A stretch of DNA of 64,000 nucleotides from NCBI GenBank assembly GCA_032622095.1, contig CP136063.1, positions 28,212,987-28,276,986 of the forward strand, written 5' to 3'. This DNA comes from Siphonodentalium dalli (lineage: Eukaryota > Mollusca > Scaphopoda > Gadilida > Siphonodentaliidae). A program made the position numbers and the translations under genes. The notes under the pieces are model-generated. The model searched no databases and was not told where the DNA came from. It saw only the letters and a list, made by a program, of their open reading frames with translations. Every line of letters starts with the position of its first letter. Positions within the stretch are counted from its first letter, which is position 1. Below, one piece after another: positions 1 through 64,000 of this stretch.

Positions 1-1426
1 AAAACAGAACAGTGCACCAGAGACACTGATTGCTATGTTAATCGTATCCCGGGTGGGTGATCCATGTTTACTTTGATTAGTGGTCATCGGTATCCGTTAA
101 GTAAGTGAGTTCGCCGTAACCATGCATGCGCTCGGGTTATGTTCCATCAATGTTATCGTCTGCTCAGCAATGTTCGGACACTATATTTCTATGTCTAGTT
201 GGGTTATCATAATCGATGGATTATTCAATGGATAATTCACTTCTTTGCACTGCTTGAATAGAGGGGTGTCCACCCCTCCTCTTTAGCCAACATTGGCAAA
301 TATCCTGGTTTGATGTTCATATTCCGTGAATTTATGTTATAAATATGAGTTTTAAATATTTCTAACTGTGAATTCTGAATTTCAACAGCTCGTGGCTCGT
401 GTATTGTCAGTCAGACAAACGTTTATATGTGTTTTAAACATATTTCAAATCGATTAGATATTTGATTTGTGACGTGCTTACCTGGACCTGGTTATGCAAA
501 GGCTACTCTTAATGATTTATAAATAGACATCGCTGATCGTTGAAATATGTAGTTAAAATCTGTTTTTCAGAATAGTTTTCAATGCTTTGACGTTCTCCGA
601 TGATCCTCTTATTTTGATTGGACTTTGATGTATTGTTAGACTAACTGCATGTTGATATATATGTAGCTCTAGACTTGTGGTACTGTTCACACTAAATGAA
701 CTTTGAACACATAGTAATGTAGTTGTAACATATATGTTCAATTAACTATGGTTTTGATATGCATATATGAAATATCGTCGTAGGTGAATATGAGAACAAA
801 GTTTGTCTGTTTCAAATATACTTGTTGATGATGGTTGGTTTGTGACTTTTCACAGGTACCAACTGTGAAGATTTTGAGTATTTTTTAATTGTTTCGTGTT
901 TGACGAACCTGGTTGTTGCTTGTGGGCTATAGTCATCTTTAATAATTTAATTCGCAAACACATATATGAATGGCATGGAACATTTGTCAAAACCGTTTCT
1001 AAGAACTGAACATTTTACCAAATAACGGAGTTGGGACGTGGCTATAAACGATTAATGGTTGGCGGAAATATGTACGTTTTATATCTCGCTACTGCACAAA
1101 ATATATTGTATTAAATTTATTGGAATGTGAGTTATTTATGGATGTAAAAAATGAAATTTACAACCAAAATATATTTACTCCGCAGTTCTTTCATTAGTAT
1201 CACCGCGAATTTTTCGAAGTTCCCAATTAATGCATAGAAGTTTCTCGTCGTGAATCTGTCTATTTTTGACTTGATGTGTGTGGATGCCATCATACGACAC
1301 GGAGAGAAACGCCGCATGGAATCCCATTCAATCTCTCAGTTATGGGGATGGTCAGATGCAGCTGGGCTTTTGTGCTGCATTTAGCTAGCTGAGCATCCAC
1401 ATGGATGAGGCCAAACAAATAATACA
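1..1426. other. Intergenic DNA, no recognised feature
   Basis: AT-rich sequence with only short open frames on either strand. None has a recognisable domain, a plausible splice context or repeat homology elsewhere in the window. I see nothing to annotate. Confidence 0.6.
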
Positions 1427-1763
1427 TGTGTTTAGGGTTACATTGTCCAAAATAATTAGGGTAGGTAGGTATTTGTTTCTTCAAATTCGTTTATTCTGCA
1501 TTCCATTTGGTCATTGACAATTCAAACTAGAAAGCTTCATAATTCAGATAAATTGAAAGGTTCAATACTAAATTGTGTTGATGTTGAATTAGTCAGAGCA
1601 CTAGACTATTAAAACGTCTAAACGTTTTTGTTGGAGAAGTTTGAAAATGGGTAAGATACCTTTCGATGCCCTTCCCGTTGAGCAAAAAAACAAACAAATT
1701 ATCTGTGTAAAATGTTTTGGGTAGGTAACATTTTCTAGGGTAGGTAGGGAAACCCTAAACACA
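1427..1763. mobile_element. Small TIR element (MITE-like)
   Basis: A perfect 13-bp terminal inverted repeat, TGTGTTTAGGGTT at 1,427-1,439 and its complement AACCCTAAACACA at 1,751-1,763, bounds 337 bp without coding capacity. The motif GGGTAGGTAGG occurs just inside both ends. No target-site duplication is evident, so the superfamily is unknown. The TTAGGG inside the TIR is a single occurrence, not telomeric repeat. Confidence 0.4.
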
Positions 1764-1803
1764 GGTTTTGTTTTTGTGTGAATGGACGGATGTGAACCGA
1801 GTA

Positions 1804-2349
1804 TTAAAGATCGATTATCTCCTCATATAACAAATTTGAAATAGTTGCGGGATATAAAAATATAACTCTGAATTGATGACCCCTGTCCGGAAACGCTTCT
1901 ATCAATTAATATTGATTTTATTTCGAAAATGTTATTATAAAATGAAATGATTAGATGGGACACTTAGATTAGATTGTTTCTACGTTTAGAACAGACAATT
2001 CATGCGATACCATATATCGATGGAGATAATTAAGATTTTCCCATTCCGAACGTCAAATGTCCCAGATTGATTGTATTGTTTTGTATTCCATAGTTATAAT
2101 TGACGAGTCTAATTAACGATGATTTGTGAAAAAATTACACAATAACATTTATTGTCTGTTAACAGTAACCACTATTGTTCGTCAGCTAAACAACCACACG
2201 TGTTTAGACCAGAACATATTCGAAATATAAGTAATATTAATTGATAGTAGCGTTTCCGGACAGGGGTCTTCGATCAATATCGAAGATGTTATGCCCTGGT
2301 AACTACATGTATATAACACATGTTTACAAATATATAGATCATCTAAAAC
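1804..2349 (+). mobile_element. Long-TIR MITE family, copy 1 (diverged)
   Basis: Diverged copy of the family best seen at 60,526-61,054. It starts TTAAAGATCGATTATCTC, has the inner TIR block (CTGTCCGGAAACGCTTC) near 1,885, and carries the central landmarks GTTAACAGTAACCACTATTG and TTTAGACCAGAACATATTCG. It closes with the inverted inner block GTTTCCGGACAGG near 2,260. The outer right end is degenerate (ACAAATATATAGATCATC). There is no coding capacity. Confidence 0.65.
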
Positions 2350-2904
2350 TAAATACCTGTCAACAAGCACAATGAGTATATAGTATATTTATATTGACTA
2401 TAATCGATTATTTAAATAGTAATGTTATGATATTAATACTTGGCTTTTATGTTGGTATATTAATATATATGTATGGTTCCCAGAATTAAGTATACGATGG
2501 TCACAACCAGTGAGAGATATGGCAATCTTCGGTGGCATAAATACTAAAATTGGCGACATACATGTATTAAACCTATTATGTGTAACTAAAAGTGAACACA
2601 CGTGTGTGACTCTGAAGACAACCACTTTTATGTGCGCGTTGCGATCGAATAGTTTACTCCATCCAACAAGATTTCATACGAGTGTGTGCCATGCTTACTC
2701 CTGATGATAACATGCGAGCAGAAGTGTCAGAACACTCCGCATATATTCATTGTATTTCAACATGACATCGACCCGGAACCATATGTACATATATATTGTA
2801 TACATTGCTATATGTCTATTGCATATATACTTCTATATCTCAATATCATTTATGTTATACGTGTATTAACTTGGATGAGACAATAAAGCATGCATGTCCT
2901 TAAT
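2350..2904. other. Intergenic DNA, no recognised feature
   Basis: Overlapping open frames of about 65 codons occur on both strands but show no domain or codon signal. I treat them as chance. Confidence 0.5.
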
Positions 2905-2906
2905 AT

Positions 2907-3016
2907 TGGAACATATAGTCATTTATATGGGAACATATAGCCCTTACTAAGGTAACATATAACCCTCACTATGGGAACATATAGCCCTTCATATGGGAAC
3001 CTATAACACTTGGATT
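2907..3016. repeat. 22-bp tandem repeat, about 5 units
   Basis: Units begin GGGAACATATAGCCCTT or a close variant and recur about every 22 bp. Short degenerate minisatellite with no flanking gene. Confidence 0.7.
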
Positions 3017-4153
3017 CTGATTCAGATATAGAAGATTTTATTTATAAAAGTCTATGTTTTTACTCTAATATTCAGTTCAGACGAGTTAAATGTATTAACT
3101 ACGCCCATGTGATCATCGTTACTGATAGCTAGAAGATAATACATTTGGTAATTGAATATGTTTGCAAATACACGGAACTAAGTGAATAAAAGGCATTTTC
3201 AGAAAAGCGCTGTCAATGACCAATCAACAGCGTTCCAGTATTTACTGAAATAATTGGATTAATATCGGAATTACCGGGCTTTAAATTTCAGAGTTCACGA
3301 AACACTCAAAGCGGGTGATAATTCTGACTTCTGGAGACAAACTGCAATGTTATTCCGAGAAACTGAACTGTCAATATTCATTTGGCAAATGGCTAGATAC
3401 AATCTGAATTAATTATAACCGAAACAAGTCTTAACATACAATGTTTTATCTCACTGACTATCTAAGCCGTATCCACGCTTGTGATTGGTTCATTGGCATT
3501 CACTATTATCGATAGTGTCGTCCGCGAAGCCATAGTGGGCCTCCTAATTTTATCACACCCACAATCGCTTGGAAAATCCATAAATCTATTTTTAGCATAC
3601 CCACTATTCCGGGGAGGTAATTTGAAAGTCATCTCCGTCTCGCTGCAAGGGAAGGTTCAACATATTTTTATCCGCAATGTCTTTGTAATCGAAAACTAGA
3701 GCACAATAAATGATTATAAGCAATTTCTTTATGTTAATTGTGATGTTTTACCCATGTTTGATGTGACGATTTATCATGTTCCTTTCTCTGCTGATCACAA
3801 TATCGCTACTATATATTTGTCTATTTCCTCAGTTCACGCTACTAAATTTTCTGAACGAATCTTCAATTTGTTTTCGGTAAAAAAAAGTATTGTTTCGAAC
3901 TGATGTCATTGTTTAACAACAGCAACGACGCCTGCTTTTCATTGTTAATAATTCTCGAGGAAGAAAATTTAAGATTTGCCCAATTAGAAGCGGGGTAAAA
4001 TTTGACAAGCAAAATAAACAAAATAAAAATTAACAACAAAACTTTGCACTGAAAATATTGAAATCGTTCTGCAATGAAAAGGGAATATAGATGGTTGTGA
4101 ACTGTTTGACATTATGGGTCATGGGACAGAATGAAAAACGTTCGATAAAATAT
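3017..4153. other. Intergenic DNA, no recognised feature
   Basis: Nothing recognisable. The 72-codon open frame at 3,481-3,699 (+) starts at a non-ATG codon and has no motif, so I do not call it. Confidence 0.5.
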
Positions 4154-4276
4154 AATAAATATTGCACGGCTTGTCGGTGACTATGCAAAAATAGTGGTAC
4201 TCCGGCTCCGGGACTATTCTTCCTCTCGGACCACTATTTTGTCATAGTCACATCCAAGCCGTGCACTATTTATATA
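4154..4276. repeat. Foldback element (imperfect palindrome)
   Basis: The left arm carries AAATATTGCACGGCTTG and GTGACTATG...AAAATAGTGG. The right arm carries the complements (CCACTATTTTGTCATAGTCAC and AAGCCGTGCACTATTT) around a GC-rich centre. The arms are about 45 bp with mismatches. A small hairpin MITE is likely. Confidence 0.6.
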
Positions 4277-5242
4277 ATAGTTCACATGTACATTGAGAAT
4301 AATATTGCAAAGCAAACAACGGAAGTGGATCCTTGCTTTAATACTAGGCGACCAGATGGTCGGTACCCGTTAAAATATGGCCTGTTCATGTCTATGAGGG
4401 GTACCATGCTGGTAATGTAACATGCCCGAAATAATGGTCGCATGTTATCGAGGCCATGATGGGCCTATGTAACGATCACATAGAAACACTAGGGGGTCTG
4501 CTGGCATTCGAGTTCCCTTACTATATTTACGTTATTTATTGCAACATGCACATTTAAGTTCACACGAATTGATTACCAAACTGAAAAACATGCCATTATC
4601 CAAGTAAAACTAATACTTGAGCCCTCATGTATTTCCCATCTGGCAACTCGCGACCGACGGATGTCTTGATTACTTCTATCTTATTGTTTTGTTTATCACT
4701 ACCTTGGGAACCTCATTAAATTGCGCCTATTGCAGATATCTACAGAAATATCCAGTGGATAAAAATCAACTTCACTGAGCGAAAATATCACAATGATCAA
4801 TAATTACACACAGTATAAAATAAATCTTGTTATGAATCAACATGTATAGCGAAAATACACATGCTTCTAATATAATGTCGCCATTAAAGATGGCAAGTGC
4901 CATTAAGGACAAAAACATTAGATTAAGATGGACTTGCCACCATAAACCCATCAACAGATTAAACGCTATCAAACAGAAATAAAATTACCATTATGTCCAA
5001 GCGTTTAATGATACATGCGCCGTTAGGAACGCACGTCTGAGCACGTCTCTCTACGTACCAAGGCCATAACAATTTAATGAGGTTCCTCGTATAATTTAAT
5101 TTAATCAAATATATGTATCACGTGATTCACCATGATATCTCTTACAGACTCTAAGATGAGTACACATTTTTCATCAGTGACTCCAAGCTATTGAAAAGGC
5201 AAGATGTGCCGAAACCGGTATAGCTGTTTGTACATACATGTG
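4277..5242. other. Intergenic DNA, no recognised feature
   Basis: No domain-bearing ORF, RNA gene or repeat shared with the rest of the window was found. Confidence 0.5.
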
Positions 5243-5615
5243 TACCACTCCCCAGGTTCTTATACACTAAGTTGGAACTCTCAGAAAACATGGTGATGAC
5301 ATTTATTAACACAAGTATATACATGTGAACAGCAAGGCATCCACGGGAGAATAATAATCTCGGGAATGTACCACTCCCAGGTTCTTATACACTAAGTTGG
5401 AACTCTCAGAAAACATGGTGATGACATTTATTAACACAAGTATATACAGGTGAACAGCAAGGCAGCCACGGGAGAATAATATACAATGATATCTTCTTGT
5501 GAATACGTTCAGAACAAGAGTGAAGTCCAGTGTTTGGCTCTGTCTGGTATATATGGGCTGAGAGGAAAACGTCCTGAACTCCAGATGTCGTGATTTGATT
5601 GGAACACGTATGCGC
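5243..5615. repeat. Dispersed repeat, one partial and one full copy in tandem
   Basis: A partial copy (5,243-5,356) is followed by a full ~259-bp copy (5,357-5,615), both beginning near ACCACTCC(C)CAGGTTCTTA. The full copy matches 9,631-9,888 almost base for base. Short minus-strand open frames across both copies encode the same peptide only because the DNA is repeated. No terminal structure identifies the element class. Confidence 0.7.
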
Positions 5616-5620
5616 CGCTC

Positions 5621-5689
5621 CCATCAACACCAGATGGACAATTCCATCAACAACAGATGGATAATTCCATCAACAACAGATGGACAATT
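5621..5689. repeat. 23-bp tandem repeat x3
   Basis: Three consecutive 23-bp units beginning CCATCAACAACAGATGG start at 5,621, 5,644 and 5,667. Confidence 0.85.
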
Positions 5690-6227
5690 AATAGTTTTGA
5701 TGAAAGCAGTGAACCCCAGAGGCAATGATCTAAATCATTCACCTGAGTGTTGTTTGTTCCCAACATCAGGCCAGGACACTGACCCCAGCTACGAAAGTAT
5801 TACATAACTCATATCACCTTTTTCAAGATTTTTGTTATAAAACAAAAAACTTGATGAGAGATTTAAACTATCCCATTTGGAATATGAATTGTTCCGAAGC
5901 AGAAGAATGTCATAATCCTACAAGTTCCCATCACAGGAATGTCACACTCCGAAATTTCTTTAGTCAAGCAAAACCTTCGATTGCTATGAATTGGTCCGAA
6001 ACAGAAGAATGTCATAATCCTAGAATAAGCTTTGATTCTGGAGAGTTAGTTCTGATCCAGCGTTGGAAGTTAATGGTGCCTCTCCCTATTAACCCCGTTT
6101 ATCTTGGCTATCTTCTGACTCATCGGTTGATCCAGATCCAGCGTTGGAGAACAACGGTGCCTTTCCCGGTCATTCCCGAGCATCCTGGCTAGATTCCGAA
6201 TGAATGATTGATCGATTGATCCAGATA
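5690..6227. other. Non-coding DNA with short internal duplications
   Basis: A 113-codon open frame (5,851-6,192, +) exists. It is built on duplicated DNA: GAAGAATGTCATAATCCTA occurs twice about 100 bp apart, and GATCCAGCGTTGGA twice. It has no recognisable domain and I do not call it a gene. Confidence 0.5.
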
Positions 6228-6565
6228 TGACTTCTGTCGGAAGTTTTAATGGCCTTGTTTCGATACGAAAGTTGAATAAATTTCCAACTTGATCTTGAAT
6301 TCAGGCGTAAATTTGTTAAGGGTCAATCTGGTTTAATATCTAGGGTGTGACTTCCCGTCATGACTTAAACCGCCTTGTTCGATACGAAAGTTGAATAAAT
6401 TTCAACTTGATCTTGTATTCGGGCGTAAATGTGTTAAGGGTCAATATGGTTTAATATCTAGGGTGTGACTTCCTGTCGAGAGCTATATTTGCCTTGTTTC
6501 GATACGAAAGATGAATAAAGTTCACTCGATCTTGAATTTGGGCATAAATAAATGGTCAACATAGT
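6228..6565. repeat. ~120-bp tandem repeat, three units
   Basis: Units start at 6,228, 6,348 and 6,466 (TGACTTC...). Each contains CGATACGAAAGTTGAATAAA or a close variant and GGTTTAATATCTAGGGTGTG. The third unit is more diverged and shortened at its end. Confidence 0.8.
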
Positions 6566-7016
6566 ACTGTCGAGTGGAAAGGACTTCATATACGTTGTGT
6601 AAGAACTGAAGTGAATTATCCGGGTAATGTCAATAGCGTTAGAACACGCTTATACGTGTAGAACACGATTTCAACCTTGAAAATGACCATTACCGATTAT
6701 CATTGTAATTGGGACATAACGGCCCAACCTATACCATCATGTACAATTGACTTGTACAAATGCTCTATAGCATTAAATGTCCCAACTTGTTGGCACCGGC
6801 GTGTGGAACCACGCACTTCGAGTCGAACCTCTATTTCATTGCCGTGAAAATGCAAAATTAAATCTCACGGGCCCCGTATTTGGGAACACCCGTCAAATCA
6901 CCTTGAAATTACAATGTAACCGATTCACATTTCAATTTGAAAAAAACTGAAATTCTAACAACTCTCATAAACATAAACAACTCCCACATCAAGGACATTT
7001 TATATAAATGCCATCG

Positions 7017-7053
<37 letters not shown>

Positions 7054-9630
7054 CTTGTGAAACGGAATAAAATGTACAACTCATGAGACAATTTGCTTGG
7101 CTTATTGGTTCACATAGCTAATTATATATGGGTTTTTAATACAACCTACATTACATTATTATCATGATATGTCACTTTAAAACAATTCAATAGTTCACTA
7201 TACAAACTTTATTTTCCTGACATCAGCTAATTCTTTAAACGTATTTCCAGTTCATTCTCATATGTCCCTTTAAACTTAAAATCTTCAGACAACAACTAAC
7301 TTATATTTTCATGACCTCAGACAACTCTTAAACGGAATGTGTAAGCTAGTCTTCATTCACATGTCCCTTTAACTAAAATCAATAGATAGGTCACCATACG
7401 AATTTAAATTTTTCCTGACCACAGCTTAACTGCCAATGAAATATATATAATTACCACTTTAGTTCCTACAGTCCCGGATGGACAGTTTTGACCAGTTTGC
7501 ATAATTAATACCCTAAGGCCATGTGTCGACTCCTAGTGTTATCTATGCATTGCTGTTGTGAACAGTGGTCTTTCATCGAAGTGACCCGGGTATTCAGGGG
7601 TCATTGTCTCCTGTATATGTACCCCGAAATGCCCGCTCATTTGTGTTTTCGCTAGAAATAGCCAGTGGTGTACTAATTTCCTTTTTGCCTGGATCTAAAT
7701 CTCATGTTAATGTTTTCAACATAGCTATGGTTCAAAATGTGTTTTTAGACAGTATATCTTCATGAAAAAATTTGTCTTTATTCAGTACAATTTGTCATGG
7801 AATGAATAGGATTATTTTCGGATCTATTTAAATTCCATTAAAGGTAAGTTCTCTTTTTTTTCTTACTATTTTTGTTCCGAGAAATTTGTGCCGTCAACAA
7901 ACAGTTTAGACATATTAGACATATATCCGTTTGGTTGTAACTCACAGACACTCAAATAATTCCCGGAACAGATTTTATCATGGCACCATTCATTTTCTAT
8001 TACATTTTCTATTACATTTCTTACTTTCCGACTTGTCAACTCTGATCAACCTTGGTTTGTTCGAAACTTGAACACATTACTTGTATAATGCGTACATACG
8101 ATGACGATACACGTACAGCGATCTATATATTTAAAAATTTACATTTTAACCCAATCCGGTGTGTCATAACAAAATACCACTAACCATCCGGGTAGATGTT
8201 TTTGCAAAACATTGGAACCATTTGGCTAAATGGAACATTCCTAAACCATACTTAAAACTTCAAGTGACTATAATGTGTTTAATTTTTTAAAAATTTGAAT
8301 TACTTCAACTAATTTCTTTTATTTAAAGATATATCTCGCTGGACCCAACCAGTTTCTTGACAAACTGTCATAAATAACTAATGTTTTCAAATGGATAATC
8401 TGAGCACAATAAAACTAATATTATAAGCTCAATTGTCCGACATAACAGCCTTAACAAAAATTGAACCCACAATTCGTTCAAAACCAGAACTCACTAAACT
8501 CATACTGATTAACTTGACAACATCCTAAAATCACCAGTAAATTTAATACCTATATAACCTGCATAAAGGTGTCATAATTTAGACCAGCGTACATGTAACT
8601 AATAATACCTCGAAAACAACAATCTTTATTTCAAATCGACGCAACAATTTTTGAAACAACAATTTGACATAGAAAACGCTGATACAACAGTAATTTCCAA
8701 GCATACGTAATATAGAAAAATTGACGCAACAATTTAAACTATAACTGTGAATTCCCTGAACAACTTTTTTGCTTTACTCGCATATTATTCAATTAAAAAC
8801 TAATATAATCGACAGATTAATATCTCTACCATGCATGCATAATTTAATAATTCACTGGAAGTCATTCTCGCATAGATTGTCAAACCAATCTTACCCAATT
8901 CTTGGATACCATATAGCTCTGGACACATAGCTTTTATCCCAGTGATTATTTCTTCTAGCTGATAACATTTTTCAATTTTAATAATTACGGCCAATTTGCA
9001 CAAAAATTTAGACCAGCAACAATTAACTAATAATACTTCGAAAATAAAAACCACTCTTTATTTCAACTTCCATTGATAAACTCATATTTTGACAAGTTGT
9101 TTTAACTTTCTTCTCAACGGGAACAACTAGACTTTATATATATGGATTGCTTCCTTTAAGTCTACAAATTACTTCAAAGCTAAGCAATTTCCATCGAAGC
9201 GACAGGTTGTCCCGGAACATAACAAGGGTCAATTCCCACACAAATTTAGACCAGCTATCATTTATTTAAATGTGACACAACAATTTTTAAATCATGATAA
9301 CTCGAATCATGAAGAGTTTAGCCAATTTGCACAAAAATTAAGACCAGATCTCATTTATCTCCAATCGACGCAACGATTAATGAAACAACAACTCGAAATA
9401 AACATACTGGTACAACAGTAGTTTCTAAGTATACCTTATATAGAACAATTGATGGAACCATTTTAAACTATAGTTAAATCTATCTATTTACCTATAAAGA
9501 GTTGTGAACCAAGCCAAATAATTGCAAATTGCCTCATACCTTGCAATCCTTCCTTCCTTCCTTCATTTCTCCCCCGGGACCGCCTGCGTCCATGTTCAAG
9601 AATTCCAAGAAGCGTCTAGCTCACGACACC
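6566..9630. other. AT-rich intergenic DNA with degenerate repeats
   Basis: No supported gene. The motif AATTTAGACCAGC (or close variants), followed by related AT-rich sequence, recurs near 8,577, 9,004, 9,242 and 9,337, which suggests an old, decayed tandem duplication. A B-box-like GGTTCGACTC on the minus strand near 6,820 lacks a tRNA fold. Confidence 0.5.
7018..7051. repeat. (TA)n microsatellite
   Basis: Uninterrupted TA dinucleotide run of about 34 bp. Confidence 0.95.
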
Positions 9631-9888
9631 ATCTCGGGAATGTACCACTCCCCAGGTTCTTATACACTAAGTTGGAACTCTCAAAAAACATGGTGATGAC
9701 ATTTATTAACAAAAGTATATACAGGTGAACAGCAAGGCAGCCACAGGAGAATAATATACAATATCTTCTTGTGAATACGTTCAGAACAAGAGTGAAGTCC
9801 AGTGTTTGGCTCTGTCTGGTATATATGGGCTGACAGGAAAACGTCCTGAACTCCAGATGTCGTGATTTGATTGGAACACGTTTGCGCC
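9631..9888. repeat. Dispersed repeat, third copy
   Basis: Near-identical to 5,357-5,615. Its right edge (TTTGCGCCA) abuts Helitron-tail sequence, so it either interrupted the first Helitron unit or captured its truncated end. Confidence 0.75.
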
Positions 9889-10616
9889 ACGTTTTGGACA
9901 AGCTCAGAGCACCGCTTCTCCCTTCCCAATCATCAAAATCACCGCAAACGCCACTTCGGGGGTTAAGGCATCAACGATCTTTATATTGACCATATTCTGA
10001 TGTTTAAGGATTAACGCTCTTTATTGCAATGGACGTGGCTAAACTACTGACCACATGCATCCGAAATACGGATGCGCGACGAAATGCAATTATCTCGATT
10101 AAAAAGGCAGAATTGATCTAAGCATCATTTGTTTACAATTCAACGCAACACTATCGCTCGAAATATTCAGCAGAGAGATTTCACGACGGGATTAATTGAC
10201 TGTCCGCTCTTTTCGGGGAGACGGGTACCATGAATTAACTCATTGAAAAACAAACAATGCGTTGTCTGTCGTTCCTAGGAAGGGGGAATTTCATTGGGTC
10301 AATTCGGGGACTAATCTAGCAACGGGGATGTTTAGGACGGGTTCCATGAATTATCTCATTGAAAAACAAACAATGCGTTGACTGTCGTTCCCAGGAAGGG
10401 GGGATTTCATCGGGTCAATTTTTCCGCCAGAAAAAAAAAATTCATTTCAAAAATTAATTAAAACAATTTAAAATTTAAAAAAATTAAAAATAATTATTTA
10501 AATTTAAAAAAACATTAATATTACAAAATTCAAAAAAAATAAATAAATAAAAACAAAATAATTAAAAAAATGTCATGTTTCTGACCAACCACGCCAGTGG
10601 CGGGCTAACCTGCTAG
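9889..10616 (+). mobile_element. Helitron unit H1 (3' part only)
   Basis: Begins within the shared tail module (GGACAAGCTCAGAGCACCGC) and runs through an AT-rich segment to a terminal hairpin (CGCC-AGT-GGCG). It ends CTAG at 10,613-10,616, which is the Helitron 3' signature. The 5' end is missing, replaced by the dispersed repeat to its left. No Rep/helicase ORF is present, so it is non-autonomous. GAAAAACAAACAATGCGTTG occurs twice inside. Confidence 0.75.
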
Positions 10617-11539
10617 TCTCCTATATATTTTGAGACTTCCGTATATATGTATATATATATGTGTGTATATATATATATGTGGGTACTTTATAGAATCGAA
10701 AACGAATGGTCGGATCGAGGTCAAACTTCGTATATAATGGTAAAAACCCACGGGAATCGTCCACGTCGTATTTTGGACAAGCTCAGAGCACCGCTTCTCC
10801 CTTCCCAATCATCAAAATCACCGCAAACGACACTTCGGGGTTAATGCATCAACGATCTTCATATTGACCGTATTTGGAGTCGTTAACCGACAAACGCTCT
10901 TTATTGCCATTTTCAATCATACCTCTTTTAGGGACAGGTACTGCGTGTTGTGTGAAAAAAAAAATGTGTGTAGTGTGATTCTTATGTCTGTCGTTCCTAG
11001 GCACGGGGGAAATTTTCATCGGGTCACTTTTCCGCCGATGTACCTTAAATCATACCTATTTTAGGGACTGGTACTGCGTGTTTAGTTATTCTTATGTCTT
11101 CTTCACCGTAATCGGGTAAAATAAGGTCTAATCGGGTAAAATATTGAAAAATTAAATAAAAAAAATTAAAAAATCCAGTAAATTAAAAATGCACGGGTAA
11201 AATATTGAAAAACCAAAAATTAAATTAAAAAATTAATCAAACAAATTAATTCAAAAAGCCAGTAAATTAAATATTATTGAAAAAAAAATATTTAAAAATG
11301 TAATGTTTCTGAGTGTAATCGGGTAAAATATTGAAAAACAAAAAATTAAATTCTAAAATTAATCAAAAAAATTTATTAAAAAATCCAGTAAATTAAAAAT
11401 GCACAATTAACTCATGTTATAAAAAAAAAATTAATATTAACTATTAACTCATTGAAAACAAAAATTTAAAAATTAATTAAAAAAATATAAAATTGTCATG
11501 TTTCTGACGAACGCCGTTAGTGGCGGGCTAACCTGCTAG
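10617..11539 (+). mobile_element. Helitron unit H2 (short form without minisatellite)
   Basis: A 923-bp unit that begins TCTCCTATATATTTTG immediately after the CTAG of H1 and ends with a hairpin and CTAG at 11,536-11,539. It carries a (TA/TG)n run, the GAATCGAAAACGAATGGTC block, the tail module and an AT-rich 3' part. It has no 33-bp array, so the array is not an obligatory part of the family. ATCATACCTCTTTTAGGGAC and a near copy occur about 130 bp apart. No ORF of note. Confidence 0.8.
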
Positions 11540-13552
11540 TCTATTATATATTTTGGAAGATCTGTCTGTGTGTGTGTGTCTGTATGTCTGTAATCGATGG
11601 ACTCGAAAACGGCCGAGCCGATTTCGATGAAACTTGGTATGAGGGGGTATTTTCGGCCGGGGAGTGACATAGACCTATTAATTTGCCCGTGCGACGTGAC
11701 CTTGAAATATAGTTATGGGGTTTATGTTTCCTATATGGCACAGAGTTATGGGGTTTATGTTTCCTATGTCACACATAGTTATGGGGTTTATGTTTCCTAT
11801 ATGGCACAGAGTTATGGGGATTATGTTTCCTATGTCACACAGAGTTATGGGGTTTATGTTTCCTATGTCACACAGAGTTATGGGGTTTATGTTTCCTATG
11901 GCACACATAGTTATGGGGTTTATGTTTCCTATGGCACACATAGTTATGGGGTTTATGTTACCTATGGCACACAGAGTTATGGGGTTTATGTTTCCTATGG
12001 CACACATAGTTATGGGGTTTATGTTTCCTATGGCACACATAGTTATGGGGTTTATGTTACCTATGGCACACAGAGTAATGGGGTTTATGTTTCCTATGGC
12101 ACACAGAGAAATGGGGTTTATGTTTCATATGGCACACAGAGTTATGGGGTTTATGTTTCCTATGGCACACATAGTTATGGGGTTTATGTTTCCTATGGCA
12201 CACATAGTTATGGGGTTTATGTTTCCTATGGCACACAGAGTAATGGGGTTTATGTTTCCTATGGCATACAGAGTTATGGGGTTTATGTTTCCTATGGCAC
12301 ACATAGTTATGGGGTTTATGTTTCATATGGCACACATAGTTATGGGTTTATGTTTCCTATGGCACACAGAGTAATGGGGTTTATGTTTCCTATGGCACAC
12401 AGAGTTATGTGGTTTATGTTTCCTATGGCACACAGAGTTATGGGGTTTATGTTTCCTATGGCACACAGAGTTATGGGGTTTATGTTTTCTGTCACACAGA
12501 GTTATGGGGTTTATGTTTCCTATGGCACACATAGTTATGGGGTTTATGTTTCCTTTGGCACACATAGTTATGGGGTTTATGTTTCCTATGGCACACAGAG
12601 TAATGGGGTTTATGTTTCCCATGACACACAGAGTAATGGGGTTTATGTTTCCTATGGCACACAGAGTTATGGGGTTTATGTTTCCCATGACACACAGAGT
12701 AATGGGGTTTATGTTTCCTATGGCACACAGAGTAATGGGGTTTATGTTTCCTATGTCACACAGAGTAATGGGGTTTATGTTTCCCATGACACACAGAGTA
12801 ATGGGGTTTATGTTTCCTATGTCACACAGAGTAATGGGGTTTATGTTTCCTATGTCACACAGAGTTATGGGGTTTCTATGGCACACAAGGTTATGGTGTT
12901 TATGTTTCCTATATGTCACACAAAGTTGTGGGGTTTATGTTTCCTATGGCACACAAAGTTATGGGGTTTATGTTTCCTATGGCACACAGAGTAATGGGGT
13001 TTATGTTTCCTATGGCACACAGAGTAATGGGGTTTATGTTTCCTATGGCACACAGAGTAATGGGGTTTATGTTTCCTATGACACACAGAGTAATGGGGTT
13101 TATGTTTCATATGACACACAGAGTAATGGGGTTTATGTTTCATATGTCACACAGAGTTATGGGTTTTATGTTTCCTATGGCACACAGAGTAATGGGGTTT
13201 ATGTTTCCTATGGCACACAGAGTAATGGGGTTTATGTTTCATATGGCACACAGAGTAATGGGGTTTATGTTTCATATGACACACAGAGTAATGGGGTTTA
13301 TGTTTCCTATGTCACACAGAGTAATGGGGTTTATGTTTCATATGACACACAGAGTTATGGGGTTTATGTTTCATATGTCACACAGAGTAATGGGGTTTAT
13401 GTTTCATATGACACACAGAGTAATGGGGTTTATGTTTCCTATGTCACACAGAGTAATGGGGTTTATGTTTCCCATGACACACAGAGTAATGGGGTTTATG
13501 TTTCCTATGTCACACATAGTTATGGGGTTTATGTTTTCTGTCACACAGAGTT

Positions 13553-15962
13553 ATGGTGTTTATGTTTCCTATGGCACACAGAGTTATGGGGTTTCTATGG
13601 CACACAAGGTTATGGTGTTTATGTTTCCTATATGTCACACAAAGTTGTGGGGTTTATGTTTCCTATGGCACACAGAGATATGGGGTTTATGTTTCCTATG
13701 GCACACAGAGTTATGGGGTTTATGTTTCATATGGCACACATAGTTATGGGGTTTATGTTTCCTATGGCACACAGAGTAATGGGATTTATGTTTCCCATGA
13801 CACACAGAGTAATGGGGTTTATGTTTCCTATGTCACACATAGTTATGGGGTTTATGTATTCTGTCACACAGACTTATGGTGTTTATGTTTCCTATGGCAC
13901 ACAGAGTTATGGGGTTTCTATGGCACACAAGGTTATGGTGTTTATGTTTCCTATATGTCACACAAAGTTGTGGGGTTTATGTTTCCTATGGCACACAGAG
14001 TTATGGGGTTTATGTTTCCTATGGCACACATAGTTATGGGGTTTATGTTTCCTATGGCACACAGAGATATGGTGTTTATGTTTCCTATGGCACACATAGT
14101 TATGGTGTTTATGTTTCCTATGGCACACAGAGTTATGGGGTTTATGTTTTCTGTCACACAGAGTTATGGGGTTTATGTTTCCTATGGCACACATAGTTAT
14201 GGGGTTTATGTTTCCTATGGCACACATAGTTATGGGGTTTATGTTTCCTATGGCACACAGAGTAATGGGGTTTATGTTTCCCATGACACACAGAGTAATG
14301 GGGTTTATGTTTCCTATGGCACACAGAGTTATGGGGTTTATGTTTCCCATGACACACAGAGTAATGGGGTTTATGTTTCCTATGGCACACAGAGTAATGG
14401 GGTTTATGTTTCCTATGTCACACAGAGTAATGGGGTTTATGTTTCATATGGCACACAGAGTAATGGGGTTTATGTTTCATATGACACACAGAGTAATGGG
14501 GTTTATGTTTCCTATGTCACACAGAGTAATGGGGTTTATGTTTCATATGACACACAGAGTTATGGGGTTTATGTTTCATATGTCACACAGAGTAATGGGG
14601 TTTATGTTTCATATGACACACAGAGTAATGGGGTTTATGTTTCCTATGTCACACAGAGTAATGGGGTTTATGTTTCCCATGACACACAGAGTAATGGGGT
14701 TTATGTTTCCTATGTCACACATAGTTATGGGGTTTATGTTTTCTGTCACACAGAGTTATGGTGTTTATGTTTCCTATGGCACACAGAGTTATGGGGTTTC
14801 TATGGCACACAAGGTTATGGTGTTTATGTTTCCTATATGTCACACAAAGTTGTGGGGTTTATGTTTCCTATGGCACACAGAGATATGGGGTTTATGTTTC
14901 CTATGGCACACAGAGTTATGGGGTTTATGTTTCATATGGCACACATAGTTATGGGGTTTATGTTTCCTATGGCACACAGAGTAATGGGATTTATGTTTCC
15001 CATGACACACAGAGTAATGGGGTTTATGTTTCCTATGTCACACATAGTTATGGGGTTTATGTATTCTGTCACACAGACTTATGGTGTTTATGTTTCCTAT
15101 GGCACACAGAGTTATGGGGTTTCTATGGCACACAAGGTTATGGTGTTTATGTTTCCTATATGTCACACAAAGTTGTGGGGTTTATGTTTCCTATGGCACA
15201 CAGAGTTATGGGGTTTATGTTTCCTATGGCACACATAGTTATGGGGTTTATGTTTCCTATGGCACACAGAGATATGGTGTTTATGTTTCCTATGGCACAC
15301 ATAGTTATGGTGTTTATGTTTCCTATGGCACACAGAGTTATGGGGTTTATGTTTTCTGTCACACAGAGTTATGGGGTTTATGTTTCCTATGGCACACATA
15401 GTTATGGGGTTTATGTTTCCTATGGCACACATAGTTATGGGGTTTATGTTTCCTATGGCACACAGAGTAATGGGGTTTATGTTTCCCATGACACACAGAG
15501 TAATGGGGTTTATGTTTCCTATGGCACACAGAGTTATGGGGTTTATGTTTCCCATGACACACAGAGTAATGGGGTTTATGTTTCCTATGGCACACAGAGT
15601 AATGGGGTTTATGTTTCCTATGTCACACAGAGTAATGGGGTTTATGTTTCCCATGACACACAGAGTAATGGGGTTTATGTTTCCTATGTCACACAGAGTA
15701 ATGGGGTTTATGTTTCCTATGTCACACAGAGTTATGGGGTTTCTATGGCACACAAGGTTATGGTGTTTATGTTTCCTATATGTCACACAAAGTTGTGGGG
15801 TTTATGTTTCCTATGGCACACAGAGTAATGGGGTTTATGTTTCCTATGGCACACAGAGTAATGGGGTTTATGTTTCCTATGGCACACAGAGTAATGGGGT
15901 TTATGTTTCCTATGACACACAGAGTAATGGGGTTTATGTTTCATATGACACACAGAGTAATG
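13553..15962 (+). repeat. Higher-order repeat, period 1,205 bp (two copies)
   Basis: Diagnostic variant strings recur exactly 1,205 bp apart: landmarks at 13,553, 13,876, 13,951 and 14,154 reappear at 14,758, 15,081, 15,156 and 15,359, with identical translations over 68-106 codons. 1,205 is not a multiple of 33, so the copied segment includes off-length units. The outer limits are approximate. Confidence 0.75.
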
Positions 15963-16771
15963 GGGTTTATGTTTCATATGTCACACAGAGTTATGGGTTT
16001 TATGTTTCCTATGGCACACAGAGTAATGGGGTTTATGTTTCCTATGGCACACAGAGTAATGGGGTTTATGTTTCATATGGCACACAGAGTAATGGGGTTT
16101 ATGTTTCATATGACACACAGAGTAATGGGGTTTATGTTTCCTATGTCACACAGAGTAATGGGGTTTATGTTTCATATGACACACAGAGTAATGGGGTTTA
16201 TGTTTCATATGTCACACAGAGTTATGGGGTTTATGTTTCCTATGGCACAGAGTAATGGGGTTTATGTTTCATATGTCACACAGAGTAATGGGGTTTATGT
16301 TTCATATGACACACAGAGTAATGGGGTTTATGTTTCCTATGTCACACAGAGTAATGGGGTTTATGTTTCCCATGACACACAGAGTAATGGGGTTTATGTT
16401 TCCTATGTCACACATAGTTATGGGGTTTATGTTTTCTGTCACACATAGTTATGGTGTTTATGTTTCCTATGGCACACAGAGTTATGGGGTTTCTATGGCA
16501 CACAAGGTTATGGTGTTTATGTTTCCTATGGCACACATAGTTATGGGGTTTATGTTTCCTATGGCACACAGAGTTATGGGGTTTATGTTTCCTATGGCAC
16601 ACAGAGTTATGGGGTTTATGTTTCATATGGCACACATAGTTATGGGGTTTATGTTTCCTATGGCACACAGAGTAATGGGATTTATGTTTCCCATGACACA
16701 CAGAGTAATGAGGTTTATGTTTCCTATGTCACACATAGTTATGGGGTTTATGTTTTCTGTCACACAGACTT

Positions 16772-19700
16772 ATGGTGTTTATGTTTCCTATGGCACACAG
16801 AGTTATGGGGTTTCTATGGCACACAAGGTTATGGTGTTTATGTTTCCTATATGTCACACAAAGTTGTGGGGTTTATGTTTCCTATGGCACACAGAGTTAT
16901 GGGGTTTATGTTTCCTATGGCACACATAGTTATGGGGTTTATGTTTCCTATGGCACACAGAGATATGGTGTTTATGTTTCCTATGGCACACATAGTTATG
17001 GTGTTTATGTTTCCTATGACACACAGAGTTATGGTGTTTATGTTTCCTATGTCACACAGAGTTATGGGGTGTATGTTTCCTATGGCACACAGAGTTATGC
17101 GGTTTATGTTTCCTATGGCACACATAGTTATGGGGTTTATGTTTCCTATGGCACACATAGTTATGGGGTTTATGTTTCCTATGGCACACAGAGTAATGGG
17201 GTTTATGTTTCCTATGGCATACAGAGTTATGGGGTTTATGTTTTCTATGGCACACATAGTTATGGGGTTTATGTTTCATATAACACACATATTTATGGGG
17301 TTTATGTTTTCTGTCACACAGAGTTATGGGGTTTATGTTTCATATGGCACACATAGTTATGGGGTTTATGTTTCCTATGGCACACATATTTATGGGGTTT
17401 ATGTTTTCTGTCACACAGAGTAATGGGGTTTATGTTTCCTATGGCACACAGAGTTATGGGATTTATGTTTCCTATGGCACACAGAGTAATGGGGTTTATG
17501 TTTCCTATGGCACACATAGTAATGTGGTTTATGTTTCCTATGGCACACATAGTAATGTGGTTTATGTTTCCTATTGCACACAGAGTTATGGGGTTTATGT
17601 TTCCTATGGCACACAGAGTAATGGGGTTTATGTTTCCTATGGCACACATAGTAATGTGGTTTATGTTTCCTATTGCACACAGAGTTATGTGGTTTATGTT
17701 TCCTATGGCACACAGAGTAATGGGGTTTATGTTTCCTATGGCATACAGAGTTATGGGATTTATGTTTCATATAACACACAGAGTTATGGGGTTTATGTTC
17801 CATATGGCACACATAGTTATGGGGTTTATGTTTCCTATGGCACACAGAGTAATGGGGTTTATGTTTCCTATGGCATACAGAGTTATGGGGTTTATGTTTC
17901 ATATAACACACAGAGTTATGGGGTTTATGTTTCCTATGGCACACAGAGTAATGGGGTTTATGTTTCCTATGTCACACAGAGTAATGGGGTTTATGTTTCC
18001 TATGGCATACAGAGTTATGGGGTTTATGTTTTCTATGGCACACATAGTTATGGGGTTTATGTTTCCTATGGCACACAGAGTAATGGGGTTTATGTTTCCT
18101 ATGGCATACAGAGTTATGGGGTTTATGTTTTCTATGGCACACATAGTTATGGGGTTTATGTTTCATATAACACACAGAGTTATGGGGTTTATGTTTCCTA
18201 TGGCACACAGAGTAATGGGGTTTATGTTTCCTATGGCACACAGAGTAATGGGGTTTATGTTTCATATGGCACACAGAGTAATGGGGTTTATGTTTCATAT
18301 GACACACAGAGTAATGGGGTTTATGTTTCCTATGTCACACAGAGTAATGGGGTTTATGTTTCATATGACACACAGAGTAATGGGGTTTATGTTTCATATG
18401 TCACACAGAGTTATGGGGTTTATGTTTCCTATGGCACAGAGTAATGGGGTTTATGTTTCATATGTCACACAGAGTAATGGGGTTTATGTTTCATATGACA
18501 CACAGAGTAATGGGGTTTATGTTTCCTATGTCACACAGAGTAATGGGGTTTATGTTTCCCATGACACACAGAGTAATGGGGTTTATGTTTCCTATGTCAC
18601 ACATAGTTATGGGGTTTATGTTTTCTGTCACACAGAGTTATGGTGTTTATGTTTCCTATGGCACACAGAGTTATGGGGTTTCTATGGCACACAAGGTTAT
18701 GGTGTTTATGTTTCCTATATGTCACACAAAGTTGTGGGGTTTATGTTTCCTATGGCACACAGAGTTATGGGGTTTATGTTTCCTATGGCACACAGAGTTA
18801 TGGGGTTTATGTTTCATATGGCACACATAGTTATGGGGTTTATGTTTCCTATGGCACACAGAGTAATGGGATTTATGTTTCCCATGACACACAGAGTAAT
18901 GAGGTTTATGTTTCCTATGTCACACATAGTTATGGGGTTTATGTTTTCTGTCACACAGACTTATGGTGTTTATGTTTCCTATGGCACACAGAGTTATGGG
19001 GTTTCTATGGCACACAAGGTTATGGTGTTTATGTTTCCTATATGTCACACAAAGTTGTGGGGTTTATGTTTCCTATGGCACACAGAGTTATGGGGTTTAT
19101 GTTTCCTATGGCACACATAGTTATGGGGTTTATGTTTCCTATGGCACACAGAGATATGGTGTTTATGTTTCCTATGGCACACATAGTTATGGTGTTTATG
19201 TTTCCTATGACACACAGAGTTATGGTGTTTATGTTTCCTATGTCACACAGAGTTATGGGGTGTATGTTTCCTATGGCACACAGAGTTATGCGGTTTATGT
19301 TTCCTATGGCACACATAGTTATGGGGTTTATGTTTCCTATGGCACACATAGTTATGGGGTTTATGTTTCCTATGGCACACAGAGTAATGGGGTTTATGTT
19401 TCCTATGGCATACAGAGTTATGGGGTTTATGTTTTCTATGGCACACATAGTTATGGGGTTTATGTTTCATATAACACACATATTTATGGGGTTTATGTTT
19501 TCTGTCACACAGAGTTATGGGGTTTATGTTTCATATGGCACACATAGTTATGGGGTTTATGTTTCCTATGGCACACATATTTATGGGGTTTATGTTTTCT
19601 GTCACACAGAGTAATGGGGTTTATGTTTCCTATGGCACACAGAGTTATGGGATTTATGTTTCCTATGGCACACAGAGTAATGGGGTTTATGTTTCCTATG

Positions 19701-20100
19701 GCACACATAGTAATGTGGTTTATGTTTCCTATGGCACACATAGTAATGTGGTTTATGTTTCCTATTGCACACAGAGTTATGGGGTTTATGTTTCCTATGG
19801 CACACAGAGTAATGGGGTTTATGTTTCCTATGGCACACATAGTAATGTGGTTTATGTTTCCTATTGCACACAGAGTTATGTGGTTTATGTTTCCTATGGC
19901 ACACAGAGTAATGGGGTTTATGTTTCCTATGGCATACAGAGTTATGGGATTTATGTTTCATATAACACACAGAGTTATGGGGTTTATGTTCCATATGGCA
20001 CACATAGTTATGGGGTTTATGTTTCCTATGGCACACAGAGTAATGGGGTTTATGTTTCCTATGGCATACAGAGTTATGGGGTTTATGTTTCATATAACAC
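16772..20100 (+). repeat. Higher-order repeat, period 2,191 bp (two copies)
   Basis: Landmarks at 16,772, 16,847, 17,052, 17,314 and 17,326 recur at 18,963, 19,038, 19,243, 19,505 and 19,517, all offset 2,191 bp, with identical translations over up to 194 codons. The limits are approximate. Confidence 0.75.
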
Positions 20101-23100
20101 ACAGAGTAATGGGATTTATGTTTCCTATGTCACACAGAGTTATGGGGTTTATGTTTCCTATGGCACACATAGTTATGGGGTTTATGTTTCCTATGGCACA
20201 CAGAGTAATGGGGTTTATGTTTCCTATGGCATACAGAGTTATGGGGTTTATGTTTTCTATGGCACACATAGTTATGGGGTTTATGTTTCATATAACACAC
20301 AGAGTTATGGGGTTTATGTTTCCTATGGCACACAGAGTAATGGGGTTTATGTTTCCTATGGCACACAGAGTAATGGGGTTTATGTTTCCTATGGCATACA
20401 GAGTTATGGGGTTTATGTTTTCTATGGCACACATAGTTATGGGGTTTATGTTTCATATAACACACAGAGTTATGGGGTTTATGTTTCCTATGGCACACAG
20501 AGTAATGGGGTTTATGTTTCCCATGACACACAGAGTTATGGGGTTTATGTTTCCTATGGCACACAGAGTAATGGGGTTTATGTTTCCTATGGCACACAGA
20601 GTTATGTGGTTTATGTTTCCTATGGCACACATAGTAATGGGGTTTATGTTTCCTATGGCACACATAGTTATGGGGTTTATGTTTGCTATGGCACACAGAG
20701 TAATGGGGTTTATGTTTCCTATGGCACACAGAGTTATGTGGTTTATGTTTCCTATGGCACACATAGTTATGGGGTTTATGTTTCCTATGGCACACAGAGT
20801 AATGGGGTTTATGTTTCCTATGGCACACAGAGTTATGTGGTTTATGTTTCCTATGGCACACATAGTAATGTGGTTTATGTTTCCTATTGCACACAGAGTT
20901 ATGGGGTTTATGTTTCCTATGGCACACAGAGTAATGGGGTTTATGTTTCCTATGGCATACAGAGTTATGGGGTTTATGTTTCATATAACACACAGAGTTA
21001 TGGGGTTTATGTTCCATATGGCACACATAGTTATGGGGTTTATGTTTCCTATGGCACACAGAGTAATGGGGTTTATGTTTCCTATGACATACAGAGTTAT
21101 GGGGTTTATGTTTCATATAACACACAGAGTAATGGGGTTTATGTTTCCTATGTCACACAGAGTTATGGGGTTTATGTTTCCTATGGCACACATAGTTATG
21201 GGGTTTATGTTTCCTATGGCACACAGAGTAATGGGGTTTATGTTTCCTATGGCATACAGAGTTATGGGGTTTATGTTTTCTATGGCACACATAGTTATGG
21301 GGTTTATGTTTCATATAACACACAGAGTTATGGGGTTTATGTTTCCTATGGCACACAGAGTAATGGGGTTTATGTTTCCTATGGCACACAGAGTAATGGG
21401 GTTTATGTTTCCTATGGCATACAGAGTTATGGGGTTTATGTTTTCTATGGCACACATAGTTATGGGGTTTATGTTTCATATAACACACAGAGTTATGGGG
21501 TTTATGTTTCCTATGGCACACAGAGTAATGGGGTTTATGTTTCCCATGACACACAGAGTTATGGGGTTTATGTTTCCTATGGCACACAGAGTAATGGGGT
21601 TTATGTTTCCTATGGCACACATAGTAATGGGGTTTATGTTTCCTATGGCACACATAGTTATGGGGTTTATGTTTCCTATGGCACACAGAGTAATGGGGTT
21701 TATGTTTCCTATGGCACACAGAGTTATGTGGTTTATGTTTCCTATGGCACACATAGTTATGGGGTTTATGTTTCCTATGGCACACAGAGTAATGGGGTTT
21801 ATGTGTCCTATGGCACACAGAGTTATGTGGTTTATGTTTCCAATGGCACACAGAGTAATGGGGTTTATGTTTCCTATGGCACAGAGTAATGGGGTTTATG
21901 TTTCCTATGTCACACAGAGTAATGGGGTTAATGTTTCCTATAACACACAGAGTTATGGGGTTTATGTTTCCTATGGCACACAGAGTTATGGGGTTTATGT
22001 TTCCTATGGCACACAAAGTAATGGGGTTAATGTTTCCTATGTCACACAGAGTAATGGGGTTTATGTTTCCTATGGCACACAGAGTTATGGTGTTTATGTT
22101 TCCTATGGCACACAGAGTTATGGTGTTTATGTTTCCTATGGCACACATAGTTATGGGGTTTATGTTACCTATGGCACACAGAGTTATGGGATTTATGTTT
22201 CCTATGGCACACATAGTTATGGGGTTTATGTTTCCTATGGCACACATAGTTATGGGGTTTATGTTACCTATGGCACACAGAGTAATGGGGTTTATGTTTC
22301 CTATGGCACACAGAGTAATGGGGTTTATGTTTCATATGGCACACAGAGTTATGGGGTTTATGTTTCCTATGGCACACATAGTTATGGGGTTTATGTTTCC
22401 TATGGCACACATAGTTATGGGGTTTATGTTTCCTATGGCACACAGAGTAATGGGGTTTATGTTTCCTATGGCATACAGAGTTATGGGGTTTATGTTTCCT
22501 ATGGCACACATAGTTATGGGGTTTATGTTTCATATGGCACACATAGTTATGGGTTTATGTTTCCTATGGCACACAGAGTAATGGGGTTTATGTTTCCTAT
22601 GGCACACAGAGTTATGTGGTTTATGTTTCCTATGGCACACAGAGTTATGGGGTTTATGTTTCCTATGGCACACAGAGTTATGGGGTTTATGTTTTCTGTC
22701 ACACATAGTTATGGGGTTTATGTTTCCTATGGCACACATAGTTATGGGGTTTATGTTTCCTATGGCACACATAGTTATGGGGTTTATGTTTCCTATGGCA
22801 CACAGAGTAATGGGGTTTATGTTTCCCATGACACACAGAGTAATGGGGTTTATGTTTCCTATGTCACACAGAGTTATGGGGTTTATGTTTCCTATGGCAC
22901 ACAGAGTTATGGGGTTTATGTTTCCTATGGCACACAGAGTTATGGGGTTTATGTTTTCTGTCACACATAGTTATGGGGTTTATGTTTCCTATGGCACACA
23001 TAGTTATGGGGTTTATGTTTCCTATGGCACACATAGTTATGGGGTTTATGTTTCCTATGGCACACAGAGTAATGGGGTTTATGTTTCCCATGACACACAG

Positions 23101-26100
23101 AGTAATGGGGTTTATGTTTCCTATGTCACACAGAGTTATGGGGTTTATGTTTCCTATGTCACACAGAGTTATGGGGTTTATGTTTCCTATGGCACACATA
23201 GTTATGGGGTTTATGTTTCCTATGGCACACATAGTTATGGGGTTTATGTTACCTATGGCACACAGAGTTATGGGGTTTATGTTTCCTATGGCACACATAG
23301 TTATGGGGTTTATGTTTCCTATGGCACACATAGTTATGGGGTTTATGTTACCTATGGCACACAGAGTAATGGGGTTTATGTTTCCTATGGCACACAGAGT
23401 AATGGGGTTTATGTTTCATATGGCACACAGAGTTATGGGGTTTATGTTTCCTATGGCACACATAGTTATGGGGTTTATGTTTCCTATGGCACACATAGTT
23501 ATGGGGTTTATGTTTCCTATGGCACACAGAGTAATGGGGTTTATGTTTCCTATGGCATACATAGTTATGGGGTTTATGTTTCCTATGGCACACATAGTTA
23601 TGGGGTTTATGTTTCATATGGCACACATAGTTATGGGTTTATGTTTCCTATGGCACACAGAGTAATGGGGTTTATGTTTCCTATGGCACACAGAGTTATG
23701 TGGTTTATGTTTCCTATGGCACACAGAGTTATGGGGTTTATGTTTCCTATGGCACACAGAGTTATGGGGTTTATGTTTTCTGTCACACATAGTTATGGGG
23801 TTTATGTTTCCTATGGCACACATAGTTATGGGGTTTATGTTTCCTATGGCACACATAGTTATGGGGTTTATGTTTCCTATGGCACACAGAGTAATGGGGT
23901 TTATGTTTCCCATGACACACAGAGTAATGGGGTTTATGTTTCCTATGGCACACAGAGTTATGGGGTTTATGTTTCCCATGACACACAGAGTAATGGGGTT
24001 TATGTTTCCTATGGCACACAGAGTAATGGGGTTTATGTTTCCTATGTCACACAGAGTAATGGGTTTATGTTTCCCATGACACACAGAGTAATGGGGTTTA
24101 TGTTTCCTATGTCACACAGAGTTATGGTGTTTATGTTTCCTATGTCACACAGAGTTATGGGGTTTCTATGGCACACAAGGTTATGGTGTTTATGTTTCCT
24201 ATATGTCACACAAAGTTGTGGGGTTTATGTTTCCTATGGCACACAAAGTTATGGGGTTTATGTTTCCTATGGCACACAGAGTAATGGGGTTTATGTTTCC
24301 TATGGCACACAGAGTAATGGGGTTTATGTTTCCTATGGCACACAGAGTAATGGGGTTTATGTTTCCTATGTCACACAGAGTAATGGGGTTTATGTTTCAT
24401 ATGACACACAGAGTAATGGGGTTTATGTTTCATATGTCACACAGAGTTATGGGTTTTATGTTTCCTATGGCACACAGAGTAATGGGGTTTATGTTTCCTA
24501 TGGCACACAGAGTAATGGGGTTTATGTTTCATATGGCACACAGAGTAATGGGGTTTATGTTTCATATGACACACAGAGTAATGGGGTTTATGTTTCCTAT
24601 GTCACACAGAGTAATGGGGTTTATGTTTCATATGACACACAGAGTAATGGGGTTTATGTTTCATATGTCACACAGAGTTATGGGGTTTATGTTTCCTATG
24701 GCACAGAGTAATGGGGTTTATGTTTCATATGTCACACAGAGTAATGGGGTTTATGTTTCATATGACACACAGAGTAATGGGGTTTATGTTTCCTATGTCA
24801 CACAGAGTAATGGGGTTTATGTTTCCCATGACACACAGAGTAATGGGGTTTATGTTTCCTATGTCACACATAGTTATGGGGTTTATGTTTTCTGTCACAC
24901 AGAGTTATGGTGTTTATGTTTCCTATGGCACACAGAGTTATGGGGTTTCTATGGCACACAAGGTTATGGTGTTTATGTTTCCTATATGTCACACAAAGTT
25001 GTGGGGTTTATGTTTCCTATGGCACACAGAGTTATGGGGTTTATGTTTCCTATGGCACACAGAGTTATGGGGTTTATGTTTCATATGGCACACATAGTTA
25101 TGGGGTTTATGTTTCCTATGGCACACAGAGTAATGGGATTTATGTTTCCCATGACACACAGAGTAATGGGGTTTATGTTTCCTATGTCACACATAGTTAT
25201 GGGGTTTATGTTTTCTGTCACACAGACTTATGGTGTTTATGTTTCCTATGGCACACAGAGTTATGGGGTTTCTATGGCACACAAGGTTATGGTGTTTATG
25301 TTTCCTATATGTCACACAAAGTTGTGGGGTTTATGTTTCCTATGGCACACAGAGTTATGGGGTTTATGTTTCCTATGGCACACATAGTTATGGGGTTTAT
25401 GTTTCCTATGGCACACAGAGATATGGTGTTTATGTTTCCTATGGCACACATAGTTATGGTGTTTATGTTTCCTATGACACACAGAGTTATGGTGTTTATG
25501 TTTCCTATGTCACACAGAGTTATGGGGTGTATGTTTCCTATGGCACACAGAGTTATGCGGTTTATGTTTCCTATGGCACACATAGTTATGGGGTTTATGT
25601 TTCCTATGGCACACATAGTTATGGGGTTTATGTTTCCTATGGCACACAGAGTAATGGGGTTTATGTTTCCTATGGCATACAGAGTTATGGGGTTTATGTT
25701 TTCTATGGCACACATAGTTATGGGGTTTATGTTTCATATAACACACATATTTATGGGGTTTATGTTTTCTGTCACACAGAGTTATGGGGTTTATGTTTCA
25801 TATGGCACACATAGTTATGGGGTTTATGTTTCCTATGGCACACAGAGTAATGGGATTTATGTTTCCCATGACACACAGAGTAATGGGGTTTATGTTTCCT
25901 ATGTCACACATAGTTATGGGGTTTATGTTTTCTGTCACACAGACTTATGGTGTTTATGTTTCCTATGGCACACAGAGTTATGGGGTTTCTATGGCACACA
26001 AGGTTATGGTGTTTATGTTTCCTATATGTCACACAAAGTTGTGGGGTTTATGTTTCCTATGGCACACAGAGTTATGGGGTTTATGTTTCCTATGGCACAC

Positions 26101-28146
26101 ATAGTTATGGGGTTTATGTTTCCTATGGCACACAGAGATATGGTGTTTATGTTTCCTATGGCACACATAGTTATGGTGTTTATGTTTCCTATGACACACA
26201 GAGTTATGGTGTTTATGTTTCCTATGTCACACAGAGTTATGGGGTGTATGTTTCCTATGGCACACAGAGTTATGGGGTTTATGTTTCCTATGGCACACAG
26301 AGTAATGGGGTTTATGTTTCCTATGGCACACAGAGTAATGGGGTTTATGTTTTCTATGGCACACATAGTTATGGGGTTTATGTTTCATATAACACACAGA
26401 GTTATGGGGTTTATGTTTCCTATGGCACACAGAGTAATGGGGTTTATGTTTCCTATGGCACACAGAGTAATGGGGTTTATGTTTCCTATGGCATACAGAG
26501 TTATGGGGTTTATGTTTTCTATGGCACACATAGTTATGGGGTTTATGTTTCATATAACACACAGAGTTATGGGGTTTATGTTTGCTATGGCACACAGAGT
26601 AATGGGGTTTATGTTTCCTATGGCACACAGAGTTATGTGGTTTATGTTTCCTATGGCAAACATAGTTATGGGGTTTATGTTTCCTATGGCACACAGAGTA
26701 ATGGGGTTTATGTTTCCTATGGCACACAGAGTTATGTGGTTTATGTTTCCTATGGCACACATAGTAATGTGGTTTATGTTTCCTATTGCACACAGAGTTA
26801 TGGGGTTTATGTTTCCTATGGCACACAGAGTAATGGGGTCTATGTTTCCTATGGCATACAGAGTTATGGGGTTTATGTTTCATATAACACACAGAGTTAT
26901 GGGGTTTATGTTCCATATGGCACACATAGTTATGGGGTTTATGTTTCCTATGGCACACAGAGTAATGGGGTTTATGTTTCCTATGGCATACAGAGTTATG
27001 GGGTTTATGTTTCATATAACACACAGAGTAATGGGGTTTATGTTTCCTATGTCACACAGAGTTATGGGGTTTATGTTTCCTATGGCACACATAGTTATGG
27101 GGTTTATGTTTCCTATGGCACACAGAGTAATGGGGTTTATGTTTCCTATGGCATACAGAGTTATGGGGTTTATGTTTTCTATGGCACACATAGTTATGGG
27201 GTTTATGTTTCATATAACACACAGAGTTATGGGGTTTATGTTTCCTATGGCACACAGAGTAATGGGGTTTATGTTTCCTATGGCACACAGAGTAATGGGG
27301 TTTATGTTTCCTATGGCATACAGAGTTATGGGGTTTATGTTTTCTATGGCACACATAGTTATGGGGTTTATGTTTCATATAACAAACAGAGTTATGGGGT
27401 TTATGTTTCCTATGGCACACAGAGTAATGGGGTTTATGTTTCCCATGACACACAGAGTTATGGGGTTTATGTTTCCTATGGCACACAGAGTAATGGGGTT
27501 TATGTTTACTATGGCACACAGAGTTATGTGGTTTATGTTTCCTATGGCACACATAGTAATGGGGTTTATGTTTCCTATGGCACACATAGTTATGGGGTTT
27601 ATGTTTCCTATGGCACACAGAGTAATGGGGTTTATGTTTCCTATGGCACACAGAGTTATGTGGTTTATGTTTCCTATGGCACACATAGTTATGGGGTTTA
27701 TGTTTCCTATGGCACACAGAGTAATGGGGTTTATGTGTCCTATGGCACACAGAGTTATGTGGTTTATGTTTCCTATGGCACACAGAGTAATGGGGTTTAT
27801 GTTTCCTATGGCACAGAGTAATGGGGTTTATGTTTCCTATGTCACACAGAGTAATGGGGTTAATGTTTCCTATAACACACAGAGTTATGGGGTTTATGTT
27901 TCCTATGGCACACAGAGTTATGGGGTTTATGTTTCCTATGGCACACAGAGTAATGGGGTTAATGTTTCCTATGTCACACAGAGTAATGGGGTTTATGTTT
28001 CCTATGGCACACAGAGTTATGGTGTTTATGTTTCCTATGGCACACAGAGTTATGGTGTTTATGTTTCCTATGTCACACAGAGTAATGGGGTTTTTGTTTC
28101 CTATGGCACACAGAGTAATGGGGTTTATGTTTCCTATGGCACACAT
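18444..28146 (+). repeat. Larger higher-order duplications (offsets ~6,267 and ~5,899 bp)
   Basis: Landmarks at 18,444, 18,640, 18,963, 19,038 and 19,243 recur at 24,711, 24,907, 25,230, 25,305 and 25,510 (offset 6,267). Landmarks at 21,153 and 22,247 recur at 27,052 and 28,146 (offset 5,899). A further set links 12,057-12,335 to 22,264-22,542 (offset 10,207) and to 23,348-23,626 (another 1,084). The duplications are nested, which implies several rounds of segment-scale amplification. Confidence 0.65.
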
Positions 28147-29549
28147 AGTAATGGGGTTTATGTTTCCTATGGCACAGAGTAATGGGGTTTATGTTTCCTA
28201 TGGCACACATAGTAATGGGGTTTATGTTTCCCATGTCACACAGAGTTATGGGGTTTATGTTTCCTATAACACACAGAGTTATGGGGTTTATGTTTCCTAT
28301 GGCACACAGAGTTATGGGGTTTATGTTTCCTATGGCACACAGAGTTATGGGGTTTATGTTTCCTATAACACACAGAGTTATGGGGTTTATGTTTCCTATA
28401 ACACACAGAGTAATGGGGTTTATGTTTCCTATGGCACACATAGTTATGGGGTTTATGTTTCCTATGTCACACAGAGTAATGGGGTTTATGTTTCCTATGG
28501 CACAGAGTAATGGGGTTTATGTTTCCCATGGCACACAGAGTAATGGGGTTTATGTTTCCTATGGCACACAGAGTAATGGGGTTTATGTTTCATATGACAC
28601 ACAGAGTAATGGGGTTTATGTTTCCTATTACACACATAGTTATGGTGTTTCTGTTTCCTATGGCACACAGAGTAATGGGGTTTATGTTTCCCATGACACA
28701 CATAGTAATGGGGTTTATGTTTCCCATGGCACACATAGTAATGGGGTTTATGTTTCCTATGGCACACAGAGTAATGGGGTTTATGTTTCCTATGGCACAC
28801 AGAGTAATGGGGTTTATGTTTCCAATGGCACACAGAGTAATGGGGTTTATGTTTCCCATGGCACACAGAGTAATGGGGTTTATGTTTCCTATGTCACACA
28901 TAGTTTCCTATGGCACACAGAGTAATGGGGTGTATGTTTCCTATGGCACACAGAGTAATGGGGTTTATGTTTCCTATGTCACACAGAGTAATGGGGTTTA
29001 TGTTTCCTATAACACACATAGTTATGGAGTTTATGTTTCCTATGTCACACAAAGTTATGGGGTTTATGTTTTCTGTCACACAGAGTTATGGTGTTTATGT
29101 TTCCTCAAGCTCAGAGCACCGCTTCTCCCTTCCCAATCGTCAAAATCACCACAAACGACACTTCGGGGGTTAAGGCATCAACGATCTTTATATTAAATTA
29201 AAAAATTAATTCTAAAATTAATTCAAAAATCCAGTAAATTAAAAATGCACAATTAACTCATGTTATAAACAAAAAATTAATATTAACTATTAACTCATTG
29301 AATACAAAAATTTAAAAATTAATTAAAAAAATTTAAAATTGTCATGTTTCTGACGAACGCCGCCAGTGGCGGGCTAACCTGCTAGACTATTATATATTTT
29401 GGAAGATCTGTCTGTGTGTGTGTGTGTCTGTAATTGATGGACTCGAAAACGGCCGAGCCGATTTCGATGAAACTTGGTATGTGGGGTATTTTCGGCCGGG
29501 GGGTGGCATAAACCTATTAATTTGCCCGTGCGACGTGACCTTGAAATAT

Positions 29550-31668
29550 AGTTATGGGGTTTATGTTTCCTATATGGCACAGAGTTATGGGGTTTATGTT
29601 TCCTATGGCACACATAGTAATGGGGTTTATGTTTCCTATGACACACAGAGTAATGGGGGTTATGTTTCCTATGTCACACAGAGTAATGGGGTTTATGTTT
29701 CCTATGTCACACAGAGTAATGGGGTTTATGTTTCCTATGGCACACAGAGTTATGATGTTTATGTTTCCAATGGCACACAGAGTAATGGGGTTAATGTTTC
29801 CTATGTCACACAGAGTAATGGGGTTAATGTTTCCTATGGCACAGAGAGTAATGGGGTTTATGTTTCCTATGGCACACAGAGTAATGGGGTTTCTATGGCA
29901 CACAGAGTAATGGGGTTTATGTTTCCTATGGCACACAGAGTTATGGGGTTTATGTTACCTATGGCACACAGAGTTATGGGGTTTATGTTTCCTATGGCAC
30001 ACAGAGTAATGGGGTTTATGTTTCCTATGTCACACAGAGTTATGGGGTTTATGTTACCTATGGCACACATAGTAATGGGGTGTATGTTTCCTATGGCACA
30101 CAGAGTAATGGGGTTTATGTTTCCTATGACACACAGAGTAATGGGGTTAATGTTTCCTATGGCACACAGAATTATGGGGTTTATGTTTCCTGTGGCACAC
30201 AGAGTAATGGGGTTTATGTTTCCTATGACACAGAGAGTAATGGGGTTAATGTTTCCTATGGCACACAGAATTATGGGGTTTATGTTTCCTATGGCACACA
30301 GAGTAATGGGGTTTATGTTTCCTATGGCACACAGAGTAATGGGGTGTATGTTTCCTATGTCACACAGAGTTATGGGGTTTATGTTACCTATGGCACACAG
30401 AGTAATGGGGTGTATGTTTCCTATGTCACACTGAGTTATGGGGTTTATGTTTCCTATGGCACACAGAGTAATGGGGTTTATGTTTCCTATGGCACACAGA
30501 GTAATGGGGTTTATGTTTCCTATGGCACACAGAGTTATGGGGTTTATGTTTCCTATGTCACACAGAGTTATGGGGTTAATGTTTCCTATGGCACACAGAA
30601 TTATGGGGTTTATGTTTCCTATGGCACACAGAGTAATGGGGTGTATGTTTCCTATGGCACACAGAGTAATGGGGTTTATGTTTCCTATGTCACACAGAGT
30701 AATGGGGTTAATGTTTCCTATGTCACACATAGTTATGGTGTTTATGTTTCCTATAACACACATAGTTATGGGGTTTATGTTTCCTATGCCACACAGAGTA
30801 ATGGGGTTTATGTTTCCTATGTCACACATAGTTATGGGGTTTATGTTTCCTATGGCACACAGAGTAATGGGGTTTATGTTTCCTATGGCACACAGAGTAA
30901 TGGGGTTTATGTTTCCTATGGCACACAGAGTAATGGAGTTTATGTTTCCTATGGCACACAGAGTAATGGGGTGTATGTTTCCTATGGCACACATAGTTAT
31001 GGTGTTTCTGTTTCCTATGGGACACAGATTAATGGTGTTTATGTTTCCCATGACACACAGAGTAATGGGGTTTATGTTTCCTATGGAACACAGAGTAATG
31101 GGGTTTATGTTTCATATGACACACAGAGTAATGGGGTTTATGTTTCCTATGTCACACAGAGTAATGGGGTTTATGTTTCCTATGGCACACAGAGTAATGG
31201 GGTTTATGTTTCCTATGGCACAGAGTAATGGGGTTTGTTTCCTATGGAACACATAGTAATGGGGTTTATGTTTCCTATGGCACAGAGTAATGGGGTTTAT
31301 GTTTCCTATGTCACACATAGTTATGGGGTTTATGTTTCCTATGTCACACATAGTTATGGGGTTTATGTTTCCTATGGCACACAGAGTAATGGTGTTTATG
31401 TTTCCCATGACACACAGAGTAATGGGGTTTATGTTTCCTATGGCACACAGAATAATGGGGTTTATGTTTCATATGACACACAGTGTAATGGGGTTTATGT
31501 TTCCTATGTCACACAAAGTTATGGGGTTTATGTTTCCTATGGCACACAGAGTTATGGGGTTTATGTTTCCTATGGCACACAAGGTTATGGTGTTTATGTT
31601 TCCTATGTCACACAAAGTTATGGGGTTTATTTTTTCTGTCACACAGAGTTATGGTGTTTATGTTTCCT
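29550..31668 (+). repeat. 33-bp minisatellite block in H4 (first, ~64 units by length)
   Basis: Same unit as the main array, entered after the same TTGAAATATAG leader and left at the same ...TGTTTCCT / CAAGCTCAGAG junction. It is richer in AGTAATGG and GTTAATG variants than the main block. Confidence 0.95.
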
Positions 31669-31896
31669 CAAGCTCAGAGCACCGCTTCTCCCTTCCCAAT
31701 CATCAAAATCACCGCAAACGACACTTCGGGGGTTAAGGCATCAACGATCTTTATATTGACCGTATTTGGAGTCGTTAACCGACAAACGCTCTTTATTGCC
31801 ATCGACGTTGCTAAACGGTTAACCACGCGTACGAAACTACGGACGCAAAACGCGAAATGCATTTATCTCGATTAAAAAGGCAGAATTATAGAATCG
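31669..31896 (+). repeat. Helitron tail segment interrupting the H4 array
   Basis: From CAAGCTCAGAGCACCGC to GGCAGAATTATAGAATCGA, then straight back into the 33-bp unit. The same segment occurs at 34,123-34,347, where it instead continues into GAAAACGAATGGTC. The jump therefore occurs at GAATCGA, a short sequence adjoining the array unit. Confidence 0.85.
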
Positions 31897-34122
31897 AGTT
31901 ATGGGGTTTATGTTTCCTATGGCACACAGAGTAATGGGGTTTATGTTTCCTATGTCACACATAGTTATGGGGTTTATGTTACCTATGGCACATATAGTAA
32001 TGGGGTGTATGTTTCCTATGGCACACAGAGTAATGGGGTTTATGTTTCCTATGACACACAGAGTAATGGGGTTTATGTTTCCTATGGCATACAGAGTTAT
32101 GGGGTTTATGTTTCCTATGGCACACATAGTAATGGGGTTTATGTTTCCTATGGCATACAGAGTTATGGGGTTTATGTTTCCTATGTCACAGAGTAATGGG
32201 GTTTATGTTTCCTATGGAACACATAGTAATGGGGTTTATGTTTCCTATGTCACACATAGTTATGGGGTTTATGTTTCCTATGGCACACATAGTAATGGGG
32301 TTTATGTTTCCTATGTCACACATAGTTATGGGGTTTATGTTTCCTATGGCACACATAGTAATGGGGTTTAAGTTTCCTATGGCATACAGAGTTATGGGGT
32401 TTATGTTTCCTATGTCACACAGAGTTATGGGGTTTATGTTTCCTATGACACACAGAGAAATGGGGTTTATGTTTCCTATGACACATAGTAATGGGGTTTA
32501 TGTTTCCTATGGCACACAGAGTAATGGGGTTTATGTTTCCTATGACACAGAGTAATGGGGTTTATGTTTCCTATGGAACACATAGTAATGGGGTTTATGT
32601 TTCCTATGGCACACAGAGTAATGGGGTTTATGTTTCCTATGACACAGAGTAATGGGGTTTATGTTTCCTATGTCACACAGAGTTATGGGGTTTATGTTTC
32701 ATATGACACACAGAGTTATGTGGTTTATGTTTCCTATGTCACACAGAGTTATGTGGTTTATGTTTCCTATGGCACACAGAGTAATGGGGTTTATGTTTCC
32801 TATGTCACACAGAGTAATGGGGTTTATGTTTCCTATGGCACAGACTAATGGGGTTTATGTTTCCTATGGAACACATAGTAATGGGGTTTATGTTTCCTAT
32901 GGCACAGAGTAATGGGGTTTATGTTTCCTATGGCACACAGAGTTATGTGGTTTATGTTTCCTATGGCACACATAGTTATGGGGTTTATGTTTCCTATGTC
33001 ACACAGAGTTATGGGGTTTATGTTTCCTATGGCACAGAGTAATGGGGTTTATGTTTCCTATGGAACACATAGTAATGGGGTTTATGTTTCCTATGTCACA
33101 CATAGTTATGGGGTTTATGTTTCCTATGGCACACATAGTAATGGGGTTTATGTTTCCTATGTCACACAGAGTTATGGGGTTTATGTTTCCTATGACACAC
33201 AGTGTAATGGGATTTATGTTTCCTATGGAACACATAGTAATGGGGTTTATGTTTCCTATGGCACACATAGTTATGGGGTTTATGTTTCCTATGACACACA
33301 TAGTTATGGGGTTTATGTTTCCTATGTCACACAGAGTTATGGGGTTTATGTTTCCTATGGCACACAGAGTAATGGGGTTTATGTTTCCTATGGCACACAT
33401 AGTAATGGGGTTTATGTTTCCTATGGCACACAGAGTAATGGGGTTTATGTTTCCTATGGCACACAGAGTAATGGGGTTTATGTTTCCTATGTCACACATA
33501 GTTATGGGGTTTATGTTTCCTATGGCACAGAGTAATGGGGTTTATGTTTCCTATGGCACACAGAGTAATGGGGTTTATGTTTCCTATGGCACAGAGTAAT
33601 GGGGTTTATGTTTCCTATGGAACACATAGTAATGGGGTTTATGTTTCCTATGTTACACATAGTTATGGGGTTTATGTTTCCTATGGCACACAGAGTAATG
33701 GGGTTTATGTTTCCCATGACACACAGAGTAATGGGGTTTATGTTTCCTATGGCACACAGAGTAATGGGGTTTATGTTTCATATGACACAGAGTAATGGGG
33801 TTTATGTTTCCTATGTCACACAAAGTTATGGGGTTTATGTTTTCTGTCACACAGAGTTATGGTGTTTATGTTTCCTATGGCACACAGAGTTATGGGGTTT
33901 CTATGGCACACAAGGTTATGGTGTTTATGTTTCCTATGTCACACAAAGTTATGGTGTTTATGTTTTCTGTCACACAGAGTTATGGTGTTTATGTTTCCTA
34001 TGGCACACAGAGTTATGGGGTTTCTATGGCACACAAGGTTATGGTGTTTATGTTTCCTATGTCACACAAGGTTATGGTGTTTATGTTTTCTGTCACACAG
34101 AGTTATGGTGTTTATGTTTCCA
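31897..34122 (+). repeat. 33-bp minisatellite block in H4 (second, ~67 units by length)
   Basis: Same unit, with frequent short units ending GGCACAGAG or GACACAGAG that shift phase. It ends in two copies of the diagnostic block containing TTCTGTCACACAGAG and CACACAAGGTTATGG before the tail. Confidence 0.95.
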
Positions 34123-35128
34123 CAAGCTCAGAGCACCGCTTCTCCCTTCCCAATCATCAAAATCACCGCAAACGACACTTCGGGGGTTAAGGCATCAACG
34201 ATCTTTATATTGACCGTATTTGGAGTCGTTAACCGACAAACGCTCTTTATTGCCATCCACGTTGCTAAACGGTTAACCATGCGTACGAAACTACGGACGC
34301 AAAAGGCGAAATGCATTTATCTCGATTAAAAAGGCAGAATTATAGAATCGAAAACGAATGGTCGGATCGAGCTCAAGATTCGTATATAAGGGTAAAAACC
34401 CACGGAGATCGTCCACGTCGTATTTTGGACAAGCTCAGAGCACCGCTTCTCCCTTCATAATCATCAAAATCACCGCAAACGACACTTCGGGGGTTAATGC
34501 ATCAACGATCTTCATATTGACCGTATTTGGAGTCGTTAACCGACAAACGCTCTTTATTGCCATTTTCAATCATACCTCTTTTAGGGACGGGTACTGCGTG
34601 TTGTGTGAAAACAAAAAATGTGTGTTGTGTTATTCTTATGTCTGTCGTTCCTAGGCACAGGGGGAAATTTTCATCGGGTCACTTTTCCGCCGATGTACCT
34701 TAAATCATACCTCTTTTAGGGACGGGTACTGCGTGTTTAGTTATTCTTATGTCTTCTTCACCGTAATCGGGTAAAATAAGGTATAATCGGGTAAAATATT
34801 GAAAAATTAAATTAAAAAATCCAGTAAATTAAAAATGCACGGGTAAAATATTGAAAAACCAAAAATTTAATTAAAAAATTAATCAAAAAAATTAATTCAA
34901 AAAGCCAGTAAATTAAATATTATTGAAAAAAAAAATTAAATTCAAAAATTAATTCTAAAATTAATTCAAAAATCCAGTAAATTAAAAATGCACAATTAAC
35001 TCATGTTATAAACAAAAAATTAATATTAACTATTAACTCATTGAATACAAAAATTTAAAAATTAATTAAAAAAATTTAAAATTGTCATGTTTCTGACGAA
35101 CGCCGCCAGTGGCGGGCTAACCTGCTAG

Positions 35129-38100
35129 TCTATTATATATTTTGGAAGATCTGTCTGTGTGTGTGTGTGTCTGTAATTGATGGACTCGAAAACGGCCGAG
35201 CCGATTTCGATGAAACTTGGTATGTGGGGGTATTTTCGGCCGGGGGGTGGCATAAACCTATTAATTTGCCCGTGCGACGTGACCTTGAAATATAGTTATG
35301 GGGTTTATGTTTCCTATGGCAAACAGAGTAATGGGGTTTATGTTTCCTATGTCACACAGAGTAATGGGGTTTATGTTTCCTATGTCACACAGAATAATGG
35401 GGTTTATGTTTCCTATGGCACACAGAGTTATGGTGTTTATGTTTCCTATGGCACACAGAGTAATGGGGTTTATGTTTCCTATGTCACACAGAGTTATGTG
35501 GTTTATGTTTCCTATGGCACACAGAGTTATGGGGTTTATGTTTCCTATGTCACACAGAGTAATGGGGTTTATGTTTCCTATAACACACAGAGTAATGGTG
35601 TTTATGTTTCCTATGTCACACATAGTTATGGGGTTTATGTTTCCTATGGCAGAGTAATGGGGTTAATGTTTCCTATGGCACACAGAGTAATGGGTTTATG
35701 TTTCCTATGTCACACAGAGTAATGGGGTTTATGTTTCCTATGGCACACATAGTAATGGGGTTTATGTTTCCTATGTCACACAGAGTTATGGGGTTTATGT
35801 TTCCTATGGCACACAGAGTAATGGGGTTTATGTTTCCTATGGCACAGAGTAATGGGGTTTATGTTTCCTATGCCACACATAGTTATGGGGTTTATGTTTC
35901 CTATGGCACACATAGTAATGGGGTTTATGTTTCCTATGGCACACAGAGTAATGGGGTTTATGTTTCCTATGGCACACATAGTAATGGGGTTTATGTTTCC
36001 TATGGCACACAGAGTTATGGGGTTTATGTTTCATATGGCACAGAGTAATGGGGTTTATGTTTCCTATGGCACACAGAGTTATGGGGTTTATGTTTCCTAT
36101 AACACACAGAGTAATGGGGTTTATGTTTCCTATGCCACACATAGTTATGGGGTTTATGTTTCCTATGGCACACATAGTAATGGGGTTTATGTTTCCTATG
36201 GCACACAGAGTAATGGGGTTTATGTTTCATATGGCACAGAGTAATGGGGTTTATGTTTACTATGCCACACAGAGTTATGGGGTTTATGTTTCCTATAACA
36301 CACAGAGTTATGGGGTTTATGTTTCCTATGGCATACAGAGTTATGTGGTTTATGTTTCCTATGGCACACAGAGTAACGGGGTTTATGTTTCCTATGGCAT
36401 ACAGAGTTATGTGGTTTATGTTTCCTATGGCACACAGAGTAACGGGGTTTATGTTTCCTATGTCACACAGAGTTATGTGGTTTATGTTTCCTATGGCACA
36501 CAGAGTAATGTGGTTTATGTTTCCTATGGCACACAGAGTAATGGTGTTTATGTTTCCTATGGCACACAGAGTTATGGGGTTTATGTTTCCTATGGCACAC
36601 AGAATTATGGGGTTTATGTTTCCTATGTCACACAGAGTAATGGGGTTTATGTTTCCTATGGCAGAGTAATGGGGTTAATGTTTCCTATGTCACAGAGTAA
36701 TGGGGTTTATGTTTCCTATGGCACACATAGTAATGGGGTTTATGTTTCCTATGGCACACAGAGTAATGGGGTTTATGTTTCCTATGGCACAGAGTAATGG
36801 GGTTTATGTTTCCTATGTCACAGAGTAATGGGGTTTATGTTTCCTATGGCACAGAGTAATGGGGTTTATGTTTCCTATGTCACACAGAGTTATGGGGTTT
36901 ATGTTTCCTATAACACACAGAGTTATGGGGTTTATGTTTCCTATGTCACACAGAGTAATGGGGTTTATGTTTCCTATAACACACAGAGTTATGGGGTTTA
37001 TGTTTCCTATGTCACACATAGTTATGGGGTTTATGTTTCCTATAACACAGAGTTATGGGGTTTATGTTTCCTATGTCACACAGAGTAATGGGGTTTATGT
37101 TTCCTATGTCACACAGAGTAATGGGGTTTATGTTTCCTATGTCACACAGAGTAATGGGGTTTATGTTTCCTATGGCACACAGAGTAATGGGGTTTATGTT
37201 TCCTATGTCACACAGAGTAATGGGGTTTATGTTTCCTATGGCACACATAGTAATGGGGTTTATGTTTCCTATGTCACACAGAGTTATGGGGTTTATGTTT
37301 CCTATGGCACACAGAGTAATGGGGTTTATGTTTCCTATGGCACAGAGTAATGGGGTTTATGTTTCCTATGCCACACATAGTTATGGGGTTTATGTTTCCT
37401 ATGGCACACATAGTAATGGGGTTTATGTTTCCTATGGCACAGAGTAATGGGGTTTATGTTTCCTATGTCACACAGAGTTATGGGGTTTATGTTTCCTATG
37501 TCACACAGAGTTATGGGGTTTATGTTTTCTGTCACACAGAGTAATGGGGTTTATGTTTCCTATGCCACACATAGTTATGGGGTTTATGTTTTCTGTCCAC
37601 AGAGTTATGGGGTTTATGTTTCCTATAACACACAGAGTTATGGGGTTTATGTTTTCTGTCACACAGAGTAATGGGGTTTATGTTTCCTATGCCACACATA
37701 GTTATGGGGTTTATGTTTCCTATGGCACACAGAGTAATGGGGTTTATGTTTCCTATGCCACACATAGTAATGGGGTTTATGTTTCCTATGGCACACAGAG
37801 TAATGGGGTTTATGTTTCATATGGCACAGAGTAATGGGGTTTATGTTTCCTATGTCACACAGAGTTATGGGGTTTATGTTTCCTATAACACACAGAGTTA
37901 TGGGGTTTATGTTTCCTATGGCACACAGAGTAATGGGGTTTATGTTTCCTATGGCATACAGAGTTATGTGGTTTATGTTTCCTATGGCACACAGAGTAAC
38001 GGGGTTTATGTTTCCTATGTGACACAGAGTTATGTGGTTTATGTTTCCTATGGCACACAGAGTAATGTGGTTTATGTTTCCTATGTCACACAGAGTAATG

Positions 38101-39359
38101 GTGTTTATGTTTCCTATGGCACACAGAGTTATGGGGTTTATGTTTCCTATGGCACACAGAATTATGGGGTTTATGTTTCCTATGTCACACAGAGTAATGG
38201 GCTTTATGTTTCCTATGGCAGAGTAATGGGGTTAATGTTTCCTATGGCACACAGAGTAATGTGGTTTATGTTTCCTATAACACACAGAGTAATGGGGTTT
38301 ATGTTTCCTATGTCACACAGAGTAATGGGGTTTATGTTTCCTATGGCACAGAGTAATGGGGTTTATGTTTCCTATGTCACAAAGAGTTATGGGGTTTATG
38401 TTTCCTATGTCACACATAGTTATGGGGTTTATGTTTCCTATAACACACAGAGTTATGGGGTTTATGTTTCCTATGTCACACAGAGTAATGGGGTTTATGT
38501 TTCCTATGACACACAGAGTAATGGGGTTTATGTTTCCTATGTCACACAGAGTTATGGTGTTTATGTTTCCTATGTCACACATAGTTATGGTGTTTATGTT
38601 TCCTATGTCACACATAGTTATGGGGTTTATGTTTCCTATGTCACACTGAGTAATGGGGTTTGTTTCCTATGTCACACAGAGTAATAGGGTTTATGTTTCC
38701 TATGTCACACATAGTTATGGTGTTTATGTTTCCTATGTCACACATAGTTATGGGGTTTATGTTTCCTATGTCACACTGAGTAATGGGGTTTATGTTTCCT
38801 ATGTCACACATAGTTATGGGGTTTATGTTTCATATGGCACAGAGAGTAATGGGGTTTATGTTTCCTATGTCACACAGAGTAATGGGGTTTATGTTTCCTA
38901 TGTCACACTGAGTAATGGGGTTTATGTTTCCTATGTCACACAGAGTAATGGGGTTTATGTTTCCTATGGCACACATAGTAATGGGGTTTATGTTTCCTAT
39001 GGCACACAGAGTAATGGGGTTTATGTTTCCTATGGCACAGAGTAATGGGGTTTATGTTTCCTATGTCACACATAGTTATGGGGTTTATGTTTCCTATGTC
39101 ACACAGAGTAATGGGGTTTATGTTTCCTATGGCACAGAGTAATGGGATTTATGTTTCCTATGTCACACATAGTTATGGGGTTTATGTTTCCTATGGCACA
39201 CATAGTTATGGGGTTTATGTTTCCTATGTCACACATAGTTATGGGGTTTATGTTTCCTATGGCACACATAGTAATGGGGTTTATGTTTCCTATGGCACAC
39301 AGAGTAATGGGGTTTATGTTTCCTATGGCACACAGAGTAATGGGGTTTATGTTTCATAT
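35129..39359 (+). mobile_element. Helitron unit H5, 3'-truncated, with minisatellite
   Basis: The 5' end TCTATTATATATTTTGG follows the CTAG of H4, then the family leader, then the 33-bp array from 35,294 to 39,359. No tail module, terminal hairpin or CTAG follows. The array stops in TTTCATATC and joins the 50-bp repeat at the edge of the zinc-finger duplication, so the 3' end was lost or replaced. Confidence 0.75.
35294..39359 (+). repeat. 33-bp minisatellite block in H5 (~123 units by length)
   Basis: Same unit with many TATGTC, TATAAC and TATGCC variants and several short units (GGCAGAGTAATGG, TTTCTGTCCACAG). It lacks the shared right-hand junction that ends the other three blocks. Confidence 0.95.
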
Positions 39360-39360
39360 C

Positions 39361-39494
39361 ACTGTAACATCGATGTACCTAGGGAGGTTCACTGTAACAT
39401 CGATGTACCAGACGGTTCTACCAGACAGAGGAACAATCACTGTAACATCGATGTACCTAGGGAGGTTCTGCCAGACAGAGGAACAATCACTGTA
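39361..39494 (-). repeat. 50-bp minisatellite in inverted orientation, ~3 units
   Basis: Complement of the repeat at 40,660-40,970 and 42,815-43,410 (here ACTGTAACATCGATGTACC and CAGACAGAGGAACAATC). It lies exactly between the truncated Helitron array and the first zinc-finger block. Confidence 0.85.
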
Positions 39495-39519
39495 ACATAT
39501 TAAATGTCACGAACTCAAT

Positions 39520-40500
<981 letters not shown>

Positions 40501-40659
40501 TAGCTTTTGGCAAGAGGGGCTGTTTCAAAACAGTTTGTCTTTGATATTCATGACAGAACCATTTTGTAAGTCCCAATACTCCTTGAATTTCCGGTATTTT
40601 AATATAGTTTTTTGAGTTGCGAACATATTTGGAATGTTTCATGATTGTTGGGAAAATGA

Positions 40660-40970
40660 CCTCCTGATTGTGTTACAGTGATTGTTCCTCTGTCTGCCAG
40701 ACCCGCCCTATGTACATCAGTATTACAGTGATTATTCCTGTCTGACAGAACCTCCCTATGAACATACTCCTTGAATATCCCGTATTTTAATAATGATTTT
40801 TGAGTTGCGAACATATTTGGATTGTTCCTCTGTCTGGCAGAACCTCCCTAGGTACATTGATGTTACAGTGATTGTTCCTCTGTCTGGCAGAACCTCCCTA
40901 GGTACATCGGTGTTACATCGATTGTTCCTCTGTCTGGCAGAACCTCCCTATGTACATCGGTGCCACTAGG
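40660..40970 (+). repeat. 50-bp minisatellite, copy A (about 6 units, some degenerate)
   Basis: Core TGTTACAGTGATTGTTCC followed by TCTGTCTGGCAGAACCTCC. The left units are diverged and interrupted by ACTCCTTGAATATCCCGTA. Confidence 0.85.
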
Positions 40971-41079
40971 GTTATTTCCCATGAGCTTTGACCAAACTCT
41001 ATGTGCGGAATCCACTGCACACTGTATATAATTTGAGCAAGTGCCTTCCAGTCTTAAAGTCCATAGTGCAAAGATAATT

Positions 41080-41232
41080 TATACACAGAAAGACACGATG
41101 TGTAAATGGGTTTGTCGATACGGCACGAGTGATGTCGCAGAAGGATAGAACGAGAGCCGCTTGCGCCTCGAGTTCTATCCCTCCGCGACAGCACGAGTGC
41201 AAACCAATTTACACATCGTGTCGTTCTGTGTT
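41080..41232. repeat. Hairpin element, copy A
   Basis: Near-palindrome bounded by ACACAGAAAGACACGATGTG and its complement near 41,212-41,232, with GATAGAAC...GTTCTATCC at the centre. Compared with 43,538-43,694, the right arm has lost 10 bp (CGTATCGACA), so the stem is imperfect here. Confidence 0.8.
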
Positions 41233-41589
41233 TATTACACGCTTCGCATCCTAGAATCCGTGCATTAAAAATACACGATTAGAATGTTTATTTAGGCTCA
41301 TACAGGGCGTGTTTGTCATTTGTGAAGATTCTGTTATTTAAATAGTCCCAGTTTCATGGTTGAGGCGAACGTCATACAGGCCTACGTCATTTTACGTCAA
41401 CGAGATGCGTATGGAACGTACGTTCCATACGGATTTGTGAATATGGAACAGCAATAACACTGTACTTCTAGGAACAAGTGTGTAATAAACGACGAAGATT
41501 CATTCTTCCCTCCCCTTTTCCTCTGTCATCGGAATATAAGATTGTTTCCAATCCTCCTTCGACGAACATATTAAATGTCACGAACTCAA

Positions 41590-42695
<1,106 letters not shown>

Positions 42696-42814
42696 TCATG
42701 ACAGAACCATTTTGTAAGTCCCAATACTCCTTGAATTTCCGGTATTTTAATATTGTTTTTTGAGTTGAGAACATATTTGGAATGTTTCATGATTGTTGGG
42801 AAAATGACCTCCTG

Positions 42815-43410
42815 ATTGTGTTACAGTGATTGTTCCTCTGTCTGCCAGACCCGCCCTATGTACATCAGTATTACAGTGATTATTCCTGTCTGACAGAACC
42901 TCCCTATGAACATACTCCTTGAATATCCCGTATTTTAATAATTATTTTTGAGTTGCGAACATATTTGGATTGTTCCTCTGTCTGGCAGACCCTCCCTATG
43001 TACATCGATGTTACAGTGATTGTTCCTCTGTCTGGCAGAACCTCCCTAGGTACATCGGTGTTACAGTGATTGTTCATCTGTCTGGAAGAACCGCCCTAGG
43101 TACATCGATGTTACAGTGATTGTTCCTCTGTCTGGTAGAACCTCCCTAGGTACATCGATGTTACAGTGATTGTTCCTCTGTCTGGCAGAACCTCCCTAGG
43201 TACATCGATGTTACAGTGATTGTTCCTCTGTCTGGCAGAACCTCCCTAGGTACATCGATGTTACAGTGATTGTTCCTCTGTCTGGCAGAACCTCCCTAGG
43301 TACATCGATGTTACAGTGATTGTTCCTCTGTCTGGCAGAACCTCCCTAGGTACATCGATGTTACAGTGATTGTTCCTCTGTCTGGCAGAACCTCCCTAGG
43401 TACATCGATG
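42815..43410 (+). repeat. 50-bp minisatellite, copy B (about 12 units)
   Basis: Exact 50-bp spacing is clear from 43,101 to 43,401, where TACATCGATG recurs every 50 bp. The right-hand units are nearly identical to one another and the left-hand ones diverged, so the array grew recently on its right side. Confidence 0.9.
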
Positions 43411-43537
43411 CCACTGGGATTATTTCCCATGAGCTTTGACCAAACTATATGTGCGGAATCCACTGCACACTGTATATAATTTGAGCAAGTGCCTTCCAGT
43501 CTTAAAGTCCACAGTGCAAAGATAATTTATACACAGA

Positions 43538-43694
43538 AAGACACGATGTGTAAATGGGTTTGTCGATACGGCACGAGTGATGTCGCAGAAGGATAGAACG
43601 AGAGCCGCTTGCGCCCCGAGTTCTATCCCTCCGCGACAGCACGAGTGCCGTATCGACAAACCAATTTACACATCGTGTCGTTCTGTGTTTATTA
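43538..43694. repeat. Hairpin element, copy B (near-complete palindrome)
   Basis: ACACAGAAAGACACGATGTG...TTTGTCGATACGGCACGAGTG on the left pairs with CACGAGTGCCGTATCGACAAA...CACATCGTGTCGTTCTGTGT on the right, around a GATAGAAC/GTTCTATC centre. Arms are roughly 70 bp. A foldback MITE is likely. Confidence 0.85.
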
Positions 43695-44044
43695 CACGCT
43701 TCGCATCCTAGAATCCGTGCATTAAAAATACACGATTAGAATGTTTATTTAGGCTCATACAGGGCGTGTTTGTCATTTGTGATGATTCTGTTATTTAAAT
43801 AGTCCCAGTTTCATGGTTGAGGCGAACGTCATACAGGCCTACGTCATTTTACGTCTATGAGATGCGTATGGAACGTACGTTCCATACGGATTTGTGAATA
43901 TGGAACAGCAATAACACTGTACTTCTAGGAACAAGTGTGTAATAAACGACGAAGATTCATTCTTCCCTCCCTTTTTCCTCTGTCATCGGAATATAAGATT
44001 GTTTCCAATCCTCGTTCGACGAACATATTAAATGTCACGAACTC

Positions 44045-44343
<299 letters not shown>

Positions 44344-45291
44344 TTACCAAGTTGCTCGATGCATTAAATTATTTCCCGCATATACAGTATCACAACGGTG
44401 AGGCTTATCTACGGTGTGTATTCTCTTATGTGTCACCAAGTCGCCCGATTGTTTAAATGATTTCCCGCATATGTCACAATGGTGAGGCTTATCTCCAGTA
44501 TGGATTCTCTTATGTGTCACTAAGTTACTCGATTGACTAAATGATTTCCCGCATATATCACAGTGGTAAGGCTTATCTCCGGTATGTATTCTCTTGTGTG
44601 TCACCAAGCCACTCGATGTATTAAATAATTTCCCGCATATATCACAACGGTGAGGCTTATCTCCAGTGTGGATTCTCTTGTGTGTCACCAAGTTGCTCGA
44701 TCTATTAAATGATGTCCCGCATATGTCACAATGGTAAGACTTATCTCCAGTGTGGATTCTCTTGTGTGTCACCAAGCCACTCGACCGGTTAAATGATTTC
44801 CCGCATATGTCACAATGGTAAGGCTGATCTCCGGTGTGGATTCTCTTATGTCTCGCCAAGTCGCCCGATTGTTTAAATGATTTCCCGCATATATCACAAT
44901 GGTAAGGCTTATCTCCGGTGTGGATTCTCTTATGTTTCGCCAAGTGGCTCGATTGATTAAATGATTTCCCGCATATATCACAACGGTGAAACTTATCTCC
45001 TGCGTGGATTCTCTTATGTGCCACCAAGTTGCTCGATTGAGAAAATGATTTCCCACATATATCGCAATCGTAAGGCTTATCTCCGGTGTGTATTCTCTTA
45101 TGTGGCACCAAGTAGCTCGAATGATTAAATGACTTCCCGCATATATCACAATGGTAGGGCTTATCTCCGGTGTGGATTATCTTATGTCTCGCCAAGTTGC
45201 CAGATTGGGTAAACGATTTCCCACATACGCCACAATGATGCCGTTTATTAGCTGTGTAGGCCTCATTACCATTCAGGTTAGAATCTCCCAT
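44344..45291 (-). CDS. C2H2 zinc-finger protein (10 intact fingers), copy C
   Basis: A 315-residue protein from ATG at 45,291 with a favourable start context (A at -3, G at +4). A short N-terminus of about 20 residues ([19 protein letters not shown]) leads into ten consecutive 28-residue C2H2 fingers (C-x2-C-x12-H-x3-H) joined by IHTGDKPY-type linkers. Finger 8 reads KLF instead of KSF. An eleventh finger keeps only its first Cys (HRCD) before a 5-bp insertion near 44,384 throws the frame into [14 protein letters not shown] and a stop. Tandem C2H2 proteins of this kind bind DNA through residues -1, 3 and 6 of each helix and act in the nucleus; no KRAB, BTB or SCAN domain is present. A TATA box lies 52 bp upstream. 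It is the only copy of the triplicated locus with an intact start, so it is probably the functional or parental one, though its C-terminus is already truncated. Confidence 0.8.
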
Positions 45292-45342
45292 CGTTTGCCG
45301 GGATTTGTTACAGTGAGTGGTATATCTCTTGAAGCGGCAGTC

Positions 45343-45350
45343 TATATATA
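45343..45350 (-). promoter_or_regulatory. TATA box of zinc-finger gene C
   Basis: TATATATA on the minus strand within GCTCGCTATATATAGACT. Initiation about 30 bp downstream would give a ~20-nt 5' UTR before the ATG at 45,291. Copies A and B lack it because their 5' ends are missing. Confidence 0.5.
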
Positions 45351-45786
45351 GCGAGCATCTGAATATAATGGAATTCCATAGTGTGACTGTAAATTATTAA
45401 TTCGTGATGCGGAGGCATCACGTATCAATATACCGATTTTCAAGTAGAACAAAGGATGGTCGAAATACCGTATTTATGTTGAATTACAACAAAGGTTTTG
45501 TTTAGTAGAACGGTTCACAAAACGATAGATGTCTACACAGCTTACAGTGCAGTGTACATTATCGTTAAAGACCAACAGGAAGAGCGTCACAAACTCGACA
45601 GTTTTTTCGTCGTAAAAATTTTCCCCGATATATGACACCATCTTTTATTAAGTTGCAGACTATGTAGAAACCGACGCTGCATTAACCCTTATATAGAACA
45701 AACACTAACTGACTAAGACACAAGCCCGGTAAACGATGGTTTACCAGGCTTTACTGTGCCAGTTAAGGTAACTATATATATAAATA
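45351..45786. other. Intergenic DNA with a short hairpin and a dispersed repeat
   Basis: CGTGATGCGGAGGCATCACG at about 45,403-45,422 is a perfect short hairpin. About 45,571-45,660 (GCGTCACAAACTCGACAGT, then ACACCATCTTTTATTAA) matches 60,215-60,330. The segment near 45,726-45,766 (GTAAACGATGGTTTACCAGG) is the complement of a short foldback at 57,124 and 61,054. Confidence 0.55.
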
Positions 45787-46386
45787 CTAGCTGGCGGACC
45801 AGACTTCGTCCGGGCTGTTTCCCCTCTGCGTTTCGGCGAATTGCGAGATTTGACCTTGAATTGTCCATTTTGAAGGTCAAGGTCAGGTGAGTTCACGATT
45901 TGACCCTTCCAATACACTGCCCGGACAAAAGTACCCCACAAAAGTACCCGTCGAAATCCATCCTGTTTTACTCGATTTTACCTTGAATTGACCATTTGAA
46001 GGTCAAGGTCAGGTCGGGGTCACGATTTGACCCGTCCAAAACACTCATTGGACAAAAGTAACCCTATGTATCAAATTTCGTCGAAATCCCATCAAAATTC
46101 GCGATTTGACCTTGAATTTACCGGATTTCAAGGTCAAGGTCACATCGCACGGGCAAATGAATAGGCTTATGACACTCCCCATACGAATGTATCCCTAGAC
46201 ACTAATTTTCATCGAAATCCCGTGATATTTGGGCGTTTGACCTTGAAAGGATCCGATTTCAAATTAATAGGCCTATGCCACTCCCGGCCGAAAGTACCCC
46301 CAAATACCAAGTTTAATCGAAATCGGTTGAACCGTTTTCGAGTCCATCGCGAACAGACAGACAGATTTCCCAAAATATATAATAGA
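45787..46386 (-). mobile_element. Complete 600-bp non-autonomous Helitron
   Basis: Read on the minus strand it begins TCTATTATATATTTTGGG at 46,386. It shares the leader of the big concatemer (CTCGAAAACGGTTCAACCG, TTTCGGCCGGGAG, GCCCGTGCGATGTGACC) and contains about four ~90-bp modules built on TTGACCTTGAA / CAAGGTCAAGGTCA. It ends with a hairpin (CGGAC...GTCCG) followed by CCAG and CTAG at 45,787. It sits between host A and T with no target-site duplication. The flanks ATAAATA and TAGAATATCTG are joined directly at 57,970/57,971, a paralogous empty site. No ORF, so it would be mobilised in trans by a Rep/helicase encoded elsewhere. Confidence 0.88.
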
Positions 46387-46575
46387 TAGAATATCTGGGA
46401 GTTTGGACAAGGAAACACAAATAAATAGTGAATTAAATAAATGGTAATATATAATGCTACTTGAACACAGATATCGATAATGAATACTGGGTAGGGGACT
46501 TAAATTCATATTTAATATGTTATACCCACGCAACTATTTCAAATATGTTATTTAAAGAGATAATCCATCTTTAAA
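46387..46575 (+). repeat. Dispersed repeat flanking the Helitron (pair with 57,971-58,135)
   Basis: TAGAATATCTGGGAGTTTGG... through AATGAATACTGGGTAG and ACCCACGCAACTATTTCAAA matches 57,971-58,135 with scattered differences. It ends in the MITE-family terminus AAAGAGATAATCCATC. Confidence 0.75.
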
Positions 46576-46803
46576 GATATATTCCAAATTTAAGTGTGTA
46601 TTTTCCCTTTGTAAACGTATTATATAGTTACCGGGGTATAAATGAAATATTATGTTGCGAAAGATATAATCCCTCTTTTAAAAAGTCACTTCACATAGTA
46701 TATTTCTACCGTGGGAAATACACGATAAGCAATATACACGACAATTCTTTCCTAATTGATATATCTTACGCCAAGCCAATGACCATCAAGAAATCGCTTG
46801 TTT

Positions 46804-47330
46804 TTAAAGATGGATTATATCTTTGAATAATTTTCTGTAAATAGTTGGTGGGTATAAAATAATAGATATGAACTGTAGACCACTGTCCGGAAAAGCTTCT
46901 ATCAATTAATATTGATTTTATTTCGAATATTAGATTGGGACCGTTCATTTTACTATTTTTAGATCAGACAATTCGGATGATACCATATTGCGATATAGAG
47001 CAATAGGCTGTTCCTACGGATACTTATAGAACGTCAAATATTATAGATTGGTCGTTTGTATTGTTTTGTTCCACATATATAATCGCTAATAAGTATAATT
47101 AACGTTTACTTGTGACAATATTGGTACAGAAAATTTCTGGTATCTGTTAACAGTAACCACTATTGTTCGTCAGCTGAACAAACACATCTTTTTAGACCAT
47201 AAAAGACTCGAAATAAAATTAATATTAATCCATAGAAAGATTTCCGGACAGGAGTCTTCGATTCAAATCTAATATTTTATACCCCGGTAACTATATAATA
47301 CATGTTTACAAAGAGATAATCCACCTTTAA
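46804..47330 (+). mobile_element. Long-TIR MITE family, copy 2
   Basis: A 527-bp copy from TTAAAGATGGATTATATC to GATAATCCACCTTTAA, with inner TIR blocks (CTGTCCGGAAAAGCTTC and the complement-type TTTCCGGACAGG). Its right TIR continues into the tandem array described next. No ORF of significance. Confidence 0.8.
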
Positions 47331-47890
47331 TCGATAGAAGCATTCCCGGACAGGAGTCTTCGATTCAAATCTAATATGTTATACCCCGGTAACTATATAA
47401 TACATGTTTACAAAGAGATAATCATCCACCTTTAATCGATAGAAGCATTTCCGGACAGGAGTCATCGATTTAAATATAATATTTTATACCCCGGTAACTA
47501 TATAATACATGTTTACAAAGAGATAATTCACCTTTAATCGATAGAAACATTTCCGGACTGGAGTCTTCGATTCAGATCTAATATTTTATACCCTGGTAAC
47601 TGAATAATACATGTTTACAAAGAGATAATCCACCTTTAATCGATAGAAGCATTTCCGGACAGGAGTCATCGATTTAAATATAATAATTTATACCCCGTAA
47701 CTATATAATACATGTTTACAAAGAGACAATCCACCTTTAACCGATAGAAGCATTTCCGGATAGGAGTCTTCGATTCAAATCTAATATTTTATACCCCAGT
47801 AACTGTATAATACATGTTTACAAAAAGATAATCCACCTTTATACCCCGGTAACTGTATAAAACATTCTTACAAAGAGATAATCCACCTTT
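47225..47890 (+). repeat. ~102-bp tandem array derived from the MITE right TIR (6 units plus remnants)
   Basis: TTCCGGACAGGAGTC or close variants begin near 47,243, 47,345, 47,450, 47,551, 47,653 and 47,755. Each is followed by GGTAACTATATAATACATG and AGAGATAATCCACCTTTAA. Each unit equals one MITE terminus plus a CGATAGAAGCA link, so a transposon end has become a tandem repeat. Confidence 0.85.
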
Positions 47891-48065
47891 AAAACTATTC
47901 CTAAGAATTTGATGACTTTGGTGAATAATATGTTACATGTACCCCAAATGATAGACATATTCTGATTTAAAATGCAAAAACCATCACTGAAAACATTTCG
48001 TAGAAACCCATTTTTTATTGTTGATGATGCTACTGAACATGTTGCAAAGAACAAGTATGTATCTT

Positions 48066-48210
48066 TTTGAAGTACTTTTCGGAACACATGTACACCCGAG
48101 TCCAACCGAGTCCAAACGCCTAAACGGGTTTCTGTTTCACACCAATACCCAGAGCATTGTACCAAACAACGACTGGTGAACAAACCTGGTTTCCATGACA
48201 ACTGTTTATA
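48066..48210 (-). repeat. Flanking direct repeat at the LINE 3' end (145 bp)
   Basis: Starts TTTGAAGTACTTTTCGG, ends GACAACTGTTTATA, and is the same as 52,670-52,804 except for a 10-bp internal duplication (CCGAGTCCAA) and one substitution. Interpreted as the target-site duplication of the LINE; see findings. Confidence 0.8.
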
Positions 48211-48580
48211 TATATAGATCTTTATTTCCTCCGTTTCCGAAGATATCAAAATATATAACAATAATAGAGACTGTCGTCTCAACATTTACACACAACACAT
48301 TCAATTGTTATCATATTTTACATAATTATACAACATGACAAGTATCCATAAACATTCAGCATACAATCATTATAGTAACATAAATATATGCAAGATATCG
48401 ATAAAGGCATAGGTAGCATGAAATTCAATTGACTTTTGCGGCTGACATTATTTAATTTTTGTTGTTGTTGTTGTTGTGGCTGATATTACGATATATTCCT
48501 CTCATGTCAGCGCTGCTCATATTGTATATGCCATGTATATTTGCGAAAGTTTTATACTGTTGACGCGTATACACTTACAC

Positions 48581-49349
48581 TTAAACATTCTCAGCTGCTG
48601 TTCGGTCAACATATAATTTCCACAGATAAGCACATTTCCTCACAAAAAAGTCGATTAGATAAATTTCAACTTCTGCGGATTCATGTACGAGATCATTACA
48701 TCTAGATAGAAATATGCGTGTTTTAGATTCAGTATCGAGTGAGTCAAATTTTAGATAAACGTCCACGTGAAATTCATTTAGTATTTCATATTCGATAAGA
48801 TCCCTATCACGATGTAACGAGGAGCATTCCACTAATGCATGGGACACTATATCTGTGTATTTTAATCGACAAGAGTGAGCAATTTGCTTCTTCGGTTTGT
48901 AATATAGACAACAGTCGCGCAACAATTAAATATGACTCTTTGTTTTTGGGGAATTTTCGACAATTTTGCCATAATTGGGACATATGACGACTGGAATGTA
49001 TGTCATGGAACCGAATAAGTCTATTATCGCTTAATATGTTTTGTGTCCATTCTGCATCGTTTATTTCCGACCAACGTTGTCTGACTTTTCGCTTCCATAT
49101 TGTCGGATTTAAAAAGGATCTATGACGAATAAACGCTTCCAGTTCCCCTGTCAACTTATATTTGTCAAAGATAAAAATGATATCGGCCATGAAATTCCCT
49201 GAAAATTTAACGAGGCCTGTCAGATATTGATGTAATCTCGTGAAAAATAATTGTTTACCGGTTTTGTTGGATTTTAAGTTGCACAAGGAACCAAAAAATG
49301 ACATTTTACGTTTTTCAATTATTGCATTTATTGGCGACATACCGACCAA
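48581..49349 (-). pseudogene. LINE ORF2 C-terminal part (two frames)
   Basis: Two overlapping open segments, 48,807-49,349 and 48,581-48,925, together give the region after the reverse transcriptase. It starts with the IEKRKMSFFGSLCNL-type segment usual after the thumb and reaches a CCHC knuckle spaced C-x2-C-x9-H-x4-C near 48,840-48,890. One extra T near 48,882 (in CTCTTGTCG) separates the two frames. A further one-base shift near 49,385 separates this part from the reverse transcriptase. Confidence 0.75.
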
Positions 49350-49377
49350 ACCGCATGCTATATTTGTTGATGTTCGT

Positions 49378-50919
49378 CTATGTGAAACCCTGGTAATATT
49401 TTATGCAGAATCGATGAGTTTTCTCAAGTCGATCAACACAATTTCTATTGAGATCCCATAGTAATTCAGAACCATAAAGACCTTTAGATAAGACTACTGA
49501 TGAATATAACATCGTGCAACTCTGTGGCGTTATTCCACCGGGATAAACTCCTGCGTTTGCTAGCATCATGAGTGCACTTCTTAGTTTGTCACAAATGCGT
49601 TCAACGAAAGCAGTATTGAAATCATATTTGTCGATGGGTATGCCAAGATGAGTAGTTTCTGTGCATTCTTCCACCCGATTTGCACACAAAGTCCAATTTT
49701 TTGCTCGATTAGAAAATTCATTTTTGGATTCGTTTAAAACCAGAACCGAGCATTTATTAGAGTTATATCTGTACCGCCATTTGTTACTGTATTTTTTACA
49801 AATATTACATAATTCCGACAACCCCGTACTACTCAATGAGAGCAATACCATGTCATCTGCGTGTGTAGGACAAGTACAGTTGACGCCGAGTATAGTGAGA
49901 CCATATGGTGACTCTGATAACAATTTTATCAATTCGTCTACGTATATCATGTAGTACAGAGGCGAGAGAATGCTTCCCTGTCTGGCGCCCTGTTGTACAT
50001 CGAACCAACGCGAATATGTTTCATCATACCGGATACAACATTGAACAGTTTTGAGTAGTTGGTCTATCAGTTTAAATGTATGTCCTTGCATTCCACGTTT
50101 ATGTAGTTTGTATAATAGACCATCAATCCAGACAGTGTCAAATGCTTTCCAAACGTCTAGAAAGAAGCAGTATAATTTCTTATTGCAATCGGAAGTGTAA
50201 GAAATGCATTCTCTCAAAAGGTATGATGTCATTGTTGCGCTTACACTTTTTTGGAAACCATGTTGTAACGGGTGTACTGAAAGAATGTTCGGTGCATATG
50301 ATTCCAGTCGAGATTGCATAACTTTCTCAAATAATTTATACAATACAGGCACTAGAGTAATTGCTCGATAGCTGTCAAATTCTGTTCTGGGCTTTGATCC
50401 TCCTTTGTACAGTGATACGATTATTCGGCGTTTCATTTGATTGGGAACATTTTGTGTCATAAAGATTGACGTGAGTAGTTCAGCGATAGTTTTCATTAGT
50501 AGAGGGCTTCCATGAATTAAATGTTCGTTTGTAATATTATCCCACCCGGCCGCTTTGTTTCGACTGAGAGAACGATAAATTGGTACAAGTTCCTTTCCGG
50601 TTACAGGGAACAGAATGCGACGGTCAATTTCGCTCGTTTTTCTACATGAATGTTCAGAAGTCTCGCGCGATACAACTGAAGTGATTTGATCAAAATGTTC
50701 AGAATTGAACTCATAGTGGTACAGGGGCGAGTATAGCTTTTCGAAATAAGTTGCCCAACCTTCTGAAACTTCCTCTTCTGTGCGTAGTGTTTTTCCTTCA
50801 TGACAGTAGATCGGATTTCGATCCAAATGTGTACGCCGGCGTTTGTTACGTAAAATACGAAATAAATAGTCCATGTCAACTTGCGCCCGTTCATCAATCT
50901 CATCATTTAAATCTGTCAT
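49378..50919 (-). pseudogene. LINE reverse transcriptase domain
   Basis: 513 codons with the expected RT blocks in order: KAAGWDNI at residues 122-129, FFLDVWKAFD (motif A, catalytic Asp) at 252-261, QGARQGSILSP (motif B) at 310-320 and HADD (motif C, the two catalytic Asp residues) at 353-356. A thumb-like region follows. It copies its own RNA at the nicked target (target-primed reverse transcription). It is part of ORF2, not a host gene: the endonuclease lies upstream in another frame, split off by a shift in the A6 run near 50,924. It terminates early near 49,385 through another frameshift. Confidence 0.92.
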
Positions 50920-51154
50920 GTGTTTTTTCTGCTGCTTTCCTATATTCTCTACGGAATTCGCGTTTGGCTAATTTATATAAATTATAGGCATCTGATTTAG
51001 AATCTGCTCTTGGGCGCCCTTTATCTATCCAGTTATTTCGCAAGATTCCCATATTTGCATGCAATTGTTTCAGTTTTTCGTTCCAAAAGGGCTTCAGATT
51101 TTTTCTAAATTTCTTTTTTTGGTAGCGCTTTATCCGTTGCAGTGGATATAGCAT
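50903..51154 (-). pseudogene. LINE ORF2 linker between endonuclease and RT
   Basis: 83 codons rich in Lys and Arg (KPFWNEKLKQL, REFRREYRKA), the usual connector between the endonuclease and reverse transcriptase in this LINE type. It is separated from the endonuclease by a shift in the A7 run at 51,114-51,120 and from the RT by the A6 run near 50,924. Confidence 0.8.
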
Positions 51155-52187
51155 GCGTAATAGTATCGTATAGTTCTGAAGAATTTTGTTTTCTAGAGGA
51201 TATAGCGATCGACCTTAATTCTGCATCTAAAGAATTGTGATATATTTCAATTAAGTTTGTCTGACGTGATACACGCTTCCAATCTATCATTGATACGGGT
51301 TGATGACTGTTTGGCGATTTAGCTTTGACGTGCATAGGAACGTTAATACCCAAGGAAATCGGTTTGTGATTTGATACATCAATAGAATCATCATCGAGAA
51401 CATTCACAGTTTTGACACATGTTTTTAGTGTCTCCGGTACAAGAATGTGATCTATGATTGAACCTTGTATCATATGATTAGTAGTTCCAAATGGAACACA
51501 AGTTACGGGCGGGGTATTTCCGCACATTTGAACATTTGTAGACAATAGGTTTAATTGCTTGACAAATTTTGTGAACGCCATATTGCGGTCAGCACTGACA
51601 TTTAATCGAGCATTAAAGTCGCCCATTACTATTATATTGCCATGTGCTTTATAAATATTACATACATCGTATAACATATGAATACATTCTCCATAGAATT
51701 CTGGTATGTAATTCGTCGATGGAAGATATACTTGAAATATATAAATAAAGGTATTTTTGTATAAATGTATCTGAATGCCTATTATACGATCACTGTTGAT
51801 ATGCAAGGGGCACACACAGTGGGAGATCCTTTTGTTCCACAAAAGAGCTACTCCACCCGATGGTCTCCCTCTTTTATTAGGCAGTTTTGGTGTTCTCTGA
51901 CGATAATCACATGCCGCGTGGTATTCATAAGATTTGTCAAGTGATTCGATAAAGTCAATATTGTGTGCAGACAACCAATGTTCGCTAACACTAATTATGT
52001 CATACAAGCCCGTGTCGAGCATCTTACTGAGATATGAACCTGATGACATAATACCAGTAGCGTTCCAAGTCAACAGATTAAGAGTGGAACTATCCATTCT
52101 GTAATCCGCTTTGTGACCTGAAAATACACAATTTCTCAACAAACACACAACTAAAAGAAGTAGAGCATTGCAGTAATGAATGCCCAT
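51105..52187 (-). pseudogene. LINE AP-endonuclease domain (start of ORF2)
   Basis: 360 codons. The likely native start is Met31 (MDSSTLNLLTWNATG). Signature residues of the exonuclease/endonuclease/phosphatase fold are visible: Asn42 in LTWNATG, Glu69 in SVSEHW, GDFNAR at 189-194, IDHILV at 245-250 and SNHKPISLG at 282-290. It nicks target DNA to prime reverse transcription. It ends at PKKEI through the A7 frameshift. The first 30 residues are hydrophobic and probably not native. Confidence 0.9.
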
Positions 52188-52231
52188 ATCAACGGTACTA
52201 TTTTAGTACTGAATATAGATGTATATTGGGG

Positions 52232-52639
52232 TTAAATGTCGCTCTTATGAACCCACAATCTGCATACAGCGCCTTTCGGCCAGAAGTTGTCAGATAATAC
52301 ATCATCAAGGTCCCTGTCGCATATGTTCAATCTGGCTGTATTTCCTCTGAGCATACGAATAACTGTAAACCGGATTTCATACTTATTCAGATATTTCTTA
52401 ATGTCATGTATTGTCACACTATCGTCGAATGCACCTACGAACACTTGTGATGTTTTAATCGGCCTGTCGTGTAGTTGAAAAAAGTAGTCATCGTCATTTG
52501 ATTTCGGTTGAACTGGTCTGTCGGGAGTTCTTTTCGTCTGCTGATTTGTATGCGGAATGTCTGACTCTACGCTGACATCATTTGGGTGTGAGGTATATGA
52601 TTCGTCCGTGTAAACTTCCTCCTCATATGACTGATGCAT
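52232..52639 (-). CDS. LINE ORF1-like protein
   Basis: From Met at 52,639 (MHQSYEEEVYTDES) there are 135 codons: an acidic, low-complexity N-terminal part, then an RRM-like C-terminal domain (SQVFVGAF at residues 64-71, ending near FWPKGAVCRLW). This resembles the nucleic-acid-binding ORF1 product of CR1/Jockey-type LINEs. The open frame continues upstream to 52,795, but those ~52 residues are read from the flanking direct repeat and are not part of the element. ORF1 may be 5'-truncated. The stop is 45 bp before the ORF2 frame opens. Confidence 0.65.
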   Translation of the reverse strand: MHQSYEEEVYTDESYTSHPNDVSVESDIPHTNQQTKRTPDRPVQPKSNDDDYFFQLHDRPIKTSQVFVGAFDDSVTIHDIKKYLNKYEIRFTVIRMLRGNTARLNICDRDLDDVLSDNFWPKGAVCRLWVHKSDI

Positions 52640-52669
52640 AATATTATTTATAGTTTCGACCAATTCACG

Positions 52670-52804
52670 TTTGAAGTACTTTTCGGAACACATGTACACC
52701 CGAGTCCAAACGCCTAAACGGGTTCCTGTTTCACACCAATACCCAGAGCATTGTACCAAACAACGACTGGTGAACAAACCTGGTTTCCATGACAACTGTT
52801 TATA
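52670..52804 (-). repeat. Flanking direct repeat at the LINE 5' end (135 bp)
   Basis: Same sequence as 48,066-48,210 without the 10-bp internal duplication. The ORF1 frame reads straight through into it, which produces a chimeric N-terminus. Confidence 0.8.
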
Positions 52805-53150
52805 CCTGGATCATTACAACGCGTGTTGCGAACCTTAGTTAGAATTGTATCAGAATTCATTTGTATTTTTCCATGCAACGAGTGTCATGTGTAGCATTGC
52901 CGACTTCAATTCGGTTAACTGTCTGCGGTTTATACTGTACACCAGATTCCTCACTTTCATGCTCAATTTGTATCTTCGTTCCACAATAGATCGAACCCGA
53001 ATTGAGTGTACCACCACTAAGAATGTTTTGTGATTCGCACCCGTTAAGGTGTTATTCGAGTGCATCGACGGTGACGTCATGAATGTCAGCTAATAAACCA
53101 CCATCGAGGGACACAGTTTCCGGCTTCATATCAACATCACCACACGGACG
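52805..53150. other. Intergenic DNA between LINE and foldback element
   Basis: No recognised feature; only short open frames. Confidence 0.5.
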
Positions 53151-53550
53151 CTGAAATGGTCATTGTCACCCCTTTCGTTCACTTGGGTACCCAGCTTTTT
53201 AAAACTTTCAGTTGGGTACCCAGCTTTTATAAAATTTACAGTTGGGTACCCAGCTCTATGAGCAGTCAATCTGCAGTACCAATGTCCGATGCATACAATT
53301 CTTCTCCGCTATTATGTTTAAGCATCGTGATGGATAGTCATCATATTTCATATGTAAAGAAGAATTCACATATTTACCAGGTTCATTTCACAATCAACTG
53401 GGGGTAATCACTAGCTAAATCAAGATCTGTGTGAGATTTCATAAAGCTGGGTACCCAACTGTAAATTTTACAAAAGCTGGGTACCCAACTGAAAATAAAA
53501 AAAACCTGGGTACCAAACTGAACGAAAGGGGGCGACAGTGACCATTTCAG
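53151..53550. mobile_element. 400-bp foldback element with GGGTACCC repeats in both arms
   Basis: The ends are inverted: CTGAAATGGTCATTGTCACC at the left and GACAGTGACCATTTCAG at the right. Each ~105-bp arm contains three ~30-bp repeats centred on the palindrome GGGTACCC (TTGGGTACCCAGCTTTT), the left arm being the inverse of the right. The centre (~190 bp) has a short open frame without motif. No target duplication was identified. Confidence 0.8.
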
Positions 53551-53706
53551 CCACACTGACCTGTCTGTGTGGTAAATACGACAGCAGAGTCACGTGTCGT
53601 GTGTTGTGAATTCTTCAGCAGCAACCTGTTCTATAAACATTCCCGTCTGTTTAGTTTCGAATATTAATGTCTTGGGCTGAGAAACATCAAGTGAAGGCAC
53701 CTCGGG

Positions 53707-54086
53707 TTAAGGGGAGAACAGCAAGTTCAATATTTTATGAGTTGAACTAAGACGTGATGTCAGGTTTAAATGTGCTGTGCCCACACCACGCTCAGGTCCA
53801 AAGAAAAACTCAAGGTATTTCCATGCGGGTTGGGATGTATTCTGAAAGTCATTGATAAACTTTCTTTTTAAACTCCTCGTATAGCGAGCGACTGGAAACA
53901 TGTGTATGTGATGCTTAAGATGTACACTCCACTCACTGATATTGACTGATTCGTGTCCACAGATGCCACAGAAGATTAGCCCAGAGCCAGTCTCCACGTT
54001 AACACCAAACATCGGGCGAATCAGATCGGTCAAACGGTAGACATCGAGAAAGGGACGAATGTGCGGCTCCAGGCAGTATAGTCTCT
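53707..54086 (-). CDS. Candidate exon 2 of a hypothetical C2H2-like gene
   Basis: Open from a plausible acceptor (CTAACCAG, exon starting at 54,086) to a stop at 53,707. It encodes about 126 residues with one C2H2-like unit (FCGICGHE...HLKHH, C-x2-C-x12-H-x3-H) followed by a basic segment (RSLKRKF) and a C-terminus without a known motif. There is no ATG near its start, so it needs an upstream exon. The phase matches the donor at 54,375/54,376. I do not recognise the family. It could instead be chance or a decayed element. Confidence 0.35.
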
Positions 54087-54375
54087 CTGGTTAGACTTCC
54101 TGTTATTTCGACAGGATATTCGGCACCAAGAGTAAAAAATACCGTTCTGCGTTTTCGACGAATTGATAATAACCTTTCAAGTTTGTGTTCTGGCAGTACT
54201 GAATCCAGCTAGCCAGTTCCCATGAAAACACTGTGGTCAATACGGAGGCAATGCATAATATTTGTTATGGTGCAGAGAAAATAACTTGGTCCGCTGATAT
54301 CGAATATCACACAGTGGTTGCGAGTGGAGCGGGCATGGCTGTAAGTTATCAAACACGTGCTTTAACACCTGTCAC

Positions 54376-54547
54376 CTGAACACCAACCAGAACAGTGGTC
54401 GCTATACTTCGTTTGCCAAAAATGGAGAATAAGGTCTACCAGGGATGATTGAACCTGGCCGCATAATGCGCATTTCACATTAATGAAAGACAATGTACGC
54501 ATCATCTTACAAAGTCTACACATCAGTTCTCCAAGATGATTTATCAT
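54376..54547 (-). CDS. Candidate exon 1 of a hypothetical C2H2-like gene
   Basis: ATG at 54,547, then a Cys-rich segment (MCRLCK, VKCALCGQ, YSDHC) resembling paired zinc-binding knuckles. A donor CAG/GTGACA lies at 54,376/54,375. Splicing to 54,086 removes a 289-bp GT-AG intron and keeps the frame (codon split 1+2, giving Glu). Upstream in the same frame is a zinc-finger linker relic (KIHNGDGD), so this stretch may originally have been the downstream part of the decayed array at 54,560-54,990. Weakly supported. Confidence 0.33.
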
Positions 54548-54559
54548 TGAAAAGATATC

Positions 54560-54990
<431 letters not shown>

Positions 54991-55873
54991 ACACACTTTA
55001 GCACAGACAGCCAGTGTGAGATAGCTGGGTGAGATTTCCCTGTCTCACATGACACGTGACCATCTATCTCTCACCACCCACGTGACTGCTTTACCTATTT
55101 AATTAAGAGTCGGAACTAATTTAACAATCCGTCATCATGTTTTGTGTGAACTAAAACAGATCAAAACAATGGCGACCAACCAGTTACGCTTCACGTTTCA
55201 AGTAAATAAATACGGACGAATTCGTGGACGCTAATACAAATGGAGATAAGCCTCAACTGTTAATCACGAAAAACCTTCAACAAAACCTCACTTGCAGACA
55301 CAGAGTTGCATATATAACATGAATTTAAACGACTAATTTGCGAACATATTCCATAACACGGAAGACCCCAAGTGAAACTGGCACCACTGGCACATTTCGT
55401 AACAGGTAAACAATAGCCGCTTCACAAATGACGAACGAAATAATTCCACATTCGAACAGTTGTCATCGTCGAACGCGTCTAACTAACATTTGTAAATGTC
55501 ATATATTCACATGTTTCCTTTTCTAATGGTATCGATATGGTCATTTCCGATGACAAACACGATTAGTCCAGTTGTATATACTTCATATCAATACGCGCGT
55601 TTCTCGGAATTTATGCAGGTGCAACGATGTGACGTATCCGTGTCGTTTTCACAAGACCGTGTCGATTTCACTCTAACGTATTAACCCTGCGCGCAAGGGT
55701 AACGCGCTTTGTTTTTACAGTATATACCTTTGGTATATACCGAAATCATCCCTGTTAATCACGAATATCGCATCAGATTTCTCCTCAGATATACCGTTAC
55801 GAAGCTACTGGAATGTGTCAAAGATTGGTATAAAAAAAATCGGAATGAGGCTCTTGGGTTGGGAGAAAAATGA
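54991..55873. other. Intergenic DNA, minor palindrome only
   Basis: GTATATACC/TTT/GGTATATAC near 55,720-55,740 is a perfect 9-bp inverted repeat. Nothing else is recognised. Confidence 0.5.
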
Positions 55874-56019
55874 TCCATCATGACCTGGGGTGTGGGATGG
55901 AAAAATCTCACCCTCGGGGCCAGATATTTGGTCCGGACACTCGGCAACCCTCGTGTCCGGCCCAAATATCTGGCCCCTCGGGTGAGATTTTTCCATCCCA
56001 CACCCCAGGTCATGATGGA
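55874..56019. repeat. 146-bp near-perfect palindrome
   Basis: TCCATCATGACCTGGGGTG... on the left is mirrored by ...CACCCCAGGTCATGATGGA on the right, around a centre near CTCGGCAACCCTCG. Arms are ~70 bp with few mismatches. Both strands therefore read MTWGVGWKNLT, which reflects the palindrome and not a gene. It abuts finger relic E. Confidence 0.9.
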
Positions 56020-56024
56020 TAATA

Positions 56025-56200
<176 letters not shown>

Positions 56201-56202
56201 AA

Positions 56203-57046
56203 ACATATTTATTTGTCTAATTTATGTAACATGTTATATTTGACACAAACATTTTATATACAGACAATGGGATTGGAGGACAAGTGCTGACTCACTTATG
56301 GGTACCCCCTCTCCCGTATGTTATTACACTGAAAAATAAAATAATTAGTAATGGCAAAGCAACATGACTAGCAAAAACAAGTTGAACATATATACATATC
56401 ACCGGTCGCCCCCACCCCCGAGTTTGTCATAAGTTTGTATAAGTGTTTGATTTAAAGTCGGATTTCTTTATTTCTTTGTTTCGCTTGCTGGCTTGTACGT
56501 ATCATTATTTAGCAGAGTTAGTAAAACAAATCCTGATTTGTCTCGCGTATGAATGACTGTACAGCTAAGAAAATGTTCATGTTATCACAATAAGGAAGTG
56601 CAGGATCTCCAAAAAGCAAAATCTTTAATGAATAAATGTTGTAAGGAAGTAATTTATTCAATAGACGAATTCTTGGGATTGAATGTAGGTGGCAATCAAA
56701 GAAATAATGAAAGGCATTTTTTTCACCGTTTCCACAGGTGCAGTCTTTTGAATTTGCAATGTGATTTAGAACCTTATCGGATAGCAAGTTGCTACATTCA
56801 CATCGTAATCTACAGTGAAATATGTTTTCAGTCCGCTTTCCGACAGAATAATACTTTGGTGGTTTGGGTGTTATAGGTTTAATTTTGTTTACATAACAAA
56901 GGTGGCGGAGATCTCGAGTCTCAATTTTGGTTGCATTCCAGTTTTTTACACACGTTGGCATGAATGTAGACTCCATTCGTTTGGAATTGGGTTTAAAATG
57001 GATAAAGTTTGACGCAAATCTCGTATCATGATCACTTATGTCAGAA
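56203..57046 (-). mobile_element. 5'-truncated LINE fragment (3' end of ORF2 plus 3' UTR)
   Basis: The open frame from about 57,046 to 56,518 on the minus strand encodes the C-terminal part of a LINE ORF2. After a segment with GKRTENIFHCRLRCECS it has a C-x-C-x8-H-x4-C knuckle (C107, C109, H118, C123, numbered from 57,060) and HYFFDC. About 310 bp of 3' UTR follows. It belongs to a different LINE family from the 48-52 kb element (different knuckle spacing). The frame upstream of 57,046 reads into MITE sequence and is not native. Confidence 0.8.
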
Positions 57047-57171
57047 AATCTTCGATTCAAATCTAATATTTTAGACCCCGGTAACTATATAATACATGTT
57101 TACAAAGAGATAATCCACCTTTAACTGGCACAGCGTAAAGCCTGGCAAACCATCGTTTACTGTGCTTGTGC
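57047..57171 (+). repeat. MITE-family right TIR plus short foldback
   Basis: TCGATTCAAATCTAATATT through AGAGATAATCCACCTTTAA is one MITE terminus. It is followed by a short foldback (GGCACAGCGTAAAGCCTGG...CGTTTACTGTGC), seen again at 61,054-61,100 and inverted at 45,726-45,766. Confidence 0.7.
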
Positions 57172-57608
57172 CTTCTATCGATTAATATTAATTTTATTTC
57201 GAATATTTTCTGGTCTAAAAAGGTGTGTTGTCCAGCTAACAAACAATAGTGGTTACTGTTAACAGAGACAAGAAATTATATTGTGCAATTTTGTCACAGA
57301 TAAACGTTAATTATACTCATTAACGCTTATTTATGTGGAACAAAACAATACGAACAACCAATCTGTGACATTTGACATTCGTTGCGTAGCCGTAGGAACA
57401 GCCCAGTGCTCTATATCACAATACGGTCTCATCCGAATGGTCGGTTGTAAAAATAGTAACATAAACGGGCCCGATTTAATATTCGATATAAAATCAATAT
57501 TAATTGATAGAAGCTTTTCCGGACATAGGTCTTCAGTTCATATCTGTTATTTTATACCCATGTAACTATTTAAATGTTGTTATTTAAAGAGATAATCCAT
57601 CTTTAACA
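57172..57608 (-). mobile_element. Long-TIR MITE family, copy 3 (minus, one end missing)
   Basis: Runs from TTCTATCGATTAATATTAA to AAAGAGATAATCCATCTTTAA. Contains the GGTTACTGTTAAC and GGAACAAAACAATAC landmarks in reverse order relative to 60,526-61,054. The outer ~90 bp of its far end is missing. Confidence 0.75.
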
Positions 57609-57936
57609 ATTTTGTCACAAATAAACCTCAGTATTACTTATTAGCCAGTATTAGCGCTTAAATCTGTGGAACAAAACAATACAAACAACCAATCTGGGAC
57701 ATTTGACTTTCGTTGCGTAGCCGAAGGAACAGCCCAGTGCTCTATATCGCAATATGGTATCATCGAATGGTCTGTTATAAAAATAGTAACATAAACGGTC
57801 CCGATTTAATATTCGAAATGAAATCAATATTAATTGATAGAAGCTTTTCCCGGCTGGGGTCATCAGTTGATATCTATTATTTTATACCCACGCAACTATT
57901 TCAAATTTGTTATTTAAAGAGATAATCCAACTTTAA
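57609..57936 (-). mobile_element. Long-TIR MITE family, copy 4 (minus, partial)
   Basis: Truncated copy adjoining copy 3 in the same orientation: AATTTTGTCACAAATAAAC, the GGAACAAAACAATAC block and a terminus AAAGAGATAATCCAACTTTAA. Confidence 0.75.
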
Positions 57937-57970
57937 TGTAAAACCACTATTAAAGGTATATATATAAATA

Positions 57971-58135
57971 TAGAATATCTGAGAGTATGAACAAGGAAAC
58001 ATAAAGAAATAGTGAATTAAATAAATGGTAATATCAAATGCTACTTGAACACAGGGATATCGAGAATGAATACTGGGTAGCGGTATTTCATATTTATTAT
58101 TTTATACCCACGCAACTATTTCAAATCTGTTATTT
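57971..58135 (+). repeat. Dispersed repeat; its left edge is the Helitron empty site
   Basis: Matches 46,387-46,575. At 57,961-57,990 the sequence ATAAATA/TAGAATATCTG is continuous, whereas at 45,780-46,397 the same junction is split by the 600-bp Helitron. Confidence 0.8.
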
Positions 58136-58301
58136 AATGTCGTCATTACTTCATGAATACTTTTACAGATATGGAATATCGCAGATTCTCTTTGTCTCAT
58201 AATTTATAGCATCACCAATCCATTCTTTTAACAAACTCAAACAACATTAAATTGCGCATAATTAATTAATAATTACAACACTTAGACTCGCGGTGGACGC
58301 T

Positions 58302-58768
58302 CTATATTTCATTCAAATTTCGGGGGACATTCCGGAGCTTACAAGGCTTGTTTGTTGTCAATTTTGGAGAAAAAAAAAATGATTTCTCACACATATCACA
58401 CTGATACGGCCGATCGCCGGTGTGGATTATCTTATAAGCAGTGGCTTGGGATGAAGTAGCAAATGATTTCTCATATAGGTACACATCGCATTGATCCGGT
58501 CGATCGCCGGGGTGGATTATCATGTTGTTGTTCCAGAATGGACTATCTTATGTTTCGTTATATCACTGTTCTGTGTGAATGATTTCTCACATATGTCGCA
58601 CTGATACGGACGACCTCCAGAATGGACCCGCCTATGCACCGTCAGGGTACTCTTATCTGCGAATGATTTCTCACATATATCACATTGATACGGACGCTCT
58701 CCAGAATGGACTCTATTATGTTTCGTTTGATCAGTCTTCTGGGTGAATGATTTCTCACATACATCACA
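58302..58768 (-). pseudogene. Downstream remnant of zinc-finger gene F
   Basis: After the stop at 58,769 three further fingers stay in frame (TQKTDQTKH, ADKSTLTVH, TQNSDITKH), then a second stop follows after HSGTTT near 58,520. Another frame (58,302-58,523) adds two degenerate fingers, one with an inserted residue pair (CDVYLYEKSF) and one ending in a T-rich run. The gene was once at least four fingers longer. Confidence 0.75.
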
Positions 58769-59818
58769 TTAATACGGACGACCTCCAGAATGGTCTCTCT
58801 TATGTTTAATCAGGCTACTCGACTGGGTGAATGATTTCTCACATATATCACACTGATAAGGACGATCTCCAGAATGGACTCTCATATGTTTCGTTAGATC
58901 ACTCGTCTGGGTGAATGATTTCTCACATATATCGCACTGATAAGGACGATCTCCAGAATGGACTCTCTTATGTTTCGTTAGATCACTCGTCTGGGTGAAT
59001 GATTTCTCACATATGTCGCACTGATACGGACGATCTCCAGAATGGACTCTCTTATGTCTCATTAGGTTACTCGTCTCGGTGAATGATTTCTTACATATAT
59101 CGCATTGATACGGCCGCTCTCTAGAATGGACTCTCTTATGTTTCGTTAGATCACTCATCTGTGTGAATGATTTCTCACATATATCGCACTGATACGGACG
59201 CTCTTCAGAATGTAATCTCATATGTCGCATTATTTGATTCTTCTCCCCGAATGATTTCTCACATATATCGCATTGATACGGACGCTCGCCATAATGGACT
59301 CTCTTATGTGCCACTAGGTTACTCTTCTCGCCGAATGATTTATCACATATATCGCATTGATACAGACGCTCTCCGGAATGGACTTTTTTATGTCTCGTTA
59401 GGACACTCGTCTCCGCGAATGATTTCTCACATATATCGCACTGATACAGACGATCTCCGGAATGAACTATCTTGTGTCTCATTAGGCTACTCGTCTGGGT
59501 GAATGATTTCTCACATATATCACACTGATACGGACGCTCGCCAGAATGGACTCTCTTATGCGCCATTAATTTATTCTTCTCGACGAATGATTTCTCACAT
59601 ATATCGCACTGATACGGACGATATCCGGAATGGACTCTCTTGTGGCTCATTAGGCTACTCGTCTGGGTGAATGATTTCTCACATATATCACACTGATACG
59701 GACGCTCGCCAGAATGGACTCTCTTATGCGCCATTAATTTATTCTTCTCGCCGAATGATTTCTCACATATATCGCACCGATATACAAATGATGAGCAAGT
59801 TTCTTGCAAATAATTCAA
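58769..59818 (-). CDS. C2H2 zinc-finger protein, EKSF type (12 fingers; 5' end not found)
   Basis: About 349 codons with twelve consecutive 28-residue C2H2 fingers and HSGDRPYQCDICEKSF-type linkers, a different subfamily from the arrays at 39-45 kb. Finger types alternate between TQTSSL, EKNKL and TQTSDL helices, so several fingers share or nearly share predicted DNA contacts, a sign of internal duplication. No ATG: the frame opens after a TGA only six codons before the first residue given here, and finger 1 begins about 13 residues in. Either an upstream exon supplies the start or the gene is decapitated. It ends at a TAA where the array has a Gln codon (RPY then stop instead of RPYQC), which looks like a nonsense mutation since three good fingers follow. 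A nuclear DNA-binding role is known for the family. Functional status uncertain. Confidence 0.65.
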   Translation of the reverse strand: MNYLQETCSSFVYRCDICEKSFGEKNKLMAHKRVHSGERPYQCDICEKSFTQTSSLMSHKRVHSGYRPYQCDICEKSFVEKNKLMAHKRVHSGERPYQCDICEKSFTQTSSLMRHKIVHSGDRLYQCDICEKSFAETSVLTRHKKVHSGERLYQCDICDKSFGEKSNLVAHKRVHYGERPYQCDICEKSFGEKNQIMRHMRLHSEERPYQCDICEKSFTQMSDLTKHKRVHSRERPYQCDICKKSFTETSNLMRHKRVHSGDRPYQCDICEKSFTQTSDLTKHKRVHSGDRPYQCDICEKSFTQTSDLTKHMRVHSGDRPYQCDICEKSFTQSSSLIKHKRDHSGGRPY

Positions 59819-60332
59819 ATCAAATTGTCTATTTCATGCAAATTCAAATGAATAAGTAATGATTAAATAACAACTAACTGCTTTAAGCCATTCAAACTCA
59901 AATCACAGTTGGTCCAGCTCTTGTGAAGTCAAATCAATTAATGACTCAAAAAAAATTCCCCGCGAATTCCAGCCACAGTAAAACTAACTAATTACTACTC
60001 ACACGAATAAGACCAATGAAACTACGGCTGAGCTTTAATCACCCTGAAGTAATTGTGTGATAATTTATCATGATATAATATTGAATTGTAATGAATACGG
60101 AAAGGATATCGACCTATTGCTAATTGTGAATTACATTATTTGTATCCAAATAATACCAATGATTAATGGTGAATAGCGAAAATAAGAATGTTACATGTAC
60201 ATTAGTGCTAAAGACCGGCCGGAATAGCGTCACAAACTCGACAGTAATCTCGTCGTATAACTCTTCCCCCGATCTATACAAATGTATCTATTTTGGTGGA
60301 CAGGGGATTACACCATCTTTTATTAAAGGTGA
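59819..60332. other. Intergenic DNA; includes a dispersed repeat
   Basis: 60,205-60,330 (GCGTCACAAACTCGACAGT, ACACCATCTTTTATTAA) matches 45,560-45,660. Any missing first exon of the zinc-finger gene F should lie in or beyond this stretch, but I see no convincing ATG exon. Confidence 0.5.
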
Positions 60333-60525
60333 ATTATCTCTTTGTGAACATGTATTATATAGTTACCGGGGTCTAAAATATTAGATTTGAATCGAAGACT
60401 CCTGTCCGGAAATGCTTCTATCGATTACTAATAATTTTATTACGAATATTTTCTGGTCTAAAAAGGTGTATTTGTTCAGCTAACAAACAATAGTGTTTAC
60501 TGTTAACAAAGACCAGAATTTTTAT
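60333..60525 (-). mobile_element. Long-TIR MITE family, partial copy (minus)
   Basis: TTAAAGGTGAATTATCTC... through GGTTTACTG-type landmarks to GACCAGAAT. It is the complement of the right third of the full copy next to it and in inverted orientation to it. Confidence 0.75.
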
Positions 60526-61054
60526 TTAAAGATGGATTATCTCTTCAAATAACAAATTTTAATTAGCTGCCTGGGTACAAAATAATAGATATGAACTGAA
60601 GACCCCTGTCCGGAAATGCTTCTATCAATTAATACTGATTTTATTTCGAATATTAATTCGGGACCGTTCATGTCACTATTTTTAGAACAGACCATTTGGT
60701 TGACACCATATTGCGATATAGAGTACTGGGCTGTTCTACGGCTACGTAACGAAAGTCAAATGTCACAGATTGGTTGTTTGTATTGTTTTGTTCCACAGAT
60801 ATAAGCGCTAATAAGTATAACTAACGTTTATTTGTGACAAAATTGTTACATAAACTTTCGGTCTTGTCTCTGTTAACGGTAACCACTATTGTTCGTTAGC
60901 TGAACAAACACACATTGTTAAACCAGAAAATATTCGAAATAAAATTAATATTAATCGATAAAGCATTTCCGGACAGGAGTCTTCGATTCAAATCTAATTT
61001 TTAGACCCCGGTAACTATATAATACATGTTTACAAAGAGATAATCCAAATTTAA
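60526..61054 (+). mobile_element. Long-TIR MITE family, reference copy (529 bp)
   Basis: Starts TTAAAGATGGATTATCTC and ends AGAGATAATCCAAATTTAA. The TIRs extend imperfectly inward for about 125 bp: CTGTCCGGAAATGCTTCTATC, TTAATACTGATTTTATTTCG near the left, and their complements near the right. The centre has no coding capacity. TTAA at both ends could be terminal sequence or target duplication. No autonomous partner is in the window. Confidence 0.85.
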
Positions 61055-61269
61055 CTGGCACAGCGTAAAGCCTGGCAAACCATCGTTTACTGGGCTTGTG
61101 CCTTCTATCGATTAATATTAATTTTATTTCGAATATGTTCTGGTCTAAAAAGGTGTGTTTGTTCAGATGGATTATCTCTTTAAATAACAAATTTTAATTA
61201 GCTGCCTGGGTACAAAATAATAGATATGAACTGAAGACCCCTGTCCGTAAATGCTTCTATCAATTAATA
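61055..61269 (+). mobile_element. Partial MITE copies and short foldback
   Basis: A foldback (GGCACAGCGTAAAGCCTGG) is followed by a fragment in one orientation (TTCTATCGATTAATATTAA) and then the left end of another plus-strand copy (GATGGATTATCTCTTTAAAT) cut off at ATTAATAG. The next sequence, CGCCCGCGAAGCCGCGG, is GC-rich and different. Confidence 0.7.
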
Positions 61270-62589
61270 GCGCCCGCGAAGCCGCGGAAGCGAAGCGACC
61301 AGGGTATACGTATGCGAATATGAGATATATACTAATCGACTTTTTCGGCCCAATCTAAACATAGATAAAATTACCTAAAATGGATAATTTATTCATAACT
61401 GAAGGGTCAGCCAGGGTCAGCGGAGTCCAAAATTCTATTGTTGGCAACGGCCGCCATTTTGTTTTGATTAATTCCCACCTCGATCGGCAGCGAAGTTAGT
61501 GTAATTTATCAAAATGACCAAGAGCGAAAACTTTGATAAATAATTCTTGACGGCACATGTTAGTTATACATGTTCTTCATTATATATGGGCAAATAATGT
61601 CTTTAATACAAGCCAAAGTTATTACAAATTGTGAATCTGAGCACTGAAGTTTAACAAAAAGTGAAATAATCAAATTGCATGAACAAATTTTGTTTACATA
61701 TTTTATAAAAATATTAAAAATATTTGCCCCGAAAGAGGATTTTAGAGGCCTCACTGGGTGTTTAGATATTTTCTTCAATTTTCTATCGGTGTTTCCGCCT
61801 AAAGTTGGATGGAATATTCTCAAAGTGCAAAGCCGACAAACGAAAACTATAAGTTCCGATAGATTGATAGATCGCAGAGTCCTTTTAAATAAATCGAATT
61901 CATCATAGATTCATACAACTTTAGTCTGTCCAAATCAAATATTGGGTGATGAGGCATGGGTCGAGACATAATATAGTTCCAAAGATATTAATTATTTTAA
62001 GCCATTTGATTCATTGATGGTGTGAACCAATCCAATCATGTTATTGATAATGGCTTGTATATCATGTATTTCTATTCACAACGAGCGAAAGAAATATGAG
62101 TTTGTTGCTTGATAAGTTTGTATCAGTACGCACACATAAAATGCGTGCACGGTGCAGACATGTTTCGCCGCTCAACATTCACACTGAAAACATGTTAAAT
62201 AACTCAACACCTACGATTATGAACACAACTGAGGTAAGCAATGTGTACATATTTATGAAATCCATTCTAAGAATAGATTTCTTAAAACCAAAGTCGACAC
62301 TGACTGGCGAAATATTGCAGACAAATCCAAATAAAAACAAAACGCACACTCATGACACTGACACTGACTTCGAGCTTGAATTGAAATAAGTTGTGCCATG
62401 GTTATTTCACAAATGACCGCAAAAAATTGCTATTTCAAATATAATTTAATGTTTCGCTTGCTGAATTACGTAACAGATACATGTATGAATCAAGTATTAT
62501 TTAAAAACATGCAAAATAGCAATAGCAAATTAGCATGACGATTGTACAGTATAATTAACACTACCGTAACAGAATGAGACTGAGAGCAA
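61270..62589. other. Intergenic DNA, no supported gene
   Basis: Includes a short GC-rich patch at 61,268-61,300. Open frames of 77-97 codons (61,560-61,908; 62,096-62,389) have no recognisable domain and I do not call them. Confidence 0.5.
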
Positions 62590-62885
62590 GAAGTGATGGA
62601 GTCGCACCGAAATGTAGCAGCACCATAATTCCAAGCCGGTCACCCATCCAAGGACTAACCGAGCTTGACGTTACTTAACCTCGGTGATCAGACAAAGCAT
62701 CTAATGGCTGAGACCTGGAGGTTGTATCATGACAGTCCTCTAATGGCCAGACGAGCCCCCAGTGTAACAGGACGAGAGAGTGAGAAGTGCGTAAGTTGCA
62801 CCGAACATTGTCATCACCCGGAAACCCAACCCAGTCATTCAGTCAACCATCCAAAGACTAACCGAGCTTGACGTTGCGTCTAACG
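62590..62885 (-). repeat. 5S rRNA-derived repeat, two copies in tandem
   Basis: On the minus strand about 62,605-62,693 reads TCTGATCACCGAGGTTAAG, CTCGGTTAGTCCTTGGATGG, GTGACCGGCTTGGAATTATG and GTGCTG. These correspond to the middle and 3' half of 5S rRNA, including the box C region of the internal promoter. A second, more diverged copy (AACGTCAAGCTCGGTTAGTC, TTTGGATGGTTGAC) lies about 200 bp away at 62,800-62,885. The 5' third of 5S is absent, so these are pseudogenes or a 5S-derived SINE, not functional 5S genes. Confidence 0.6.
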
Positions 62886-63238
62886 ACCGTGTCCAAGAAA
62901 TCTAGACCTCTCGGGTAGAAGAGTCATCTGCCTTCTATATTTACAACCATATTATTCCTTTTCATGAAAATAAATTAAATTTAAAGCAAGTCGAAGATGT
63001 TAAATAAGTTATGTTTAAAAATATTATGCAATAATGCATGAAATTGATAGGTTTACGTTCAGACGACCACGATACAATCGTAAGCGGAAAGATTTCCGTC
63101 GCAGGAAGTAACCGGTAGCTCGATTGCACATGCTAACATCAAAATCGTTGGTCATAAATTGATATCAAGCGCTGTTTGATTCTAGATGCGAAATGTGGAT
63201 ATCCTTGGTTACCTCCACTTGCGATGTAATCGCAGCTG
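62886..63238. other. Intergenic DNA, no recognised feature
   Basis: AT-rich. Nothing recognised. Confidence 0.5.
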
Positions 63239-64000
63239 TATAGGCCTGTAACGATTCATCGTGATTTCGATTCATCGCGATTCGTCATTCATGATTCTAT
63301 ACGCGATTCATTTGTCTGTAATTTCGATACACTACGATACAGATCCGCTTCCGTATTATGCAGTTACCATCCGAAGTAAATCGGGACCCCTCGTTCGTTT
63401 CCGTAAGCTGTGAATGCTTACGAAGTTTTATTGGAAGTAAATCTGTAAATTTCGTTTGTTTCCGTGAGCTCGCACTTTGACCTTTGACACAAACGTTTGC
63501 GGAAGTGATATGGCTGACCTACGTAATCTAGCCTCAGACTGTAAGCCATGCTCTGATTGGTTTAATTTGATGAACTGCTGTGATTTCAATCAATCAAATA
63601 CTAGTATATTGGATATATCGTCTGCGCAAAACAACAACACGTGGGCCGTGGAAAGATGTCTGCTCAAGAAAGCTTAAAACTTGTCAATCTGACAGCGGCC
63701 TACAGGTAGAAAATCTGGCAGTATTTCGGTTTTGGGACGTAACCCTTTGAGGATGGAAAGCAATGCATTAAGACAGACAGAACTAAAACGATCTGCAAAT
63801 TATGTTCGACGGCAACCTCTTACAAGACTGGTGTTACGACCAACATGTCACACCATTTGAAACGACATCATTCTCAGCCAGCTGTTGTGATTATATGATA
63901 TATAAACAGATGAGTGAGAAACTTTTCAACTCTTTTACCGTCTTCAGTATCAATATGTCATGTTGTACTGGTATTTCCGGATGTGTATGAGCATACTACA
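63239..64000 (+). mobile_element. hAT-like element, left end and BED region (runs off the window)
   Basis: TAGGCCTGTAACGATTCATCG followed by repeated GATTCATCGCGATTC-type motifs near 63,245-63,320 resembles the subterminal region of animal hAT elements. A BED zinc finger in the same orientation follows at 63,716-63,898. The transposase core and right end would lie beyond 64,000. The 66-codon open frame at 63,477-63,677 has no recognisable motif. Confidence 0.5.
63716..63898 (+). pseudogene. BED-type zinc finger (hAT/ZBED transposase N-terminus)
   Basis: One frame reads WQYFGFGT, a TAA stop at 63,740, then PFEDGKQCIK, TICKLCSTATSYKTG and MSHHLKRHHSQP before a TGA at 63,896. Aromatic residues in WQYF, the C-x2-C pair and the H-x3-H pair match the BED finger that binds transposon ends or promoter DNA in hAT transposases and ZBED proteins. 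The internal stop and the early terminal stop indicate a broken copy, unless either is an intron or an error. In the usual layout the dimerisation and catalytic regions would follow, but the window ends. Confidence 0.7.

Follow-up and report, generated by a model that had tools for sequence, protein, structure and literature searches.

Helitrons in the genome of Siphonodentalium dalli are joined end to end, and this joining is exact, mostly oriented, repeated, and not restricted to members of one family. We propose that the resulting arrays have two layers, namely an oriented, Rep-made joining to a resident Helitron terminus and a subsequent local duplication of blocks, a reading to which we assign a probability of roughly 0.5. 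In the accessible text of PMC2267711, the choice between rolling-circle multimers and consecutive insertion is argued from single pairs. The genome studied here, with its thousands of joints formed by several families and its intact autonomous copies, allows these models to be weighed by counts of offset, orientation, and partner.

A chain of joined Helitrons in the window

The window, a stretch of 64,000 nucleotides (C3:28212987-28276986) from a 2.227-Gb genome in nine contigs, was previously described by a sequence-only reading as containing a concatemer of five Helitron units with four exact CTAG/TC joints and a 9-nt spacer between hairpin and CTAG. The chain is real (Table 1), the spacer length is correct, and all four joints were confirmed, each consisting of a hairpin, nine bases, and CTAG, followed by a 5' end with zero bases between. 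However, only three of the four joints continue with TC, since the one at 29385/86 reads CTAG/AC, and the outer units are incomplete, with unit 1 lacking a 5' end and unit 5 lacking a 3' end; both termini are present only in units 2, 3, and 4.

Table 1. Helitron units, joints, and the 33-bp minisatellite in the window, together with a solitary Helitron copy (window coordinates).
Feature	Position	Strand	Description
Unit 1	9889..10616	+	Family II Helitron, 5'-truncated, alpha 3' end (hairpin, GCTAACCTG, CTAG)
Unit 2	10617..11539	+	Family II, non-autonomous, complete, 923 bp
Unit 3	11540..29385	+	Chimera: family I start, minisatellite, family II end
Unit 4	29386..35128	+	Chimera built like unit 3; first base A, not T
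Unit 5	35129..39359	+	Family I 5' end and minisatellite; runs into unrelated 50-bp repeats
Joint 1	10613..10618	+	CTAG/TC at 10616/17, family II 3' end to family II 5' end
Joint 2	11536..11541	+	CTAG/TC at 11539/40, family II 3' end to family I 5' end
Joint 3	29382..29387	+	CTAG/AC at 29385/86
Joint 4	35125..35130	+	CTAG/TC at 35128/29
33-bp minisatellite	11711..39359	+	843.7 copies, broken by joints
Solitary family I Helitron	45787..46386	-	600 bp, flanks A/TC ... CTAG/T

Units 1 and 2 belong to family II, and units 3 to 5 start as family I. Unit 1 ends with an exact 3' motif (10593-10616) and has a body matching that of unit 2; no TC start is visible at 9889. Unit 2, with the 5' end TCTCCTATATATTTTGAGACTTCCG and an alpha 3' end with 2 mismatches, was scored as a complete II-alpha unit. 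Unit 3 is composed of a family I 5' end (11540-11710), the 33-bp minisatellite (11711 to about 29089), and a family II body with an alpha 3' end (about 29090-29385). Unit 4 harbors a remnant of family II body inside its minisatellite (about 31666-31898) and a family II end longer than that of unit 3 (about 34122-35128); it is, as by its parts is unit 3, a rare I-alpha chimera. For unit 5, no 3' end was found within the window stretch 35129-39359.

The earlier description of very large units overlooked what their size consists of: units 3 to 5 are large because the minisatellite fills almost all of 11711-39359. The repeat shows the short head-to-tail monomers and higher-order duplications of the minisatellite/satellite class, the latter at kilobase to multi-kilobase scale in the interior of unit 3, and an ungapped scan revealed copies of up to 1,468 bp at ≥98%. 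Of the 677 minisatellite matches in the whole genome, 676 lie in the window (the odd one was not placed), and the repeat was most likely born at this locus. Furthermore, the identical breakpoint between minisatellite and family II body occurs three times (about 29089, 31665, and 34122), and about 307 bp spanning joint 3 recur around joint 4 at ≥98%; the two are duplicates of a single joint. The aligned 5' ends of units 4 and 5 agree in 170 of 172 columns, and those of units 3 and 4 in 158 of 171. Elsewhere, the best of 39 scored candidates, out of 2,655 from a search with family I start and minisatellite, shares 97% with unit 4 over 161 bp; the scored set did not include unit 3 itself.

Units 3 to 5 are most simply, and best, explained by local amplification of one chimera, because the minisatellite is confined to the locus and joints 3 and 4 are copies. 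By themselves, units 3 to 5 would pass as repeats of the same element, as expected of a read-through concatemer, and the insertion of a rolling-circle multimer already carrying the minisatellite is a possible alternative; no source copy for such a multimer was found.

The solitary family I Helitron provides an in-window control for canonical AT insertion. Besides the Helitrons, the window contains 84-bp tandem repeats whose minus-strand translation is C2H2 zinc-finger-like (39541-45393, 54633-54969, and 58532-59833), in arrays with several partial copies and, between some of them, 50-bp repeats, as well as a 102-bp tandem repeat with six copies (47225-47841). Reverse transcriptase-like and endonuclease-like open frames on the minus strand (48807-52810) may represent a non-LTR retrotransposon.

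Families, partners, and exactness of the joints

Three Helitron families were distinguished by their ends: family I starts with TCTATTATATATTTTGG and carries the gamma 3' end, family II starts with TCTATACTATATATTTTGAG and carries the alpha 3' end, and family III starts with TCTCATATATATTTTGAAG and carries the beta 3' end. By eye, all three 3' ends show CTAG after inverted GC-rich arms, in line with the CTRR/hairpin structure of canonical (Helitron1-type) Helitrons. The pairing of 5' and 3' ends is strict in the 156 complete units from the fetched loci and the window (I-gamma in 45 of 49, II-alpha in 56 of 60, and III-beta in 47 of 47), and these units account for 156 of the 221 sampled 5' ends, which thus open a unit with both ends.

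The genome contains at least 151 Rep matches; of those listed, no fewer than 17 lie in open frames of 1,600-1,700 aa. Intact autonomous copies with Rep and PIF1 helicase were found in family III; none were identified for families I and II. One family III copy of ~8.7 kb sits inside an array at C1:13.7 Mb and encodes a Rep-PIF1 protein of 1,613 aa with matches to PF14214 (Helitron Rep, E 9.3e-56) and PF05970 (PIF1, E 5.3e-68), while an endonuclease domain is absent among the 6 Pfam hits of this one protein. It also contains GLPHSH and YVCKY, which we take to be the Rep motifs (HUH, two tyrosines). The right joint of this copy is exact; on its left, an 11-base stub starting with TC lies between CTAG and TCTCAT. 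Moreover, two autonomous family III copies abut exactly (starting at C2:141790964 and 141799535, within C2:141790964-141808110), with lengths of 8,571 and 8,576 bp, and an open frame of 1,650 aa each; their first 4,066 bp, the part that was compared, differ by 2 mismatches. The first copy directly adjoins another beta 3' end, and a T follows the second. This pair has possibly been active recently; it may have arisen by read-through or by a recent duplication, and it is the best candidate for a rolling-circle dimer. For a second autonomous pair (C1:114.63 Mb), no known end motif was present in the 5.2 kb examined. Rep matches of a second, more distant group (E about 1e-23), with open frames of more than 2,500 aa, e.g., at C8:4875782 and C4:255311255, perhaps represent another Helitron-like lineage.

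A 31-nt joint pattern (≤3 mismatches) matches 10,342 times in the 2.227 Gb, and the same pattern read backward, used as control, matches 0 times. The joints therefore occur far beyond chance, which supports the head-to-tail joining of Helitron ends noted by the sequence-only reading and refutes its assumption that such series are rare; other joined arrays, a check which that reading had suggested, are widespread, e.g., at C1:13.7 Mb and C1:63.52-63.53 Mb. The latter (C1:63517958-63534498) is a regular homotypic array of six gamma/I joints, the last five being spaced 3.04 to 3.10 kb. The alpha 3' end (22 nt, 1 mismatch) and the family I 5' end (26 nt, 1 mismatch) have 14,327 and 14,227 matches in the genome, respectively, numbers that are not strictly comparable with each other or with that of the joint pattern, owing to the unlike pattern lengths and mismatch limits.

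For single-end samples, 20 of 100 listed alpha 3' ends and 20 of 100 listed family I 5' ends were inspected by eye, mostly every other entry, with clusters that had been fetched whole being skipped. Among the alpha 3' ends, 8 run straight into a TC 5' end, 4 meet a 5' end at another offset (L005, L010, L018, and L021), and 8 are solitary, two of which (L003 and L020) have an identical flank; the next base is T in 20 of 20. Among the family I 5' ends, 10 lie directly after a CTAG 3' end and 1 after a CTTA variant, while 9 are solitary, 8 of them preceded by A. Thus, about half of the sampled ends lie in joints.

The partners in these joints frequently belong to different families. Whole-genome searches with 36-nt patterns (≤2 mismatches) for exact joints ahead of family I starts revealed 4,312 gamma, 3,196 beta, and 861 alpha ends, a total of about 8,369, in which a small overlap of counts is possible as the three patterns differ by only 3 or 4 bases. 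A foreign, i.e., heterotypic, left partner was accordingly found in 4,057 of the 8,369. Within the fetched loci, 174 joints comprise 98 homotypic and 76 heterotypic ones, and 97 pairs of adjacent complete units comprise 50 homotypic and 47 heterotypic ones, although these mixing counts are partly ascertained by the selection of loci L001, L002, and L052-L063 on the alpha/I joint.

The joints are also exact and oriented. For the alpha end, the only one for which offsets were counted, 861 joints lie precisely at the family I boundary, 8 at an AT two bases upstream, and 0 four bases inside. Among the 219 3' ends in the fetched loci, 174 have a 5' end of the same direction within 34 bp, and 0 have an inverted 3' end within that distance. 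Only one head-to-head pair, an inexact one (L034), occurs among 221 5' ends. An exact head-to-head joint was found 0 times genome-wide in a search restricted to family I and run without a positive control; it should be noted that head-to-head counts may be low, as long palindromes are unstable and hard to assemble. A T follows 213 of the 219 3' ends, which, together with the A ahead of 8 of 9 solitary 5' ends and the flanks of the solitary copy in the window, conforms to insertion between A and T. The first bases of the 174 sampled joints are TC in 140 and TA in 31. The TA joints, chiefly CTAG/TAC ahead of family II starts, are in some arrays preceded by TCTA stubs, and some TC joints carry extra TCTA-like stubs as well, e.g., to the left of the autonomous copy.

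To assess whether the joints arose independently, the divergence of left and right sides was correlated across loci. Mantel r was 0.16 for alpha/I, 0.12 for beta/I, and 0.27 for gamma/I joints (P 0.117, 0.219, and 0.080), based on small samples of 15, 12, and 9 joints, respectively, and pairs diverging by less than 3% on both sides occurred in this cross-locus set only inside a single locus, either L062 or L075. In the C1:13.7-Mb array, by contrast, the beta/I joints gave r 0.54 (0 of 5,000 permutations), with 17 of 91 pairs below 3% on both sides. We read this as joints having formed many times at separate loci, with arrays then growing by block duplication.

Origin of the arrays

The two-layer reading would account for these observations as follows. 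In the first layer, three families would join each other's termini genome-wide, exactly and in a single orientation. The HUH transposase (Rep) would nick a resident terminus at its usual start or stop site (N/TC or CTAG/T), and the incoming DNA, a single strand or a circle that has been cut at its CTAG/TC, would enter the nick by strand exchange. The expected product is ...A/TC-new-CTAG/TC-resident..., and either resident end may serve. In the second layer, local tandem duplication would multiply unit blocks within an array. Applied to the window, joints 1 and 2 would be first-layer joining, and units 3 to 5 would derive from a single, locally amplified chimera that combines a family I start with a minisatellite born at the locus and a family II end. 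Candidate enzyme sources are the Rep-coding copies, including the family III autonomous copy inside an array. The more specific proposal that other Helitrons, irrespective of family, land at Helitron termini in an oriented and sequence-specific manner, through a Rep nick and strand exchange, is put forward tentatively, at slightly less than even odds. It suggests a reaction that can be tested, with resident Helitron ends as its targets, and, if true, would explain the gain of long mixed Helitron blocks in which satellites then arise, as in the window.

The sequence-only reading had attributed the chain to rolling-circle read-through, in which the 3' terminator is passed, a second round follows, and the element is inserted as a head-to-tail multimer. 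This predicts exact, oriented CTAG/TC joints, and it fits the near-identical autonomous dimer on C2 as well as the regular array at C1:63.52-63.53 Mb, with its spacing near 3.08 kb. Homotypic neighbors are, moreover, in excess: 50 of 91 pairs compared to a shuffled mean of 27.3 (sd 4.3), a value reached in 0 of 5,000 shuffles, with the window and 6 central pairs chosen on the alpha/I joint omitted. Part of this excess comes from block duplicates, and either rolling circles or duplication thus make a real share of the joints. Among 48 homotypic neighbor pairs compared (2 long ones were skipped), 20 consist of units more similar to one another than to the best unit elsewhere, and in one array, two 1,068-bp units are 99.8% identical; however, the other 28 are no closer mutually than to the best unit at another locus. 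Read-through is, furthermore, unable to join different families, as would be required for nearly half of the tested joints and for window units 1 to 3. That the whole 29 kb is one rolling-circle concatemer was therefore rejected. Some true rolling-circle concatemers are likely among the genome's joints, with the homotypic excess and the C2 dimer as the evidence for them, while units 3 to 5 fit local amplification better, and as the general source of the arrays we consider read-through unlikely. The homotypic excess and the off-boundary joints weigh against the two-layer reading, as does a test of growth direction by the age of units, which showed no polarity along arrays, the upstream unit being younger in 41 and the downstream unit in 35 of 76 pairs (P 0.57).

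Less probable still is untargeted insertion at AT, one of the models in Du et al. 2008 (PMC2267711, as far as its accessible text goes). Here, the resident boundary A/TC rebuilds the AT target each time, and arrays arise by independent insertions. This would yield exact joints, mixed families, and the T after 3' ends, and CTAG/TAC with an upstream TCTA stub (e.g., L058, positions 58 and 2450) can be read as an element inserted into the start of a resident, at the next AT. Yet the alpha end uses neighboring ATs at least 100-fold less than the boundary itself. By eye, 5 of 9 solitary family I starts offer the upstream AT, so a simple AT preference should have yielded hundreds of joints there instead of 8. 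In addition, AT is palindromic, and orientation-blind insertion should give head-to-head as often as head-to-tail joints, i.e., half of them, whereas the family I search returned 0 exact joints and the fetched loci a single inexact head-to-head pair. Orientation-blind AT insertion as the sole cause was rejected on these offset and orientation counts.

It is very improbable that the arrays were built solely by local tandem duplication or unequal exchange. Duplication is clear in parts, as in the beta/I joints of the C1:13.7-Mb array, the repeated joints in L075 and L062, and window units 3 to 5, but it explains neither how a first joint came about nor why like joints at separate loci have independent sides; we retain it as the second layer and reject it as the sole cause. 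Homologous recombination of a double-stranded, CTAG/TC-joined Helitron circle into a resident copy would yield exact joints of the same direction, and Helraiser circles are reported in the accessible part of PMC4778049, but its need for homology means that the heterotypic half of the joints is not easily produced, and we regard it as the least credible account.

Tandem Helitrons in other genomes

Tandem Helitrons are already known, and it is the scale and the mixing of families that are new here. In a literature search with limited coverage of subscription journals, no mixed-family Helitron arrays at such scale were recognized. As far as the consulted portions of these sources go, PMC5876387 cites plant and bat tandem arrays in support of rolling circles, PMC5148889 discusses tandem copies in fungi, and PMC12628747 reviews centromeric plant arrays as well as TE dimers formed by target preference.

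The closest precedent is a single pair from maize, described in the accessible text of Du et al. 2008 (PMC2267711), in which two different Helitrons are joined CTAG/TC with a G/T joint, and for which consecutive-insertion and rolling-circle models were both weighed. The maize pair shares this joint of two different Helitrons with S. dalli, where, however, the joints number in the thousands, involve at least three families, and come with offset and orientation counts that bear on the models. Perfect head-to-tail Helitrons of the bat Myotis, which were read as tandem repeats (Pritham and Feschotte 2007, as summarized in PMC2267711), have head-to-tail joints alike, whereas about half of the joints tested here are between families. 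Plant centromeric Helitrons (Xiong et al. 2016, as summarized in PMC12628747) form rolling-circle amplified arrays of truncated copies, many with several 5' ends and one 3' end; they are alike as arrays, but in S. dalli most sampled 5' ends (156 of 221) open two-ended units. According to the accessible parts of PMC4778049 and PMC5876387, the joint of Helraiser circles is exactly CTAG/TC, although these are circles of one element and not a chromosomal array of several families. Helitron and Helentron elements with internal tandem repeats, reviewed in the part of PMC12628747 available to us, likewise carry tandem repeats inside a Helitron frame, while the 33-bp minisatellite is confined to one locus and not spread by the element. 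If our reading of the joints is true, arrays of unrelated Helitrons would grow by a site-specific reaction made by the transposase, and they would represent a eukaryotic counterpart of self-targeting HUH insertion sequences.
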